This document shows, piece after piece, positions 1 through 64,000 of a DNA stretch of 64,000 nucleotides. Within the stretch, counting starts at the first letter, position 1. Each line of letters begins with the position of its first letter. The notes beneath the pieces are model-generated. The model did no database searches, was not told the DNA's origin, and worked only from the letters and a program-made list of their open reading frames with translations. Made by a program: the position numbers and the translations under genes. The DNA comes from Olleya sediminilitoris (lineage in GTDB: Bacteria; Bacteroidota; Bacteroidia; Flavobacteriales; Flavobacteriaceae), in assembly GCF_016785945.1 (NCBI RefSeq), contig NZ_JAEMEF010000002.1, forward strand, positions 362,953 through 426,952, written 5' to 3'.

Positions 1-33
1 ATTACTTTAACGTATCTTTAGTTTTTAATACTA

Positions 34-62
34 TTGTAATCGTTTTAAACCCTTTACTTTTG
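34..62 (+). promoter_or_regulatory. Candidate Bacteroidetes promoter for the MscS gene
   Basis: A TTG at 34-36 is followed after 18 bp by TACTTTTG at 55-62. This matches the known Bacteroidetes sigma pattern (TTG, then TAnnTTTG after 17-20 bp) and lies 21 bp upstream of the ATG at 84. Prediction from sequence only. Confidence 0.55.
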
Positions 63-83
63 TAGCATAATTACACTTTACAA

Positions 84-1334
84 ATGATTAAATACGCACA
101 TTTTTTTTACGACCATTTTAGAGATTTAGGCCTTACTGCAATCACGTCAAAATACTTAAACATGACGGTTTTACTTATTTTGGTTGCTTTATTTATTTTT
201 TTAATAGATGTCTTAGTTAGAAAGGTTTTACGTTTAATATCTGCAAGAATAGCCTCTAGGACTAAGTCTAATTTTGATGATTTATTAATTTCAAATCGCG
301 TTCCAAGAAATGTTGCACACATACCTGCTTTATATATTGCTTTAAAAAGTATCCCTATTGTATTTAAGGATTTTAATAATCTACACTTACTTTTTCAAAA
401 ATCCATACAAATAGCTGGTATAATTTTAGGATTATGGATTGCAAGAAGCTTATTAAATACTTTAAAAAACTATTTTAAAACATTACCAAGATTTAGAGAT
501 AAACCTATAGATAGCTATATCCAAGTCTTTATGATTTTTGCTTGGTTTTTTGGTGTTGTTATGGCTTTGGGTGTTATCGTTGGTGGTGACTCTTTATGGA
601 AGTTTTTAACAGGTTTTGGTGCTGCAACTGCTATTATTTTATTGATTTTCAAGGATACCATTTTAGGTTTTGTAGCAAGTATACAAGTCTCTATTAACGA
701 CATGGTACGTATTGGAGATTGGATTACATTTGAAAAATTTGGTGCTGATGGTGATGTTATTGAAATTAATTTAGCGACTGTAAAAGTGCAAAACTTTGAT
801 AACACCATTACTACTATACCAACCTATGCCTTAATTTCAGATTCGTTTAAAAACTGGAGAGGTATGACCAATTCGGATGGTAGACGTATTAAACGACACA
901 TGTTAATTAAGCAAACTAGTATTAAATATTTAAATGGAGAAGATATTGAAAGGTTAAAAAACATTGAAATTATATCAACGTATTTAAACACTATGCAAGA
1001 TAAAATTAACAATTTTAATCAATCACATACCATAGACAAATCTGTTTTAATTAATGGACGTAATTTAACAAACATTGGTGTCTTCCGTAAATTTATACAA
1101 ACCTATTTACAACAACATTCTGCCATAAATAATAACATGTTGTTAATGGCTAGGCAACTTCAACCTACTGCACAAGGCATACCTTTAGAGATCTATTGTT
1201 TTAGCAAAGACAAACGTTGGGAAAGTTATGAGTATGTTATGAGTGATTTATTTGATCATTTTTTAGCTGCAGTCCCTTATTTTGATCTTGAGTTGTTTGA
1301 ATTGCCCAACGACACGTCTTTTTTAAAGTCTTAA
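84..1334 (+). CDS. Mechanosensitive ion channel family protein (MscS-like)
   Basis: Inner-membrane small-conductance mechanosensitive channel of 416 residues; the family opens under membrane tension to release solutes on hypo-osmotic shock. Hydrophobic segments lie near residues 25-45, 105-125 and 150-170. The glycine/alanine-rich pore-lining helix typical of MscS (GFGAATAIILL) lies near 178-188, followed by the conserved beta domain (GDWITF...GADGDVIEI, then TIPTYAL). The C-terminus is soluble. It is preceded by a good promoter and followed by about 95 bp before the TetR gene, so it is probably monocistronic. YbdG-like longer MscS relatives are the alternative subfamily; I am confident of the family only. 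Confidence 0.88.
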   Translation: MIKYAHFFYDHFRDLGLTAITSKYLNMTVLLILVALFIFLIDVLVRKVLRLISARIASRTKSNFDDLLISNRVPRNVAHIPALYIALKSIPIVFKDFNNLHLLFQKSIQIAGIILGLWIARSLLNTLKNYFKTLPRFRDKPIDSYIQVFMIFAWFFGVVMALGVIVGGDSLWKFLTGFGAATAIILLIFKDTILGFVASIQVSINDMVRIGDWITFEKFGADGDVIEINLATVKVQNFDNTITTIPTYALISDSFKNWRGMTNSDGRRIKRHMLIKQTSIKYLNGEDIERLKNIEIISTYLNTMQDKINNFNQSHTIDKSVLINGRNLTNIGVFRKFIQTYLQQHSAINNNMLLMARQLQPTAQGIPLEIYCFSKDKRWESYEYVMSDLFDHFLAAVPYFDLELFELPNDTSFLKS

Positions 1335-1403
1335 AACACACTAATAATCAATAGAAAAGTTAATGATTAGTTAATTTGATTTCATTTATGATAGTATTAC
1401 TAT

Positions 1404-1411
1404 TATATTTG
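1404..1411 (+). promoter_or_regulatory. Candidate -7 box upstream of the export operon
   Basis: TATATTTG fits the Bacteroidetes -7 consensus TAnnTTTG and sits 17 bp before the TetR start codon. I see no TTG at the ideal distance (nearest TTTG ends 25 bp upstream), so the promoter may be weak or regulated, which would fit autoregulation by the TetR protein. Confidence 0.35.
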
Positions 1412-1428
1412 CATTCAAATTAATTGTT

Positions 1429-2115
1429 ATGCAGTCACTACTTTCAAATTTAAAAATTAACATTAACGAAAAAATCTACCTGAAAGACCCTGAATCTTCA
1501 GCTTTAGGTAAGCGTATTGTAGAAAATAGCATCTTGCTTATTGATGAATTAGGTTTTGATGCTTTCACATTTAAAAAGTTAGGTGCAAAAATAGGCTCTA
1601 ACGAAAGTAGCATTTATCGTTATTTTGAAAGTAAGCATAATGTCTTAATTTATCTAACATCATGGTATTGGACATGGCTTGAATATCAATTGGTTTTTAC
1701 AACTAATAGTATTGAAAACCCTATTCAAAAGATTGAAAAGGCTATAGTCATCTTAACTAGGAATACTGTAATTGACTCTGATTTTTCACATATTAACGAA
1801 GTTCTTTTAAAACAAATTGTCATAAACGAATATTCAAAATCATACTTAACCAAAGAGGTTGATGAAGAAAACAAAGATGGTTATTTTAAAGTTTATAAGC
1901 GTTTAGTTACCCGTTTACATGATATGATTTTAGCTGTAGATGCTAATTATACTTACGCCTTTAGTCTTGCAAGTACAGTTATTGATGGTGCCTTACATCA
2001 GCACTTTTTAAAAGATCATTTTACTACCATTTCAGATTTAAAACCTGAAGAATCACCTACTAATTATTTTAAAGATTTAGTTTTTAAAAGTTTAAACATT
2101 TCGACACATGAGTAA
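1429..2115 (+). CDS. TetR/AcrR family transcriptional regulator
   Basis: Probable local repressor of the export operon that follows. The N-terminal TetR DNA-binding domain is recognisable around residues 25-75 (helices ending in GSNESSIYRYFESKHNVLIY, the typical recognition helix then FxSK motif). The C-terminal ligand-binding part is helical and family-specific. It overlaps the ABC gene by 8 bp, so the two are translationally coupled. Inference: it controls efflux or secretion genes downstream in response to an unknown ligand. Confidence 0.85.
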   Translation: MQSLLSNLKININEKIYLKDPESSALGKRIVENSILLIDELGFDAFTFKKLGAKIGSNESSIYRYFESKHNVLIYLTSWYWTWLEYQLVFTTNSIENPIQKIEKAIVILTRNTVIDSDFSHINEVLLKQIVINEYSKSYLTKEVDEENKDGYFKVYKRLVTRLHDMILAVDANYTYAFSLASTVIDGALHQHFLKDHFTTISDLKPEESPTNYFKDLVFKSLNISTHE

Positions 2116-3775
2116 AAAAATACTAACTGCTTGGCAACGTTTTATTGCATTATTAAAACTAGACCGTAAAGATGTAAAACAGGTGTTTTTTTATGCCATT
2201 TTTGCAGGATTAGTCAACCTATCTTTACCATTAGGTATTCAGGCTATAATTAACCTTTTACAAGCTGCACAAGTCAGTACATCATGGATTGTATTGGTTA
2301 TATTGGTTACCTTAGGAGTTATTTTTGTAGGTGTTTTACAGCTTATGCAAATTAGAATTATTGAAAACATACAGCAAAAGATATTTACAAGAGCTTCTTT
2401 TGAGTTTGCTTATCGTTTTCCTAAAATGAAAATGAGCGAACTTAACGGTTATTATCCTCCAGAATTAGCCAATAGGTTTTTTGATACTATAAATGTTCAA
2501 AAAGGTATTGCAAAGGTTTTGATTGATTTTCCTGCAGCAGTTTTACAAATTATATTTGGACTTTTACTACTTTCATTTTACCATCCGTTTTTTATAATTT
2601 ATGGTGCATTATTAATCATTTTAATATATGTGGTGTTTAAGTTTACTGCCGAAAAAGGTTTAAAAACTAGCATAGACGAGTCTAACCACAAATACAAAGT
2701 CGCGCATTGGTTACAAGAAATTGCACGATCAATTGTTAGTTTTAAACTATCTGGAAAAACTAGTTTAGCTTTAAATAAAAATGATAAATTAGTTACCGAT
2801 TATCTTGAAGCTAGAGAAGGTCACTTTAAAATTTTAGTCACTCAGTTTATTCAACTTATTGGATTTAAAGTCTTAGTAACTGCTGGTTTACTAATTATTG
2901 GTGGTGCTTTAGTATTAAACCAACAAATGAATATTGGACAGTTTGTAGCTGCCGAAATCATTATATTATTAGTAATCAATTCAGTTGAAAAACTAATTTT
3001 GGGTTTAGAAACTTTTTATGACGTATTAACCTCAATTGAAAAATTAGGTAAAGTAGTTGATAAAGATCTTGAACCACAAAACGGAGCTCTATTAGATGAT
3101 TCTGTAATAGATTTTAATATAGAGTTAGACGATGTCACACTAACTGTTAGTGATAGATTAGATCCAATTATTGATAATTTATCATTACAGATTAACACTA
3201 AAGATCGCATTTTAATTCAAGGTAAAAGTGGTTCTGGAAAATCTAGTCTTTTAAAACTAATAGCAGGTGTTACAAAACCTACTAAAGGTAGTATTTACGT
3301 TAATGACAAAAACCTAAGTAGTATTAATATTAATAATTACCGAGCAAATATTGGTCAGACGTTAGCCGAAGAAACCCCTTTTGAAGGTACATTAAGAGAA
3401 AACATCACCTTTGGTAATACAGATATTACAAGTAAACAATTGGATTGGGCTATTAATAATGTTGGACTAAAAGATGTTATCAAGCAAATGCCAAACGGGT
3501 TAAACACTATGATTTATCCTGAAGGAAAAGGTATTTCGTTTACAGTGTCTAAAAAAATTATGTTAGCAAGAAGTATTGTAAAACAACCTAAATTACTAAT
3601 GCTAAAAGAGCCATTAGATCAATTTGAAACACAGGAAGCTAATCAATTAATGGATTTTTTAAGTCAACCAGAACACCCTTGGACATTAGTAATAGTTAGC
3701 CAAAACCACCTTTGGAAAACTAAATTAAACCGAATCATAACCTTGGATAAAGGTCAAATAATTAACACGCAATAA
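2108..3775 (+). CDS. ABC transporter fused permease/ATP-binding protein with degenerate ATPase motifs
   Basis: Type I exporter half-transporter of 555 residues: six-helix membrane domain (about 25-310) then nucleotide-binding domain (about 335-555). The Walker A loop is intact (GKSGSGKSS, 372-380). The signature region reads ISFTVSKK where LSGGQ is expected (about 477-484), the Walker B aspartate is replaced (LLMLKEP, lysine at 500), and the switch histidine region reads VSQN. The family is known in Flavobacteria as toxin-secretion ABC ATPase/permease-like protein, next to HlyD and TolC partners as here. Whether it hydrolyses ATP is uncertain; it could work as the weak half of a heterodimer. 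Confidence 0.85.
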   Translation: MSKKILTAWQRFIALLKLDRKDVKQVFFYAIFAGLVNLSLPLGIQAIINLLQAAQVSTSWIVLVILVTLGVIFVGVLQLMQIRIIENIQQKIFTRASFEFAYRFPKMKMSELNGYYPPELANRFFDTINVQKGIAKVLIDFPAAVLQIIFGLLLLSFYHPFFIIYGALLIILIYVVFKFTAEKGLKTSIDESNHKYKVAHWLQEIARSIVSFKLSGKTSLALNKNDKLVTDYLEAREGHFKILVTQFIQLIGFKVLVTAGLLIIGGALVLNQQMNIGQFVAAEIIILLVINSVEKLILGLETFYDVLTSIEKLGKVVDKDLEPQNGALLDDSVIDFNIELDDVTLTVSDRLDPIIDNLSLQINTKDRILIQGKSGSGKSSLLKLIAGVTKPTKGSIYVNDKNLSSININNYRANIGQTLAEETPFEGTLRENITFGNTDITSKQLDWAINNVGLKDVIKQMPNGLNTMIYPEGKGISFTVSKKIMLARSIVKQPKLLMLKEPLDQFETQEANQLMDFLSQPEHPWTLVIVSQNHLWKTKLNRIITLDKGQIINTQ

Positions 3776-3776
3776 T

Positions 3777-5132
3777 ATGTTAAATATTTCAAGAAATAGC
3801 GTCAATAAAAATGTTGATATAAGCAGGTTTAGTTCTGTACAAAAAGCATTTAACAAAAAGCATTATAAACATTTTAATCGTTTACTAATCACCTCAGGAG
3901 TTATTGGTATTATCGTATTATTTTTACCTTGGACACAAAATATTACAGCCTCTGGATCAGTCACTACCTTAACACCAGACCAACGTCCTCAAACCATTCA
4001 ATCACCTATTCCTGGACGTATTGAGAAGTGGTTTGTACGTGAAGGTGATTTTGTAAAAAAAGGCGATACTATTTTGTTTATTTCCGAAATTAAAAATGAT
4101 TATTTTGACCCTAATTTAGTCGAAAGAACTGGTCAGCAAATTAAAGCTAAAACCTCATCGGTTCAATCCTACACTGGTAAAGTTAAAGCATTAAACAATC
4201 AAATAGCAGCACTAAGTAATGAGCGAGGTCTAAAATTAAAGCAAGCAGAAAATAAACTATTACAATCCAAACTTAAAGCCAAAAGTGATAGTATAGATTT
4301 TGAAGCAGCTAAAACCAATTTAAACATTGCAGAAACACAATTAAACCGTACCCAACAATTACAATCAGAAGGCTTAAAAGCAGTGACTGAAGTCGAAGAA
4401 AAGCGTCTTAAACTTCAAGAGACTCAAGCTAAATTGATTTCGCAGGAAAACAAATACTTAGCCTCTCAAAATGAAATCATTAATGCTAAAGTCGAATTAA
4501 ATAGAATTAGTGCTGAGTATTCTGACAAAATTTCAAAAGCACAAAGTGATCGTTTTACTGCAGAATCTAATGGTTTTGATGCAGAAGCACAAGTCACAAA
4601 ATTGGAAAACGATTTTACTAACTATTCCATGCGTAATGACATGTATTACATAAAAGCACCACAAGATGGTTACATCAATCGTGCTATAAAAGCAGGAATT
4701 GGAGAAACATTTAAAGAAGGCGAACAACTAGTAGGAATCATGCCTGCAACTTATGACATTGCTATCGAAACCTTTATAGCACCAATAGATCTTCCACTAG
4801 TACATGTTGGCGAAGAATTTAGAGTCCAGTTTGATGGTTGGCCAGCTATTATTTTTAGCGGTTGGCCTAATGTATCTTATGGTACTTATGCTGCAAAAGT
4901 TGTAGCAATCGAGCAATTTATAAGTCCAAACGGAAAATTTAGAGTCCTACTTTCTCCTGTTCAAAAAGCACACAAATGGCCAACAGCAGTCCGTGTAGGA
5001 TCTGGAGCAAAAACAATGGCTTTATTAGAAGACGTCCCAATTTGGTATGAGTTATGGAGGCAATTAAATGGGTTTCCACCTAACTACTATCAGCCAGACA
5101 GTAAAGCGACTACTAAAGCAGATAAAAAATAA
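3777..5132 (+). CDS. HlyD family periplasmic adaptor (membrane fusion protein)
   Basis: Adaptor linking the inner-membrane ABC protein to the outer-membrane TolC-like channel. It has one N-terminal membrane helix (about 36-56, LITSGVIGIIVLFLPW), then the lipoyl/biotinyl half motif (QSPIPGRIEKWFVREGDFVKKGD), a long coiled-coil hairpin (about 115-290) and the second lipoyl half (YIKAPQDGYINRAIKAGIGETFKEGEQ), then a beta-barrel domain. It starts 1 bp after the ABC gene and ends 2 bp before the TolC gene, so the tripartite system is one operon. Substrate unknown; no obvious secreted toxin gene is adjacent. Confidence 0.9.
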   Translation: MLNISRNSVNKNVDISRFSSVQKAFNKKHYKHFNRLLITSGVIGIIVLFLPWTQNITASGSVTTLTPDQRPQTIQSPIPGRIEKWFVREGDFVKKGDTILFISEIKNDYFDPNLVERTGQQIKAKTSSVQSYTGKVKALNNQIAALSNERGLKLKQAENKLLQSKLKAKSDSIDFEAAKTNLNIAETQLNRTQQLQSEGLKAVTEVEEKRLKLQETQAKLISQENKYLASQNEIINAKVELNRISAEYSDKISKAQSDRFTAESNGFDAEAQVTKLENDFTNYSMRNDMYYIKAPQDGYINRAIKAGIGETFKEGEQLVGIMPATYDIAIETFIAPIDLPLVHVGEEFRVQFDGWPAIIFSGWPNVSYGTYAAKVVAIEQFISPNGKFRVLLSPVQKAHKWPTAVRVGSGAKTMALLEDVPIWYELWRQLNGFPPNYYQPDSKATTKADKK

Positions 5133-5134
5133 AC

Positions 5135-6517
5135 ATGAAACACGTATTCTATTATATTTTATTGTGGTGTCCCATAATAGTATCAGCACAACAATTAGAC
5201 AGTCTTAGTTACACTGAGTTTTTAAGTTATGTCAAACAAAATCACCCAGTAGTAAAACAAGCCAATTTACAGTTAGACACTGGTGAGGCAACACTTTTAA
5301 AAGCAAGGGGAAGCTTTGATCCAAAAATTGAAGGGACTTTTAATGAAAAAGACTATAAAAATACCGAATATTTTGAGCGTCTAAAAACTACTTTTAAAAT
5401 TCCTACTTGGTATGGTATTCAGCTAAAAGCTAATTATGAAGAGAATACTGGCTACTATCTAAACCCAGAATACACAGTACCAGATGACGGTTTATTTAGT
5501 GCAGGTATTGGCTTTTCATTAGGTCAAGGTTTACTAATTAATCAACGAATGGCTGATGTTAAAAAAGCTAAAATCTATCAAAAACAAACTAAAGCAGAAC
5601 GCGATTTAATGGTAAACCAAGTGCTTTATGATGCTTCAGTTGCTTATTTTAATTGGTTGCAAGCCCATAAAGAAACTACTATATATCAACGTTTTTTAGA
5701 CAACGCTAACATTCGTTTTAAAGGTGTTAGATCAAGTGTTATAGCAGGTGATAAAGCAGGAATAGATAGCCTGGAAGCTGGAATTATAGTAAAAAATAGA
5801 GCATTACAATTAGAACAAGCTAAAGTAGATCTTTTAAAGTCCAAATTAGAAGCTTCTAATTTTATTTGGCTAAAGAACATACCAGTTGAAATTACAGACA
5901 ATATAAAACCTGTTGTTATTTTAAATGATGAAATAGATAGCCAATTAGCCTTAAATAACACTTTAGAATATGATAATAACAATCATCCCAAATTACTTGC
6001 ATTGCAAAGTAAAATAGACGGTTTAAATATTGACCGAAGACTAAAAGCTAACAAATTACTACCTGTTATTGATGCTGAATATAATTTTTTAACCGAAACT
6101 CCAGATGTTTCAAATTCTTTTAATGCAGGAAATTACAAAGCTAGAATAAACGTCTCTTTTCCTTTATTTTTAAGAAAAGAACGTGGTGATTTAAAAATTA
6201 GTAAAATTAAGATTTCTGATGCTGAGTTTGATTATTCCGATAATAAGCTTCAGATTAAAAATAAAATTAAAGCATTAACCAAACAGCTTGAATCTTATAC
6301 AATCCAAAACCAAATGATTACTGATATTGTAAACGATTACAACACGATGCTACAAGCAGAAGAACGTAAGTTTAGTTTTGGAGAAAGCTCAGTCTTTTTA
6401 ATAAATAGCAGAGAAAATAAATTAATAGAAGCGCAAGTCAAAGCCATTACTTTAGAAAACAAATTATTAGCCACAAAAGCTAAACTATTTAATAGTTTAG
6501 GACTTGTACCAAATTAA
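5135..6517 (+). CDS. TolC family outer-membrane efflux protein
   Basis: Outer-membrane channel of the export operon, 460 residues with a cleavable signal peptide (ends SAQ near residue 19). It shows the two OEP repeats with long amphipathic helices and the typical start (LSYTEFLSYVKQNHPVVKQANLQL). It lies 2 bp after the HlyD gene. Its last 4 bp overlap the end of the convergent gene on the other strand, so the two transcripts collide and no dedicated terminator fits between them. Confidence 0.88.
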   Translation: MKHVFYYILLWCPIIVSAQQLDSLSYTEFLSYVKQNHPVVKQANLQLDTGEATLLKARGSFDPKIEGTFNEKDYKNTEYFERLKTTFKIPTWYGIQLKANYEENTGYYLNPEYTVPDDGLFSAGIGFSLGQGLLINQRMADVKKAKIYQKQTKAERDLMVNQVLYDASVAYFNWLQAHKETTIYQRFLDNANIRFKGVRSSVIAGDKAGIDSLEAGIIVKNRALQLEQAKVDLLKSKLEASNFIWLKNIPVEITDNIKPVVILNDEIDSQLALNNTLEYDNNNHPKLLALQSKIDGLNIDRRLKANKLLPVIDAEYNFLTETPDVSNSFNAGNYKARINVSFPLFLRKERGDLKISKIKISDAEFDYSDNKLQIKNKIKALTKQLESYTIQNQMITDIVNDYNTMLQAEERKFSFGESSVFLINSRENKLIEAQVKAITLENKLLATKAKLFNSLGLVPN

Positions 6518-7278
6518 TCGTCGTTTTTAGGATTAGGGTCTGCTTCAGACTTATCTTCTGTTTGAGATTTAAGTTTAAGTCCAGAATCCTTTTCCTTTAC
6601 AACAATTATAGATGCTTTAACACCTGTAGCAAGATTCCATTGGTTAGTTGCAATAACATTACCTAGCTCATCTAAAACCTGAAACTCTGCAGTATTAGGA
6701 CCTGAAGTTCCTTGGTTTAAAGCCTGAAAGTCTATTTTATTAATACCCTCATCTAAAGGCATTAATAAACCATTAAACCCAGAAGTCAGTGTCACACTGG
6801 ATACCATAATATCATCATTAACATACACTCTAATTGCATCACCATCCGGATATTGATGATCTCTGTATATAATATTAACAGCTTTAGCAGTAGTCTTGTA
6901 TTCTCCTAAAAATTGATTAACTAAGCTTCCGTTGTTAGACTTTTCGTCATCTTCTTTAAATTTAAGTTGACGTTTTAATTGTCCAGCATACAATTCAGCT
7001 GGATTTCTAAAATTATTATCCTCTTCATACACTGAAAATTTAGGTCTTGGCTTTGTTACTGTTTTAACTTCTTTAGGTGCTATAACTTCGTTATTACTAT
7101 CCTCATCAGGTTTAACGTCTATAGCTTCAGGAGCAGGATCAATAATTAATTCTGGATCATCTTCAGGATCATCACTCTCAATAGCAGGAATGGCAAACCC
7201 ATTGTTGTCGCTATCAATTTGAGCAAAGCTTACCGTTGATAGTGTTAGTAGAATGAAAAGAGAAATATAAAATTTCAT
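6514..7278 (-). CDS. Exported protein of unknown function, acidic N-terminal region
   Basis: A 254-residue protein with a clear signal peptide (MKFYISLFILLTLSTVSFAQ). An acidic low-complexity segment follows (DDPEDDPELIIDPAPEAIDV), then a folded domain from about 115 with beta-rich character (DGDAIRVYVNDDIMVSSVTLTSGF), and a polar C-terminus. I recognise it only as a type common in Flavobacteriaceae, probably periplasmic. It stands alone on the minus strand, convergent with the TolC gene and followed by the E1 gene upstream on the same strand 63 bp away. Confidence 0.7.
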   Translation of the reverse strand: MKFYISLFILLTLSTVSFAQIDSDNNGFAIPAIESDDPEDDPELIIDPAPEAIDVKPDEDSNNEVIAPKEVKTVTKPRPKFSVYEEDNNFRNPAELYAGQLKRQLKFKEDDEKSNNGSLVNQFLGEYKTTAKAVNIIYRDHQYPDGDAIRVYVNDDIMVSSVTLTSGFNGLLMPLDEGINKIDFQALNQGTSGPNTAEFQVLDELGNVIATNQWNLATGVKASIIVVKEKDSGLKLKSQTEDKSEADPNPKNDD

Positions 7279-7341
7279 GTTATTACTTTATAATATTTGT
7301 CGAAAATAAACCAAAAACCATACCTTAATGCTAAAAAAATA

Positions 7342-9318
7342 TTAATACTGTAATAATTTTAACAATTCACCTTCAAATTTATCTCTAGACAAGTATTGAT
7401 CTTCCAGTTGATTAATAAACGGAATTGGTGTATCTAAACTTGCTACACGCTTTACAGGTGCATCTAAATACTTGAAACAATGTTCCATAATTAATGCAGA
7501 AATATCACTAGCAATTCCTCCAAACAAAGAGTCTTCTTGTAAAATAATAGCTTTACCTGTTTTTTTTACTGAGTTATAAATAGTCTCAGTGTCTAAAGGC
7601 TGTAAGGATCTTAAATCTATAAGATCTGCATTAATATTTGGATGTTTATCTAAGGTATTTAAAGCCCAATGCACAGCAGCACCATAAGCTATAATCGTAA
7701 TATCCTCTCCTGTTTTTAAAGTTGCTGCTTGACCAAACGGTATGGTATAATAGTCTGTAGGCACATCTTGTCTTATACTTCTATATAAGGCTTTATGCTC
7801 GAAAAACAGTACTGGATTAGGATCATTAATTGCTGTTGCTAATAAGCCTTTTGCATCATAAGGAAATGCTGGATAAACCACTTTTAAACCTGGTGTTTTA
7901 GTAAACCAAGCTTCGTTAGTTTGGCTATGAAAAGGTCCTGCTGCTACTCCTGCTCCACATGGCATTCTTAAAACAACATCTGCATTTTGATTCCATCTGT
8001 AATGAGATTTTGCTAAATAATTAACCACAGGATTAAAACCTGAAGTTACAAAATCACTAAACTGAAGCTCTACCACGCTTTTCAAACCAGCAATACTTAA
8101 TCCCATTGCAGTCTCGATTATTGCAGATTCACATATTGGTGTATTACGCACTCGGTCTTTTCCAAACTGTTTAACAAATCCATCTGTGATTTTAAAAACA
8201 CCACCATATTCGGCTACATCCTGACCCATTATAATTAAGTCGTCATGTTTTTCCATGGACTGTTTTAAGCCTTCAGCAATAGCATCAACTAGACGTTGTT
8301 CTTTTTTAATTGAATTTTCTTTAGTTTCCTTATAATCAAATAATTGATAAACGTCATTTAACTCTACAGTTTCAGTTGAAACGATTGGTTTTTCCGCGTA
8401 AGCGATATCTAAATTATCATTAATTTCTTGAATAATTTCAACTTTAAATTGAGTCACTTCTCCAGCTGTTAAAAGCCCTTCGTCCTTTAAAAATTGCTCA
8501 TAATTGTCTATCGGATCTTTTGCAGACCACTGATCCATTAATGCTTGAGGTACATATTTTGTTCCGCTAGCTTCTTCATGACCACGCATTCTAAAGGTCT
8601 TAAATTCGATTAAAATTGGACGCGGATTTTCACGCACACTTTTTGCTAACTGGTCCATTGTGTTATAGACTTCAAGTATGTTATTACCATTAATTATGTG
8701 GCTTTCCATACCATAACCTAAGGCTCTGTCTGCTAAATCTTTACAATTGTATTGCTCATTAGTTGGAGTTGATAATCCGTAACCGTTATTTTCAATACAA
8801 AACAATACTGGTAATTGCCAAACTGAAGCGACATTTAAGGCTTCATGAATGTCGCCTTCGCTTGTACCACCTTCTCCTGTAAATACAGTAGTAACCTGTT
8901 TTTTATCTTTTAATTTAGACGCTAATGCAATACCATCTGCCACACCAAATTGTGGTCCAAGATGACTAATCATCCCTACAATATTAAACTCTTGTGTTCC
9001 AAAATGAAAACTTCGATCACGACCTTTAGTAAATCCGTTAGCTTTACCTTGCCACTGTGAAAATAAACGATGCAAAGGGATTTCTCTGGTAGTAAATACT
9101 CCTAAGTTTCTATGCATTGGCAAAATGTATTCTTCGTTAAGCATAGCAGAGGTAACACCTACAGATATAGCTTCTTGACCTATTCCAGAAAACCATTTAC
9201 TAATTTTACCTTGTCTTAGTAAAATTAACATCTTCTCCTCTATTAATCTGGGCTTTAGCATACGCTTATACAATTGTATAAGTGTCGCTTTATCTAAGTT
9301 TTTTTTATCAAAAGTCAT
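7342..9318 (-). CDS. 2-oxo acid dehydrogenase E1, alpha and beta subunits fused
   Basis: Thiamine-diphosphate-dependent E1 component that decarboxylates a 2-oxo acid and passes the acyl group to lipoyl-E2; probably the branched-chain 2-oxoisovalerate type. Residues 1-330 are the alpha part, with the TPP motif region (TGEGGTSEGDIHEALNVAS then ENNGYGLSTP), and 340-658 the beta part (GQDVAEYGGVFKITDGF; CESAIIETAMGLSIAGL). The fused arrangement of about 660 residues is usual in Bacteroidetes. No E2 or E3 gene is near, so the complex must be completed from elsewhere. Confidence 0.9.
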   Translation of the reverse strand: MTFDKKNLDKATLIQLYKRMLKPRLIEEKMLILLRQGKISKWFSGIGQEAISVGVTSAMLNEEYILPMHRNLGVFTTREIPLHRLFSQWQGKANGFTKGRDRSFHFGTQEFNIVGMISHLGPQFGVADGIALASKLKDKKQVTTVFTGEGGTSEGDIHEALNVASVWQLPVLFCIENNGYGLSTPTNEQYNCKDLADRALGYGMESHIINGNNILEVYNTMDQLAKSVRENPRPILIEFKTFRMRGHEEASGTKYVPQALMDQWSAKDPIDNYEQFLKDEGLLTAGEVTQFKVEIIQEINDNLDIAYAEKPIVSTETVELNDVYQLFDYKETKENSIKKEQRLVDAIAEGLKQSMEKHDDLIIMGQDVAEYGGVFKITDGFVKQFGKDRVRNTPICESAIIETAMGLSIAGLKSVVELQFSDFVTSGFNPVVNYLAKSHYRWNQNADVVLRMPCGAGVAAGPFHSQTNEAWFTKTPGLKVVYPAFPYDAKGLLATAINDPNPVLFFEHKALYRSIRQDVPTDYYTIPFGQAATLKTGEDITIIAYGAAVHWALNTLDKHPNINADLIDLRSLQPLDTETIYNSVKKTGKAIILQEDSLFGGIASDISALIMEHCFKYLDAPVKRVASLDTPIPFINQLEDQYLSRDKFEGELLKLLQY

Positions 9319-9437
9319 TTTGGTTTTTATAGTTGGTGTTGTTTTAGTTAGTGTTTGTCAAATATAGAATTTTTGCCATAAACAATTATGAGTGCTATTA
9401 AAATAATGTAAGACTACCATTTTATCAATGTTTTCGC

Positions 9438-9445
9438 TACATTTG
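9438..9445 (+). promoter_or_regulatory. Candidate -7 box upstream of the oxygenase gene
   Basis: TACATTTG matches TAnnTTTG and lies 28 bp before the ATG. I do not see a convincing upstream TTG, so confidence is low. Confidence 0.35.
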
Positions 9446-9473
9446 TATATATTAGTATTATAATTTAATAAAA

Positions 9474-10421
9474 ATGAATAGCATACCTAGCGTTAATTTA
9501 AAAGATTTTATATCTGGAGATCCTGTTAAAAAACAACAATTTGTGGATCACATTGGAAAGGCTTATGAAGAAATAGGTTTTGTAGCCTTAAAAGGGCATT
9601 TACTTGACGAAACATTAGTTGATAATTTATATGAAGAAATCAAGAATTTTTTCTCTTTACCATTAGAAACAAAGCATAAATACGAAATTCCAGGCATTGG
9701 TGGTCAACGTGGTTATGTATCTTTTGGAAAAGAAAGTGCGAAAGGAAAAAAAGAAGGTGATTTAAAAGAGTTTTGGCATTTTGGTCAATACGTAGAAGAT
9801 GATGAAGCACGTGCTAAAGAATACCCTCAAAACGTTACTGTAAATGAGTTAGCTAAGTTTAACCAAGTAGGTAAACAAGCATATCAAAAGTTAGAAGAAA
9901 CTGCTAAATATGTGTTACGTGCTTTAGCTTTACATTTAAATTTAGAAGAAACTTACTTTGATAATTATATCCATAACGGAAACTCTATTTTAAGACCAAT
10001 ACACTATCCTCCAATCACACAAGAGCCTGATAATGCAGTACGTGCAGCAGCACATGGTGATATTAACTTAATTACGTTATTAATGGGTGCTCAAGGACGT
10101 GGATTACAAGTCCAAAATCATAAAGGAGAGTGGATTGATGCAATTGCAGAACCAGACGAATTAATGATTAATGTTGGAGATATGTTATCTAGACATACCA
10201 ACAATAAATTAAAATCAACCATACACAGAGTGATCAATCCACCAAGAGAACTTTGGGGAACTTCACGCTACTCTATCCCATTTTTCATGCATCCGATTAG
10301 TGAAATGAAATTGGATGTTTTAGATAGTTGTATTGACGATAATAATCCTAAACAGTTTGAAGATATAACTGCTGGAGCTTTTTTAGATGAACGTTTAAGA
10401 GAACTTGGATTAAAAAAATAG
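9474..10421 (+). CDS. 2-oxoglutarate/Fe(II) oxygenase, isopenicillin N synthase family
   Basis: Non-haem iron dioxygenase of 315 residues. The N-terminal DIOX_N domain spans about 5-120, and the C-terminal double-stranded beta helix has the metal triad His194-x-Asp196 (AAHGDINLI) and His251 (STIHRVINP), with Arg265-x-Ser267 for 2-oxoglutarate or substrate carboxylate. Members modify amino acids or small peptides; the substrate cannot be told from sequence. A strong hairpin follows its stop, so it is probably monocistronic. Confidence 0.87.
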   Translation: MNSIPSVNLKDFISGDPVKKQQFVDHIGKAYEEIGFVALKGHLLDETLVDNLYEEIKNFFSLPLETKHKYEIPGIGGQRGYVSFGKESAKGKKEGDLKEFWHFGQYVEDDEARAKEYPQNVTVNELAKFNQVGKQAYQKLEETAKYVLRALALHLNLEETYFDNYIHNGNSILRPIHYPPITQEPDNAVRAAAHGDINLITLLMGAQGRGLQVQNHKGEWIDAIAEPDELMINVGDMLSRHTNNKLKSTIHRVINPPRELWGTSRYSIPFFMHPISEMKLDVLDSCIDDNNPKQFEDITAGAFLDERLRELGLKK

Positions 10422-10434
10422 TACTTAGTATTAG

Positions 10435-10470
10435 GCCTTAATAATTTGTTTATACAACAATTATTAAGGC
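10435..10470 (+). terminator. Hairpin after the oxygenase gene
   Basis: A perfect 12-bp stem (GCCTTAATAATT at 10435-10446, AATTATTAAGGC at 10459-10470) with a 12-nt loop and a short T-rich tail. It ends the oxygenase transcript. It also argues that the next gene starts at 10501 and not at an upstream start codon at 10446, which would lie inside this hairpin. Confidence 0.7.
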
Positions 10471-10500
10471 TCTTTACTTATTTTCAAACATTTAATAGCA

Positions 10501-10826
10501 TGGATTTAAAAGATCAACTTAAAAACCTTTTTCCAGAACACGTCTCTGAAACTGTTGAAAAACAAGACACTAAAAGCGATATCTGGTTGCAGGACGATCC
10601 CATTATTTGCAAATACGAAAAACGTAAAGGGAAACCTATAACTATTCTTGAAGGTTATACAGGTGCAACCGAAGATTTTAAACTATTAGCAAAATCACTT
10701 AAACAAAAGTTGAGTGTTGGTGGTAGTTTTAAGGATGATAAAATAATAATCCAAGGCGATTATCGTGATCAAATAATGACTATCCTAAAAGACAAAGGAT
10801 TTAATGTCAAACGTGTTGGTGGATAA
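10501..10826 (+). CDS. SUI1/YciH-type translation initiation factor family protein
   Basis: A 108-residue protein (MDLKDQLKNLFPEH...) with the SUI1/eIF1 domain in its second half (KRKGKPITILEGYTG, then LLAKSLKQKLSVGGSFKDDKIIIQGDYRDQI). Bacterial YciH is proposed to influence start-site fidelity. I chose ATG 10501 because the longer frame from 10446 overlaps the terminator hairpin and its extra residues do not belong to the family. It begins a five-gene run with gaps of 0-2 bp. Confidence 0.85.
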
Positions 10827-10828
10827 TT

Positions 10829-11758
10829 ATGGACACTAATATACTGCATATTACCAATGGTTCTAGCCTTACAGCGTTTTTAGAAAAAATAAATATTTCT
10901 GGAGATTTTCTGACTTGGAGAGAAATGTTATGCGAAGGTCCAACTATTAAAAACATTGATACACCAGAGTTTTTTAAACTAAGACAAACGTTTTTAGAAC
11001 ACACTTATGATGTAGACTACGACCTTGATTTAGCTAAAAAAGACATTGCTAAACTAGACGATGTTAGTCCATACACAGAGATAGTGCTTTGGTTTGAATA
11101 CGATTTATTTTGCCACATTAATTTAATAGCTGTTATTAGTTTAATAAAACAAAAAGGCATTTCGTTACCTCTATATTTAGTGTGTAGTGGTCGTGTTGCT
11201 GGAGAGAAAGACTTGAAAGGTTTAGCACAATTAAGCACACAACAATTATTAGAGCATTACGATAATAAAGTTAAATTAAATGTAGATAACATTGCTACAG
11301 CCCAAAAAGCTTGGCGAATTTATTGCGAAAACGACCACAACCTTTTTAAAGAATTAATTATTAGACCTTCAAGTTTCAAATACTTAAGCAACTGCCTAAA
11401 AGCACATTTAAGACGTTTTCCTGATACCAGAAGTGGTTTAAATACCCTAGAGTATAACATTCTAGTTTTAATAAAAGAACACAACATAACTTCTAAAAAT
11501 CATTTATTGGGTTACTGTTTACATTACCAAGGTTATTATGGTTATGGTGACTTACAGTTACAACGTATGATAGATAGATTGGCTATTTTTTATACTGAAA
11601 CTGAAGACACATTAACCCTTAGTAGAGATGGCTTTTTGGCAATTGAAAACCAAAAGACCTTTTTTAAATCTATTGATACAGATTTTTACTTTGGAGGTGT
11701 CAATAAAAAAGACTTCCAATACTATAAAAAAGAAAATAAATTAATACAAACCATTTAA
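10829..11758 (+). CDS. DUF1835 domain-containing protein
   Basis: Cytoplasmic protein of 309 residues. The N-terminus has the DUF1835 pattern (HITNGSSLTAFLEKINISGDFLTWREMLCEGP), and a second domain (DUF3658-like) follows with many leucines. Function is not established; in Bacteroidetes the gene is often next to translation or nucleotide-salvage genes as here. It starts 2 bp after the SUI1 gene and its last base is shared with the next start, so it is part of one operon. Confidence 0.8.
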   Translation: MDTNILHITNGSSLTAFLEKINISGDFLTWREMLCEGPTIKNIDTPEFFKLRQTFLEHTYDVDYDLDLAKKDIAKLDDVSPYTEIVLWFEYDLFCHINLIAVISLIKQKGISLPLYLVCSGRVAGEKDLKGLAQLSTQQLLEHYDNKVKLNVDNIATAQKAWRIYCENDHNLFKELIIRPSSFKYLSNCLKAHLRRFPDTRSGLNTLEYNILVLIKEHNITSKNHLLGYCLHYQGYYGYGDLQLQRMIDRLAIFYTETEDTLTLSRDGFLAIENQKTFFKSIDTDFYFGGVNKKDFQYYKKENKLIQTI

Positions 11759-12627
11759 TGGCTATACAAGACTCCGAATTAATTTTAAATCCAGATGGTA
11801 GTGTATACCATCTTAATTTATTGCCAGAACACATCGCAGACACCATCATAACTGTTGGTGATCCAGATCGTGTACCAGGTGTTACAAAATACTTTGACTC
11901 GGTTGAGTTTACGACTCATAAAAGAGAGTTTCATACTCAGACAGGTACGTATAAAGGCAAACGTATGACTGTTATATCAACAGGAATTGGAACTGATAAT
12001 ATTGACATTGTTTTTAACGAGCTAGATGCATTAGTAAACATAGACTTAAAAACAAGAACAATCAATAAAACACATAAATCACTAGACATTATCAGAATAG
12101 GAACCTCAGGATCTATACAAAAAGAAATTCCTGTAGACAGTTTCGTAATTAGCGAAAAAGCTTGCGGTTTTGACAGTTTACTTCATTTTTACAATAGTAA
12201 ACACATACAACACACAGTGGTGTCTGATGCTTTAATAGAGCATACCAATTGGTCAAAAGATAAATCAAAACCTTATGTAGTCACTGCTGATAAAGATTTA
12301 ATGTCTACACTAAGCTCTGATCAAACAACAAAAGGATTTACAGCTACTAACGTCGGATTTTACGGACCTCAAGGTCGTATTTTAAGGTTATCTATTCAAG
12401 ATAATGACTTAAACGATAAATTAGCAACCTTTAATTATAACAATCAACCTATTACAAACCTTGAAATGGAAACCGCAGGAATCTATGGTTTAGCAGGTTT
12501 ACTGGGACATCGTGCAGTTTCTATGAATGCCATTATAGCCAATCGTGCTACAGGTCAATTTAGCAAAGATCCTAAAAAAGTGGTTGAAACATTAATACAA
12601 TATACCCTTGATAAATTAGTACAATAA
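11758..12627 (+). CDS. Nucleoside phosphorylase (uridine/purine phosphorylase family)
   Basis: Phosphorolysis of a nucleoside to base and ribose-1-phosphate for salvage. The family features are visible: the phosphate-site GDPDRVPGV near the N-terminus, RIGTSGSIQKEIPVDSFVIS in the centre, and the substrate-binding NLEMETAGIYGLAGLLGHRA near 245-265. Length of 289 residues is slightly above typical Udp (about 253). Uridine phosphorylase-like is my best guess, but specificity is not decided by these motifs. Confidence 0.85.
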   Translation: MAIQDSELILNPDGSVYHLNLLPEHIADTIITVGDPDRVPGVTKYFDSVEFTTHKREFHTQTGTYKGKRMTVISTGIGTDNIDIVFNELDALVNIDLKTRTINKTHKSLDIIRIGTSGSIQKEIPVDSFVISEKACGFDSLLHFYNSKHIQHTVVSDALIEHTNWSKDKSKPYVVTADKDLMSTLSSDQTTKGFTATNVGFYGPQGRILRLSIQDNDLNDKLATFNYNNQPITNLEMETAGIYGLAGLLGHRAVSMNAIIANRATGQFSKDPKKVVETLIQYTLDKLVQ

Positions 12628-12628
12628 C

Positions 12629-13483
12629 ATGAAGCAAATTAACATTGGTGGTGTACCAGAACATTTTAACCTAGCTTGGTATTTAGGTTTAAAAAATGGC
12701 GAATATAAAGCAGAAAACATCAACTTACGTTGGAAAGACTATTTTGGTGGTACAGGTGCTATGTGTAAAGGTTTAAGAGATGGTGACATTGATATGGCTG
12801 TCATCTTAACCGAAGGAATTGTTAAAGATATTATTGCTGGAAATAAATGTAAAATTGTTCAGGTTTTTGTTGAAACACCTTTAATTTGGGGAATTCATGT
12901 TGCAGAACAATCAAAATACAATACCATTGAAGCATTAAAAGGTACTAAAGCAGCCATTAGTCGATATGGATCTGGATCACACTTAATGGCTTATATTAAT
13001 GCTGAAAATAATGGTTGGGATATTAAAAAGGACTTAGACTTTGAGGTTATTAAAAACCTTGATGGCGCAGTTAAAGGTTTAACCGAAGGGAAAGCAGACT
13101 ACTTCATGTGGGAAAAATTCACCACCAAACCTTTAGTAGATAATGGGACATTTAGACGTATTGGTAATTGTCCTTCACCTTGGCCTTGTTTTGTAATTGC
13201 TGTAAGAGAAGATTTTTTAAAGACGAATAAGGAAGACGTCAAAACCATTTTAAATATTGTTAATAACACAACATCAGAGTTTAAAGACATACCAAGTATA
13301 GATCGTATGATTGCCAATCGTTATGAGCAAGAATTAGAAGATGTACAAGAATGGTTAAGCTTAACAGAATGGTCTCAAGAAAACATCTCTAAACAAACCA
13401 TTAAAAAGGTTCAAGACGAACTATTTGCCTTAAATATTATTCCTGAAAAATGGGATTATAAAGATTTTGTCGAAGAGTTATAA
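12629..13483 (+). CDS. NMT1/THI5-like substrate-binding protein without signal peptide
   Basis: A 284-residue protein that looks like the periplasmic-binding-protein fold of the NMT1/ABC substrate-binding group (GGVPEHFNLAWYLGLKNGEYKAENINLRWKD, with a glycine-rich ligand loop GGTGAMCKGLRDGDIDMA). No signal peptide or lipobox is present, so it is predicted cytoplasmic, which suggests an enzyme or sensor and not a transporter component. It is the last gene of the operon, followed by a strong terminator. Confidence 0.7.
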   Translation: MKQINIGGVPEHFNLAWYLGLKNGEYKAENINLRWKDYFGGTGAMCKGLRDGDIDMAVILTEGIVKDIIAGNKCKIVQVFVETPLIWGIHVAEQSKYNTIEALKGTKAAISRYGSGSHLMAYINAENNGWDIKKDLDFEVIKNLDGAVKGLTEGKADYFMWEKFTTKPLVDNGTFRRIGNCPSPWPCFVIAVREDFLKTNKEDVKTILNIVNNTTSEFKDIPSIDRMIANRYEQELEDVQEWLSLTEWSQENISKQTIKKVQDELFALNIIPEKWDYKDFVEEL

Positions 13484-13514
13484 CTCCTATAATTTCAAAT
13501 AAGACATAAAAAAA

Positions 13515-13545
13515 AGAGGCAGAATATTTTGAATATTCTGCCTCT
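13515..13545. terminator. Bidirectional terminator
   Basis: A perfect 14-bp stem (AGAGGCAGAATATT and AATATTCTGCCTCT) with a 3-nt TTG loop. It has an A-run on its left and a T/A-rich stretch on its right, and lies between two convergent transcripts (the SUI1 operon and the alginate lyase gene). Confidence 0.85.
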
Positions 13546-13563
13546 AATTATTGTAATCAGATA

Positions 13564-15417
13564 TTAATTATGTGATTTTTCTAATTTATAAAACGTCACT
13601 TGCTCATAATCAGAGCTACTTGTCACAGATTTATTTCCAGAATACACACCTGCTTTAAAGTACATCCAATCGTTAGCAAAACCACTATTACTCATATTAA
13701 AAGTTTTAGATGCTATACTGCTTCCGCTTGCATTGTAAATAGTTACATACATTGTATTAGCAACAACTTCTATCTTATAAGAAAACTCTTCATTAAGCGC
13801 TATACCATTAGATGGACTACCAGCACCTGTATAATCTCCTGCTCCACTTCCTGTTTCTTCTACATAATTTCCTATCATATTTTCAAAGACTTCATCTCCA
13901 ACACTTGGATCGTGTGCAAAATATATAGCACCTTTACTATGACCAGGTTGTTTGTGGTAGTATAACCTAATTGGTTCATCTCCACTAGCGTGAATTTGTC
14001 CAATTATAATTCTACCAACTTGAGATGTACTTCCAGAAGTTGTTGTTACACGATTCACCTTTAAAGTTGCTTCCATAACACCATCTACTCCACCAGCATT
14101 ATTCTGGCTGCTAGAATTAGAAGAGCTAAACACCCAATTATTTCCGTTAACTCCAGACGTAGAAATACTAGTATTTGTACCACGTAACATTTCTCTAAGT
14201 TCAACTCTAGAATATGTAGAGTTGGTCGTTGTACCTGCTCCTAAAGGATAGTTTTTAAATACCATTCCTCCATCAGAAGCAGTATAAAATTGATTACTAA
14301 GCTCGTATCCATTATTTAACTGCGATACTGACTTTTCGCTACCAGAAGACAATGTAATTTTCCATGTAGACAAATCAAAATTATCAGAAGGTGCTTGGTC
14401 AGGATCTAAATTACCAGAACCACCAGTTCCGCTACCATCAGCAGCAAACACCTGTACCTCTGCTAAAGACAATGGGTTTGTGTCTTTCAGTTTTATTCTC
14501 ACTCTTGATCCTAAAACACCATCTGTACTGATAGTGACTGAAGGACTAGGCGTTGCAGTTATTGTAGTTTTATACACCTGTACTCCAGCTGTATTGTACA
14601 CAAAGACATCAAAATTGCTTAATCTGTCTGCACAACAATCTGTTCTGTTCCAGATTTTAATATCTCCAATATTATAATTTGCACCTAGCTGTACTTGCCA
14701 CCAAGGACGGTATGTGCTATTTGTATGCGTTACACTACCTTGACCCCAAACTCCAGTTGTATTGCCATCAACAGCTCTACTAGCAACACCATTATTACTA
14801 GTAGACGATTGCGTTGCAGATTTATTTAATGCTAAGTTTGTAGTATTGGAAGCATTAGCATCTACATTTACAGGAGTAATTTTTATCCAGTTAATATTCC
14901 AACCACTTCCTGTAGCTAATAATTTAAGTGTACTGTTACCAGAACTTAAATTAACCGTTTTAGAGGTTGTTGTCCAATTTTGCCAACCACCAGTACTTGC
15001 TTTATTAACATTGGATAATTTTGTGTTGCCTTGGTAAAAGTCCATTTTAGAGTTATTTGATTTAGAAGCCACTCTAAATTCAAATTTGTAACTACCAGAC
15101 GCAGTTACATTTAGATCATATTCTAAATAATCTCCAGAATCTATCCAACCTACGTTTTGGCCTCCTCCAGAGTCGCTAGTAGTTTCTGTCTGAATACCAC
15201 TCATGTTGTCATAATTTTCCGCTTCAATAGTTACACTATTGTTACTAGAAATTGTGGTTCTTAAAGCATGGTTACCGATTTCGGTTTTTGCTTTACTGTC
15301 TTGAGTGTTTGTTTCGAGTTCTTCAGTAGAGCAACTTACAATAATGAGCAATACTAATAGTAATACACTACTTAAAAGCCCTTTTTTCCTAATTAAAGAA
15401 TTGATTTGTTTTTTCAT
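13564..15417 (-). CDS. Alginate lyase lipoprotein: CBM6 + F5/8 type C (CBM32-like) + PL7
   Basis: Surface lipoprotein of 617 residues that should cleave alginate by beta-elimination. The lipobox is LIIVSC (Cys29). Residues 62-183 are a CBM6-type module (TIEAENYD...WIDSGDYLEY), 195-325 a discoidin/F5-8C module (NLALNKSATQSS...LAEVQVF), and 345-612 a PL7 lyase. The three PL7 motifs are intact: SRVELRE (403-409), QIH (474-476) and YFKAGVY (586-592). QIH in this family often goes with activity on polyG or mixed alginate. It stands alone with no SusC/SusD neighbours. Confidence 0.92.
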   Translation of the reverse strand: MKKQINSLIRKKGLLSSVLLLVLLIIVSCSTEELETNTQDSKAKTEIGNHALRTTISSNNSVTIEAENYDNMSGIQTETTSDSGGGQNVGWIDSGDYLEYDLNVTASGSYKFEFRVASKSNNSKMDFYQGNTKLSNVNKASTGGWQNWTTTSKTVNLSSGNSTLKLLATGSGWNINWIKITPVNVDANASNTTNLALNKSATQSSTSNNGVASRAVDGNTTGVWGQGSVTHTNSTYRPWWQVQLGANYNIGDIKIWNRTDCCADRLSNFDVFVYNTAGVQVYKTTITATPSPSVTISTDGVLGSRVRIKLKDTNPLSLAEVQVFAADGSGTGGSGNLDPDQAPSDNFDLSTWKITLSSGSEKSVSQLNNGYELSNQFYTASDGGMVFKNYPLGAGTTTNSTYSRVELREMLRGTNTSISTSGVNGNNWVFSSSNSSSQNNAGGVDGVMEATLKVNRVTTTSGSTSQVGRIIIGQIHASGDEPIRLYYHKQPGHSKGAIYFAHDPSVGDEVFENMIGNYVEETGSGAGDYTGAGSPSNGIALNEEFSYKIEVVANTMYVTIYNASGSSIASKTFNMSNSGFANDWMYFKAGVYSGNKSVTSSSDYEQVTFYKLEKSHN

Positions 15418-15666
15418 CTTGGTTGATTTAAAAAAATTAATAATTTTGGGTTAACAGACTGGTAATCCAATCTGGTAAACCAATTTAGTTTAAAAAAATA
15501 TATAAATCAACTATTAACAGTTAAAAAAATCAATAAAAATCAATATAGGTATCTTATTTTAAGAATATGCGAATAAGCAAACCTTAGAGTTTAAGCTTGA
15601 TAAGCTAACAAATGACTTAATAAATCCTAACTTAAAATAAATTAATATTTAAAATAGTAAATTGAA

Positions 15667-16332
15667 TTACCACTTAATACTTTCCAATCCATTATCAATT
15701 AATAAATCATTAGTTTGACTAAAATGTTTGTTACCAAACCAGTAACCTCGATTAGCACTTAAAGGCGAAGGATGACCAGAGGTTAATATATAGTGTTTTG
15801 CAGCATCAATTAATTTTGCTTTTTTCTTAGCAAATCCTCCCCAAAGTAAAAACACCACATTGTCCTTTTGATCACTAATGGTTTTGATTACAGCATCTGT
15901 AAAACTTTCCCAACCTTGTTTTTGATGGCTACCAGCTTCGTGCGCTCTAACGGTTAAGGTTGCGTTTAATAAAAAAACACCTTGTTTAGACCAGGATTCT
16001 AAATTTCCGCTTGACGGATATTTTTTATTAATATCAGTTTCTAATTCTTTAAAAATATTAACTAATGATGGTGGATGTTTTTCATTGTCATTAACACTAA
16101 AACACAATCCGTTTGCTTGGTTGTAATTGTGGTAAGGATCTTGACCAATTATTACCACTTTTAAATGGTTTAAGGGACAAGTGTTAAAGGCATTAAAAAT
16201 CAAGTTTTCAGGCGGAAAACATTGGTTGACTTTATATTCTTTATCCACAAAAGCCTCTAGAGTTTTAAAATAAAACGCTTCAAATTCTGGTTGCAAAAAG
16301 GGTTTCCAACTGTGATGTATATTAAGATTCAT
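15667..16332 (-). CDS. ung: Uracil-DNA glycosylase
   Basis: Removes uracil from DNA. Family-1 motifs are complete: water-activating GQDPYH (63-68, Asp65) and the minor-groove loop HPSPLS (187-192). The length of 221 residues is normal. The 249 bp between this gene and the alginate lyase start are AT-rich and hold the lyase promoter region; I see no gene there. Confidence 0.96.
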   Translation of the reverse strand: MNLNIHHSWKPFLQPEFEAFYFKTLEAFVDKEYKVNQCFPPENLIFNAFNTCPLNHLKVVIIGQDPYHNYNQANGLCFSVNDNEKHPPSLVNIFKELETDINKKYPSSGNLESWSKQGVFLLNATLTVRAHEAGSHQKQGWESFTDAVIKTISDQKDNVVFLLWGGFAKKKAKLIDAAKHYILTSGHPSPLSANRGYWFGNKHFSQTNDLLIDNGLESIKW

Positions 16333-16433
16333 AACTTTTGATTGATGTGCTTTAACTTAGGCACAAAATAATACTATCTTTATAGCTATTAAAATTACCA
16401 GCTTAATATTTATCTATAATAGTAACTTAATTC

Positions 16434-17927
16434 ATGAAACCTATCAAATTTCCTTCTGCTCAAACCATTTTACTTATAATAGCAGGACTTGTCACGCTGT
16501 TAACATGGTTAGTACCTGCAGGTAAATACCAAACTTTAAGTTACAATAAAGAAACCAATTTGTTTACCCAAATTGGAATAGACACAACAACGACCTTACC
16601 AGCTACTCAGAAAACATTACAGGCTTTAAATATTAAAATTCCATTAGATAAATTTACTAATGGAGACATTTACAAACCTATTAATATTCCAAACACTTAT
16701 CAAGAATTAGAAGCTAGACCACAAGGGTTTTACGACTTTGTAAAATCTCCTGTTAAAGGTATTATTGAAGCTGCAGATATTATTTTTCTAGTATTAATTA
16801 TTGGAGGATTAATTGGTATTATTAACAGTACAGGAGCTTTTGATGCTGGTATTAGCTGGCTAGCTAACGCTTTAAAAGGACGCGAATTTATTTTAATTAT
16901 ACTTGTGACCACTTTAGTCGCTGCTGGAGGAACAACTTTTGGTTTTGCCGAAGAGACTATAGCCTTCTTCCCTATTTTAATTCCGGTGTTTTTAGCAGCC
17001 AAATATGATGCTATGGTTGGTATTGCTTGTATCTTTTTAGGAAGCTCTATAGGTACTATGTGCTCTACTATTAATCCGTTTAGTACTATTATTGCTAGTG
17101 ATGCAGCAGGAATAAGTTGGACTACTGGACTTTGGGGACGTGTATTTATGTTAATTGCTTGTTTGACTATTGCTTTAATCTACATTATAAAATATGGTAA
17201 ACGCGTACAAAAAGATCCTACTCAGTCTATCATTTATGACCAGCAACAGCAAATTGCAGCTTTGTTTACGCAATCCAATACTAAAACAGTACAGTTTACG
17301 TCACGTTTACGGTTATCGTTAATCGTTTTTGCGCTTTGTTTTATTATTATGATTTATGGTGTTGTAGCACTTGAATGGTGGTTTGTAGAAATGACTGCAA
17401 CCTTTTTAGTTGGAGCCATACTTATTGGTTTTATTGCTAAAATTAAAGAAACAGATTTTATAGACACCTTTGTTAAAGGTGCTGGAGATTTACTAGGTGT
17501 GGCCTTAATTATTGGTATTGCACGTGGTGTAACTGTTATTATGGCAGATGGTTTAATTAGCGATACCTTATTACACTATGCTAGTGCATTAACCACTGGA
17601 ATGAATAAAGGTGTTTTTGCTAGTGCTATGACAGCAATTTACGCAGGATTATCCTTTTTTATACCTAGTAGTTCTGGTATGGCAGTATTAACTATGCCAA
17701 TCATGTCGCCTTTAGCAGATAGTGTTGGAATAGGTCGAGAAATTGTTGTAAATGCCTACCAATATGGCTTGGGATTATTTTATTTTATTAATCCAACAGG
17801 ATTAATATTAGCGTCTTTAGCTGTTGTTAAAGTTGGTTTTGATAAATGGCTAAAATTTATCATGCCCTTATTTGTAGTGCTTATTGTTTTTACTTTAATA
17901 GTCATGACTGTATCTAGTTATATTTAA
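16434..17927 (+). CDS. YfcC family transporter (C4-dicarboxylate/basic amino acid carrier superfamily)
   Basis: Integral membrane protein of 497 residues with about 12 hydrophobic helices. The N-terminus has the YfcC pattern (TWLVPAGKYQT) and a periplasmic loop (about 30-110). Glycine-rich conserved motifs (GTTFGFAEETIAFFPI; GSSIGTMCSTINPF; FFIPSSSGMAVLTMPI) fit the YfcC/ArcD-like family. It probably imports peptides, amino acids or carboxylates. It is followed 7 bp later by a small gene of unknown function. Confidence 0.88.
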   Translation: MKPIKFPSAQTILLIIAGLVTLLTWLVPAGKYQTLSYNKETNLFTQIGIDTTTTLPATQKTLQALNIKIPLDKFTNGDIYKPINIPNTYQELEARPQGFYDFVKSPVKGIIEAADIIFLVLIIGGLIGIINSTGAFDAGISWLANALKGREFILIILVTTLVAAGGTTFGFAEETIAFFPILIPVFLAAKYDAMVGIACIFLGSSIGTMCSTINPFSTIIASDAAGISWTTGLWGRVFMLIACLTIALIYIIKYGKRVQKDPTQSIIYDQQQQIAALFTQSNTKTVQFTSRLRLSLIVFALCFIIMIYGVVALEWWFVEMTATFLVGAILIGFIAKIKETDFIDTFVKGAGDLLGVALIIGIARGVTVIMADGLISDTLLHYASALTTGMNKGVFASAMTAIYAGLSFFIPSSSGMAVLTMPIMSPLADSVGIGREIVVNAYQYGLGLFYFINPTGLILASLAVVKVGFDKWLKFIMPLFVVLIVFTLIVMTVSSYI

Positions 17928-17934
17928 TATAATT

Positions 17935-18456
17935 ATGGAATACCTTTGGCAAATTACATCAATACTAATAGCACTAATTATTTTTATAATTGAAATAGTT
18001 AACAAGTTTCAATCAAAAAAAGCAAACAAAAAACGACTACAGTTATTTAAACGTTTTAAACAGGTTACATTAGTATTAGATCACATAAAAATAGACGGAC
18101 TACATTGGCAAGAAAACAGGCCAGTAGATATATACGACAACCAATTAGACCCAAACGGTTCTAAATTTAATAAACAAGCACATTTAGGAGGATATCACAA
18201 ACAAAAAAACCTAACTAAATTTAAAAGTACATTACAAATACCAATCCATTATTTAGGTCAAGAGTATACCTACAATACACAATTACCTGTAGAGCATACT
18301 ATACTTAGAATGAAATTTTACCAACATAAAACCTTACCAATTTACATCTATCCTACTTCACCAATAACAGTTGAGTTTGCTTTAGACTTTACTTGTTTAA
18401 ATCTACCTAATGTAGGCCTAATGACAACACCTATTTATAATATAAAAAACACGTAG
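17935..18456 (+). CDS. Small membrane-anchored protein of unknown function
   Basis: 173 residues with one N-terminal membrane helix (about 5-25, LWQITSILIALIIFIIEIV), a basic stretch, and a soluble beta-rich domain. It lies 7 bp after the transporter and is probably co-transcribed. I do not recognise the family. Its stop codon lies inside the repeat ACGTAGTTATACGTATTGTA, which recurs at two leader sites of the cassette arrays. Confidence 0.6.
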   Translation: MEYLWQITSILIALIIFIIEIVNKFQSKKANKKRLQLFKRFKQVTLVLDHIKIDGLHWQENRPVDIYDNQLDPNGSKFNKQAHLGGYHKQKNLTKFKSTLQIPIHYLGQEYTYNTQLPVEHTILRMKFYQHKTLPIYIYPTSPITVEFALDFTCLNLPNVGLMTTPIYNIKNT

Positions 18457-18470
18457 TTATACGTATTGTA
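18451..18470 (+). repeat. Copy 1 of the 20-bp repeat ACGTAGTTATACGTATTGTA
   Basis: Identical 20-mers occur at 21309-21328 and 47063-47082, where they start longer conserved leaders. Here only the 20 bp and a diverged continuation are found. The core TACGTA-GTTA-TACGTA is a near-palindrome, so it could be a protein-binding site or a recombination relic. The 172-bp gap to the next gene also holds an inverted repeat around AGCTATT/AATAGCT. Confidence 0.6.
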
Positions 18471-18628
18471 GTTACTGTGTGATAATTGTAGTTTAGCTAT
18501 TAATAAAATAGCTACAATTACATGATATCTATTTGTATACAAATAATAAAAGTTGTTGTTCATAATTATAAAAATTATCCAGATTTAAATAATATTTCTA
18601 TTCTCAAGGTACTATAAACAAGACCAAA

Positions 18629-19651
18629 ATGGACACTCAAAAAGAGATAATCAAAGTAACGTCAGTATATTTTGAAGATACACTAGACTACCAAAAACTA
18701 TCAAAGACCACTAAAGCCTACAAGTCTATTTTAAATACCATTTGTGAGCAAGATCTGGATATTGAGGAGGGTAAAAAAGACATCGCTTTAGGCAACGGTA
18801 AAGCTCTTGGTACGTTTTGGGCTGCACTTTGTTTGGATGATATATTAAGAACTCGACAATTTATCAGAGGTATAAATAAAGCTATTGAAGACCAAATAAA
18901 AGCGAATAAAAAACAAATCCATATCCTATATGCAGGTACAGGACCATTTGCGACACTTATACTACCCATTATTTTTAAATACAAAAAAGAAACTATTAAA
19001 TACACTTTATTAGAAGTCAACCCATTTACTTTTAAAATATTACAAAAAGTAATTTCTAAATTAGGATTAGAAGGTTATAACATAGACCTAATAAATGATG
19101 ACGCTACTAAATTTAAGATAGATCCTAAAAATCAACCTGATATTATTATAAGTGAAACCATGCAAAATGCATTGGCAAAAGAGCAACAAGTCCCTATTTT
19201 TTTAAATTTGATGCAACAAGTCTCGTTTGATACTATATTTATACCAGAAAAAATCGAGCTACATTTAGGCCTTAAAGAAGCAGGAATTCCAACAGAAGCT
19301 CTTCAAATTAAACACTATAATAAAATACAAAAAGTATTAGACATCAGTAAAGCATCGGTATTTCCTAAAGGTCAATCAAAATCACAATACGATAACAAAA
19401 ATCATTTTCAAAAAATAAAAACTGTTATTAAAAATGACACATTAAAAGGATTCAATCAACTTGTTATTATTACAGAAATACAAGTTTATAAAAATATAAC
19501 AATAGGCATTAATAATAGTGGTTTAACTACACCCCTTTTTATTCAAAATATTCCTGAAGACACAAAAGGCTCAGTCTTAATTGACACACAGTATCAAATT
19601 TCTTCAGAGCCAAAACTTGAATATAAAATAACGTTACCTAACCATGCTTAA
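18629..19651 (+). CDS. Class I SAM-dependent methyltransferase-like protein
   Basis: 340 residues with a Rossmann methyltransferase core: motif I LYAGTGPFATL (about 109-119), the acidic end of strand 2 in LLEVNPF (about 128-134), DDATKF at motif III and PDIIISETMQ at motif IV. The N-terminal helical part and C-terminal beta part resemble protein-arginine or small-molecule methyltransferases of the PRMT fold, but I cannot name the substrate. It lies alone between backbone and the cassette zone. Confidence 0.65.
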   Translation: MDTQKEIIKVTSVYFEDTLDYQKLSKTTKAYKSILNTICEQDLDIEEGKKDIALGNGKALGTFWAALCLDDILRTRQFIRGINKAIEDQIKANKKQIHILYAGTGPFATLILPIIFKYKKETIKYTLLEVNPFTFKILQKVISKLGLEGYNIDLINDDATKFKIDPKNQPDIIISETMQNALAKEQQVPIFLNLMQQVSFDTIFIPEKIELHLGLKEAGIPTEALQIKHYNKIQKVLDISKASVFPKGQSKSQYDNKNHFQKIKTVIKNDTLKGFNQLVIITEIQVYKNITIGINNSGLTTPLFIQNIPEDTKGSVLIDTQYQISSEPKLEYKITLPNHA

Positions 19652-19827
19652 ACCAAATCAAATCTAGAAAACAATAAAAAATAATTGCGTTAACAACTAT
19701 ATAAGGCTTACAATTATCTCAAAACTATCACTAAAACGGCACGTTATACATTACTAGATATTGCCAACTTCTTAAAATTATTAGGGTTTTCCATTCTGTT
19801 TTTATTTGCTAAATTTACACTATACCA

Positions 19828-20319
19828 ATGCCACAAACCACGTTGGTATTAATTAAGATAACTGCTTTGAAAATTAGAGAAACACATAGAAATGATTATA
19901 CCATTTCAACAGATAAGGATAAATTAGATGTTTTTAGCATTCACAAATTTCTCACAAACAAAACCGATTGGGCTAACGGTATCCCTCTTAACACTTTAAA
20001 AACATCTATTGAGAACTCTTTAAATTTTGGACTTTATTATAAAAACAAACAAATTGGTTTTGCTAGAATAATTTCTGACTATTCGACTATTGCATATTTA
20101 GGAGATGTTTATATATTAAAAGAACATAGAGGAAAAGGATTAAGTAAATGGTTGATAACACAAATAATGGAACACCCAAATCTTCAAGGACTAAGACGTT
20201 GGATTTTATTAACAGATACAGCAGAATGGCTTTATAAAAAATTTGGTTTTACTAAAATACCCAATCCTGAATTTTATATGGAGAAACACAACCTAAATGT
20301 ATATAATAAAGAAAACTAA
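19828..20319 (+). CDS. GNAT family N-acetyltransferase
   Basis: Acetyl-CoA-dependent acyltransferase, 163 residues. The acetyl-CoA pyrophosphate loop is KEHRGKGLSKWLI, preceded by YLGDVYI and followed by WLYKKFGF. Homologues usually begin near the internal NDYTISTDK sequence; there is no in-frame ATG there, so the first about 18 residues from the ATG chosen may be an extension or the start codon may be unusual. Confidence 0.82.
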   Translation: MPQTTLVLIKITALKIRETHRNDYTISTDKDKLDVFSIHKFLTNKTDWANGIPLNTLKTSIENSLNFGLYYKNKQIGFARIISDYSTIAYLGDVYILKEHRGKGLSKWLITQIMEHPNLQGLRRWILLTDTAEWLYKKFGFTKIPNPEFYMEKHNLNVYNKEN

Positions 20320-20389
20320 TGTATATAATAAATGTAGTTTAAAGCATATAAGACGCTACAAAACTAATATAAAATACGTTATAGTATAA

Positions 20390-20581
20390 ATGATAAGAAA
20401 CATAGATAAATCCATAATACCACTTTTAATTTCAGTAATGCTTCTGGTAATTTCAATCGGAATTACATGGTTTACTAATTATCTTTTAAATTATAAGCAC
20501 AATTTAGGAATTGGACTAGTAGTAATCTCATCAGTACTTTTAGACTTCTCTATAGGACAGTTAATAATTCAATTTTACTAA
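20390..20581 (+). CDS. Small hydrophobic protein, two predicted membrane helices
   Basis: 63 residues with hydrophobic segments at about 9-30 and 38-60, unknown family. The sequence just before it (ATACGTTATAGTATAA) resembles the start of a cassette unit (C-GTT plus tail), but no matching complementary end is present downstream, so this may be a decayed unit. The 178 bp after it contain no gene I can support. Confidence 0.45.
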   Translation: MIRNIDKSIIPLLISVMLLVISIGITWFTNYLLNYKHNLGIGLVVISSVLLDFSIGQLIIQFY

Positions 20582-20717
20582 CTTTAAATTCAAATTGTCA
20601 CAATTAATGCGATTAACGATTTAAAAAAAACAGAATACAACATTGGCTGTAATTAATAATATTTTAGTTCTTAATCCAAAAAACAATGTGTTTTAATAAG
20701 TCCACAAAATCTTCTGA

Positions 20718-21200
20718 TCTGGCTTTATTAATCAGACAGGTGACTGGGTAATTGATCCTGTGTTTTCAGGTTCAGGCTTTGTATCATCTTTTGAGTCAAT
20801 CTATTTCTCAGGAGGGTTAGCTCCTGTTCAATCAACTAATGGAAAGATGTTATTAATTAATAAAAAAGGAGAACCAATAACAGACGCTATTTACGACACC
20901 ACTTTTCCTTTTTCAAAAGGTCAGGCTTTAGTATCTCGTGATAACCTTTATGGCTTTATCGATAATTCAAGCGAAGAAATAATTAAATGCCAATTTGGAA
21001 AATATCCATTTAGAGGAACTAGTCATAATAGTTGGTCTTCAAAAGGGTTAGCTATGGTTCTTAGCAAAGAGGAAAATGATAATAATTTAGGGTACATTAA
21101 TAAACTAGGAGAAACTGTATTTAAATCTCAATTTTTATACGCTAGTGCTTTTTCCCAGAACTATACAATGGTACAAGATTGGGAAAGAAGATATTTCTAA
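20718..21200 (+). pseudogene. Fragment of a WG-repeat protein
   Basis: The frame reads SGFINQTGDWVIDPVF directly after an in-frame TGA at 20715, then several KWG/WG-type repeats (LINKKGEPITDAIYD; YGFIDNSSEEIIKCQF; LGYINKLGETVFKSQF). WG-repeat proteins are normally longer and begin with a signal peptide; both are missing here. A GTG at 20760 could still start a 146-residue product, but the coding similarity extends upstream of it, so I call it a 5'-truncated remnant that also ends early. Confidence 0.65.
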
Positions 21201-21308
21201 AAAAGTTAAAGGATATACTTGTCATTATCTCAAAAATTAAATACATCGTAATAACCTACAATAGCTAAAACGGTATAAAATTAACACTACTTTTTTTTAA
21301 TAAAAAAT

Positions 21309-21467
21309 ACGTAGTTATACGTATTGTACTTGCAAGTGCATTATTGTAATTTAGCTTTTAATAATACAACTATAATAAATATGAAACTTATTTGATATAA
21401 GTTACTAAAAGTTGTCATAACGGGAAATATAACCCCAAAAACAACTATATTAGTTGTCATATAACCA
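21309..21467 (+). repeat. Array leader copy 1 (attI-like candidate)
   Basis: Begins with ACGTAGTTATACGTATTGTA and ends at the GTT of the first cassette. It matches the leader at 47063-47227 over most of its length, and its last about 60 bp (21407-21467) also match 60540-60600. Landmarks are GTTGTCATAACGGG, an imperfect GGG...CCCC inverted pair, the palindrome ACAACTATATTAGTTGT, and the end ATATAACCA. A position before the first unit of a block is where integrons carry attI. Confidence 0.7.
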
Positions 21468-21487
21468 GTTATGCACAAATTGAGAAA

Positions 21488-21988
21488 ATGACCGAAAACA
21501 CAAATCAAGATAAGTTAAATGGCCTTTATAGGCTTCTAATAGCAGTATTAATAATTTGGTTATTATCTGTATTCTTAATTCCATTCATCTATCCAAAGTT
21601 AACGGACAGAGCACTTTTAGGAGATAGTTTTGGATTAATAAACAGTCTATTTTCCGGACTTGCATTTGCTGGAATTATCTACACAATTTTATTACAACGG
21701 AAAGAATTAGCCTTACAAAGACAGGAATTAAAAGAAACAAGAATGGAACTTGAACGTTCCGCTACCGCACAAGAAAAATCAGAAAGACAACAAAGACGAC
21801 AATCTGAAAATCTTAAAATTACTGCGAAATTAAATGCATTAAGTACACTTGTGAGTTACTATTCGACAGTTGAAACGAAAACCAAAAACTTTGACGGAGC
21901 AAAACACAAGTTTTCGCAAAGTGAACAAGAAAAATATATTAGTAGAATTAAGCAGATATTGGACAGAAAAGAAGAGCAAAATGATTAG
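21488..21988 (+). CDS. Cassette 1, gene 1: two-helix membrane protein with coiled coil
   Basis: 166 residues: membrane helices at about 16-36 and 53-71, followed by a long charged coiled coil (LQRKELALQRQELKETRMELERS...). Unknown function; this architecture is common in accessory regions. The start is 20 bp after the cassette boundary GTTATGCACA. It overlaps the next gene by 8 bp, so this unit carries two coupled genes. Confidence 0.65.
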   Translation: MTENTNQDKLNGLYRLLIAVLIIWLLSVFLIPFIYPKLTDRALLGDSFGLINSLFSGLAFAGIIYTILLQRKELALQRQELKETRMELERSATAQEKSERQQRRQSENLKITAKLNALSTLVSYYSTVETKTKNFDGAKHKFSQSEQEKYISRIKQILDRKEEQND

Positions 21989-22181
21989 ACAAAAGGTAAT
22001 TACAGTTAATATTTATACAGGAGAAGCTTCAAAAGGCAATGACAAAACCCAAGAAGTAGAACTACAAACTGTGAACAAATATCTGGATGAGGGCTACACA
22101 GTCATTGACCGATTTACTTCTGGAACAAATTCAACATATCATATTAATATAACCTTTGTTTTGCAAAAGGAATCGGAATAA
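21981..22181 (+). CDS. Cassette 1, gene 2: small protein of unknown function
   Basis: 66 residues (MIRQKVITVNIYTGE...) predicted as a small alpha/beta domain. I chose ATG 21981 because it overlaps the stop of the preceding gene (coupling) and because the upstream part of the frame is only the shadow of that gene. Its stop is 4 bp before the cassette end sequence TGTGCATAAC. Confidence 0.6.
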   Translation: MIRQKVITVNIYTGEASKGNDKTQEVELQTVNKYLDEGYTVIDRFTSGTNSTYHINITFVLQKESE

Positions 22182-22185
22182 AATC

Positions 22186-22315
22186 TGTGCATAACAATGT
22201 ATAAAAATAATTGCTCAATTTTGGGCTTAACCAAAGATAGTTGCAAGTTTACTACGTCTGATTTTCCTGCGGAAAATCCTCGCACGTAAACCCGCAACTA
22301 TTCTTATACGACACC
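22186..22315 (+). repeat. attC-like element after cassette 1
   Basis: Starts with TGTGCATAAC, the reverse complement of cassette 1's own beginning (GTTATGCACA at 21468), and ends at the GTT of cassette 2. Arms GTATAAAAATAATTGC and GCAACTATTCTTATAC pair with two A-C mismatches (G-T wobbles on the bottom strand). The central hairpin is GATTTTCC-TGC-GGAAAATC. 130 bp. Confidence 0.8.
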
Positions 22316-22339
22316 GTTGTGTGTCATTAAAAAAACTGA

Positions 22340-22954
22340 ATGGATTGGAATGAAATCAATGACTTATTAAATAGTCAGATAAAAGAAAATAAAGATGTTT
22401 CGTCTGGATATGAACAAATAAAAAAGGTTCTATCCGACAACAATCTACCAATCACTCAAATCGATACAAATAGAATTTTAAAGCGATTTCAAGATTGGCT
22501 GATAGAAGTTCTGGAAAAAGAACCCATACCGGAAGAAATAAAATCAATTTATTTTGGACTTTCTGAATTATCCTTTCCAGATATTGATGATGGACAAAGT
22601 AAAACAACAATTTACATAGCTGGCTCAAAATTTTCCCCTGACGAAGACTCTGATTGGAATTGCGATACTGAATATTTACCAAAAAGACGTTATTTATTGT
22701 TAGATGACTTCGAAAAAATAGACAATCTTAAATCCGAAAATGAGCTATCAGGAGATTACGAAGTTTTGGTTTTCAATGGACTTCTGAATTTACTCGTTGC
22801 GCACACAATGAAAGACTTGAAAAGTCAATTTTTAACGTACAAAATTAAAAAGTTTGGTTTATTCGAGTCAATTAAGGAACGTGAACAATTATATTTTGGT
22901 GTTGGATTTGATTCAGGAGATACATATCTCATTGGACAGTTGAAAAAGGAATAA
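22340..22954 (+). CDS. Cassette 2: protein of unknown function
   Basis: 204 residues, soluble, acidic, no signal peptide. I recognise no domain; YIAGSKFSPDEDSDWNCDTEYLPKRRY-type residues with tryptophan and cysteine suggest a small alpha/beta fold. The cassette begins GTTGTGTGTC at 22316 and its own end CACACAAC (22962-22969) is the exact complement of the first 8 bases. Confidence 0.6.
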   Translation: MDWNEINDLLNSQIKENKDVSSGYEQIKKVLSDNNLPITQIDTNRILKRFQDWLIEVLEKEPIPEEIKSIYFGLSELSFPDIDDGQSKTTIYIAGSKFSPDEDSDWNCDTEYLPKRRYLLLDDFEKIDNLKSENELSGDYEVLVFNGLLNLLVAHTMKDLKSQFLTYKIKKFGLFESIKEREQLYFGVGFDSGDTYLIGQLKKE

Positions 22955-22961
22955 AAAACGC

Positions 22962-22976
22962 CACACAACACCGTGT
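22962..22976 (+). repeat. Left part of the attC-like element after cassette 2, with left att repeat of the island
   Basis: CACACAAC closes cassette 2. ACAACACCGTGT at 22965-22976 is one copy of the 12-bp direct repeat flanking the island; the other is at 39694-39705. Joining 22962-22976 to 39706-39817 gives a 127-bp element, the normal length. Confidence 0.8.
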
Positions 22977-23037
22977 TGTGTAGATAACACTCTGTATGTA
23001 TTGATTTTATTGACTTATATAGAAATATATTAAAAAA

Positions 23038-23056
23038 GGTACAACATAGGTACAAC
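23038..23056 (+). promoter_or_regulatory. Candidate integrase arm-type sites, left end
   Basis: Two GGTACAAC copies 11 bp apart. The same pair, 12 bp apart, occurs near the right end in the same orientation, with a variant GGTGCAAC at 39533-39540. Confidence 0.6.
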
Positions 23057-23108
23057 TTTTTAAACTATAAATTTGAGAAGTAAAAATAGTGATCTATAAG
23101 CATAAAAA

Positions 23109-23135
23109 AACCGTTACAAATATACTGTAACGGTT
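23109..23135 (-). terminator. Terminator of the DUF6266 gene
   Basis: Stem AACCGTTACA/TGTAACGGTT with a 7-nt loop. On the minus strand it is followed by a T-run, directly downstream of the gene at 23166. Confidence 0.8.
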
Positions 23136-23165
23136 TCTTTTTGAATGTATTTATGCTTAAAGTTA

Positions 23166-23807
23166 TTAAGCTGCCGTACCAGAGCCTAAATACACACTAT
23201 TCGATACTTGTGTTCCATCAGCAGAAACAAACGCCATAAACAGCTCTACTGTATCTCCTGCATAAGTGCCTGGTATGGTAACGACTTGAGAACCTACAGT
23301 TCTATCAGCACCATCAAGAATAGAAATTGATTCTTTCTTACTTGGATTATAAACCAATACCATTGCTTTATCCGTTGCATTTGCATTTCCTTCTGCTGAG
23401 TTGTCACCCCAACCAAAAGAAACTTGTCCTGCATTGGTTAAATCAGTTGTACCATTTAAAACACCAGACAAACCACCTCTACTTAATAAAGCTAAAGAAT
23501 AATCAATCGTGAAGTTAGGTGCAATACCGCCTACTGCATTATTTAACACATAAGACATCGCAGCATTAAATTCCGTTTTCTTGGTCGCAAATGACTTATA
23601 ACCGATTTTTATAAAATCTTTAGTCGCTTGCAAATACTCCAAAGTAATAGTAAATTTATTACGCTGATTCACTTGTCCCTCTGTTCGAGGATTCGCCACA
23701 CTTGCTGGCTTAATTCTGATGTAGTCGATACCTTTCCAACTACCTCCAATAATACTACCTACCTTACCCGATAAGCTTCCTAAAATACCCTGTGGAATTT
23801 TTCCCAT
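23166..23807 (-). CDS. DUF6266 family protein
   Basis: 213 residues with the very conserved N-terminus of this Bacteroidetes family (MGKIPQGILGSLSGKVGSIIGGSW), then NPRTEGQVNQRNKF and a beta-rich C-terminal domain. No signal peptide. Function unknown; members are abundant in Flavobacteria and often lie beside mobile elements. It has its own terminator and is the leftmost gene of the island. Confidence 0.8.
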   Translation of the reverse strand: MGKIPQGILGSLSGKVGSIIGGSWKGIDYIRIKPASVANPRTEGQVNQRNKFTITLEYLQATKDFIKIGYKSFATKKTEFNAAMSYVLNNAVGGIAPNFTIDYSLALLSRGGLSGVLNGTTDLTNAGQVSFGWGDNSAEGNANATDKAMVLVYNPSKKESISILDGADRTVGSQVVTIPGTYAGDTVELFMAFVSADGTQVSNSVYLGSGTAA

Positions 23808-23944
23808 CTCTATTACAATTTAAAATTAATATTTGTTCGGATTTGGTACGGACTTGATATTGCTTTTAAACTTTGTTTACCCCTCTAATATAACTAAAAT
23901 TATACCATTTTGTTACTGTTTCAAGCCTTTACGATGCCTTTGCG

Positions 23945-24385
23945 TTAGGCTTCTTTGCTTTGCATCAAGTTGAAACAATTACGTATATATGCGACCTTTA
24001 AAACTGCCATTTTTTCAATGACATTTTGTAACTCTTTTTCTTTTTTACTGATAACCTCTACCGCTTTAATATGTTTTTGCATCATATCATCTACATTACA
24101 ATTTGATTTTAAACTACTTTTAAGCGTTTTTCTGCAATCATCTATTGAGATAAACGGAATAACACTTCCTTTTAAATAATAAGCGTAAAAACCGCCTATT
24201 TGTAGCATCATAGATAAATGAAAAAGCGTGTTTTTTTCTTTTTCGGTTGAAGTTTGCAATACAAAACAATTAGGACAAGGATTTGAGAGCGGTTTTCCGC
24301 TGTTAAGCCCTTTGTTTAGGATGAAAAAATGAGGGTTTGAGTAAGTTTTTCCTGTACGGTGTGTTTTCAGTTCAAAAGTTGACAT
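23945..24385 (-). CDS. DUF6943-like mobile-element protein
   Basis: 146 residues: FELKTHRTGKTYSNPHFFILNKGLNSGKPL, a PCPNCFVL cysteine pair and AYYLKGSVIPFISIDDC. I associate this pattern with a family (DUF6943) found on Bacteroidetes integrative elements. C-terminal half is helical. Function not known. Confidence 0.6.
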   Translation of the reverse strand: MSTFELKTHRTGKTYSNPHFFILNKGLNSGKPLSNPCPNCFVLQTSTEKEKNTLFHLSMMLQIGGFYAYYLKGSVIPFISIDDCRKTLKSSLKSNCNVDDMMQKHIKAVEVISKKEKELQNVIEKMAVLKVAYIRNCFNLMQSKEA

Positions 24386-24634
24386 AGCTATCCAATTTAA
24401 AATTGCTCGCTACGCTTCGCTACATTATTTTTTTTGAAAAGAATAAAAAGATAGCCATAGTTGTTGTGGCGTGGGTAAGGCTGTCAAGGTTTTTGGATAA
24501 AAGTTTTTTGAGTTAAAATGTTTAATGAAAAAGAAAAAAGTTTGTAAAAAAAGTTTTATTCAAAACCCGTAGGGCTTGACCTTTATAGCCTTGTGCGGCT
24601 GGCAGAGGAAGCCACATATATTTGCTACCTTTTT

Positions 24635-24802
24635 TTATTTTAATCCTATAAATGCGAATATTACTATAATTATCAGCATAACTATTGTGAAAACTTTTGT
24701 TGTATATGAATCGTCGCCTTCAGGATTTTCAATTTCAATACCGTTTTCATCTATATCTTTTGGAAAGAATAAATCAAATAAATCTTCAATCATTTTTTTC
24801 AT
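24635..24802 (-). CDS. Short membrane protein, 55 residues
   Basis: Reads MKKMIEDLFDLFFPKDIDEN (residues 1-20), an acidic segment to about residue 31, then a C-terminal membrane helix (about 38-53, FTIVMLIIIVIFAFIG). The composition (amphipathic N-terminus, acidic linker, clean hydrophobic helix, GLK end) is coding-like, unlike its surroundings. Family unknown. It may be a small tail-anchored protein of the island. Confidence 0.6.
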   Translation of the reverse strand: MKKMIEDLFDLFFPKDIDENGIEIENPEGDDSYTTKVFTIVMLIIIVIFAFIGLK

Positions 24803-25600
24803 ACTATAAATTTAACTTTTCTGGGGAATTAACACTTAAAAAAATAGGTTTTAATCTTTTACTGTGCGGTGGATGAAGCGTTTGTATGGGTATTGGTTTA
24901 AATAGTTGTTTGATAAAACAGCATTTAAATTAATACTTATACAGGACTTTTAGACGATAGCTTTTTGTTTTTTTGAGGTACGAGAAAAAGCAATATGCTA
25001 TGGCGTAGTACTAACTTTCTTAAACCTATTTTTTTATATCCTACTACTTGGGTGGTGGGGAAAAGTGGACTTTAATATTTGTTAGTGAAATGAAACAAAC
25101 AAAGACTTGAGTTAAGGAATACTTGGACTTAATGATGGTTTTGTGCAGTTGAATGAGATAACGAATATTATTTTCAATTATCTTAATCCTTTAATTGTTC
25201 GACTGTTTAATGTTTGTTCAAAATGTGGTTATATGTTCGGATGTGAGCGTTGGATAAGCGGATATTTTACATAATAGCAGTTATAGCGACGAAAATATAA
25301 TAAAACGCCGTAGGCAACCTTTGAAAGGATTTTTGCTCCTATAACTTCTATTATGTAACTTAGCTTTGGGTTGGTTTTGTGGCGGAATAGTTGTTTTGAG
25401 CGTTGGCAATAGCTCTTTGCTTTTTTATTGTACTACTTTTATTAAAATAGATACTTTTAAATAAAACAAGCAATGTGCTATTATAGCGTTGGCTACAACT
25501 ATTGTGACATAAAACCAACTATGTGGTGGCGCGCGGAATAAAATAAAAGACAGAGGGTTATTGCCTAAGCAATAAACTGGGTTTTATTTTGTGGGGAATT
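24803..25600. other. About 800 bp without a supported gene
   Basis: No frame on either strand looks coding. The composition is more GT-rich on the plus strand than its neighbours, with short recurring words (GCGTTGGC at about 25400 and 25480; GGTTTTGTGGCGG, GTGGTGGCGCGCGG). It separates the restriction operon from the left-end genes and could hold a transfer origin, an untranslated RNA or decayed sequence. Confidence 0.4.
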
Positions 25601-25939
25601 TTAAGCAGAAACTAACTGCATTGCTCTTTCTTTAATTGTAAAAGCAACAGTCTTTTTGATTATATCATTTGTATTGATAAAAGTAGATTTCTTTTTTAAT
25701 TCGTCTAACTCAACAACTTCAAGAAGTTTAGCAAAACATTCATCTGCAAATGAGTGTGAAATTAGTTTTACACCTTCAAAATTGAACGTAACAAACTGCT
25801 CCGCTTTAAGAGATTGTTCAATCTCCAAACGTAGTTTTTTACCTAAAACCCTTGTTCCTAAGCTGTTTCCGATATGTCCGAACTTAATTTCCATTGTATG
25901 TATAGTCGTAAAAACTGTGCCAAAATTACCAAAGATCAT
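25601..25939 (-). CDS. STAS-like DUF4325 protein
   Basis: 112 residues from the first ATG, which overlaps the end of the upstream ATPase gene by 14 bp; a second ATG at 25894 (MEIKFGHIGNSLG) begins at the family-typical position and would give 97 residues. The STAS-like pattern is FNFEGVKLISHSFADECFAKL. STAS-like proteins paired with GHKL ATPases act like anti-sigma antagonist/ATPase switch pairs. Downstream of hsdR, it is the last gene of the operon. Confidence 0.72.
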   Translation of the reverse strand: MIFGNFGTVFTTIHTMEIKFGHIGNSLGTRVLGKKLRLEIEQSLKAEQFVTFNFEGVKLISHSFADECFAKLLEVVELDELKKKSTFINTNDIIKKTVAFTIKERAMQLVSA

Positions 25940-26882
25940 CGAGATTTCCTAATAATTTCTCTTTGAGTTCTTCAAATGCATTTTTTTGACCATCATCATC
26001 AAATATTTTATCATAAGTAACAGCTACATCTGTATTAACTCTTATATATGTGTAAACACCTTGCCATTTTGATGTGTTTTCTAGGTTTTTATTATTGTCA
26101 ATTTCTAAAGAATGATTACCTGAATGTATAATGAGTTTACCACCATTTTCTCTTATAAGAGTATCTGTTGCCCATAAACCAAATCCCATACCTGTACTAT
26201 TTGTAACACCTTTGTTAACACTTTGATTTAAAGCTTCTGCTTCATTTAATAATTTATATTTACTATTAGGGTGTGTAGTCAATGCTTGATGAATACCTTG
26301 GCCATTATCTGCAACAATTATTCTAATTTGTTTTTTACTTGGAAAATATTGACAACTAATATAACCACTACCATTATAAATTGTACCATCAGATTGAGAA
26401 TGACGGATTGTATTATCCATAACTTCCCATAAACAATACTCGAGAACAGTCATCATATCATCATTAATAGAATCTTTTAGTAAAATAGAAACAATCTCTT
26501 TATGAATATCTAATGCATTATCATCATCAAACCTTTTTATCTCTGTAAAACGACCAGATGCTTTTTGTCTTTGAAAATTTTCTGCGTAGGCAAAACCTAT
26601 TTGTTCAAAAAAGTTAACTCTGCTTGCGTATTTAACTTGTGCTGAATCAACTCTAAAATCTTGAAAATTACCTGTGACTATTACACCAATACTCCTCAAA
26701 TGATTAACTGTACTACCTATTAAAACTAAATGATCTGAATATAACATAGAATATGTATTCAGATTAATTGTAAAATGGACTGTATCATCTGCTACAGCAT
26801 CAAAAGCTGTTGAAAGTGCATCTACAATTTGATTATGACTTGATATATTTCTGAAATCTATTGTTATGGGAAAGTTTGCCAA
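25926..26882 (-). CDS. GHKL-type ATP-binding protein (HATPase_c)
   Basis: 318 residues. The N-terminal half has no clear catalytic motif. The C-terminal half is a GHKL ATPase: N box EVMDNTIRH (Asn157), G1 box DNGQGI (192-197), G2 box GMGFGL (231-236). There is no histidine-phosphorylation domain or membrane helix, so it is more like an anti-sigma-type kinase or a regulatory ATPase than a sensor kinase. It sits 15 bp after hsdR and overlaps the STAS-like gene; the pair probably regulates or senses the state of the system. Confidence 0.8.
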   Translation of the reverse strand: MANFPITIDFRNISSHNQIVDALSTAFDAVADDTVHFTINLNTYSMLYSDHLVLIGSTVNHLRSIGVIVTGNFQDFRVDSAQVKYASRVNFFEQIGFAYAENFQRQKASGRFTEIKRFDDDNALDIHKEIVSILLKDSINDDMMTVLEYCLWEVMDNTIRHSQSDGTIYNGSGYISCQYFPSKKQIRIIVADNGQGIHQALTTHPNSKYKLLNEAEALNQSVNKGVTNSTGMGFGLWATDTLIRENGGKLIIHSGNHSLEIDNNKNLENTSKWQGVYTYIRVNTDVAVTYDKIFDDDGQKNAFEELKEKLLGNLDDLW

Positions 26883-26897
26883 AATAATTCTACTTTA

Positions 26898-29800
26898 TTA
26901 ATTCCAGAAATCTGCTAAAAGTTCAGCTTGCTTTAAAACTGTGTCCGTTGCCAACTTTTGTTGATCTGGTGGATAACCGAATTTTCTAAGCGCACGTTTA
27001 ACCATTACTTTTAATTTAGCTTTTACACTTTCTTTTATTGTCCAATCTATTGTTGCGTTATTTTTAACTGTTTCTACTAAATATATAGCCAATTCTTTTA
27101 AAACCTCATTGCCTAATACCTCTTTTGCACTTTCATTTTTAGAAATCGCATCGTAGAATGCCAATTCATAATCTGTTAAACCTAAACTATCACCACGTTT
27201 ATCTGCCACTTTTATTTGATTTGCTAATTCTATAAGTTCTTGAATAACCTCAGCAGCAGTCAATACTTTATTTTGGTATTTTTTTATAGAATTTTCAAGC
27301 ATTTCCATAAGTGATTTGCTTTGTATTAAGTTTGTTTTACTTCTTGTTTTTATTTCTTCATTAAGCAATTTTTTCAAGGTTTCTAATGCTACATTTTGAT
27401 GCTCCATATCTTTTATCTCCATCAAAAATTCTTCTGATAAAATAGATATATCCGGTCTTTTAATACCTGCTGCATCAAACACATCAATTACCTTGTCTGA
27501 TACTAATGCTTCATCTATAACTTGACGTATTGCTGTTTCTAAATCCTCATCTGTTCTACCTATACCTGTAGTATCAAATTTTGATAATCTTGCTTTAACT
27601 GCTTGAAAAAATGACACCTCATCTTTTACGTCCATAGCTTCATCGTGTGGCACTGCTATTGCAAATGCTTTAGACAATGCTGTTACTTCGTTTACAAAAC
27701 GCTTTTTACCATCTTCAATACTTAGAATATGTTCTTCAGCTATAAGAATAATTTTAAGCTTTGTTTTGGTATCAGCAGTAAAATACTCTTCATATAGCAA
27801 CCCTCTATCTTTACCAATGTATGGTGCTGATGGTTCGTTTACTAAATTTTGTAATGCTTCAGAGTATCCTCTTTCAGGTTTTTCTAAAAACATTTGTGAT
27901 ACTACTTCTATTTTCTCTAACATTAAAGAAACTGCTTGTTCTTGTGCAATTGTTGGGTCTCCTTTACCTCCACTATCACTATAAAACGCCAATGCTTTTT
28001 TAAGGTCTGATGCTATCCCTAAATAATCTACAACTAAACCACCTGGTTTATCTTTATACACTCTATTTACCCTTGCAATTGCTTGCATTAGATTATGACC
28101 TTTCATTGGTTTATCTATATACAAAGTATGCATAGAAGGTGCATCAAAACCTGTTAACCACATATCTCTAACAATTACTAACTTCAATTCATCATTAGGG
28201 TCTTTCATACGTTCGGCTAAGGCTCTTCTTTGCTCTTTCGTTGTATGATGTATTGCCATTTTCGGGCCATCAGAAGAAGATGCAGTCATAATAACTTTTA
28301 TAACACCTTTATCTAAATCTTTGTGATGCCAATCTGGTCTTAATGTTATTATCTCATTATACAATTCAGCAGCAATTCTACGAGACATTCCAACAATCAT
28401 TCCTTTACCCTCAAAAACATTTTGCCTTGCTATAAAGTGAGAAACAATATCCTGAGCTATATTTTTTATTCTATTTTCACTACCAATTAAGGCTTCTAAT
28501 TGTGTCCACTTTGCTTTTGCTTTTTGAGTTTCTGTAAGCTCTTCGTTTGCTAATTCTTCATCTAATTGCTCGACTAACTTTTTACCTTCTTCACTTAGAT
28601 TTACTTTAGCTAATCTACTTTCATAATAAATACGAACTGTAGCACCATCATCTACTGCTTGTGCTATATCATAAATATCTACATAACTTCCAAAAACTGC
28701 TGGTGTATTAACGTCTGTACCTTCAATTGGTGTTCCTGTAAAACCTAAATATGTTGCGCTTGGTAATGCATCACGCATATACTTTGCAAAACCATATACA
28801 ATACGTTTACCAATTACATTACCATCTTCATCTTTATCATCTACTGTTTTTGCTTTAAACCCATATTGTGTTCTATGTGCTTCATCTGCAATAACAATTA
28901 CATTTTTTCTATCTGTTAAGGTTTTATATACATTACCTTCTTCTGGTTGAAATTTTTGTATTGTAGTAAATATTACACCACCAGAAGCTACTTTTAATAA
29001 TTCTTTTATATGTTGCCTATCTGTTGCTTGTACTGGTTTTTGCCTTAATAACTGTGTAGCTGAAGCAAAAGTATCAAACAATTGATCGTCTAAATCATTT
29101 CTATCTGTAATTACTAATACTGTTGGGTTATTAAGTGCTTGTACAATTTTACCTGTATAGAAAACCATTGATAACGATTTACCAGAACCTTGTGTATGCC
29201 ATACCACACCACCTTTTCTATCTCCATCTTCTGCAGCAGCTATTTTACTACTTTCTACTGCTTTATTTACTGCATAATATTGATGATATGCTGCAACCTT
29301 TTTTACTGTATCAATTGTTGTAATACCTGTTTTTAAATCTTCTTTTTTAGATTTTTCAAATACAATGAAATACCTAATAATATCTATTAGCGTTTTTTTA
29401 TTTAACTGCCCTTGTGCCAATACTTCCATTTCAGAATCTAAATGAGAAGCCAACGTTGTACCATCTTTTGTTTTCCAACTCATAAAGCGTGAAAAACCTG
29501 CTGACAACGAACCTGATTTTGCCTCTAAACCATCTGAAATAACACACAAACTATTATAAGTAAATAGACTTGGGATTGTAGCTTTATAGGTTTGTAATTG
29601 TTTGAAAGCTGACTTTAATGTTGCATTTTCATCAACAGCATTTTTAAGCTCTATAACCACTAATGGTAAACCATTAATAAATAAAATAACATCTGGTCTT
29701 TTTGTGTGATTATCTTCTATTACAGTAAATTGATTAGCAACTACAAATTCATTATTTTCTGCATTATCAAAATCGACCAACCAAACTAAGTCACCACGAG

Positions 29801-30119
29801 AAACACCATCTTTTCTATATGATACTTTTACACCTTCTGTAAGCATTTTATGAAACGCTTCATTATTTACTAAAAGGTCTGGTGAGCTAATACGTAACAC
29901 TTGATTAAAAGCATCTTGTCTTGCTTCATCTGGAATAGATGGATTAAGTTGATATATTGCTTCCTTTAAACGATTATGCAATACAACATCTGCATAACTA
30001 TCTCTTTCAGGAAATTCACCATCGTGAGCTATTTCAGGACCATATACATAATAATATCCTAAACTTTCTAACTCTTCTATTAGTAATTGCTCTATGTCAT
30101 TTTCAAATAGTTTTGTCAT
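26898..30119 (-). CDS. hsdR: Type I restriction enzyme, R subunit
   Basis: ATP-driven translocating endonuclease subunit of 1073 residues. The PD-(D/E)XK nuclease is complete (RPDVILF...VVIELKNA: Asp143, Glu157, Lys159). Walker A is HTQGSGKS (308-315), followed by the DEAH helicase motif (VIADEAHRTQYG, about 415) and later motifs (FTGTPIEGTD; DMWLTGFDAP; QAIARVNR). The C-terminal domain is helical. It would cut DNA lacking the methylation specified by the neighbouring HsdS. Confidence 0.95.
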   Translation of the reverse strand: MTKLFENDIEQLLIEELESLGYYYVYGPEIAHDGEFPERDSYADVVLHNRLKEAIYQLNPSIPDEARQDAFNQVLRISSPDLLVNNEAFHKMLTEGVKVSYRKDGVSRGDLVWLVDFDNAENNEFVVANQFTVIEDNHTKRPDVILFINGLPLVVIELKNAVDENATLKSAFKQLQTYKATIPSLFTYNSLCVISDGLEAKSGSLSAGFSRFMSWKTKDGTTLASHLDSEMEVLAQGQLNKKTLIDIIRYFIVFEKSKKEDLKTGITTIDTVKKVAAYHQYYAVNKAVESSKIAAAEDGDRKGGVVWHTQGSGKSLSMVFYTGKIVQALNNPTVLVITDRNDLDDQLFDTFASATQLLRQKPVQATDRQHIKELLKVASGGVIFTTIQKFQPEEGNVYKTLTDRKNVIVIADEAHRTQYGFKAKTVDDKDEDGNVIGKRIVYGFAKYMRDALPSATYLGFTGTPIEGTDVNTPAVFGSYVDIYDIAQAVDDGATVRIYYESRLAKVNLSEEGKKLVEQLDEELANEELTETQKAKAKWTQLEALIGSENRIKNIAQDIVSHFIARQNVFEGKGMIVGMSRRIAAELYNEIITLRPDWHHKDLDKGVIKVIMTASSSDGPKMAIHHTTKEQRRALAERMKDPNDELKLVIVRDMWLTGFDAPSMHTLYIDKPMKGHNLMQAIARVNRVYKDKPGGLVVDYLGIASDLKKALAFYSDSGGKGDPTIAQEQAVSLMLEKIEVVSQMFLEKPERGYSEALQNLVNEPSAPYIGKDRGLLYEEYFTADTKTKLKIILIAEEHILSIEDGKKRFVNEVTALSKAFAIAVPHDEAMDVKDEVSFFQAVKARLSKFDTTGIGRTDEDLETAIRQVIDEALVSDKVIDVFDAAGIKRPDISILSEEFLMEIKDMEHQNVALETLKKLLNEEIKTRSKTNLIQSKSLMEMLENSIKKYQNKVLTAAEVIQELIELANQIKVADKRGDSLGLTDYELAFYDAISKNESAKEVLGNEVLKELAIYLVETVKNNATIDWTIKESVKAKLKVMVKRALRKFGYPPDQQKLATDTVLKQAELLADFWN

Positions 30120-30194
30120 TATATTTCTTTGTTTTACTATACCAACTACCTTTATTAAAATATTATATCTCTTTTTAAGAAAATAATTTAAAAT

Positions 30195-30605
30195 TTAATA
30201 ATCGTCTTCTAAATCATCCCAATTTTCAATTAACCCTTCTTTTTGCATTTTAGCAACGAAATCAGGTGCATCTTCTGTTAAATGACTTCCATCTGATAAC
30301 TCTCCTGTATTTGGTGGTCTTGTTACAATTTTTGCATCTGAATAATCGAGAAACATTCTAACAGCCTCACGACCTAATCCATTTTTTTTAACAGGACAAT
30401 ACATTCTTGACAATCTATAAGTAGGCTCTGAATAATCTTCTAATTCATCAAACGAAAAAACATCGTTATAAGGTGAACCTAATTGATTTCCTCCTTCCCA
30501 AAAAGAAATTTCGGTTAGATCATCTTCTAAACGCAGTGTAATGATTCTGTTATCCTTTAATTTAAAATCCTTTTCAAAATCTCTATCCTCTATAAGTTCA
30601 GCCAT
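30195..30605 (-). CDS. Small acidic protein between hsdS and hsdR, function unknown
   Basis: 136 residues, rich in Asp and Glu, no signal peptide or membrane helix. Begins MAELIEDRDFEKDFKLKDNR and ends WDDLEDDY. It lies 10 bp after the hsdS fusion in a tight operon, so a role with the restriction system (assembly or control) is likely by context only. I do not recognise the family. Confidence 0.65.
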   Translation of the reverse strand: MAELIEDRDFEKDFKLKDNRIITLRLEDDLTEISFWEGGNQLGSPYNDVFSFDELEDYSEPTYRLSRMYCPVKKNGLGREAVRMFLDYSDAKIVTRPPNTGELSDGSHLTEDAPDFVAKMQKEGLIENWDDLEDDY

Positions 30606-30615
30606 TCTATATATT

Positions 30616-32094
30616 TTATAATTGCACTCTTACTTCACCACTCATTAGCTTAGGTAAAAGTGTATCTCTTAATTTTTCAACTTGTTTTATTTGTTGATTA
30701 TTTGCTATAATCTTATCTATTAGCGGTGTAAATGTTTTACTCATTTTTGCTAATTCTGAAGGTGGTGGAATGATTACCATTGCATCATCTAAATCTCCTC
30801 TTTTAATATGACCCATCGTTGTAGCGTGCGCTTTTGCTATTGCTATAAACATATCTAAATGATACTTACTCCATAAATAATAAAACCATTTAGGAAAACG
30901 CTCTGAGGTTACTTTAAATAAATGCTGATTTAAAATACAATCTTCTCCATCCCATATTTTAACTACCAATGAAGCTGACCAAGAAAATATAACGTCTCCA
31001 TTTTTCACAAAGTATTTTTCATTTACATCTGTACTTGCAAAATCACTACTATCTGAAATACCAGACTTTAAGTCTTTAATTTTTAGTACCGGTAGTTTAT
31101 CTATTTCATTTTTTGGTGGAAATTTTTGACACGCTAAACCGTTTAAAAAATACGCTACTGAACTTAATGATTCTTCCTCCCATTCTTCATTTGCTTCTTC
31201 AATAAAAAACTGTCTAAACAAAACTTTGGATAGAGCTTCTAAGGTTTTATTTTGTCTGTGTAGTAAGGCTATTTTATTTTCTAAACTACTTAGCGCATTA
31301 GCAATAGCTTTTTGCTCAGGAAGTGGTGGTAATTTTATCTCTAAAGCTTCTATGTCCGATGGTTTTAATGATGGATAAGTGGATGTTGAACCTTCTGCTA
31401 TAGAATGCAAATATTCTGTTTGATTTGAATCGGTTAAATAATGATATAGAAACTTTGGATAAATTCTATCCTTATCACATCTAATTACTGTGAAACCTGT
31501 TGAAACCACTAAATTTTCATCAGGATTTTTTATAAATCCATAATGAAGCTGTATTGGTCTAACAGTTGAGTATATAATATCTTCATCGTTAACGAGTCTT
31601 TTTGCTCTACTTGGCGCTTCATCTAATTTAAAAAACTGATAACCTTCAATTTTATTTTCGGTAATTGAACCTGTATCTAAATACTTAATATCTTTATGTG
31701 GAAAACCCTTAGAAATATTATTCTCATTGGTATATATAACATCTCCTAACCTTTCTTCTTTCCAATTGTTTTTATTTATTTTCTCTAAAACATTAATACG
31801 ATTATACAAAGAAATACCAACTCTGATTATGTGGTTTATTAAATCTTCATTCTCTATTTTATGAAAAATAGAAATATCCATTTTGTAAGGTAACAATAAA
31901 TCATCTAAATCTGTTTCTATTGAAAATTGTTGAGATAAGGTAAGTGTTTTACCTACTAAGGTTATATCTATATCTGAGTGTGGCTTATAATTACCCTTAG
32001 CTCTTGAGCCATATAATATCGCTTTTTCAACCTCTGGATATTTACTAAAAACCGAGTTTATTTTATCTATGTCTTCTTGTTCTAATCCGTACAT
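30616..32094 (-). CDS. hsdS: MntA-like nucleotidyltransferase fused to HsdS specificity subunit
   Basis: 492 residues in one uninterrupted frame. Residues 1-100 are a minimal nucleotidyltransferase (MNT): Gly29-Ser30, ten residues, then Asp41-x-Asp43 (GSRAKGNYKPHSDID), plus a third acidic site Asp73 (YKMDISIF). This is the complete GSX10DXD signature of MntA antitoxins. Residues 105-492 are HsdS: two target-recognition domains separated by central and C-terminal helices (LPPLPEQKAIANALSSLENKIALLHRQN and a second half ending LRDTLLPKLMSGEVRV). Its ATG overlaps the stop of the HEPN gene. MNT and HsdS are normally separate proteins. Confidence 0.88.
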   Translation of the reverse strand: MYGLEQEDIDKINSVFSKYPEVEKAILYGSRAKGNYKPHSDIDITLVGKTLTLSQQFSIETDLDDLLLPYKMDISIFHKIENEDLINHIIRVGISLYNRINVLEKINKNNWKEERLGDVIYTNENNISKGFPHKDIKYLDTGSITENKIEGYQFFKLDEAPSRAKRLVNDEDIIYSTVRPIQLHYGFIKNPDENLVVSTGFTVIRCDKDRIYPKFLYHYLTDSNQTEYLHSIAEGSTSTYPSLKPSDIEALEIKLPPLPEQKAIANALSSLENKIALLHRQNKTLEALSKVLFRQFFIEEANEEWEEESLSSVAYFLNGLACQKFPPKNEIDKLPVLKIKDLKSGISDSSDFASTDVNEKYFVKNGDVIFSWSASLVVKIWDGEDCILNQHLFKVTSERFPKWFYYLWSKYHLDMFIAIAKAHATTMGHIKRGDLDDAMVIIPPPSELAKMSKTFTPLIDKIIANNQQIKQVEKLRDTLLPKLMSGEVRVQL

Positions 32095-32576
32095 TATTCC
32101 TCTTCAAATAAATTTTCTTGCTCACCACTTCGCTTTCCTTCCATTGTGGTTAAGAATGATTTAAAAACATTATGATAATCATTAATAACTAAATTAAATA
32201 TTTCATCAGCAGTTTCTTCATTATAAGTATGCGATGTCTTATTTCTACTTAGAATCATTTCCATCCATATTTTACCGTTAGGAATTATACCTATTTTAAA
32301 AGCTTCTCTAACCGCATCACGAGAGCCACCAACATTAGTATTACCTTGATATTCGGCATAATCCTTCATTACGTTCCAAGCTATCTCGTGCGTATACTCA
32401 AATCGTTTTATGACCCCTTCTTTTATGATGTCATCTAAAAATTCATCATCATCAATATTACCATCTTCATCTACTACATAATCTTCTTTGATTTTTGTAA
32501 CCGCTTGGTCTAATTTATTAAATGCTTTTACGTAATTAGAAAAGCGTTGTTCCCATCTTATATCTTCTTTACTCAT
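32094..32576 (-). CDS. HEPN protein of the HepT/HI0074 family (toxin-like)
   Basis: 160 residues, all helical. It carries Arg111-NKTS-His116-Thr-Tyr118, exactly the RX4HXY motif of HepT toxins, in which the arginine and histidine are the RNase residues and the tyrosine is the one AMPylated by MntA in studied systems. It is a member of the nucleotidyltransferase substrate-binding (HI0074) group. It overlaps hsdM by 8 bp and the MNT-HsdS gene by 1 bp, so all are translated together. Inference: toxin or its regulated partner inside a restriction operon. Confidence 0.85.
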   Translation of the reverse strand: MSKEDIRWEQRFSNYVKAFNKLDQAVTKIKEDYVVDEDGNIDDDEFLDDIIKEGVIKRFEYTHEIAWNVMKDYAEYQGNTNVGGSRDAVREAFKIGIIPNGKIWMEMILSRNKTSHTYNEETADEIFNLVINDYHNVFKSFLTTMEGKRSGEQENLFEEE

Positions 32577-34116
32577 TGTTTATTACGATTTTAGAAAGGT
32601 TATCTTTTATCGCTTTATTAAGCGCATCTTCTTCTTTTAGTTGTGTCTCGAATGTTGCCTTTAAACTTGTAAAACGTTCTGCAAAATCAAAATCATCTTC
32701 TTCATCTGGTAACCCAACATAACGCCCTGGCGTTAATACACAATCGAGTTCTTTTACTCGCTCTATACTTTCGGCTTTACAGAAACCTGCAACATCTTCA
32801 TAATTACCATCTGTATTTCTCCAATTATGATATGTATCAGAAATAAGGTCTATATCATCTTGTGATAATTCTCTTGTTCTTCGATTTATTAAATGCCCTA
32901 AATTACGAGCATCAATAAATAGTATTTCGTTTTTACGATTTCTAAACTTTCCATTGGTGCGATTTCGACTCATAAACCATAAACAAGCAGGTATTTGCGT
33001 GTTTAAAAAGAGTTTTGCAGGTAAGTTCACTATACAATCTATTAAACCTGCTTCTACCAAGTTTTTACGTATTACATCTTCACCAGAAGTTTTAGTTGTA
33101 AGCGAACCTTTAGACAATACAAAGCCTGCTTGACCGCTTGGTGATAAGTGATACAAGAAATGTTGAATCCAACCATAGTTTGCATTTCCTTCTGGTGGCA
33201 CACCGTGTTGCCATCTTCCATCTTTTCTTAATAAATTACCGCTCCAATCATCATCATTAAATGGTGGGTTTGCGATTATGTAATCTACCTTTATATCTTT
33301 GTGCTCGTCTTTTAGAAATGAGCCTTCATTATTCCATTTTACTTGTGAACTATCTATACCACGAATAGCTAAATTCATTTTAGCTAAACGCCACGTTGTT
33401 TGATTGCTTTCTTGCCCATATACAGAAATATCACTCACATTTCCCTGATGCTCTACAACAAACTTTTCACTCTGTACAAACATTCCCCCACTACCACAAC
33501 AAGGGTCCATTACACGACCTTTGTATGGCTCTAACATATTTACCATTAATTCTACCACACTTCTTGGTGTATAGAATTGTCCGCCTTTTTTACCTTCTGC
33601 TAATGCAAACTCACCTAAGAAATACTCGAATACGTGCCCTAATACATCTGCGCTTCTATCTTTTACATCACCAAATGCGATATTACCTATCATATCTACT
33701 AATGTACCTAAATTGGTAGTGTCAAGATTTTCTTTTGCATATACTTTTGGAAGTACACCTTTTAGTCTTGGGTTTTCTTTTTCGATAGCATCCATTGCTG
33801 CATCAATATACTTTCCTATTTCAGCATTTTTGGCATTGTCCTGAAGGTAACTCCAACGTGCTTTAGTAGGTACAAAGAATACATTTTCTCCTTTATACTC
33901 ATCTTTATCCTCTGGGTCTGCACCTTCAAATTCTCCTTTTCCTTCTTCTAATTTTGCATAAAGGTTTTCAAAAGCTTCTGAGATATAACGCAAGAATATT
34001 AAACCCAACACAACGTGTTTATATTCTGCTGCATCTATATTTTTTCTTAGTTTATTTGCAGTTGCCCAAAGTACTTTTTCTAAAGGCTCTTCTTTTTTGG
34101 TTTTAGTTTTTGCCAT
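32569..34116 (-). CDS. hsdM: Type I restriction-modification, M subunit (N6-adenine methyltransferase)
   Basis: 515 residues. An N-terminal helical HsdM domain (LGLIFLRYISEAFE) is followed by the methyltransferase with SAM-binding motif DPCCGSGGMF (204-213) and catalytic NPPF (283-286). Together with HsdS it methylates adenine in a bipartite recognition site. It is the second gene of the operon after a small HTH regulator (12 bp gap). Confidence 0.95.
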   Translation of the reverse strand: MAKTKTKKEEPLEKVLWATANKLRKNIDAAEYKHVVLGLIFLRYISEAFENLYAKLEEGKGEFEGADPEDKDEYKGENVFFVPTKARWSYLQDNAKNAEIGKYIDAAMDAIEKENPRLKGVLPKVYAKENLDTTNLGTLVDMIGNIAFGDVKDRSADVLGHVFEYFLGEFALAEGKKGGQFYTPRSVVELMVNMLEPYKGRVMDPCCGSGGMFVQSEKFVVEHQGNVSDISVYGQESNQTTWRLAKMNLAIRGIDSSQVKWNNEGSFLKDEHKDIKVDYIIANPPFNDDDWSGNLLRKDGRWQHGVPPEGNANYGWIQHFLYHLSPSGQAGFVLSKGSLTTKTSGEDVIRKNLVEAGLIDCIVNLPAKLFLNTQIPACLWFMSRNRTNGKFRNRKNEILFIDARNLGHLINRRTRELSQDDIDLISDTYHNWRNTDGNYEDVAGFCKAESIERVKELDCVLTPGRYVGLPDEEDDFDFAERFTSLKATFETQLKEEDALNKAIKDNLSKIVINNE

Positions 34117-34127
34117 TTATTTATTAG

Positions 34128-34334
34128 CTATAAGTTTGTTTTTAATAATTCTTTTGGATCTACGTTTAAGATATTAGCAATCTCATACAACACCTCTAAA
34201 CTTGGCTGTGTTCTGTTTTGCACATAACCATTTACTGTATTGAAACTCTTACCTAAGCGTTCTGCAAGCCATACTTGCTTAATACCTTTATCTTCAAGAA
34301 CTTCTTTTATTCTGTTTATTGGACTATTGACCAT
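34128..34334 (-). CDS. XRE-type helix-turn-helix regulator
   Basis: 68 residues from MVNSPINRIKEVLEDKGIKQ; the HTH is QVWLAERLGKSFNTVNGYVQ. An ATG 11 codons upstream (34367) is possible, but the extra residues (hydrophobic, basic) do not fit the family, so I chose 34334. It is in the position of a controller protein of the restriction operon and probably delays or balances hsd expression. Confidence 0.82.
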   Translation of the reverse strand: MVNSPINRIKEVLEDKGIKQVWLAERLGKSFNTVNGYVQNRTQPSLEVLYEIANILNVDPKELLKTNL

Positions 34335-34370
34335 TTTCTTTTTTAATATTAGCTGTAGATGAAACAAACA

Positions 34371-34796
34371 TTAATCTTCATTATTATATTTTATAAATTC
34401 CTTTTTAAGCCAATCTAAATGTTGTGACAACACTTTTTTTATCTCTACTTCATTATGTCTGACCTTTGTTTTTAGTAAATCATCCTTGAAATATATGTCT
34501 TGTTCTTTTTTAAGAGACTCTACACGATCAAAATAATCATTGAATAGCCAATCTCTACAAAACAAATCTAAATTATCAACAAATGGATCATCAGTTTCAT
34601 CTTGTCCATTTTTATAATAATCCGTTAAGATTTCGGCAGAATTATCTTTTGGAAAACCAACAATATCAACTACAACATCCCAATTAGATGTATCCAATTT
34701 ATTAAAATCAATTTGAATCCCTTTCTCTTCTAATTCCTCTAATAGAAAGTTAATTCTATATCCCGTGTATAAAATTTCAATTAAATGTTCTTCCAT
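34371..34796 (-). CDS. Acidic protein of unknown function heading the restriction operon
   Basis: 141 residues, no signal or membrane segment, rich in Asp/Glu/Lys (EEHLIEILYTGYRINFLLEELEEKGIQIDF). Followed 36 bp later by the XRE gene. A 17-bp direct repeat lies just upstream, so this could be the first gene of the operon. Family not recognised. Confidence 0.6.
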   Translation of the reverse strand: MEEHLIEILYTGYRINFLLEELEEKGIQIDFNKLDTSNWDVVVDIVGFPKDNSAEILTDYYKNGQDETDDPFVDNLDLFCRDWLFNDYFDRVESLKKEQDIYFKDDLLKTKVRHNEVEIKKVLSQHLDWLKKEFIKYNNED

Positions 34797-34831
34797 TCTT
34801 AAATCTTATTTCTGATGGTTTAAATATAGTA

Positions 34832-34871
34832 ATTACATTATATAAATACACAGTATTACATTATATAAATA
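34832..34871 (-). promoter_or_regulatory. 17-bp direct repeat, candidate operator
   Basis: ATTACATTATATAAATA occurs at 34832-34848 and again at 34855-34871 (23-bp period), 36-75 bp upstream of the first gene of the operon. Spacing of about two helical turns and placement suggest a binding site, for example for the XRE regulator. Not proved. Confidence 0.45.
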
Positions 34872-34954
34872 TTAGAAAATTTACATTCTCATTAATTCAG
34901 ATCAATTACTAACTTTTTACCCCTGTTTTAGGGTATATTACAAGTTGAAAAACG

Positions 34955-35854
34955 TTAGTTATTTAAACTATTTTGAATGACTGTATTTAGCTTATTAAAA
35001 ACCTTGTTTTGAAAGGCTGTGTTATCTACATTTCTCATTAAATTAAGATACTTTAAACGCTCTTTTTTATATGTATGCGAATACTGTTTCCTCATACCTT
35101 CTTTAATCTTAAAATCTCTCATTGAAGCTACTAAGCGCATTTCCTTTAATGTTAGTTCTGATAAATCAATCTGTGCTTCTTTTTCAATCTTCTGATACCT
35201 TTCTATTAAAATATTACAAAGTTTTTTATACTTTACTTTATCAATTAAATCTGCAACTGTAGTAATGCCAACATTGTTAGTTTTATTGTTAAAGAACTTT
35301 GTTTTTCCTTCGATTTCATATCTAAAATATGGTTTCCCTATATTGATTTTATCTTTGCATTGCACTTGAAATGTTTTATTATATGCTTTTATATAATAAT
35401 CGTTTAAATGAAATTTAGCACCGTAGATTTTATTTTTTTCATACATTGGTTTTGGTGGTTTTCCCATATAAAACTTCCATTCGTTATATGCTTTTTGTGC
35501 ATCTTCTTCTATAACTACACCAACTGCTAATCTTGTAACTACTGCCTCATAGATATTAAAAGGCACTAATTGATTTAGCTTAGAAAAAGCGTCTAACACC
35601 TGACTAAAAGAGAATGACTGATAATTATTATTCATATAAAAACATTGTAGAGAGTTTTTAATATAAATTTTATCGCCTTTAAACACCAATCTTAAATTCC
35701 CTATATATGTGTAATAGCAACTTAAATATTGATGCTTATTAGTTATGGGATGCCACTTTAAATTCAACCAACTTAATGTTTCATTTTTTTGATTTACAAA
35801 ATCTATAGGTATGTTTTTTACTTGATGTTCAATGTGTAATGTGTCAAAACACAT
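34955..35854 (-). CDS. Probable phage/plasmid-type replication initiator
   Basis: 299 residues, mostly basic, no membrane segment. The organisation (LRLVFKGDKIYIKNSL; YIKAYNKTFQ; FRYEIEGKTKF; ALKEMR-type helix) resembles rolling-circle Rep proteins (gpII/RstA-like, Rep_trans) found on Bacteroidetes mobile elements. I could not locate a decisive catalytic motif. It is directly upstream of the HTH gene (shared boundary), the usual rep/xis order of such elements. Confidence 0.45.
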   Translation of the reverse strand: MCFDTLHIEHQVKNIPIDFVNQKNETLSWLNLKWHPITNKHQYLSCYYTYIGNLRLVFKGDKIYIKNSLQCFYMNNNYQSFSFSQVLDAFSKLNQLVPFNIYEAVVTRLAVGVVIEEDAQKAYNEWKFYMGKPPKPMYEKNKIYGAKFHLNDYYIKAYNKTFQVQCKDKINIGKPYFRYEIEGKTKFFNNKTNNVGITTVADLIDKVKYKKLCNILIERYQKIEKEAQIDLSELTLKEMRLVASMRDFKIKEGMRKQYSHTYKKERLKYLNLMRNVDNTAFQNKVFNKLNTVIQNSLNN

Positions 35855-36142
35855 TTATCTTCTACTATTTTTAAAGGCTTTATTGTAGTTTTTATCTAAC
35901 AAGACTTCTACATCTTTCATCTTGTAGTAAATTTTACTGCCTATTTGAGAAAATGATACTTTACCTTCATCTCGCCAAGTTTGAGCTGTTCGCTTGCTAA
36001 TATTCATTAGCTGGATAAACTCTTGATTATCGAGAAAGGTTTCGTGTGATGGTTTTTGATTAGATTCTAAAGTAGAATTTAATTTGTCTAATCTTGATAC
36101 TAAATTGTTGTACTGTTCTGCTGTTAAAATTACTGCTTCCAT
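35855..36142 (-). CDS. Excisionase-like helix-turn-helix protein (HTH_17 type)
   Basis: 95 residues. The C-terminal half has the MerR-like/excisionase winged helix pattern (FIQLMNISKRTAQTWRDEGKVSFSQIGSKIYYKMKDVEVLLDKN). Such proteins control excision or replication of Bacteroidetes integrative elements. It ends one base before the preceding gene in the operon, consistent with co-expression. Confidence 0.78.
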   Translation of the reverse strand: MEAVILTAEQYNNLVSRLDKLNSTLESNQKPSHETFLDNQEFIQLMNISKRTAQTWRDEGKVSFSQIGSKIYYKMKDVEVLLDKNYNKAFKNSRR

Positions 36143-36243
36143 TTACTTAATTTTTAATGTTACTAATTATTTCTGTAACAAATATTAAGCTCTGGATAGG
36201 TACTTATAAGGCTGACCTTATAAGACCTTTTATTGACTGTATT

Positions 36244-38292
36244 TTAATGAAGTGGATTGTCTTTTATGTATTGTTTTGCCTTTTTATGATAGTCATCTGA
36301 TGTGTTTGACCAATCTAATTTTGATTTTAATTCTAAGTTAATTTGATTCGCTATTATATCGCATAATCTTTTTAAACTCAACTTTGGGATGATATGTTCT
36401 TCTCTTAATGCTTCTATTACACCTCTTACTGTGCCTTTACTTCTATCACCTAAATTATACACACCATCTTTTGTAATTGCTAAGTCTTCGAGTAGTTTTA
36501 ATATATAATCTTGCTTCTCTTGATTTACAAATGTTTTAAAACTATCTGTTTCTTTTTCTAACAATAAAGGATCTGTTTGATTGGGTAATAAAGTGACAGG
36601 AAATATTTGAACTGTTTCTTTTATAAAGTCGGCTTCTATAGATAAAAACTCTTTAAATAAATCTGGGTATTTATCTTCTTTATCTTTGAAATTACTCTTT
36701 CTATCAGTTAAGTTTCTAAATTTTAATTCGCGATGTCTTAACTGTTTTAATCTACTTTGTATATATAATACTTTATTGTTTGGTTCTGCATTATCTAAAA
36801 CATCCTGTAAGCGTGATATACTTTTCTCAAATATTCTGCTATACTTTTCACGATGGTTATAAAAATGCATATCTAATGGTAATGACGTACTATGCATTTC
36901 TTTAAGAAAAGAATCCATTGCTTTATTTAATTCAATTGACAACTCTTTATCTAATACCATATCGTTAGTTAATGATAAAATCATTAAATGTGAAGTAGCA
37001 TCCTTTTTGAAGTAGATAGTTTTAGAATCAAAAAATTCATTAAACGTTAAAGAAATATGCCAACTGATATTTTGTAAAATATATGCTTCTTTTAAATTCC
37101 TTAAATATGCTGCTTCTTCATTATTAAATAATGCATTTATCTTAAAATCTGATATAAGCGGATTTCTATTTTCATCCCTTAATAGATAAAAAATTTGTTT
37201 GTTCTCAATGGTGTTATATTTATCTATTTGCTTTTCAAACTCATTTCTTAAATACTTACGAATCTCTTTTTTGCTTTTAGCTGAATCAAATACAAAATCT
37301 TGTATCTCATTAATTATAGGTTGTAGTTCTTTCTCTGCTTCTGCAATTTTTTGTTTTAATAAATCTTCCCAAACAGGATATTTAAAAGGCTCTTGAATAG
37401 ATTTCCCTTTAACAATATCCTTTAACCAAGATAAGAACACGTCAAGCGTATAAAACACCATATATTCATTACTAAACAGCGTTTTTGGCTTACTTGACAA
37501 CTTAGTTAATACTTTGCCTACTGTTGATGGATTTAAGCGTCTAAACTCTATTCTGTCATTAAAAAAAGATGGGTAATTATATAATAACAATTCATCATTA
37601 AAATTGTCTATATCAAAACCTTTAAAAGCAAATAGTTTAGATAGTATTCTTTTTATTTCTTTAGCATCGCTTAATGATTCTATTAATTCTTCTTCAAGTA
37701 TTTGAATTTGCTTATTAATAAACTCTAAAGGTTCATTTATTTTAGAACAATATTCTTGATGATTTTTTACTAACAACTCAACCTCATAAGAAACTACTTT
37801 TATAAGCCTATCAGATTGCCAAGTAACCATTTTATAATAGTCCTCTTTTTCTATATTATACTGGTTATCATAAGTAATAAGGTATTTACATTCTTTACCA
37901 GATAAAAAATCATTATAAGTAAATTTTGGTATTTGCTTTCTTGAATCACTAACTCTTTTATGTATTAGGTAATTAATTTTCCCTAAATAAATAGCTTCTT
38001 TTAATTCTGCAAATTCATCTACATTCAATAAGAAATGCCTGCTTGAAAATTGTGAAAGCAACCAATCTTTAGAGCTATGATTTTTTACATAATATGGATG
38101 TTTATTTTTATCAATTAGAGCTTTAATTTTGTTTTCTTCAGCTATTAGAAACTTAAATTCGTCAAAGTGTTCGAGGTTCTCAATCTTATTTAAAACGTTA
38201 GTTTTAAAATCTTGTTCTGCTGTTTGCACAGCTTCAGAATGAATGGTTTCAAATTGAGCCTTTAAAATAGTATTGATTGGTTTATTAAACAT
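36244..38292 (-). CDS. Large mobile-element protein of unknown function
   Basis: 682 residues, helical and charged, with no recognised catalytic motif. The C-terminal about 70 residues (GTVRGVIEALREEHIIPKLSLKRLCDIIANQINLEL) look like the short conserved C-terminal domain of regulators found on Bacteroidetes integrative elements. It starts 3 bp after the integrase stop, so the two are co-transcribed; a role in integration or maintenance is inferred from context. Confidence 0.6.
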   Translation of the reverse strand: MFNKPINTILKAQFETIHSEAVQTAEQDFKTNVLNKIENLEHFDEFKFLIAEENKIKALIDKNKHPYYVKNHSSKDWLLSQFSSRHFLLNVDEFAELKEAIYLGKINYLIHKRVSDSRKQIPKFTYNDFLSGKECKYLITYDNQYNIEKEDYYKMVTWQSDRLIKVVSYEVELLVKNHQEYCSKINEPLEFINKQIQILEEELIESLSDAKEIKRILSKLFAFKGFDIDNFNDELLLYNYPSFFNDRIEFRRLNPSTVGKVLTKLSSKPKTLFSNEYMVFYTLDVFLSWLKDIVKGKSIQEPFKYPVWEDLLKQKIAEAEKELQPIINEIQDFVFDSAKSKKEIRKYLRNEFEKQIDKYNTIENKQIFYLLRDENRNPLISDFKINALFNNEEAAYLRNLKEAYILQNISWHISLTFNEFFDSKTIYFKKDATSHLMILSLTNDMVLDKELSIELNKAMDSFLKEMHSTSLPLDMHFYNHREKYSRIFEKSISRLQDVLDNAEPNNKVLYIQSRLKQLRHRELKFRNLTDRKSNFKDKEDKYPDLFKEFLSIEADFIKETVQIFPVTLLPNQTDPLLLEKETDSFKTFVNQEKQDYILKLLEDLAITKDGVYNLGDRSKGTVRGVIEALREEHIIPKLSLKRLCDIIANQINLELKSKLDWSNTSDDYHKKAKQYIKDNPLH

Positions 38293-38295
38293 ATT

Positions 38296-39513
38296 CTAAT
38301 TGATGTATTTATCTACTGCATTATCTAATTCACTACTTATAATTTTTGCATATACTTGTGTTATTCCAATATCGGAATGATCCATTAATTTAGATACGTG
38401 TTCTATACGCATACCATTATTTAATGCTCTGGTAGCAAATGTATGTCTGCTAATATGAAAGGTTAAAGAAAAAGGTAATTCTAAAGTTTTACCCATTTTA
38501 GTTAAATACATATTGCTTAACGCTATTGCTTGTCTTACTACTTTTGCTCTTTGTTCTCTGTCTGTAAAATAATCGTTATCAATATTTGCGAAAGGAAATA
38601 TTATATCGTTTTGATTTACATTTTCTGTTTTATATTTTTCTAAAATATCTATTGCTACTTGCCCAATTCTAATACTGTGCTGTCTGTTTGTTTTGCGTAT
38701 TGTCTTAGTTATTTTATTCGTTTTAGCATTGTAATTATTCCACTTTAATTCTATTATATCGCCAAACCTTAAACCACCTGAAAAGACAGAAAATAAAAAC
38801 ATATCTTTTATAATTTGTGCCTTTGCTTTATCTGAAACCTCTAATTTAATAAAAGCTTCTAACTGTTCTGCTGTTAAAAAACGTTTTGTACTTTTTGCTT
38901 TCTTGACTTTAAATTTACTAAAAGGAAAATGATTTAACGGTATTAAATCCTCTCTCTGCGCTTCTTTAAACATTAGATTAAGAATCTTTAAAGAAAAATT
39001 TATCGTCGTATTATTGTTGCCTAAAGTGGTGCTACAGTAACCTGCATAGTCTTTTAATGTCGTTACCGTAATATCATCGAACATCAATTCTTTATGGCCT
39101 ATAAATTTTTCAAACTTTTTAAGGTAATTTTTATAGTTGTTATATGTTGATAGTGCTAAAGTGTCTTTTTGTTTTTCGCAACGATTGTATGCATACTCAA
39201 AGAAATTAACTAAAGGTTTCCCCTTGATAGCTTCTTTTAGTTTTCTTGCTGATGTAGATTGATTTTTAGTTTCTAAATCTGCTATTTGTCCTTGTGCATC
39301 TGCAACCTTTTGAGAGATGTATTTATTTAGGCGTGTAGAATTACTATGATTTTTCTTTACCTTTTGCTTTTCTTCATCCCATTCGTTAGGCTCTAATTTT
39401 AAGCTTAAAGAAATGAATTTAGTTTTTCGGTCTTTTATCACTCTTAAATACAAAGGTGCTTTTCCAGACTTATCTACTTTAGATTTTTTTAAAATTAGTT
39501 TTATTGATGCCAT
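38296..39513 (-). CDS. Tyrosine recombinase (site-specific integrase)
   Basis: 405 residues: an arm-DNA-binding domain (about 1-60, LILKKSKVDKSGKAPLYLRV), a SAM-like core-binding domain (about 100-190) and the catalytic domain. Catalytic residues are visible: Arg249 (SGGLRFGDI), His353-x-x-Arg356 (FHISRHTFA), His379 and Tyr388 (TQVYAKI). It belongs to the Bacteroidetes integrative-element class, not the integron IntI class: I do not see the IntI-specific additional helix. It is 181 bp from the right end of the island. Confidence 0.93.
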   Translation of the reverse strand: MASIKLILKKSKVDKSGKAPLYLRVIKDRKTKFISLSLKLEPNEWDEEKQKVKKNHSNSTRLNKYISQKVADAQGQIADLETKNQSTSARKLKEAIKGKPLVNFFEYAYNRCEKQKDTLALSTYNNYKNYLKKFEKFIGHKELMFDDITVTTLKDYAGYCSTTLGNNNTTINFSLKILNLMFKEAQREDLIPLNHFPFSKFKVKKAKSTKRFLTAEQLEAFIKLEVSDKAKAQIIKDMFLFSVFSGGLRFGDIIELKWNNYNAKTNKITKTIRKTNRQHSIRIGQVAIDILEKYKTENVNQNDIIFPFANIDNDYFTDREQRAKVVRQAIALSNMYLTKMGKTLELPFSLTFHISRHTFATRALNNGMRIEHVSKLMDHSDIGITQVYAKIISSELDNAVDKYIN

Positions 39514-39560
39514 AACTTATTGGTTTAGAACAGGTGCAACTGAGTGCAATCTAATACTAA

Positions 39561-39580
39561 GGTACAACAATAGGTACAAC
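39561..39580 (+). promoter_or_regulatory. Candidate integrase arm-type sites, right end
   Basis: Two GGTACAAC copies 12 bp apart between the integrase start and the right att repeat, matching the left-end pair. The integrase promoter region must overlap them. Confidence 0.6.
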
Positions 39581-39693
39581 AAACAATGCTTTTTATTGTA
39601 TTAAATTACATTATTTTGCATTACATAAAACAACAAAACCCTTTATTTATAAGGGTTTAAATGAAATTAAAAGAAATTGGATATAATAGTTAG

Positions 39694-39817
39694 ACAACAC
39701 CGTGTATAATTAATTGCTTGGTCACTGCCAACTTACGAACATTCCTGCGGAATATTCTATCTGTGATTTATTTGCTAAATTAGGTGCTTAACCACGCAAC
39801 TAACCATACACAACAAC
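39694..39817 (+). repeat. Right part of the interrupted attC-like element (with right att repeat)
   Basis: Begins with ACAACACCGTGT, the second copy of the island's 12-bp repeat. Arms GTGTATAATTAATTGC (39702-39717) and GCAACTAACCATACAC (39796-39811) pair with three A-C mismatches, all bottom-strand wobbles. Central hairpin GAACATTCC-TGC-GGAATATTC. Ends at the GTT of cassette 3. Confidence 0.8.
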
Positions 39818-39836
39818 GTTGCCAGTAATTTGAAAA

Positions 39837-40640
39837 ATGACAATACTTAAAGCAATCTTACTAACTTTACTATTGATTTTTGTGTTTAGCTTGACTCAAG
39901 TTGGATTTGGATTTATATTCTATAAAACTGAAATATTACCTGAATATTTACAGAAACACATTGGAATAACTACGGTCATATCATTTCTTGTAGCTTATGT
40001 AGTTATGTTTATATTTTTTTGGAAACCCAAAGCAAAAATTAAAAAAACGCTGAATTTCAGAAACTACGAACTAAAGATTTTACCTTATTTAATTTTAATA
40101 GTTTTTGGACTTCAGTTATTAGATAGACCATTTTGGGATTTAGAAAGGATATGGAATTATTTAAACTACTCGGAATTTGAAACTGATTTTAGCACTTTTA
40201 ATGGATTTAGTCCAGACTTTTTATATGGAACAATTTCAACTCTAATAATCTCGCCTATTTGCGAGGAATTATTCTTTAGAAAATTCTTATTGAAAAAATT
40301 AATGGAACAAAACAGTCAAAAGATTGGAATCATAATTTCAAGTTTATGTTTTGCAATTATTCACATTGAAACACCATATAATTTAATTCCTACATTCATT
40401 TTTGGAATTATAAGCAGTTTGATTTTTATAAAAACAAAGAAAATAGGTTACTCAATTTTATTACATTTTTTAGTCAATTTATTGGTTCAGACTTTATACG
40501 TATTTGACTTTACTTTTGACAGGTGGTTGTTAGATTTAAATTTTAATTTTATATATTGGATTATGTTTTTAATCGGAATTGGAATAACATATTTCGGAAT
40601 AAAAAAACTACTGGCAACACCGTATAAAATTAATGGCTAG
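39837..40640 (+). CDS. Cassette 3: CPBP family glutamic intramembrane protease
   Basis: 267 residues, about eight hydrophobic helices. Motif 1 is CEELFFR (Glu143, Glu144, Arg148), motif 2 IIHIE (His176) and motif 3 HFLVN (His210, Asn214), so the active site is complete. The family cleaves membrane substrates; some bacterial members give bacteriocin self-immunity. The cassette begins GTTGCCAGTA and ends TACTGGCAAC. The reading frame runs through that end and stops at a TAG inside the following attC-like element. Confidence 0.88.
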   Translation: MTILKAILLTLLLIFVFSLTQVGFGFIFYKTEILPEYLQKHIGITTVISFLVAYVVMFIFFWKPKAKIKKTLNFRNYELKILPYLILIVFGLQLLDRPFWDLERIWNYLNYSEFETDFSTFNGFSPDFLYGTISTLIISPICEELFFRKFLLKKLMEQNSQKIGIIISSLCFAIIHIETPYNLIPTFIFGIISSLIFIKTKKIGYSILLHFLVNLLVQTLYVFDFTFDRWLLDLNFNFIYWIMFLIGIGITYFGIKKLLATPYKING

Positions 40641-40735
40641 TTTTCGCCTACTTACGAAAATCCTCGCGGATTTTCTATCTGGTTTTTATTTGCTAAATTA
40701 GGTACTTAAACACGCCACTAATCTTATACAAACAC
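40609..40735 (+). repeat. attC-like element after cassette 3
   Basis: First half-site TACTGGCAAC is the complement of cassette 3's start. Arms GTATAAAATTAATGGC (40622-40637) and GCCACTAATCTTATAC (40714-40729) pair with two bottom-strand wobbles; the GGC/GCC end replaces the TTGC/GCAA of other copies, a paired change. Hairpin GAAAATCC-TCGC-GGATTTTC. 127 bp. Confidence 0.82.
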
Positions 40736-40762
40736 GTTGTACACCATTAGAAAAAAACAAAA

Positions 40763-41395
40763 TTGAGCAAAGAAAAAGAAGAAAATAAAGAATTATCGAA
40801 TTCATTAGTTGAAACAATTTCTAGTTCTGATTTGACTAATATTGGAAAAGATATTCTTGAAATCGGAGTTGATAGAATATTAACAGATGGTCTTTTAAAG
40901 GAAATTCCAGTAATAAATGTTGCTACTGGATTTTGGAAAACTGGAATTGCAATACGAGATTACAGATTTATTACAAAACTTCTTCATTTTTTAAACGAAT
41001 CGTCCAAGCTAACTCTAAAGCAAAGAGAAGAAATTATAAATAAGCTTGAAGACGATAAATATCAATCAGAAGCTGGAGAGAAATTAATTTCTATAATTGA
41101 CAATTTAGAAACAAAATCTAAAGCTAAATTAATAGGAAAAGCAATATGTCTTTTTGGGAATGATATAATATCACGTGATGAATTTTGGAGAATTTCATTC
41201 ATTATAGAAAAACTTCCAACATCTGATATTAATGCACTGAAAAACTGGAAAGAAACCGATTTAAACAAAGTTGAACATATAAGAAAACATCTTTATATGT
41301 CTGTTGGTTTAGGATGGTTTGTACTTGATATGTCATCTACTGGATTTGTATGGACAGAAAGACTTTGCGAAATTATATCTGAACATTTAATCTAA
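40763..41395 (+). CDS. Cassette 4: soluble protein of unknown function
   Basis: 210 residues starting from a TTG 27 bp after the cassette boundary; there is no ATG early in the frame. The middle (LLKEIPVINVATGFWKTGIAIRDYRF, then a helical segment) looks amphipathic. I do not recognise the family. The cassette begins GTTGTACACC and ends GGTGTACAAC. Confidence 0.6.
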   Translation: MSKEKEENKELSNSLVETISSSDLTNIGKDILEIGVDRILTDGLLKEIPVINVATGFWKTGIAIRDYRFITKLLHFLNESSKLTLKQREEIINKLEDDKYQSEAGEKLISIIDNLETKSKAKLIGKAICLFGNDIISRDEFWRISFIIEKLPTSDINALKNWKETDLNKVEHIRKHLYMSVGLGWFVLDMSSTGFVWTERLCEIISEHLI

Positions 41396-41402
41396 AAATA
41401 AC

Positions 41403-41530
41403 GGTGTACAACACAGTATATAATTTATTGCTAGTTCTAGCCTACTTACGAAAATCCTCGCGGATTTTCTATTCGGTTTTTATTTGCTAAATTAGGTGCT
41501 TAAAACACGCAACAAACCATATACAACAAC
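41403..41530 (+). repeat. attC-like element after cassette 4
   Basis: Half-site GGTGTACAAC complements cassette 4's start. Arms GTATATAATTTATTGC and GCAACAAACCATATAC pair with three bottom-strand wobbles. Hairpin GAAAATCC-TCGC-GGATTTTC. 128 bp. Confidence 0.82.
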
Positions 41531-41556
41531 GTTGGCAGTAATTACGACCCTAAAAA

Positions 41557-42024
41557 ATGAGCATATTTAAAAACCTATTTGGTACAAGGCGCAAAGAAAA
41601 TAATAAGAGTGCAAAACAGAATGAAATGGAATCTCAAATTGTATCAAACGAAAAGGGAATTACGATTTCAAACCAAGCCAAAGTTAACTTTGCAGATTAC
41701 TTTTCTGAAAGTGATATTAATCTTCCTGAAATAATGGTGATTAACAAAGTATATGATTTAGGAATTGGAGGATGGAACATTAAAGCTCGAATTTATGGAA
41801 CTCAAGAGAACTATTATATTGACTTTTTTGCTGTTCATCGAATGACTAATAGTAGGCACGAAAGACTAAAACCTGACGGAAAACTTGAAGGATTAGAATA
41901 CTTGTGGGAATTTGGATATCAGGTTTACGAAAACGATCCTGAAAGAACTGAAAGGGAGAAACAAAAGAGAATTAAAGAAAATGATAAAGTAATCGAAATT
42001 CTAAAGAAAAAAGGGTTTTATTAA
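41557..42024 (+). CDS. Cassette 5: protein of unknown function
   Basis: 155 residues. The N-terminal 35 residues are polar and probably disordered; the core is INLPEIMVINKVYDLGIGGWNIKARIYGTQENYYIDFFAVHRMTN, and the C-terminus is a charged helix. Family not recognised, no signal peptide. Ends 6 bp before the cassette end TACTGCCAAC, which is the complement of its start GTTGGCAGTA. Confidence 0.6.
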   Translation: MSIFKNLFGTRRKENNKSAKQNEMESQIVSNEKGITISNQAKVNFADYFSESDINLPEIMVINKVYDLGIGGWNIKARIYGTQENYYIDFFAVHRMTNSRHERLKPDGKLEGLEYLWEFGYQVYENDPERTEREKQKRIKENDKVIEILKKKGFY

Positions 42025-42030
42025 AATAAC

Positions 42031-42224
42031 TACTGCCAACACGGTGTATAAAACATAGCTAATAAGTATTTAACCGAAAGGTAGTTGCGTATTTTCGAAG
42101 ACCGCCAAATTTTTAATTTGGCTTTTAAATAGAGAAAAATTAAAAACAAAATATAAAAATTCGGCTATGTGTTAATCCGAAAAGTTAGTGTCTTTTTGCA
42201 CGCTACGTTCCATACACAAGTCCG
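42031..42224 (+). repeat. Long variant attC-like element after cassette 5
   Basis: Half-site TACTGCCAAC. Arms GTGTATAAAACATAGC and GCTACGTTCCATACAC pair with three bottom-strand wobbles. At 194 bp it is about 66 bp longer than the others; the central hairpin is replaced by a different one (CCAAATT-TTT-AATTTGG). This mirrors integron attC sites, which vary mainly in the central loop. Confidence 0.78.
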
Positions 42225-42244
42225 TTACCCAACATTTGAAAAAA

Positions 42245-42826
42245 ATGCGAACTGAAATTAAATATTTAGAACTTAAAAGCGGATTTTCTGGAAATGGTCC
42301 AGCTTGGATTGGACTTGTTTCCTTCTCGAAAAGCGGAAAAACAATTTACTTTGACGGAAAAGCATTTAAAAGTCTCGATGGAACTGGAATTAGCGGAAAT
42401 TATTTTGACTTGGAAACTGGAGATGAATATTGGATTTCGGGAGTTAAAAAAGATATGTCTGACCGACACAAGTTTGGCGGAGGAAAAATATTTGTGGAAA
42501 AACGGATTTTAAGTGAGTATTTGCAAATAGTTGGTAAATCGGAATTACCAAAAACTGATTACGAATTGACAAAAGTGGAAACTGAAAAGCCGATTAATAG
42601 AATAAATGAACTTGAAAATGAGTCTCTCGAACCGACTGAATTTGGACAAGAATTATATTTCAAAGAACCAAACGAATTAAAAGATAACGAAATTGAACAT
42701 TTAATTGCAGAATTAATTGAAGACGAGAAAAGTGTTCAGTTCAATAAAGCTCGTAGGACTTATAAGAAAAAACGAATTGAATTAGAAGCGGAATTAGAAA
42801 AACGTGGAATAAAAAACGTTGGGTAA
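42245..42826 (+). CDS. Cassette 6: protein of unknown function
   Basis: 193 residues from ATG 42245, 20 bp after the boundary GTTACCCAAC; an upstream in-frame GTG at 42188 lies in the attC-like element and is rejected. The N-terminal domain (IKYLELKSGFSGNGPAWIGLVSFSKSGKTIYFDGKAFKS) resembles a family widespread in Bacteroidetes and Proteobacteria with no known role. The C-terminal part is a charged helix. The stop codon TAA lies inside the cassette's end GTTGGGTAAC, so the recombination half-site provides the end of the protein. Confidence 0.68.
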   Translation: MRTEIKYLELKSGFSGNGPAWIGLVSFSKSGKTIYFDGKAFKSLDGTGISGNYFDLETGDEYWISGVKKDMSDRHKFGGGKIFVEKRILSEYLQIVGKSELPKTDYELTKVETEKPINRINELENESLEPTEFGQELYFKEPNELKDNEIEHLIAELIEDEKSVQFNKARRTYKKKRIELEAELEKRGIKNVG

Positions 42827-42945
42827 CACCGTGTATAATTCATTGCTAGTTATAGCCTACTTACGAAAGTCCTCGCGGACTTTCTATCTGTGATTTATTT
42901 GCTAACTTTAGTGCTTAAACACGCAACGAAATCATACACTAGACC
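42818..42945 (+). repeat. attC-like element after cassette 6
   Basis: Half-site GTTGGGTAAC complements cassette 6's start. Arms GTGTATAATTCATTGC and GCAACGAAATCATACAC pair with wobbles and one bulge. Hairpin GAAAGTCC-TCGC-GGACTTTC, a paired change relative to GAAAATCC/GGATTTTC. 128 bp. Confidence 0.82.
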
Positions 42946-42964
42946 GTTGTACACAATATTCAAA

Positions 42965-43333
42965 ATGAAATTAATTGACAATTATATATTAGATAATAAT
43001 GAAAAGATCAAAGATAAATTTTTGAATAAAACTGATATGGTAAAAACTGAACTCGAAAAAGTTATCTCTTTCTTGAAATCGGGTAATGGCTACGTTAGTT
43101 TATCTTCAAAATGGCAATGTGAATTTTGTACTGAAAAACTGACTAGACTCTATTCAACAGATGGGAAATGGATTTGGGGAAAATGGATAATTCACTACAT
43201 TGAAAAACACAATGTAAATTTGCCTGTAGAATTCATAAATGACATGAAAAAGTTTAATTATAAATCTCAAAAATTATCAGAAGAACAGATTAATTCATTG
43301 ATAAATGGAGAGACTGAAGAAATTTCATATTGA
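42965..43333 (+). CDS. Cassette 7: protein of unknown function
   Basis: 122 residues from ATG 42965 (MKLIDNYILDNNEKIKD), 19 bp after the boundary GTTGTACAC; the frame is open upstream only inside the repeat element. It holds SSKWQCEFCTEKL (two cysteines) and a tryptophan-rich stretch (WIWGKWIIHYIEKH). Family unknown. The cassette ends GTGTACAAC. Confidence 0.6.
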   Translation: MKLIDNYILDNNEKIKDKFLNKTDMVKTELEKVISFLKSGNGYVSLSSKWQCEFCTEKLTRLYSTDGKWIWGKWIIHYIEKHNVNLPVEFINDMKKFNYKSQKLSEEQINSLINGETEEISY

Positions 43334-43363
43334 ACTTAATGACAAAAAAAATCTAAAAATAAA

Positions 43364-43492
43364 GTGTACAACAAAGCGTATAATTAATTGCGGCTGAATT
43401 TCCTCATCGGAAATTCAATCTTATTAATTATCTTTCCGAAACAACGGAAAAGAACTCGCGTCCTTTTCCCGCAAAAAATCATACACAAATAC
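43364..43492 (+). repeat. attC-like element after cassette 7
   Basis: Half-site GTGTACAAC complements cassette 7's start. Left arm GCGTATAATTAATTGCGG and right arm CCGCAAAAAATCATACAC pair less well than other copies. Hairpin GAATTTCC-tcatc-GGAAATTC. 129 bp. Confidence 0.75.
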
Positions 43493-43508
43493 GTTGTACA
43501 CCATTTGA

Positions 43509-44051
43509 ATGAAACAATTTTTAGTAATAATAATTCTTCTGTCCTATAATCTCTCAAATGCTCAACATTCGGAAAGATTCGAAGAAATTTTAAGCGAATT
43601 AAAAGAAATCGAGTCGAAAGCTGATACTATACGTTATGGTAATGGAAAAGCTTGGTGGATAAGCACTCTGACAACGTATGAACATAATACTGAAAAATAC
43701 TCTACTTATACTGGAAGACAAGTTCAATATTACAGAAATGGACAAATCGCGAGCGAAATTTTAATGGACAAATATGGTAACATTCTCAGTTGGAATGGAT
43801 TTGACCGATTAGGGAATAAGACAATTGAATCCCTAACTACCGAAATTGATTCAGACGCATCGGACTTAAGTGAATTTTTCACTTCTGAAAAACATATAAA
43901 CTTCAAAAGACATATTAAACTATATAAATGTTCGAAAAAGTTGGGTGTTTGTTATTTACACAAGGAAGGTCAGAGAATTAATGGAAAGAAAAAGGGTTTA
44001 TGGAAAACCTATTCCGAAAATGGTGATGTGAAAAAAGAAAAAGTTTATTAA
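43509..44051 (+). CDS. Cassette 8: exported protein with MORN-like repeats
   Basis: 180 residues with a signal peptide (MKQFLVIIILLSYNLSNAQ). Repeats of the MORN/YwqK type follow (YYRNGQIASEILMDKYGNILSW; GKKKGLWKTYSENGDVKK). These repeats often occur in surface or periplasmic proteins of Bacteroidetes. Start is 6 bp after the 10-bp cassette start sequence GTTGTACACC. Confidence 0.7.
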   Translation: MKQFLVIIILLSYNLSNAQHSERFEEILSELKEIESKADTIRYGNGKAWWISTLTTYEHNTEKYSTYTGRQVQYYRNGQIASEILMDKYGNILSWNGFDRLGNKTIESLTTEIDSDASDLSEFFTSEKHINFKRHIKLYKCSKKLGVCYLHKEGQRINGKKKGLWKTYSENGDVKKEKVY

Positions 44052-44058
44052 TAAACGT

Positions 44059-44187
44059 TGTACAACAACGTGTATAATTAATTGCTATGGCAATTGCTTA
44101 TTTGGAAAATTCCTTCGGAATTTTCTCTGGCACGTTTTTGTTTACTAAATTAGTTACTTATACACGCAACTAACCATACACAACAAC
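44059..44187 (+). repeat. attC-like element after cassette 8
   Basis: Half-site TGTACAAC complements 8 bp of cassette 8's start; the match then fails. Arms GTGTATAATTAATTGC and GCAACTAACCATACAC are identical to those of the island-interrupted element. Hairpin GAAAATTCC-TTC-GGAATTTTC. 129 bp. Confidence 0.78.
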
Positions 44188-44240
44188 GTTGCCAGCAAGT
44201 GAGGACAAAGAATACACATTTAAAAATCGAAAAATAAAAT

Positions 44241-44852
44241 ATGAAATATTTAATCTGCTTTGGACTATTAATGAGTAGTTTATTATGTAGTGGTCAAACG
44301 AGAGAAAAAGGAAATATTGAATTAACACCGATAGTTGGATATAGTGCTTCTTATCAATTAGACTCATTCCTTTTTGGCTCATCATCAGTTTCTGGAATTC
44401 AATTAGGAATTTATGGAAATTATTTTTTTAACAACAGATGGAGTTTGCGTACAGGTTTGTTATATCAAAAAATGGGAACTAACAATGTTGACTTTTCAAT
44501 TTTCACCAACGAATATTACGAAAGAACAAATTACATTACAGTTCCATTGACTGTAAATTATCATTTCGGATCAAAACGGAACTGGTTCTTGAATTATGGA
44601 ATAGGTGTCGGATTTTTGACTAATGCAGAAGCAAATTATAATGACGGAAATGGATTTGTTGAAATAAATAACTTGGCGAATTCTACTCAATTTGGAATTA
44701 ACGGTGGAATTGGATATAAATTTAAAATATCGCCTAATTTTTTAATGGTCGTTGAAAATTCAAATTTAATTGGATTAACTGACTCTACTGAACAAAGAAG
44801 TGGAAAGAATTTTTATATGAGCTTTAATATTGGTGCTATTTTTAAAATCTAA
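44241..44852 (+). CDS. Cassette 9: outer-membrane beta-barrel (porin family) protein
   Basis: 203 residues with a signal peptide (MKYLICFGLLMSSLLCSGQ) and alternating beta strands of an OMP_b-brl/PorT-like barrel (GIQLGIYGNYFFNNRWSLRTGLLYQKMG; FLNYGIGVGFLTNAEANYN; NGGIGYKF), with the expected terminal strand (FYMSFNIGAIFKI). The longest matching cassette ends are here: GTTGCCAGCAAGTG and CACTTGCTGGCAAC, 14 bp. Confidence 0.82.
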   Translation: MKYLICFGLLMSSLLCSGQTREKGNIELTPIVGYSASYQLDSFLFGSSSVSGIQLGIYGNYFFNNRWSLRTGLLYQKMGTNNVDFSIFTNEYYERTNYITVPLTVNYHFGSKRNWFLNYGIGVGFLTNAEANYNDGNGFVEINNLANSTQFGINGGIGYKFKISPNFLMVVENSNLIGLTDSTEQRSGKNFYMSFNIGAIFKI

Positions 44853-44872
44853 AAATAGAAAGTACGAATTAA

Positions 44873-45004
44873 CACTTGCTGGCAACACCGTATATAATTT
44901 ATTGCTAGTTCTAGCCTACTTACGAAAATCCTCGCGGATTTTCTATTCGGTTTTTATTTGCTAACTTAGTTCCTTAAATCACGCAACTAAGCATACACAA
45001 ACAC
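44873..45004 (+). repeat. attC-like element after cassette 9
   Basis: Half-site CACTTGCTGGCAAC complements 14 bp of cassette 9's start. Left arm GTATATAATTTATTGC; right arm GCAACTAAGCATACAC pairs imperfectly. Hairpin GAAAATCC-TCGC-GGATTTTC. 132 bp. Confidence 0.8.
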
Positions 45005-45037
45005 GTTGTATGCCATTTGAGGATACCTTAATAAGAC

Positions 45038-45517
45038 TTGAAATTGAAAAAAATAAAGGTAAAAAAAGGAACCATTTTACAGCGAAAAGGCGACATAAAT
45101 ACAAAAGTGTACTATGTGGAAAAAGGCTTATTACGCAGTTATACAATTGATGAAAAAGGGAAAGAGCATATTTATATGTTCGGACCAGAAAGCTGGTTAG
45201 TTACAGATAATTGCGATTCTAAAGACCCTTGTCAATTATTTATAGATGCCATAGAAAATACTACCATAAATGTAGCTTCAAAGAAAGAAGTGTTAAAACA
45301 AGACCCTGATCTAAACCCTATATTAAGACGACTAAATAAAATGCAAAATAGAATTGTAATGTTAATGAGTTCAAGTGCCAAAGAAAGGTATGAGCATTTC
45401 ATTAAAACTTATCCAAACATTACTCAAAGAGTTCCGCTTAAAATGATAGCTTCTTATTTAGGAATTACGCCTGAAGCCTTGAGCCGTGTTAGAAATGAAC
45501 TTTCTAAAAAAAAATAA
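45038..45517 (+). CDS. Cassette 10, gene 1: Crp/Fnr family regulator, N-terminally short
   Basis: 159 residues: a cyclic-nucleotide-binding fold (LQRKGDINTKVYYVEKGLLRSYTIDEKGKEHIYMFGPESW) and a C-terminal winged HTH (PLKMIASYLGITPEALSRVRNELSK). The family is normally about 190 residues; about 25-30 N-terminal residues are missing, an in-frame stop lies at 45032, and only a TTG start is available. The cassette boundary is 33 bp upstream, so the gene may have lost its beginning when captured. It probably regulates the DoxX gene that follows. Confidence 0.8.
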   Translation: MKLKKIKVKKGTILQRKGDINTKVYYVEKGLLRSYTIDEKGKEHIYMFGPESWLVTDNCDSKDPCQLFIDAIENTTINVASKKEVLKQDPDLNPILRRLNKMQNRIVMLMSSSAKERYEHFIKTYPNITQRVPLKMIASYLGITPEALSRVRNELSKKK

Positions 45518-45600
45518 TCCAATATCATTTCTTGATGTAAATCAAGGCATAGGTTTTCTAAAACTATGAATTTTGTTATATAACTAAAACTTAAAGTATA

Positions 45601-46011
45601 ATGACAAATAAAAAAAGCAACAAAGCAATTAACATAGCATTATGGATTGCACAAGGATTATTAGCCTTAATGTTTATCATGGCTGGATTAATGAAAGCTA
45701 CACAACCTATTGAAGCACTTACAGAAGCTCTGCCATGGGTAGCAAATACACCACTTGCATTAGTTAAATTTATAGGAATTAGTGAACTATTGGGTGGTTT
45801 AGGATTGTTAATCCCTTCTATTTTCAGATGGAAAACTAACTTAACGATATTGGCTGCTCTTGGTTTAGCCTTGGTTATGATATTAGCAAGTGGATTTCAT
45901 GCTTCTAGAGGAGAGTTTTCTGCAATAGGAATGAATGTGATTTTACTAATACTTGCACTTTTTATTGCTTGGGGACGAAGAAAAAAAGCACCTATACTTT
46001 CCAAGAATTAA
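45601..46011 (+). CDS. Cassette 10, gene 2: DoxX family membrane protein
   Basis: 136 residues with four membrane helices (about 10-30, 50-70, 76-96, 105-125) and the DoxX N-terminal pattern (ALMFIMAGLMKA). Crp-type regulators paired with DoxX genes are common in Flavobacteria. Intergenic gap to the regulator is 83 bp. The cassette end GGCATACAAC complements the start GTTGTATGCC exactly. Confidence 0.85.
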   Translation: MTNKKSNKAINIALWIAQGLLALMFIMAGLMKATQPIEALTEALPWVANTPLALVKFIGISELLGGLGLLIPSIFRWKTNLTILAALGLALVMILASGFHASRGEFSAIGMNVILLILALFIAWGRRKKAPILSKN

Positions 46012-46053
46012 TGTAAAATAATGGCTTTATAAATTACGTGAGCTGAATAAAAC

Positions 46054-46179
46054 GGCATACAACAATGTATAAAAGCAATAGCGGTTCAGGCGTAAACTTG
46101 AACCGTTTTTGTATTTAATTAAGTATCTTGTTGTCCTTAAAGTAATAGTATTTAATCCGCTACTACTCTTATACTAACC
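46054..46179 (+). repeat. attC-like element after cassette 10
   Basis: Half-site GGCATACAAC. Arms GTATAAAAGCAATAGCGG and CCGCTACTACTCTTATAC pair over 18 bp; the three mismatches (two A-C, one C-A) all become bottom-strand wobbles. Inner pairing GCGGTTCA/TGAACCG is not the TCGC/TGC hairpin of other copies. 126 bp. Confidence 0.78.
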
Positions 46180-46244
46180 GTTGTGCATAATTTGAGAAGC
46201 ACAATCTTTAATTTAGATTTCACACTAAATCATACTAATTTAGA

Positions 46245-46610
46245 ATGAGCAATAAAACCATTACGATTGAAAATTTTGAAGAACTCATTACTAAAATGAA
46301 AGCAATGGAATTTTCTGTTGAGTGGAGAGTTACTTCTGATATTGGTCCAGATTGGATAGGTAGTTATAGAACAATAGATTTTTATTTAAATGATTACACC
46401 TTGAATGAAACAAATTTTTGTAAAAAATTAAAGAATAAGTTAATTGATTCAATACCAATCCCTAATGAAAGTAAATACCACGTAATAACTGGAGATGGTG
46501 ATATAACTTTAAAAGAGAAACAACTCGAAATATATTATGATTGGGAAGCAACAATCCCTTACGATAATCCAAGTAAGTCTAAAGAAGGAAAAATATTATT
46601 CTATCCCTGA
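46245..46610 (+). CDS. Cassette 11: protein of unknown function
   Basis: 121 residues, soluble, starts MSNKTITIENFEELITKMKA. Core strands SVEWRVTSDIGPDWIGSYRT and LEIYYDWEATIPYD. Family unknown. The unit begins GTTGTGCATA (46180) and ends TATACACAAC (46632-46641), 9 of 10 bases complementary; the IS110-type remnant starts at the next base. Confidence 0.6.
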   Translation: MSNKTITIENFEELITKMKAMEFSVEWRVTSDIGPDWIGSYRTIDFYLNDYTLNETNFCKKLKNKLIDSIPIPNESKYHVITGDGDITLKEKQLEIYYDWEATIPYDNPSKSKEGKILFYP

Positions 46611-46641
46611 ACAGAGTATCTAAATAAAAACTATACACAAC

Positions 46642-46990
46642 AAAGTACTATAGTTAAAAACAAGTAAAAACGCATTAATTTTTCAATAAAACACTTCTAT
46701 AATTATTATCATAAGTTAGTCCTGATTTTGCTATTGCAAAAGCCTGTTTTAATAGTGTATTACACACCGCTATTAATACTAATGTTTTTCGCTTCTCTTT
46801 GGCTACTAATCGATCATAAATTGCTTTGCAAGCATAGTTATATTTACAGGCATTAAAACTGCACATAAATAATAAATTTCTAAGCTTTTAATTCCCTATT
46901 TTACTAATTCGCGGACGTCCTTTCACACTACTCCCACTTTGACGGATCACTGGTGTTAACCCAGCGTAACTACATAATGTGTTGTCCAAA
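46642..46990 (-). pseudogene. IS110-type transposase remnant, copy 1
   Basis: The minus strand encodes the C-terminal IS116/IS110/IS902 domain: YAGLTPVIRQSGSSVKGRPR and ISKIGN, a TAA stop, KLRNLLFMCSFNACKYN, then 63 residues ending YRSVLLKN. The N-terminal catalytic DEDD part is absent and the in-frame stop inactivates it. Its end AAAGTACTATAG directly follows the cassette half-site ...CAAC. Confidence 0.8.
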
Positions 46991-47062
46991 AATAGGTAGA
47001 CTAAAATTAAACAATTAATTACGGTCACTTATTAAAACACAAAATAATCACTAGCTAAAAAT

Positions 47063-47227
47063 ACGTAGTTATACGTATTGTACTTGCAAACGCATTATTG
47101 TAATTTAGCTTTTAATTATAAAAAATACAACTATAATAAAATGACACTTATTTGATAGCTACTAACAAAAATTGTCATAACGGGAAATACAACCCCAATA
47201 ACAACTATATTAGTTGTTATATAACCA
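47063..47227 (+). repeat. Array leader copy 2 (attI-like candidate)
   Basis: Starts ACGTAGTTATACGTATTGTA, ends ATATAACCA before the GTT of cassette 12. It closely matches leader 1 over its whole length and leader 3 over the last about 60 bp. It follows the IS110 remnant, so it may start a separate array block. The rest of this gap (46991-47062) shows nothing I can name. Confidence 0.7.
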
Positions 47228-47254
47228 GTTGTGTAACATTAAAAAAATGAGATA

Positions 47255-48178
47255 ATGAAATGGAATGATAGCCTTCCAAATCCTGATGATTGGAAACCAA
47301 GAATTAAAAAGGCAGATTCTCTTCAAGAAGCATTCTATAAAAAATGTAGTCACATTGAGAAATTAATAAAAATTAGAGCTAAACTAGAAGCAGAATTAGA
47401 TATTGACAACTATGATTCTGGACCAGGAATAGAAGATATTATTAGAAATGAATTAATTAAAATTATTCCGAAAAGATACGCTATATCAAAAGGTGTTGTA
47501 AATGACAGTAAAGGAAGAACAGTTGGTGATTGTGATTTAATAATAATGAATGACACTTGGTTTAGTGCAATCAAAGAAGGCGCTACGAAAGAATCACGCA
47601 GGTACCATTTTCCAATTGAGTCAATTTATTCAATTATCGAAGTAAAAAAAACTCTTTCCTATAAATCCTTAGATGAAGCACTAAAGAAACTTGTTATATG
47701 CAAACGTCTTGAAAGAGAAAAAGTTTATGAATGGAATATCACTGAAAATAGTCATAGAAAAGATAAAACATATGAGACCTATAGAAACGAGCTCTTCACT
47801 GGCATAATAGCAACAGAACTACAAGAAGGTATTACCATAGATGACATCTTTAAAAGATTTAAACAAATATCTAAGCAAATTCCAAAAGAAGATAGAATAG
47901 ATTCTATTTGTGTATTGGGTGAAGGCGTTTCGACTTGGGGATTTAAACCTGTAAAAGAAAGGTATAAAAATATTAGAGAAAATGGAATACGTACAACGCC
48001 AATTTACATTGATGAAATAAATGAATTAGAACTTTACCGATACTTAACAGATGAAGATGGAAGTTCATTGGTTCACTTCATTTCGAATCTACTAGCTAGA
48101 ATGCATCATAATATTTTAGAAGCACATTATTTCTGGTCAAAATATGGTATAAAGAATTTTCCAATGAAAAAATTATAA
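47255..48178 (+). CDS. Cassette 12: DUF6602-like predicted PD-(D/E)XK nuclease
   Basis: 307 residues, soluble. The central part fits the DUF6602 family and a PD-(D/E)XK nuclease core: GIEDIIRNEL (about 58-67), a GDCDLIIMN strand with Asp94, and YSIIEVKKTL with Glu129 and Lys131. Such nucleases are often parts of anti-phage systems. The cassette ends are GTTGTGTAAC and GTTACACAAC, a perfect 10-bp match. Confidence 0.72.
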   Translation: MKWNDSLPNPDDWKPRIKKADSLQEAFYKKCSHIEKLIKIRAKLEAELDIDNYDSGPGIEDIIRNELIKIIPKRYAISKGVVNDSKGRTVGDCDLIIMNDTWFSAIKEGATKESRRYHFPIESIYSIIEVKKTLSYKSLDEALKKLVICKRLEREKVYEWNITENSHRKDKTYETYRNELFTGIIATELQEGITIDDIFKRFKQISKQIPKEDRIDSICVLGEGVSTWGFKPVKERYKNIRENGIRTTPIYIDEINELELYRYLTDEDGSSLVHFISNLLARMHHNILEAHYFWSKYGIKNFPMKKL

Positions 48179-48184
48179 TATAAC

Positions 48185-48313
48185 GTTACACAACATTGTA
48201 TAAAAATAATGCTAAATTAGTTGCTTAACCAAAGGTCGTTGCACTTTTGTTACGTCTGATTTTCCTGCGGAAAATCCTCGCACACAAACAACGCACTATT
48301 CTTATACGTAACC
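48185..48313 (+). repeat. attC-like element after cassette 12
   Basis: Half-site GTTACACAAC. Arms GTATAAAAATAATGC and GCACTATTCTTATAC pair with two bottom-strand wobbles; hairpin GATTTTCC-TGC-GGAAAATC. 129 bp. Confidence 0.82.
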
Positions 48314-48337
48314 GTTAGAGGTAATTAAAAAAACATC

Positions 48338-49414
48338 ATGAACATAATTCTAGATTCCAATATTATCATTCAAGATTTCAGGTTGAAAAGTTCTGACGCA
48401 ATACTTTTTCTGAATAATTTTTCAATTAATAAAACTAAATGCTTTATTTCTAAGGTTACGTATTTCGAGGTTTTAAATAATTTCGAAAAACAGTTAAAAC
48501 AAAAAATCGTCAAAATTGAATCGCAACTAAATTCGATAAAACGTCAAACCGATAATCCACCTTTTGATTTTGATGAAAACTATGTCGATAATCAATTAAA
48601 TATCTACAAAGCATATTTAGATAATAAACTGAAGGAATTTAAAATCTCGATTCTTCCTCTGCCTATGATTCCTCATCAGAAAATCTTAGAGCAAATTCTA
48701 AAAGAAAAAGCACCATTTAATGGATCTGACAGTGGATATAAAGACTTCCTGATTTTCCATTCTATTTTGGAAAGCATAACCAAATATAATTCCGATGTAG
48801 TATTCATATCTAATGACAATGATTTTGGAGAAAAAGATATATATCCAGATTTAGAAGAATTAAATCAAAGTAAAAGCAAAATTATTTTAAGAAAATCTTT
48901 AAAAGAAATTAATCAAAATGAACTTAAGGAGAATATTACAAAAAGTAATGCACAATTAAAGTTCATTACGGAATTATTTGAAGATGAAAATCATCAAAGT
49001 GATTACTTAGAATCTGTTGTTGATTATATAAATTCCAAATTCTTTTTAGAAATTCTTCCAATCCATTTAGAAGATTATATGGATTTAATAAAAGATAAAC
49101 CAGATTTAGATGTTTATGAATTCTATTCCGATTCGGGTAAAATAAATAGCGTTGATGCAGTTAACAAAGATTTAGTGATAGTTAATGCGGATTTGGATGC
49201 GTTTATAGCTTATTCATTTTATATTAACCAAAAAGACCTTCACATTTTTAGAAATTTACCAGAAGAAATTCAATTCGAATATCACATTGAAGAAAATAAC
49301 GCTCTTATTTGGTTCGGAGCTTATTTTCGAGTTAGTACAACTGTTCAAAGTGATAAATCTGGTCTAGATATTAAAAAGGTTGAATTAAGCATTAAGGAGG
49401 ATAACTACCTCTAA
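48338..49414 (+). CDS. Cassette 13: PIN-domain protein (predicted RNase)
   Basis: 358 residues. The N-terminal PIN (DUF4935-like) domain has acidic residues Asp6 (ILDSNIIIQDF), Glu44, Asp136 and Asp162 (VVFISNDNDF), the usual four-acid metal site. A C-terminal domain of about 190 residues is of unknown function. Single PIN proteins without an adjacent antitoxin are often defence or toxin genes. Its stop TAA is part of the half-site TACCTCTAA that complements the cassette start GTTAGAGGTA. Confidence 0.78.
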   Translation: MNIILDSNIIIQDFRLKSSDAILFLNNFSINKTKCFISKVTYFEVLNNFEKQLKQKIVKIESQLNSIKRQTDNPPFDFDENYVDNQLNIYKAYLDNKLKEFKISILPLPMIPHQKILEQILKEKAPFNGSDSGYKDFLIFHSILESITKYNSDVVFISNDNDFGEKDIYPDLEELNQSKSKIILRKSLKEINQNELKENITKSNAQLKFITELFEDENHQSDYLESVVDYINSKFFLEILPIHLEDYMDLIKDKPDLDVYEFYSDSGKINSVDAVNKDLVIVNADLDAFIAYSFYINQKDLHIFRNLPEEIQFEYHIEENNALIWFGAYFRVSTTVQSDKSGLDIKKVELSIKEDNYL

Positions 49415-49690
49415 AAAAGTACTGTAGTTAAAAACAAGTAAAAACTCATTAATTTTTCAATAAAACACTTCTATAATTATTATCATAACTTAATCCTGAT
49501 ATTACTATTGCAAAAGCTTGTTTTAATAGTGTATTACAAACAGCTATTAATGCTAATTTTTTGCGCTTCCCTTTGACTACTTATCAATAGTATATTGCTT
49601 TGCAAGCATAGTTATATTTACAAGCAATAAAACTGCACCTAAATAATAAATTTCAAAGCTTTTAATTCCCTATTTTACTAATTAGGGCAA
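49415..49690 (-). pseudogene. IS110-type transposase remnant, copy 2 (decayed)
   Basis: Similar in nucleotide sequence to copies 1 and 3 (AAAAGTACTGTAG at its edge, then the CAATAAAACACTTCT stretch), but frameshifts and small deletions leave no long frame. Its edge lies at the same position after a cassette half-site as in the other two copies. Confidence 0.7.
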
Positions 49691-49695
49691 GTCCT

Positions 49696-50445
49696 CTAAA
49701 AACATTTTAAAAGCCTAAGACCAACACTATCTTTAGCATTTAAAGCATACAAAGCTCCATCAACCATTTGGTAAAACCGCACACCAAGCACTAAAAGCCT
49801 AGTTCCAATCACAGTAGGCAAAGTATCAGGCGTTAAAGTCAAAGTAGATCCAGCATAACTGCCATCCATAACTACAGGAGCTGCCATATGTAAAGCATAA
49901 TCTAAACGCTCAAAATCAAAATCCATAACACCATAAGTCAGTGCAATATGTGTGGCACCATCTACAAAACCAACCTGATCAATATTAAAATCAGTAAAGG
50001 TCAAAGCATAATCACTATCAGACACACCATACTCAAAAGGCAATACCTGTGGCACATCGCACGCTGGTGTATAATTAAACTGTTCCAATAATTGCAAACC
50101 TTCCGCCTGCCCTACACCATTAACTACCGTACGCATACCACGTGCGTTAGTAGTATCTAAGGTCTTTAAACGCGCAAATAAGCCCATCAAACGACTATGA
50201 AAATGCGGAAACGTGTACCCCTTATAAAACGGAGCCAAAGCTAATCTAAACGCTTTATTCACAGCAGAACAATGCCCAAACTCATTAGCATTTTCACGCA
50301 CACGCTGCATACTGGCCTTACTTTTTATAGCCTTTTTAGTAAACCCTCCACCTGCTTTTCTGGCAATAGGCTTCCCATGTAAATAATAAAAATTAACACC
50401 ATTTATCGTCCCTACTAAGGGTATAATTCCTGTCTGTTTTGCCAT
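49696..50445 (-). CDS. Bacteroidetes-specific protein of unknown function (MAKQ-G-I-L-GTI type)
   Basis: 249 residues starting MAKQTGIIPLVGTINGVNFY; a start 8 codons upstream is possible but outside the family pattern. Motifs RKAGGGFTKKAIKSKASMQRVRENANEFG are typical of a family abundant in Flavobacteria. Beta-rich C-terminus. Function unknown. It lies between the IS remnant and a tandem repeat. Confidence 0.72.
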   Translation of the reverse strand: MAKQTGIIPLVGTINGVNFYYLHGKPIARKAGGGFTKKAIKSKASMQRVRENANEFGHCSAVNKAFRLALAPFYKGYTFPHFHSRLMGLFARLKTLDTTNARGMRTVVNGVGQAEGLQLLEQFNYTPACDVPQVLPFEYGVSDSDYALTFTDFNIDQVGFVDGATHIALTYGVMDFDFERLDYALHMAAPVVMDGSYAGSTLTLTPDTLPTVIGTRLLVLGVRFYQMVDGALYALNAKDSVGLRLLKCF

Positions 50446-50506
50446 ATCCTCAAATTTTATATTAAACACCTATAATACAGTAATATACAAAATATTTTAA
50501 TAAGGG

Positions 50507-50561
50507 TTATAGCGTGGTTATAGCATGCTTATAAAGTGCTTATAACATGGTTATAGCGTAC
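50507..50561. repeat. Five tandem 11-bp repeats
   Basis: TTATAGCGTGG, TTATAGCATGC, TTATAAAGTGC, TTATAACATGG and TTATAGCGTAC follow each other without gap. They lie in a 358-bp gene-free stretch (50446-50803) upstream of two divergent genes. Otherwise I see only the promoter region of the transglutaminase-like gene. Confidence 0.85.
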
Positions 50562-50803
50562 TTTAAAGTAGTCATTAAGCACTAAGCGTAATAGTCAACT
50601 TAATAATACAAGTGTAAAACGTTAAGGCAACTAGATTGGATTGACTTGGGGCAAACTTAGTTACAAAATACTCTTATGGTAAAAAAAAAGATGGCTCAGG
50701 CAACTAATTACCAAATAATTGCGTCTATATAAATAAATGGTGTAATCAGTAATTCAAATAGATTACTTAAAACCTTTAAACATTTAATTTAAATAGTCTA
50801 CCA

Positions 50804-51922
50804 ATGAAAAAAGTTTTAAAAGTATTGCTAATAGTGTTATTGTTTAATGCCTGTAAAAACAACCAACAACAAACCCATAACGGTTTACCCATTGTTAAAG
50901 CAACTAAACAAAATATAGATTATAAAATAGACGATACTTGGAGCTTTGGTAGATGGGGCATTGCACCTCAGGTTGCACACGACACCTTACCTGTTATTTG
51001 CTACAAACAAAATCAAGAGTTCACATTCAAAACGGACATAGACAGTATATCATTCAACATCAAACCCAATACAACTAAAAGTTTTTATGTGGTATTAAAC
51101 GATAGTTTATATGCACATACCATTATTAAAGGCGTACCATTTAAGGCCAACCAGATAACGCATGATACTACAAACAAATCAAATATTATAATTAATTACA
51201 GTACAGACGCTAATAGTTACTTAAAGACTTTAAAAAATGAATATCCGCTTGATTTTATTAACAACAATAAGTCAGAAAAACAAACTGTTTTAGAAACTTT
51301 AAACTGGACCAATAGTCGCTGGAAACATAATGGTAATAATACACCTAAACAACAAGATGCTATTTCTATTTTAAACGAAGCTAAACAAGGTGGAGAATTC
51401 CCATGCTTTGCATACGCAATAGTGCTTAAAGACCAATTAAATGCCAATGGTTACAAAGCCAGAACAGTATATTTAAAAACCGAAGATGCTGCATACAGAA
51501 AAGGATCTCCTGGACATGTTGTAACCGAAGTATATTTAAAAGACAGTAATAAATGGGCTTTTATTGATGGACAGTTTAATGTGATGCCAACCTTAAACGG
51601 TACACCTTTAAATGCTGTACAGTTTCAAAATGCAATAAACAATAACTATCAGGATTTGGTTTTAGAAAGTCTAGGAAAAGAAGTAATAACAAAAAGAAAT
51701 TATATAGCCTTTGTTTACGACTACTTATTTTATTTAGACACAACTTTAAATAATAGTTATTCTAAAAACGAAAGCTATACAATAAACGGAAAAAAGTCGT
51801 TAATGCTAGTCCCACTTGCAGCACAAAATCTAACTAAAATTGACTTTTGGAAAATGGATGTAGACTATTGCCTATACACCAACGCCATACAAGACTTTTA
51901 TGCTAAACCAATCAGTCAATAA
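50804..51922 (+). CDS. Transglutaminase-like lipoprotein
   Basis: 372 residues with a lipoprotein signal (MKKVLKVLLIVLLFNAC). A transglutaminase-like core is visible: GGEFPCFAYAIVLKDQLNANG (catalytic Cys), GHVVTEVYLK (His) and WAFIDGQFN (Asp). Such lipoproteins act as peptidases or protein cross-linkers in the periplasm. Single gene; downstream gap about 150 bp. Confidence 0.78.
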   Translation: MKKVLKVLLIVLLFNACKNNQQQTHNGLPIVKATKQNIDYKIDDTWSFGRWGIAPQVAHDTLPVICYKQNQEFTFKTDIDSISFNIKPNTTKSFYVVLNDSLYAHTIIKGVPFKANQITHDTTNKSNIIINYSTDANSYLKTLKNEYPLDFINNNKSEKQTVLETLNWTNSRWKHNGNNTPKQQDAISILNEAKQGGEFPCFAYAIVLKDQLNANGYKARTVYLKTEDAAYRKGSPGHVVTEVYLKDSNKWAFIDGQFNVMPTLNGTPLNAVQFQNAINNNYQDLVLESLGKEVITKRNYIAFVYDYLFYLDTTLNNSYSKNESYTINGKKSLMLVPLAAQNLTKIDFWKMDVDYCLYTNAIQDFYAKPISQ

Positions 51923-52071
51923 AATAAACAATTTATAAAACAGCAATTGACACGCATTTTACATAAAAACGGGACTACAAAACAAAAAAGTATACAAGTT
52001 TAGAAAATCTGTATAAGGGCTTTGTCTACCTCCAAATTACCTTTGTCTTATAAATTTAAAAGATAAACACA

Positions 52072-53022
52072 ATGGAGAAAAATCAGTTCGGAAAACAAGG
52101 ATGGACACCAGATAGAATTAGTAGTTTAAAAGGTAAAACGTATGTAATAACAGGTACTACAAGCGGTACAGGTTTTGAAGCAGCTAAAATTTTATTATCA
52201 AAAGGCGCTAAAGTAGTAATGCTTAACCGTAATAATAATAAAGCCCAAAACACTATTGATACATTAAAACAACAACTTGGTAATACTATTCATGTTTCTA
52301 ATATCCAAATGGATCTGGCTGAGCTAGCATCTGTTAAAAAAGCAGCTGCAGTGGTTAATCAAACCATACCTCATATTGATGCATTAATCTGTAATGCGGC
52401 AATTGCTCAAGTCCCTAAACAAACCCTTACTGTTGATGGTTTTGAAAGCCAATTGGGTGTAAACCATTATGGTAATTTTTTATTACAAGGTTTACTTTTT
52501 CCGCTAATTGAAAAATCAAATGGACGTATCGTTACTGTAGGTAGCGAAGGTTATAAAATGGGAATAAAAGCCATTAAATTTAATGACATAAACTGGGATA
52601 AAGACTATAACCCTAACACAGTGTACAGTCAAAGTAAATTGGCTCAAATAATGTCTGTGTATCAGCTACAAGATAAACTTAAAAAGGCTGGTAAAACAAA
52701 CGTAAAAGTGTATGCTTGTCATCCTGGTGCCTCCAGAACATCTTTAATTAAAACTAGTGGTAGCCTAATAACTAGGTTTATTTGGCAAATAATGAAATTA
52801 TCTCCTTTTGTCCAATCTGCAAAAAAAGGGGCTTATCCAGAACTAATGTGTGCAACAGAATCTAACCTGGATCAAAAAGGATATTATGGACCTACAGGAA
52901 GAAATTACTGGACTGGACCTGTTGGAGCCTGTAAACTACAACCTCATGCCAAAGACAAAACTGTAATGGAAAAACTTTGGGAAGTGTCAGAACAGGCAGT
53001 AAACTTTAACTGGAAGATATAA
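52072..53022 (+). CDS. SDR family oxidoreductase (protochlorophyllide reductase-like)
   Basis: 316 residues, NAD(P)-dependent. Cofactor motif is TGTTSGTGFEAA (T-G-x3-G-x-G), then NAA at the central strand and YSQSKLA (Tyr-x3-Lys catalytic pair). C-terminal part resembles retinol dehydrogenase/protochlorophyllide reductase-like SDRs. Substrate unknown. It starts a run with a START-like protein, an AraC regulator and a membrane protein. Confidence 0.88.
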   Translation: MEKNQFGKQGWTPDRISSLKGKTYVITGTTSGTGFEAAKILLSKGAKVVMLNRNNNKAQNTIDTLKQQLGNTIHVSNIQMDLAELASVKKAAAVVNQTIPHIDALICNAAIAQVPKQTLTVDGFESQLGVNHYGNFLLQGLLFPLIEKSNGRIVTVGSEGYKMGIKAIKFNDINWDKDYNPNTVYSQSKLAQIMSVYQLQDKLKKAGKTNVKVYACHPGASRTSLIKTSGSLITRFIWQIMKLSPFVQSAKKGAYPELMCATESNLDQKGYYGPTGRNYWTGPVGACKLQPHAKDKTVMEKLWEVSEQAVNFNWKI

Positions 53023-53053
53023 ACCTTAATAAAGCCATAAAAAACATATCATT

Positions 53054-53665
53054 ATGAAACCTATTAAACACCTAAGCATAGTACTAGTCTTGTTAATGGC
53101 TTGTAATACTTTTTCTCAAAACAGAAATTGGACAGAAAAAACCTTAAAAGACGGAAAAACAACTGTAAAATATGAACTAGTAAAGGAAGATCAAGGGACT
53201 CATTTTTATTACATAGCTCAAACAACAGTAAACACGACTTTAGACAAATTAGATACTTATTTTTCTAATACAGATAATCATAAACTATTTTTAGAAAGAA
53301 CACCCATTACTAAACAAATAGAAAAAATATCTAACAACCAATGGCTAGCCTATTATTATTTTAATGCACCTTGGCCACTTTCTAACAGCGATTTAGTCAT
53401 TAAAATCACCCGTTTTAAAGAAAACAACAAACTTAAATTTATTGCTACAGCTACAAGTAGTGATTACAAAACAAAGGAGGTTGAAAGAATGAAAACGTAT
53501 AAAGTTATTTACCAATTCGAAAAAATCGATGATACAACAACTAAAATTACTTACAATGCAGATTACATACCAATTGGGTCTATTCCTAACTTTTTACTAA
53601 AAACATGGTTTCCAGAAGGACCTGCTAATATTGTTGTTAATTTAGGAGCTACAAAACAAAAATAA
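53054..53665 (+). CDS. Exported START/SRPBCC-fold protein
   Basis: 203 residues with a signal peptide (LVLLMACNTFSQ). The Bet v1/START-like fold is suggested by the sequence WLAYYYFNAPWPLSNSDLVIKI and the pattern of long strands plus a C-terminal helix. It may bind a lipid. It is 31 bp after the SDR gene, so they are likely co-transcribed. Confidence 0.72.
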   Translation: MKPIKHLSIVLVLLMACNTFSQNRNWTEKTLKDGKTTVKYELVKEDQGTHFYYIAQTTVNTTLDKLDTYFSNTDNHKLFLERTPITKQIEKISNNQWLAYYYFNAPWPLSNSDLVIKITRFKENNKLKFIATATSSDYKTKEVERMKTYKVIYQFEKIDDTTTKITYNADYIPIGSIPNFLLKTWFPEGPANIVVNLGATKQK

Positions 53666-53733
53666 TGGTCTAATTAAAAATTACTAATTTTAAACAACAT
53701 CTTAAGTATTTTAAAAGTAATACCACTTTAAAA

Positions 53734-54648
53734 ATGAAACACTTTAAAACACTATCCGCGTATTTAGACTATCTAAAACTCCCTAGTCCAGAGCATCCTA
53801 TGCTTAGCATATTTACATCCAAAGGAGACGGTTTTTTACCGTGTCCTAGAGAAAGCTCTCCTCCTATCACTACAGATTGTTATTCCATTAGTTTAAAAAA
53901 ATTCGTAAAAGGTGATCTAAATTATGGACGTACTAAATACGATTTCACAAATGGAGCTTTAATTTTTATAGCTCCAAAACAAGTACTACAATGGGATAAT
54001 AGTGTTGTATTTAAACAAAAAGGCTTTTCTATTAATGTACACGAAGATTTTTTTAAAGGAACAGAATTAGCTCATCAAATAAAAAAATACGGATTCTTTG
54101 CGTATTCCGCTAACGAAGCATTGCACCTCTCTCCTAAAGAAGAAAGACAAATCGAAGCTTTAGTTAAAAATATTGAAATAGAATACCAAAACAACCAAGA
54201 TGAATTTAGTAAAGACATAATTATCTCGCAATTAAGTACACTTTTAAAATATGCTAATCGGTTTTACGAAAGACAGTTTTTAAACAGAAAAGAACTATCC
54301 AATAGCTTATTAGAACAATTTAACAAACAACTAACTGACTATTTTGAATCAGGACTTTTACATGAAAACGGTATACCAAGTATAGCAGAAATAGCAACTA
54401 AAATGTCAGTATCTAAACGCTATTTAAGTGATACACTTAAAATTGAAACAGGTAAAACTACAACCGAACATTTGCAGTTATATTTAATAGACCTAGCTAA
54501 GAATAGTTTATTAAAACCTAACAAAAGCATCGCTGAAGTGGCTTATGAGTTAGGCTTCGAGTATCCTCAGTATTTTTCAAGAGTATTTAAAAAGAAAGAA
54601 GGTATTAGTCCAACCAAATACCGAGAATTATATAAAATGAATGAATAA
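53734..54648 (+). CDS. AraC family transcriptional regulator
   Basis: 304 residues: an N-terminal cupin-like sensing domain (PRESSPPITTDCYSISLKKF) and a C-terminal AraC HTH pair (SIAEIATKMSVSKRYLSDTLKIETG; SIAEVAYELGFEYPQYFSRVFKKKEGISPTKY). It probably regulates the SDR/START genes or the following membrane protein gene, which it overlaps or abuts. Confidence 0.88.
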   Translation: MKHFKTLSAYLDYLKLPSPEHPMLSIFTSKGDGFLPCPRESSPPITTDCYSISLKKFVKGDLNYGRTKYDFTNGALIFIAPKQVLQWDNSVVFKQKGFSINVHEDFFKGTELAHQIKKYGFFAYSANEALHLSPKEERQIEALVKNIEIEYQNNQDEFSKDIIISQLSTLLKYANRFYERQFLNRKELSNSLLEQFNKQLTDYFESGLLHENGIPSIAEIATKMSVSKRYLSDTLKIETGKTTTEHLQLYLIDLAKNSLLKPNKSIAEVAYELGFEYPQYFSRVFKKKEGISPTKYRELYKMNE

Positions 54649-54649
54649 C

Positions 54650-55174
54650 ATGGATATTTTAAAAACAGCAACAGATTGGGCTAAAGCCGAGCTTTTTTCA
54701 ACACCTTTTTTTGTACTATTTGGACTTCTATTTTTAGCTGCAAGTATTGGCTTTTGGCAATTAGGAAAAACAGATATAGCAAGAGCATATATTATACCTA
54801 CACTAGTAGCAGGACTTTTATTAATAGTCATTGGATTAGGTTTATTTTTTACAAACAAATCAAGAATCTCAGCATTTAAAACTGCCTACAATACAAATGC
54901 TTCAGCGTTTGTAAAATCAGAAATAACACGTACTGAAAGTACTTTAAAAGAATATCAAACAGTAGTCTTTAAAGTCATTCCTATAATCATTATAGTAGCT
55001 GCAGTAGTAATAATATGTCTTAGTAGTCCAACGTGGCGTGCAATTAGTATGACAACCATAGCAATGCTTATAATAATTTTATTAATTGATGGTATCGCAT
55101 ACGCAAGAATAGACAACTACAATAAACAATTACTAATAGTTATTAAACAACATAATATATATGTAGTGAACTAA
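54650..55174 (+). CDS. Integral membrane protein of unknown function
   Basis: 174 residues from ATG 54650 (MDILKTATDWAKAELF); an ATG at 54641 overlapping the AraC stop would add three residues. Four hydrophobic helices (about 15-38, 45-68, 105-125, 130-150) fit a small four-helix membrane protein. Co-transcribed with the AraC gene. Confidence 0.7.
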   Translation: MDILKTATDWAKAELFSTPFFVLFGLLFLAASIGFWQLGKTDIARAYIIPTLVAGLLLIVIGLGLFFTNKSRISAFKTAYNTNASAFVKSEITRTESTLKEYQTVVFKVIPIIIIVAAVVIICLSSPTWRAISMTTIAMLIIILLIDGIAYARIDNYNKQLLIVIKQHNIYVVN

Positions 55175-55220
55175 GTTTAATTCAATGTAATCAATTCTTA
55201 TACAAATTTTAGATTAACCA

Positions 55221-55910
55221 TTACAAACCTAAAATCTCATTTGGATTAATAGTATTGGTTTTATAAAACTCTAAATCATTTAAGCTACAAACTCCTGGAT
55301 AATCACCTAATTTGTTTTGCATATCTATAATAATCTGAAAATGTAAATGTGGCGCATAATCACCATTTACTAAAGCTTCTCCAAGACTGGCTATGGTTTC
55401 GCCTTGAGCGATAATATCACCAATTTTTATATTAGCTATTGAAGCTTCACTTAAATGACCATATAATGTATAAAACACTTGGTTATCTAAACAATGTTCT
55501 AAAATAATTGTTGGTCCATAATCACCAAAATTGGTATTGTTTTTAAAACTATGTACTTTACCTTCAAAGCACGCCAAAACAGAGGTGTTAGCTGGACACC
55601 AAAGATCTAAACCTAAATGAATATTACGTTGTTCTGTTTCGGCTTGAGCCGAAAAATAAGAACTTCTGTTGTATAGGTTTCTAGTTTCTAGATAACCACC
55701 AAAAGCAACTTGCTTATTGTGTTGTTTTAGGTATTGATTGATGTAGTCTTCCCAAGCTTTTGACGAAGAGATATCAAAAGAATTTAAATCAGGATTAGCT
55801 TTTGATAAATCAATAGCGATATAGTCTGTTTTAGAAATAGAAGCATCAATAACGTTTAAGTCTGTTGTAGCGGTTTGACTTAAAATTGAAGAAAGTAAGT
55901 TTGAATTCAT
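55221..55910 (-). CDS. M23 family metallopeptidase (peptidoglycan hydrolase-like)
   Basis: 229 residues from MNSNLLSSIL; an earlier in-frame ATG at 55952 overlaps the upstream gene and is less likely. Zinc ligands of the M23 family are visible: HLGLD (His and Asp) and HLHF. No signal peptide is predicted, which is unusual for a cell-wall hydrolase; a non-classical role or a regulator is possible. It follows the DUF4097-like gene. Confidence 0.75.
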   Translation of the reverse strand: MNSNLLSSILSQTATTDLNVIDASISKTDYIAIDLSKANPDLNSFDISSSKAWEDYINQYLKQHNKQVAFGGYLETRNLYNRSSYFSAQAETEQRNIHLGLDLWCPANTSVLACFEGKVHSFKNNTNFGDYGPTIILEHCLDNQVFYTLYGHLSEASIANIKIGDIIAQGETIASLGEALVNGDYAPHLHFQIIIDMQNKLGDYPGVCSLNDLEFYKTNTINPNEILGL

Positions 55911-55941
55911 TTTAATAAAATTGAATTCAAATTTAGAAATT

Positions 55942-57489
55942 TTATTTAGCAATTACATTACTATATTTAGCATTTATGATTATAGTTTTATTGGTATTAC
56001 TATTATTATTTGGGTAGTTTTTGATGGTTTTATTAGACGCTAACTTGTTATTAAATTTAGATTTATTACCATTAAAAAACAGGTTAAAATCTGTTTTTGG
56101 TAGTTTTAATTTAGCGTCACTATTTTCTAATATAATATTCAAGTTGCTAAAATCTGTAGCTATTGCATTAATAAATAAATCTCCAAAACTTCCATTTATA
56201 ACCGAGTTACCTGATAAATTTCCAACTTCGACGTCAGACGACACTGCATTTAATATTAAATTATTAGCGTTAGCAATAATAGCATCATCCACATAATTTA
56301 ATTGTAATTGTCCAGAGGTCCAATCTTTAATAGCCACTTTAGCATAAGACACATTAATGGAGGTATTACCTCCATTAATGTGATTTGCTATTAATGATCC
56401 ATGACTAATACTACCCTTTGCATTATCTAATACATTTGCCATTTTTAACTCACCATGCTTAACATTTAATTTTAGCTTAGCTTTTTTAGGCATTTTAATA
56501 ATAATGGTTTTTGTAGTATTATAATCTACGTCATCAAATAATTTAGTGTTCGTCTTTTTGGTCGTTCCGTTTTCATTAAACTGGGCTTCCATTCGCTTTT
56601 CAAACTCTTCACCAAAACGTTTACCCCAAGCTTCTAGTTTAGGTGCTAATTCTTTTTCAAAACGCTCTCCTAACTGTTCCATTTTCACTTCAAACTCTTC
56701 ACCAAAAGAGTCTTCTATTTTTTTTCCTAAATTTTCTCCCCATTCTTCCATCTTTTTTTCAAAATCTGGCCCAAAAAGGTCTTCTACTTGTTCACCAAGA
56801 CGTTGTCCCCAAGCTTCCATTTCTTTTTCAAACTTATCTAGATCTTCTTGAGTAATACTTTTTGCCCAATTACGCATGTCTTGCTCATAAGCTTCACCAT
56901 ATTCATTTCTGTATTTAATACTCCATGCATCAAGATAAGACTCGCCTTCCTCTTTATATCTATCAAAATCAAAATTGATATTATAATTACCATCAGGTGA
57001 TTTTGGGACACGTAGTAATTTTAGTTTTTCTGGTAACTCGCCAAAAATTTCTAAATTCTCTAATCCTTCTAATAATGGAGATAAATTAAGATCTAATTGT
57101 TCTGGTAGGTTAGCTAAAGCTTCAATGGACGCTTCATCCAAAAATGTTACACTCATGTCATCCGACCAAATCCCTTGAGCACCTTTAGATGTAATCTGTA
57201 CATAATCTGAATCTCCATTTAGGCTAACATCCCAATTATCTAAAGCCTTTTGCATTTCTTGTTTAGATAGCTTGGTACTTTCAATAAATGCCTGTACTTC
57301 TATATAATCTTTGTTCCAAGTTTCTACCACTATATTGGTGTGACTTGTATTTAAATCTATTGTTACCTCTTTATTTGCTCTAACAGATTGATCTATTTTA
57401 CTCAACTTTTGTTGTGCGGTAACACTTACGGTTATTAATAAAAGGAATACTTTTAAGTAAATATTTTTTAAAATTTTATATTGTTTCAT
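55942..57489 (-). CDS. Exported DUF4097-like protein with charged amphipathic repeats
   Basis: 515 residues with a signal peptide (MKQYKILKNIYLKVFLLLITVSVTAQ). The N-terminal domain (residues 30-120) and the C-terminal beta-helix-like region (from about 330: NVKHGELKMANVLDNAKGSISHGSL) are DUF4097-type. Between them, about residues 205-310, five near-repeats of W/L-G-x2-F/L-G-E-x-F-E-K-K-M-E form a highly charged coil. In Bacteroidetes such genes often follow an ECF sigma/anti-sigma pair, as here. Confidence 0.75.
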   Translation of the reverse strand: MKQYKILKNIYLKVFLLLITVSVTAQQKLSKIDQSVRANKEVTIDLNTSHTNIVVETWNKDYIEVQAFIESTKLSKQEMQKALDNWDVSLNGDSDYVQITSKGAQGIWSDDMSVTFLDEASIEALANLPEQLDLNLSPLLEGLENLEIFGELPEKLKLLRVPKSPDGNYNINFDFDRYKEEGESYLDAWSIKYRNEYGEAYEQDMRNWAKSITQEDLDKFEKEMEAWGQRLGEQVEDLFGPDFEKKMEEWGENLGKKIEDSFGEEFEVKMEQLGERFEKELAPKLEAWGKRFGEEFEKRMEAQFNENGTTKKTNTKLFDDVDYNTTKTIIIKMPKKAKLKLNVKHGELKMANVLDNAKGSISHGSLIANHINGGNTSINVSYAKVAIKDWTSGQLQLNYVDDAIIANANNLILNAVSSDVEVGNLSGNSVINGSFGDLFINAIATDFSNLNIILENSDAKLKLPKTDFNLFFNGNKSKFNNKLASNKTIKNYPNNNSNTNKTIIINAKYSNVIAK

Positions 57490-57514
57490 TGTAATTATAG
57501 TTTTTTTTTGAAGC

Positions 57515-58093
57515 TTACCCTTGAGAAGCTTTAATTGTGTTTAACTGACTTAATTGATTTTTAAGACGAAGCATCAAGTTTAAACGTAATTTTAGGTTTT
57601 TAATTAATGCATTTACTGTATGCTCATCAGGACCATTTAAGGTCAACTCATTAGACAAGTTTTTATATTCTGCATTTAATTCTTCTAACTTTAAAACATA
57701 ACCATCAAATAGCTCTTTATTATCAGGAGTTAATTTTAGTTTTGATAATTCTAAATTAATATTAGCCACATAATACTCTTCCACCTTTTTTAAATCCGGA
57801 GAAATATCTCCAAGCGTCATTGTTTTAGCTGTATTAGTTGTTTCTTTTGAAGGATTTGTATTGACTACTTGTGGTGTAATTGTATTATTTTTAAATACAG
57901 TATAACTTCCAAATGCCAAACCAATAACTAACAATACACTGGCAGCAATATTTAAAACCGTCCATTTAGATTGCTTTTGCTCTGGCAATTCTAGGTGTAA
58001 CTTATCCATAAACCTAGCCTCATGTCCTTTAGACATTTTGTTGTTAGATTGTTTTTTATCGTCATTAAATAGGTCTCTAATATCTTTGGCCAT
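57515..58093 (-). CDS. Membrane-anchored anti-sigma-type protein
   Basis: 192 residues: a cytoplasmic N-terminus (about 1-45), one membrane helix (about 46-66, WTVLNIAASVLLVIGLAFGSYTVF) and a periplasmic helical domain. It overlaps the sigma factor gene by 17 bp, which with its topology argues for an anti-sigma factor, though the ZAS motif is not evident. It probably controls the DUF4097-like gene downstream. Confidence 0.72.
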   Translation of the reverse strand: MAKDIRDLFNDDKKQSNNKMSKGHEARFMDKLHLELPEQKQSKWTVLNIAASVLLVIGLAFGSYTVFKNNTITPQVVNTNPSKETTNTAKTMTLGDISPDLKKVEEYYVANINLELSKLKLTPDNKELFDGYVLKLEELNAEYKNLSNELTLNGPDEHTVNALIKNLKLRLNLMLRLKNQLSQLNTIKASQG

Positions 58094-58634
58094 AATTGGT
58101 ATGTTTTAAAAGGTCTTGTAATTTTGTTTTTCCTCTGGATAATTGTGTACGTGATGCGACTTGTGTAATATTTAAAATTTCAGATATTTCTTGATGGTCA
58201 TACCCTTCTATTAAATACAACATGACAACGTATTTATATTTTTCCGGAAGACTAGTAATGGCCTCTTTAATTTGGTCTAAAGTTGTGCTATCTTGGACTA
58301 ACCATTTGTCACTAGTATCTGTATCGATTACTTTTAGGTGCACCTGATCTAACTCAACCAAACGTTGTTTTTTAGATTTTAAGTGATCAATACTTTTATT
58401 AATAACAATACGTTTTAACCATGCACCAAAAGTCACGTCGCCTTTAAATTGATGTAATTTTGTAAATGCTTTAATAAAGGCATCTTGTACTACATCTTCT
58501 GCTTCTGCAGTGTGGTTTACAAACCTTAAAGCTACCTGATACATAGCATCACAATATTGCTTATACACTTGCATTTGTGCTTTACGGTTGTTTTGTTTAC
58601 ACAACTGGATGTTATCTAAAGTAACGACTTTCAC
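58077..58634 (-). CDS. ECF-type RNA polymerase sigma factor
   Basis: 185 residues with region 2 (AEDVVQDAFIKAFTKLHQF) and region 4 (KYVVMLYLIEGYDHQEISEILNITQVASRTQLSRGKTKL). It recruits RNA polymerase to a restricted set of promoters, probably including this operon. The gap to the divergent DUF2911 gene (184 bp) should hold both promoters. Confidence 0.9.
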   Translation of the reverse strand: MKVVTLDNIQLCKQNNRKAQMQVYKQYCDAMYQVALRFVNHTAEAEDVVQDAFIKAFTKLHQFKGDVTFGAWLKRIVINKSIDHLKSKKQRLVELDQVHLKVIDTDTSDKWLVQDSTTLDQIKEAITSLPEKYKYVVMLYLIEGYDHQEISEILNITQVASRTQLSRGKTKLQDLLKHTNYGQRY

Positions 58635-58774
58635 TTGTTGGTTTTTGGTTAGTGTTCATGATAAAGACGACACATAAAAAGTAGTGTTGCAAAAAAATTT
58701 ATATTTTTTTCAATTTAGCACAATAATTTAGAATATTTTAAGGCTTATCGTTCTGTCAGTCTCAAATTTTAAAT

Positions 58775-58782
58775 TAATTTTG
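58775..58782 (+). promoter_or_regulatory. Candidate -7 box upstream of the DUF2911 gene
   Basis: TAATTTTG fits TAnnTTTG and lies 36 bp upstream of the ATG. No clear upstream TTG. Confidence 0.35.
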
Positions 58783-58818
58783 TTTGCAATTACTTATCCT
58801 TTAGACAAAAAAAATTAG

Positions 58819-59367
58819 ATGAAAAAAATCATATATCTTTTATTACTAGTAGTCGTTGGCGTTTTAGGTTATCAATTTGCAACCAAAACAGGCTTATTTA
58901 ATCAAACTTTAAGTCCAAAAGATACTGCTGGAATTAAAATAAACGATTTAAATGTTAAAGTAGTCTATAACAGACCATCAAAACGAGACAGAGCTGTATT
59001 TGGCGCTTTAGTACCCTTTAATAAAGTTTGGCGTACAGGTGCTAACGAAGCAACAACCTTTGAAACCAATCACGATTTATCTATAAAAGGCATGACTTTA
59101 CCAAAAGGAAAATATACCCTTTGGACAGTTCCAAAAGAAAATAATTGGAAAGTTATGTTTAACTCTAAACAGTATGATTGGGGAGTTAATGAAAAAATGG
59201 AACCTAATTGGGATCCTAATTTTGATGTGGTTGAAGTAGAGGTTCCTGCTCAAAAACTAGATAAAATAGTAGAGCAATTTACTGTAGCTTTTGACAACTC
59301 TACAGACGATTTAAAAATGACTATGGCTTGGGATAATGTAAAAATTGAAGTTCCTTTAAAAGATTAA
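58819..59367 (+). CDS. DUF2911 domain-containing exported protein
   Basis: 182 residues with one N-terminal hydrophobic segment (IIYLLLLVVVGVLGYQFA). DUF2911 pattern: VVYNRPSKRDRAVFGALVPFNKVWRTGANEATTFETN, then TLPKGKYTLWTVP. Bacteroidetes proteins of this family are secreted or membrane-anchored; the role is unknown. Confidence 0.85.
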   Translation: MKKIIYLLLLVVVGVLGYQFATKTGLFNQTLSPKDTAGIKINDLNVKVVYNRPSKRDRAVFGALVPFNKVWRTGANEATTFETNHDLSIKGMTLPKGKYTLWTVPKENNWKVMFNSKQYDWGVNEKMEPNWDPNFDVVEVEVPAQKLDKIVEQFTVAFDNSTDDLKMTMAWDNVKIEVPLKD

Positions 59368-59418
59368 TATTAATTCAATACAAAAAATTATATCGCTTTC
59401 GCTGAAATTAAAGCAGAC

Positions 59419-60486
59419 ATGTCAAACAAAAAATCAGCATTATCAGAAACTGAAGGTGTTTCTTCTCCAGAAATGACTAATGCAGATGCTGTATCAAAAA
59501 TTAAAGCAAAACGAAAACAACAGCGCACAACCAAAGATTTAGTTGATGCCATCTTAAAAGGAAACATTACCGCTTTAAGTCAAGCCATAACTTTAATAGA
59601 AAGTAAAAACCTTAAACATACAGATCAAGCCAATGCTATAATTAAGGCCTGTTTACCACATGCCAACACTTCTATAAGAATTGGTATTACAGGTGTACCA
59701 GGAGTTGGTAAAAGTACTTTTATTGAAGCCTTTGGCACACACCTTACCACATTAAACAAAAAAGTAGCAGTATTAGCAGTTGATCCAAGTAGTAGTCTTA
59801 CCAAAGGAAGTATTTTAGGAGACAAAACCAGAATGGAAGACTTGGTAAAAAACAAACAAGCCTTTATACGTCCATCGGCTTCCGGAACCTCATTAGGTGG
59901 TGTTGCCCGAAAAACACGCGAAACCATTATACTATGTGAAGCTGCAGGTTTTGATACTGTAATAATAGAAACTGTTGGTGTTGGACAAAGCGAAACCGCT
60001 GTACACAGTATGGTTGATTTTTTCTTGCTATTAAAATTAGCAGGAGCTGGAGACGAGCTACAAGGTATAAAACGTGGTATTATTGAAATGGCTGACGCAA
60101 TAGCCATTAATAAAGCAGATGGAGACAACCTTAAGCGTGCTAAACTAGCAAAAGTAGAATTTAACAGAGCTTTACATATGTACCCTACAAAAGACTCTGA
60201 TTGGCAACCTAAAGTTACAACCTGTAGCGCAATAGACAATCAAGGTATTGACAACATTTGGCAAATTATATCAGATTATATCACGCTAACAAAAAAGAAC
60301 AATTATTTTAAAAATAAACGTACAGAACAAAATAAATTTTGGTTGTTACAAACTATCGAAGAACAACTTAAAAACACTTTTTTTAATACACCAAAAATTA
60401 AAGACGAATTAAAGAAACAATTAGACCTAATTGAAGCCAATAAAACAACTCCTTTTGCTGCAGCAGATTATTTATTAAGTTTATAA
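59419..60486 (+). CDS. meaB: Methylmalonyl-CoA mutase-associated GTPase MeaB
   Basis: 355 residues. G-protein motifs: Walker A GVPGVGKST (92-100), VDPSSSLTKGSILGDKTRM for switch regions, and NKADGDN for base recognition. MeaB chaperones the adenosylcobalamin-dependent mutase. The mutase genes are not in the window. The second cassette array starts 115 bp after its stop. Confidence 0.94.
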   Translation: MSNKKSALSETEGVSSPEMTNADAVSKIKAKRKQQRTTKDLVDAILKGNITALSQAITLIESKNLKHTDQANAIIKACLPHANTSIRIGITGVPGVGKSTFIEAFGTHLTTLNKKVAVLAVDPSSSLTKGSILGDKTRMEDLVKNKQAFIRPSASGTSLGGVARKTRETIILCEAAGFDTVIIETVGVGQSETAVHSMVDFFLLLKLAGAGDELQGIKRGIIEMADAIAINKADGDNLKRAKLAKVEFNRALHMYPTKDSDWQPKVTTCSAIDNQGIDNIWQIISDYITLTKKNNYFKNKRTEQNKFWLLQTIEEQLKNTFFNTPKIKDELKKQLDLIEANKTTPFAAADYLLSL

Positions 60487-60539
60487 TATTACTTTTTTTT
60501 ACTAATTTTAACAAATAGCAAAACCCAAAATAACAACAT

Positions 60540-60600
60540 AAAAGTTGTCATAACGGGAAATATAACCCCAAAAACAACTATATTAGTTGTTATATAACCA
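60540..60600 (+). repeat. Array leader copy 3 (attI-like candidate)
   Basis: About 60 bp nearly identical to the ends of leaders 1 and 2 (GTTGTCATAACGGG ... ACAACTATATTAGTTGT ... ATATAACCA), directly before the GTT of cassette 14. Here the 20-bp repeat and longer upstream part are absent and the core gene meaB lies upstream, so the conserved leader needs only about 60 bp. Confidence 0.72.
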
Positions 60601-60712
60601 GTTGTAGCCAATTTGAGAAAAACGCATTTACTCGACCAAAAATATAGTTCACTCAATTTGACTTTGACTAACTAAAAAGCTGAATTAAGTTTGAGGAATC
60701 AAAACAAAATAA

Positions 60713-61303
60713 ATGAATTACAAAATAATATTTCCTCTGTTGACCTTAATCGGATTTCTAACCTCTTGCAATTCCTATAAAATAAAAGTATACTCTTTAA
60801 GCAGAAACATAGAACTTATCGAAACGAATGGGAATAAACGAATGTTTGCCACAGAGCCGAATAAATCCATAGTTTTCGTTTCGGACTCGACAGTTAATTA
60901 CGCAAAAATTTATGGACATTTAGGAGCTTCAACTACGATTAAATACAGAAAATCCAACGACACGCTGATTTTGGAAACTCAAGATATTTACGGAAAAAAT
61001 TTGACCAAAAATAATCCTGACTTTTCCAATCTTTATCTGATAAGTAATGACAGTTTGACCAGCTTAATGAATAACGAAAAATATTATTCAACTGACTATC
61101 TAAAAAGTTCGTCCAAAAAACCTAAAGGATTTTATATAATTTACGAAAATAAAGCCTACAAAATAAAAAGTCAAAAAAGTGCTGACCGCATACTTGGAAA
61201 AATTCAAAATATGGATGCAAATAGATTTGTCGAATTGGACAAAGACTTTGCGAATAAGAAATACGGAATAAACGAAAAATATAAAACACTTGAATATAAA
61301 TAA
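60713..61303 (+). CDS. Cassette 14: lipoprotein of unknown function
   Basis: 196 residues with a lipobox (GFLTSC, Cys about 19). The soluble part has no recognised domain. The gene starts 112 bp after the boundary GTTGTAGCCA, a longer leader than most units. The cassette ends TGGCTACAAC, the complement of its own start. Confidence 0.65.
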   Translation: MNYKIIFPLLTLIGFLTSCNSYKIKVYSLSRNIELIETNGNKRMFATEPNKSIVFVSDSTVNYAKIYGHLGASTTIKYRKSNDTLILETQDIYGKNLTKNNPDFSNLYLISNDSLTSLMNNEKYYSTDYLKSSSKKPKGFYIIYENKAYKIKSQKSADRILGKIQNMDANRFVELDKDFANKKYGINEKYKTLEYK

Positions 61304-61307
61304 AAAC

Positions 61308-61436
61308 TGGCTACAACACCGTATAAAATTAATGGCTAGTTCTAGCCTACCTGGAAAATTCCTGCGGAATTTTCTCTGGCAAGTATCTGTTTACTAAATT
61401 AGCTGATAAAACACGCCACTAATCTTATACATCAAC
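61308..61436 (+). repeat. attC-like element after cassette 14
   Basis: Half-site TGGCTACAAC. Arms GTATAAAATTAATGGC and GCCACTAATCTTATAC are the same as at 40622/40714, with two bottom-strand wobbles. Hairpin GAAAATTCC-TGC-GGAATTTTC. 129 bp. Confidence 0.82.
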
Positions 61437-61470
61437 GTTATGCCTAACCTGAAAACCGAATCCATTCAAA

Positions 61471-62301
61471 ATGATAAATAACGAAAGAATTCAAGAAATA
61501 ATTAATTCAATTATGATTTTTTCTTTTGAGTTTGATATTGAAAAAGTCAAACAAGAAATGGAATTAAAAGAAGTTTCAGATGATGAGTTAGAAAAATTAG
61601 GCGAAAGTCAAGTAAATCAAAAATTTAATAATGGAGAATTTAAAATTAAAATGCCAAATGGTGATTTATTTGATGCTAATTCTATAAAACAACAAAGTTC
61701 TAAAAAAGGAATTAAAGAACCTGTAATTTACATAAACCCTAATTTTAAATATGTTCAATGGATTATAAAAAAAGACTTCACAACTCAGCAAATTAAAAAA
61801 CATATAAAAAAACAATTTTCAAATAGTTCAGAAGTTGATATTAATGAAATAAAAAAAGCGTTATTAATAGAGGAAGTAAAGTCGAAAAAAGTTGAAGGAT
61901 ATATTGGAGAACTCGCATTAAAGACAAGTCAAAATATAAATCAAGGTAAATTTCATATCCAATCTTCTTGTTCAAAAGAAAGCGCAATAAAAATGGTGTT
62001 TGAATATATAAATGAATTAGAAAGTGAAAGAGAGATTTATGTAAAGAAAAAGATAAGAAGTGACTATAAGAAACTTGGGGTTTATCTAATTTTCATTGTA
62101 TTTGTTTCTATTCTATGGTTTATTAATTCTGAATGTAAAAAACTACCTAATTGGGCTTCTACCTCAATAGCGTTTATTTTATTTTTAATTTCATTTATAA
62201 TTATGCGTTTAATTAATCATAACATATTTGACACTTTACTATCGAAAAAAAAGGTAATAAAAAAATATGAACAAGAATTTTACACTACAACAAATGAATA
62301 A
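61471..62301 (+). CDS. Cassette 15: protein with two C-terminal membrane helices
   Basis: 276 residues. The first about 200 are soluble and charged; two helices follow (about 205-225 and 232-252), then a short basic tail. Domain not recognised. Cassette ends GTTATGCCTA / TAGGCATAAC, 10 bp. Confidence 0.62.
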   Translation: MINNERIQEIINSIMIFSFEFDIEKVKQEMELKEVSDDELEKLGESQVNQKFNNGEFKIKMPNGDLFDANSIKQQSSKKGIKEPVIYINPNFKYVQWIIKKDFTTQQIKKHIKKQFSNSSEVDINEIKKALLIEEVKSKKVEGYIGELALKTSQNINQGKFHIQSSCSKESAIKMVFEYINELESEREIYVKKKIRSDYKKLGVYLIFIVFVSILWFINSECKKLPNWASTSIAFILFLISFIIMRLINHNIFDTLLSKKKVIKKYEQEFYTTTNE

Positions 62302-62308
62302 AAAGGCA

Positions 62309-62438
62309 TAGGCATAACACTGTATATAATTTATTACTGGCTTCTCGTCTACTTACGAAAGTCCTCGCGGACTTTCTTAGCCGGTAATTATTTACTAAAT
62401 TAGTTTCTGAAACCACGCAACAAACCATATACAACAAC
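62309..62438 (+). repeat. attC-like element after cassette 15
   Basis: Half-site TAGGCATAAC. Left arm GTATATAATTTATTAC, right arm GCAACAAACCATATAC. Hairpin GAAAGTCC-TCGC-GGACTTTC. 130 bp. Confidence 0.8.
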
Positions 62439-62461
62439 GTTAGCTTTAATTGTTCCGAAAA

Positions 62462-62818
62462 ATGAAAATTGTAACCGAAAAAATAAATAGCGAACCAAAT
62501 CATTCCATCTCGAAAAAAGATGTGAAAGCGATTATCGAAATTATTCCTGATGATTGGATTGGAGTTGCTCACATTTTTTCAATTTCCTCTCAACTCTTTG
62601 AGAATTCGAATTGGGACAGACCAGTTATTCAGAATAATACAACGTTCAAAATATTATCACGCGGAATTGACCGAAACGAAATAATAAAAGAATTGCTAAT
62701 TGAATTGGCTATTAGACCAACCAAAACGTATCCACCGAAAGGACATTCTTTGACAAAATCGCAACGGAAAAAATTAGAGGAATTAATAATGCCATATTAT
62801 AATAAATTGACTGAATAA
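62462..62818 (+). CDS. Cassette 16: small protein of unknown function
   Basis: 118 residues from ATG 62462 (MKIVTEKINSEPNHSISKKD); a TTG 12 bp upstream would add four residues. Soluble, basic C-terminal helix. Domain unknown. The unit begins GTTAGCTTT and ends AAAGCTAAC (9 bp), about 95 bp after the stop. Confidence 0.6.
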   Translation: MKIVTEKINSEPNHSISKKDVKAIIEIIPDDWIGVAHIFSISSQLFENSNWDRPVIQNNTTFKILSRGIDRNEIIKELLIELAIRPTKTYPPKGHSLTKSQRKKLEELIMPYYNKLTE

Positions 62819-62912
62819 AATGGAATTATCACTCAAGCGGAATTTGAGTAAGTTTGTGGAATTGAAAAACGGAATAATAATAAAACGTGCTCACTCAAAT
62901 GTGTCACAACTA

Positions 62913-63039
62913 AAAGCTAACAATGTATAAAAATAATGCTAAATTAAGTGCTTAATCGAGAGTTAGTGCACTTTTGTTACGTCTGAATTTCCTGCGGAAA
63001 TTCCTCGCACACAAAACCGCACTATTCTTATACTAGACC
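62913..63039 (+). repeat. attC-like element after cassette 16
   Basis: Half-site AAAGCTAAC. Arms GTATAAAAATAATGC and GCACTATTCTTATAC with two bottom-strand wobbles; hairpin GAATTTCC-TGC-GGAAATTC. 127 bp. Confidence 0.82.
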
Positions 63040-63051
63040 GTTGCCAGTAAT

Positions 63052-63732
63052 ATGAAAAAAATACCGTTAATATTAATAATTCTGACTTTTTTGGGTTGTA
63101 ATCTGAAAGAGAAAAACCTGAATTTATTAAAAACGGAAACCAAAACTGAACTGACCAAAAAAAGAGAAACCATATTCTGGGTTGACACAATTTCAAATGG
63201 AAAATTCCTGAAAATTTTTTCAAAACCCGAAAATGACTGGCAAAATCTAACAGCGGAATTTGGGAACGACAACCAAAAACATACAATTAACTTAAAAACG
63301 GATGAATATCAAATGCTTGGAATTCCGTTCACAAACCAAATTGAGTGGATTACAGAAAAAAGTTTTGCTTTGATAAACGGTTGCGGAACGAATTGTAGAT
63401 ATGTCTTGATTTTTAATACAGAATTGGAAACACCAATCGTAATGCCAATCGAATATTATCCCGAAATAAAATACGCTGATTATAAAACTGACAATCCTAA
63501 TTTATATATTTCAGTTAATGAAAGTAAAGGAAATTCCTTGAACTTAATAATTGTCGAAACCGACAGTCAAAAAAAGGTGGAATTGAATTTACCAGTAGAT
63601 TGGAATCGTGGAAATGGTCAAATTTATGGAATTATTGATAAAATTGAAATTAAGAATTCTGAAATTAAGATTTTACAAAATCAAGAAAACGGAAATACAA
63701 AAGAACTGAATAAAAAGATAACGTGGGAATAA
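63052..63732 (+). CDS. Cassette 17: lipoprotein of unknown function
   Basis: 226 residues with lipobox LTFLGC. Beta-rich soluble part containing two cysteines in INGCGTNCRYVLIF. Family unknown. Cassette ends GTTGCCAGTA / TACTGGCAAC (the same pair as cassette 3, although the genes are unrelated). Confidence 0.65.
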   Translation: MKKIPLILIILTFLGCNLKEKNLNLLKTETKTELTKKRETIFWVDTISNGKFLKIFSKPENDWQNLTAEFGNDNQKHTINLKTDEYQMLGIPFTNQIEWITEKSFALINGCGTNCRYVLIFNTELETPIVMPIEYYPEIKYADYKTDNPNLYISVNESKGNSLNLIIVETDSQKKVELNLPVDWNRGNGQIYGIIDKIEIKNSEIKILQNQENGNTKELNKKITWE

Positions 63733-63746
63733 ATACTACTGGCAAC

Positions 63747-64000
63747 AAAGTACTGTGGTAAAAAACAAGTAAAAACTCATTAATTTTTCAATAAAACACT
63801 TCTATAATTATTATCATAAGTTAATCCTGATTTTGCTATTGCAAAAGCTTGTTTTAATAGCTTATTACAAACAGCTATTAATGCTAATTTTTTGCTCTTC
63901 CCTTTGGCTACTAATCGATCATAAATTGCTTTGCAAGCATAGTTATATTTACAGGCATTAAAACTGCACATAAATAATAAATTGCGGAGCTTTTGATTCC
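63747..64000 (-). mobile_element. IS110-type element, copy 3 (runs off the window)
   Basis: Minus-strand frame is open to the edge: LFMCSFNACKYNYACKAIYDRL, then AFAIAKSGLTYDNNYRSVLL, without the stop that breaks copy 1. This is the C-terminal end of an IS116/IS110/IS902-type transposase; whether it is intact beyond 64000 cannot be seen. Its end directly follows the half-site TACTGGCAAC of cassette 17. Confidence 0.8.

Follow-up and report, generated by a model that had tools for sequence, protein, structure and literature searches.

Gene cassette arrays of a probable integron-like system in Olleya sediminilitoris and other Flavobacteriaceae, linked to a tyrosine recombinase lacking the IntI-specific domain

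Judged from sequence, the units in the window, a 64,000-nucleotide stretch of Olleya sediminilitoris DNA, are very probably cassettes that belong to an integron-like system, with a tyrosine recombinase that lacks the IntI-specific domain as its likely enzyme. Cassettes are limited at GTT, the halves of the spacers covary, a leader lies directly behind the recombinase gene, and cassettes with their own spacer occur beside unrelated neighbors. The integron-like interpretation of the original prediction is thus borne out by boundary complementarity, covarying site halves, leaders at array heads, a linked recombinase in 20/20 fetched relatives, and cassette copies with changed neighbors.

Results

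All 17 same-direction units that had been predicted were found, on the + strand at 21468–63746. The arrays form no single continuous series: three starts, absent from the original prediction, lie at leaders at 21407, 47167, and 60540, and a restriction-modification element of 16.7 kb interrupts the series, as do remnants that we take to be IS110-like. The features are as follows (position, strand, description; a point denotes no strand).

21407..21470, +, leader 1 (attI-like), ends CCA-GTT; head of array A; 98% identical to leader query
21468..22195, +, cassette body GTTATGCACA..TGTGCATAAC, two ORFs; 10-base own-end complement
22193..22318, +, attC-like spacer, R1 match, E 8e-16
22316..22969, +, cassette body GTTGTGTGTC..GCCACACAAC, complement 8 exact, 9/10
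22965..39705,., integrated element with type I restriction-modification genes, 16.7 kb, inside attC-like site
39696..39820, +, attC-like spacer at right end of integrated element, R1 match
39818..40618, +, cassette body, CAAX protease-like gene; own-end complement
40616..40738, +, attC-like spacer, genome's best match, E 7.5e-22
40736..41412, +, cassette body, own-end complement
41410..41533, +, attC-like spacer, R1 match
41531..42040, +, cassette body, own-end complement
42038..42226, +, attC-like spacer of 189 bp (long type), R1 match, E 2.4e-4
42224..42827, +, cassette body, 85% identity with another genus, exactly GTT..AAC
42825..42948, +, attC-like spacer, R1 match
42946..43372, +, cassette body, own-end complement
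43370..43495, +, attC-like spacer, R1 match
43493..44066, +, cassette body, MORN-repeat gene; own-end complement
44064..44190, +, attC-like spacer, R1 match
44188..44886, +, cassette body, outer-membrane beta-barrel gene; own-end complement of 14 bases
44884..45007, +, attC-like spacer, R1 match
45005..46063, +, cassette body, two genes (cNMP-binding regulator and DoxX-like); own-end complement
46061..46182, +, attC-like spacer, R1 match
46180..46641, +, cassette body, complement 9/10, mismatch inside
46642..47056,., IS110-like remnant (family name presumed) and apparent end of another IS, directly after ..AACA of cassette end
47167..47230, +, leader 2 (attI-like), leader-query match
47228..48194, +, cassette body, DUF6602 gene; own-end complement
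48192..48316, +, attC-like spacer, R1 match
48314..49415, +, cassette body, PIN-domain gene; end box TACCTCTAAA
49416..49695,., IS110-like remnant (family name presumed)
60540..60603, +, leader 3 (attI-like), directly behind MeaB-like gene
60601..61317, +, cassette body, own-end complement
61315..61439, +, attC-like spacer, R1 match
61437..62318, +, cassette body, own-end complement
62316..62441, +, attC-like spacer, R1 match
62439..62921, +, cassette body, own-end complement
62919..63042, +, attC-like spacer, R1 match
63040..63746, +, cassette body, own-end complement
63747..64000,., IS110-like remnant at contig end (family name presumed)

A 12-bp direct repeat, ACAACACCGTGT, marks each end of the 16.7-kb element, which encodes an arm-domain integrase of its own (38296–39513, − strand). 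The IS110-like remnants lie at one end of a site, directly behind ..AACA (eight) or ..AAAA (one), in 9/9 places. Pfam at 0.001 gave no match for 11 of 18 window proteins or for either of the two proteins scanned from contig C3, which lies outside the window; scans of the window with Rfam (gathering score) and for tRNAs found no match and no tRNA, respectively.

The prediction that each unit ends with the reverse complement of its own start proved correct. In 15 of the 17 window units start and end share at least 8 exact complementary bases, typically 10, and the other two reach 9/10: unit 46180, with the mismatch inside, and unit 48314, which as read from the sequence ends in TACCTCTAAA where TACCTCTAAC is expected. 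None of 100,000 partner permutations among 14 paired window units reached the observed complementarity sum, a test in which two of the 14 units scored zero (coordinates off by one base) and one was entered with a wrong end. The shuffled-pair check proposed originally gave the same answer on 390 units from 50 loci (units with <150 or >2500 bases between sites, and locus L162, set aside): in 345 the end complemented the start of the same unit over at least 8 bases, versus 2.5% when random other units served as partners, and the highest count in 2000 within-locus permutations was 71. The two boxes across one same spacer were complementary in only 22/341 cases. The half-sites depart from GTTRRRY, as predicted, with 36/390 start boxes obeying this consensus and 377/390 obeying GTTR. 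In a model-free chain test (L162 left out), GTT gave chains of up to 12 units, some with low-complexity members; the control triplets gave chains of 3 (GTA, CAT, GCT, GAT), 2 (GTC, ATG), 4 (TGT), and 5 (CTT), and the low-complexity triplets ATT and TTT reached up to 14, so short chains are no proof.

Of the 14 window spacers, 13 measure 122–127 bp and one (42038–42226) measures 189 bp. The spacers are imperfectly palindromic, and 63 matches occur in their own genome. Stems are seen in the site, which would fold into an outer stem, an unpaired center, and an inner stem; the halves covary, with 7 of 13 consensus pairs showing pair-keeping double changes among 28 spacers of this genome. When every second unit was folded, the bottom strand folded better in 193/195 sites, by a mean of 3.9 kcal/mol; for shuffled controls, taken at every fourth unit, the figures were 78 versus 18 and a mean of 1.3, and the bias is thus partly base composition. 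A constant extrahelical base was looked for in the folded sites and none was found.

Array starts share a 64-bp leader, of which the genome holds 14 near-identical copies with different cassettes directly behind them. One copy lies immediately 3′ of a tyrosine recombinase gene on contig C3 and overlaps the 3′ end of that gene, which ties recombinase and leader together. The gene is the only match of the genome to the recombinase profile at 1e-65 and contains one in-frame stop codon; one would therefore predict arrays that are static or that are served from another source. The original statement that no IntI gene is present is true of the window, and the same genome encodes this recombinase of another kind. 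The proposed search for tyrosine recombinases near similar elements yielded, besides contig C3, a leader-linked gene in 20/20 fetched relatives. There the order is recombinase, leader, cassette start, the leader ending in ATATAA..GTT or near that, and attachment-site-like spacers come next in 15/15 relatives with >300 bp remaining. We infer that the leader is the insertion site (attI-like).

The spacing between two catalytic residues, Arg and His, is 89 in 20/20 array-linked recombinases versus 131 in 14/14 canonical IntI proteins (15 IntI loci fetched, 14 extracted; L162, short loci, and four named loci whose motif was unreadable set aside), and 87–98 in 68/68 named homologues in the alignment. 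TIGR02249 scores fall below the IntI cut-off for the copy from this genome and for the one array-linked member shown in full. A tree separated the array-linked proteins, IntI, and six ungrouped rows from a Xer/XerA branch with support of 100/99; identification as XerC, XerD, or XerA was rejected on this basis. The suspicion of a divergent system without IntI thus finds its counterpart in a linked recombinase without the IntI insertion and in the GTTR start boxes. Pfam matched the N-terminal domain to HARP in 3/20 proteins (best E 8e-4, under the cut-off), a lead and no identification. In another family of the phylum (L215–L219), a shorter non-IntI recombinase is divergent from its sites in 5/5 loci.

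Among 299 Flavobacteriaceae genomes, 255 have sites, 185 have the recombinase profile, and 76 have sites without a recombinase of this profile at the limits used; two genomes hold at least 136 sites each. Of 345 genomes from the phylum, 93 exceed the cut-off for canonical IntI; some of the 93 carry strong R1 matches, and none belongs to Flavobacteriaceae. The integron-like system is best read as widespread in Bacteroidota and present also in one Firmicutes genome. A literature search, thin for subscription journals and without preprints, found no non-IntI integron in Flavobacteriaceae.

Cassette copies keep their own spacer yet have unrelated neighbors, within genomes and across genera, and cassettes common to two genera at 97.7% have flanks at background identity. 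Variation had been predicted to respect GTT boundaries. In comparisons within and across genomes, this held for 54/56 within-genome pairs at ≥99% identity, which match to both ends, and for 14/22 cross-genome pairs, whose two ends both agree to within 3 bases (body-only count); it failed for the other 8/22. Several cross-genome pairs, including that of the window itself, share the body with a spacer at background identity (58–68%), and a simple whole-cassette move does not account for them. Extended alignments of cross-genome families started at GTT in 5/13 and ended at the next GTT in 5/13; since neighboring spacers are alike and drag alignments past GTT, this is no clean test, and the body-only count was used. 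Neighboring copies of one same cassette also exist.

Discussion

In the reading that we favor, the recombinase without the IntI domain would act on both kinds of site, probably inserting circular cassettes at the attI-like leader and excising them at the folded attC-like spacers. Cassettes would pass through circles, and the better-folding bottom strand may be the substrate, by analogy with known integrons. Several observations count against this reading: the broken recombinase of this genome, the 76/299 genomes with sites only, the 8/22 mismatched cross-genome pairs, the body-only sharing, the partly compositional strand bias, and the absence of a constant extrahelical base. A further one is that the recombinase lacks a domain called essential for integron function in excerpts of PMC8138268.

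The sites could instead be worked by chromosomal XerC/XerD or by a canonical IntI elsewhere, with the linked recombinase a passenger. The genomes with sites and no recombinase of this profile, the broken copy, and the IntI-positive genomes of the phylum with strong R1 matches would fit, but we consider this unlikely: no genome over the IntI cut-off is flavobacterial, the leader overlap ties gene and leader, and 11 Xer-type loci (not counting L162 and four named loci whose motif was unreadable) gave chains of only 0 or 1 unit, for which reason Xer was rejected as the enzyme. That similar spacers let the arrays grow, through homologous recombination and replication slippage rather than site-specific recombination, is very improbable. 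Spacers are similar within one genome, one cassette can have neighboring copies, and the sharing of bodies whose spacers differ suggests a contribution from gene conversion; such growth, however, would not preserve the own-start/own-end complement, place different cassettes directly behind 14 near-identical leaders, or yield 97.7% cross-genus cassettes with background flanks. That the spacers are ordinary dispersed repeats (REP/MITE-like) between small genes in immobile units is scarcely credible and was rejected, despite their palindromic form, their 63 genome matches, and 7 listed sites of 32 lying far apart in genome G171, because unit ends depend on their own start (345/390 versus 22/341 across one spacer), a match that a self-contained repeat does not give, and because leader and recombinase linkage and exact-limit cassette copies would be unexpected.

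With arrays beside an insertion-less recombinase in Flavobacteriaceae, integrons would be far commoner than surveys say. The IntegronFinder 2.0 survey has one complete integron in Bacteroidetes proper, Salinibacter ruber M1; the present counts, 255/299 Flavobacteriaceae genomes with sites and 185/299 with the recombinase profile, change this census. Mobile genes in large numbers would lie unread in these arrays, and the recombinase tree bears on the origin of integrons. According to excerpts of PMC9024848 and PMC8138268, the additional domain of IntI accompanies the ability of a tyrosine recombinase to act on folded single-stranded DNA and distinguishes IntI from other integrases; a cassette system with site-level signs and without this domain makes its role directly testable. 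We lean slightly toward the view that IntI is not defining, that at least three lineages (the Bacteroidota type, the Saccharibacillus/Paenibacillus type, and IntI) run folded-site capture, and that the IntI domain is an add-on of one lineage, with a HARP-like N-terminal domain, or else the site, doing its work in Flavobacteriaceae. If so, most Flavobacteriaceae would be integron carriers.

Vibrio superintegrons and class 1–3 mobile integrons use IntI and have one- or two-gene cassettes in one direction, attI at the head, and the core GTTRRRY. The present arrays resemble IntI integrons in their one- or two-gene same-direction cassettes, an end box reverse-complementary to the start of the same cassette, a site that may fold into outer stem, unpaired center, and inner stem, an attI-like site at the head, and >100 sites in some genomes; they differ in a linked recombinase without the IntI insertion and below the IntI cut-off (one member and the copy of this genome), and in GTTR start boxes. 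The divergent orientation in L215–L219 (5/5) is that of typical integrons. Taken alone, the window arrays fit CALIN (attC clusters without integrase), being remote from the recombinase gene on contig C3, as do the 76/299 genomes with sites only; unlike CALIN, they have their own leaders and sites of a non-IntI lineage. The remnants, presumably IS110-like, differ from IS1111-attC insertion sequences in that their target is a flavobacterial site. In excerpts of PMC11187229, known IS1111-attC cases target attC of integron cassettes, and the position of the remnants at one end of a site (9/9) is similar. Treponema integrons, according to excerpts of PMC3607928, have an integrase gene whose transcription runs toward attI, the same way as the cassettes; our recombinase gene is likewise read toward the leader, along the cassettes, but Treponema uses IntI, whereas the recombinase here lies outside the IntI branch. 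Excerpts of Smyshlyaev 2021 (PMC8138268) call the IntI insertion essential for integron function and link no cassette array to the insertion-less members of an integron-like tyrosine recombinase subgroup. Like that subgroup, the recombinases described here group with IntI, apart from Xer/XerA (100/99).

Cassette Ends Are Complementary to Their Own Starts

The original prediction described 17 plus-strand units (cassettes) in the window, each beginning with GTT plus a variable tail and ending with the reverse complement of its own start, and this was borne out: 15 of the 17 have at least eight exact complementary bases (mostly 10), and the remaining two have 9/10. In a permutation test on the first 14 units, 0 of 100,000 permutations attained the observed complementarity sum; the coordinates used contained two off-by-one positions and one wrong end, errors that act against that sum. 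Complementarity also exceeds that of shuffled unit pairs, as predicted. Over 50 loci from the window's genome and its relatives, 345 of 390 units have at least eight complementary bases between their start and end boxes, versus 2.5% with random partners and a maximum of 71 units in 2,000 within-locus permutations. Box pairs flanking one and the same spacer, the attC-like site between units, reach eight bases in only 22 of 341 cases. Site orientation is uniform within each of the 50 loci, and 366 units have their longest ORF in the forward direction, 23 in the reverse. The predicted departure from the classic GTTRRRY also stands, with only 36 of the 390 start boxes fitting it; GTTR is satisfied by 377. 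The arrays of another genome, G113 (loci L181–L184), contain many copies of a 300- to 340-bp unit family with start boxes GTTNNNTTTA.

An alignment of 28 spacers from the window's genome has consensus ends AACACCGTATATAATTAATTGC (left) and GCAACTAATCATATACAAAAACGTT (right), whose pairing is imperfect. Double changes preserve pairing at 7 of the 13 consensus pairs; in 10 of the 28 spacers, for instance, G-C replaces A-U. Once the cassette's own two boxes are included, prediction gives an outer stem of median 10 bp (at least 8 of 13 in 352/390), an inner stem of median 16 bp and, mostly, a short unpaired center; in 175 of 195 cases, this own-start version is more stable than the junction found in the array. 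The bottom strand is predicted to be more stable than the top in 193 of 195 folded sites, by a mean of 3.9 kcal/mol. Because shuffled sites lean the same way (78 vs. 18; 1.3 kcal/mol), this bias is partly base composition; pieces of cassette bodies, a further control, favored the top strand (70 vs. 23).

Array Leaders and a Non-IntI Recombinase

A 64-bp attI-like leader heads three arrays in the window:

21407–21470, leader 1
47167–47230, leader 2
60540–60603, leader 3

In the whole genome there are 14 close copies plus a single diverged one. All 14 close copies terminate in ..AGTT, followed by different sequence in each, and the first cassette's own end was located behind 13. On contig C3, a tyrosine recombinase gene immediately precedes one of these copies, and the last codons of the gene are shared with the leader. 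As stated originally, the window has no IntI gene. In this genome the integron-integrase model TIGR02249 is matched best by the C3 recombinase, with a score below the model's cut-off. The gene carries one in-frame stop, and the profile detected no other recombinase in this genome at 1e-65; the N-terminal piece, used as query, retrieved intact homologs from other genera.

In the neighborhoods of the 20 best homologs, the recombinase stop is followed in every case, within ∼25 to 200 bases, by the end of a leader (..ATATAAC-NA-GTT or similar) and a GTT start. The spacer model R1, built from the window's genome alone, matches 3′ of the recombinase on the same strand in 15 of 15 loci whose contig extends more than 300 bp farther; in the remaining five, the contig stops within 139 to 283 bp. 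In the recombinase genes of L070–L087, the 3′ codons (often read FLLSRN) overlap a conserved TTATCCCG box ahead of the leader end, so that coding sequence and site are shared.

Six residues assigned as catalytic are invariant in all 20 array-linked recombinases. The spacing between the catalytic Arg and the HxxR histidine is 89 in 20/20, compared to 131 in 14/14 canonical IntI of the same phylum (Bacteroidota), and the IntI-specific insertion is therefore absent; the 68 named homologs in the alignment all have 87 to 98. An additional N-terminal domain of ∼90 residues weakly resembles HARP in 3 of the 20. Maximum-likelihood analysis of 45 proteins placed the array-linked proteins together with IntI and six others, against Xer/XerA (support 100/99), with IntI as a single clade (100/100), 22 array-linked Bacteroidota rows as their own clade (98/98) and Saccharibacillus/Paenibacillus as a third clade beside them. 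The predicted model of the Subsaximicrobium wynnwilliamsii recombinase (mean pLDDT 80.6, pTM 0.54) matched best two solved Xer-type structures, 4a8e and 5hxy, followed by IntI4 on its site.

Distribution

Among 299 Flavobacteriaceae genomes, 255 have sites (1e-4) and 185 the recombinase profile (1e-65): 179 have both, 6 the recombinase only, 76 sites only and 38 neither. Per-genome site counts from this survey are lower bounds; a deeper search of six genomes gave 32 to 136 sites each, the two highest having at least 136. A genome of the window's genus, G171, has 32 sites, the 7 listed being scattered over the chromosome, and no recombinase of this profile. Across the phylum, sites (1e-6) occur in 38 of 198 genomes. 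Of 345 genomes of the GTDB phylum, 93 have canonical IntI (TIGR02249 over cut-off), all outside Flavobacteriaceae among the matches listed, which is many more than the single Bacteroidetes case named in a 2022 survey; strong R1-type sites also occur in some of the 93.

With starts at most 400 bases from the recombinase stop, a model-free test on 75 named loci found chains of at least two cassettes in 14 (many of the contigs end immediately, and some chain members are doubtful), including:

Algoriphagus, chain of 2
Aquiflexum, chain of 2
Arundinibacter, chain of 7, the first doubtful
Carboxylicivirga, chain of 6
Saccharibacillus kuerlensis (Firmicutes), L144:10813-12892, chain of 3

Beside 11 Xer-type loci, the test gave 0 or 1 unit each. 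The S. kuerlensis sites (∼83 bp) are near-identical and lie right behind a non-IntI recombinase. In five of five loci from another family of the phylum (L215–L219), non-IntI recombinases without the N-terminal domain are oriented divergently from R1-type sites (Arg–His spacing 89 in the 4/4 read; chain of 7 in L216); thus, neither that domain nor a shared direction is general. Three of the five genomes (G334, G349 and G449) also contain IntI.

Probable Cassette Movement and Other Elements

Within genomes, 54 of 56 unit pairs at ≥99% identity match to both ends, and many of those listed sit beside unrelated neighbors. Between genomes, 22 unit-body pairs were found in the fetched loci, 14 with both ends matched to within three bases and 8 without. 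One cassette shared by G157 and G113 has a 97.7% identical body, an identical spacer and flanks at 55 to 63%; another, shared by G113 and Algibacter onchidii, has 93.4% (body), 93% (spacer) and 52 to 58% (flanks), random spacers averaging 65%. Several cross-genome pairs, including the window cassette 42224–42827 (85% to G068), share the body and the end boxes but have spacers at a background 58 to 68%, which argues against a simple movement picture; spacer replacement, by gene conversion or a step unseen in known integrons, is needed in such pairs. The same body and boxes with different spacers at window 42224–42827 and L070:18203-18804, in two genera, suggest that spacers are exchanged independently of genes.

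Other elements also occupy these sites:

46642, 49416 and 63747 (also L031, L036 and L038), remnants that we take to be IS110-like, behind a cassette end box
22965–39705, 16.7-kb element within an attC-like site, 12-bp direct repeat at both ends

The remnants lie directly behind a cassette end, ..AACA (eight) or ..AAAA (one), in 9/9 places, and in 4/9 a further leader follows after 587 to 589 bases; these extra leaders may have spread together with the remnant. The larger element encodes type I restriction-modification hsdR, hsdS and hsdM, a nucleotidyltransferase pair and an arm-domain tyrosine integrase. One end of attC is a known target of IS1111 elements (PMC11187229).

Comparison with Known Integrons

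Our literature search found no description of such arrays, and the homolog annotation names seen do not mention them. Some homologs carry the annotation "site-specific tyrosine recombinase/integron integrase," which is how a XerA model is titled, so the word "integron" is already in annotations. The IntegronFinder 2.0 survey names one complete integron in Bacteroidetes proper and distinguishes IntI from other integrases by an extra domain (PMC9024848); the same domain served to select integrases in one earlier survey. In anatomy, as read from sequence, the arrays resemble IntI-type integrons, and on that basis they appear to work like an integron; they do not belong to the IntI-defined family.
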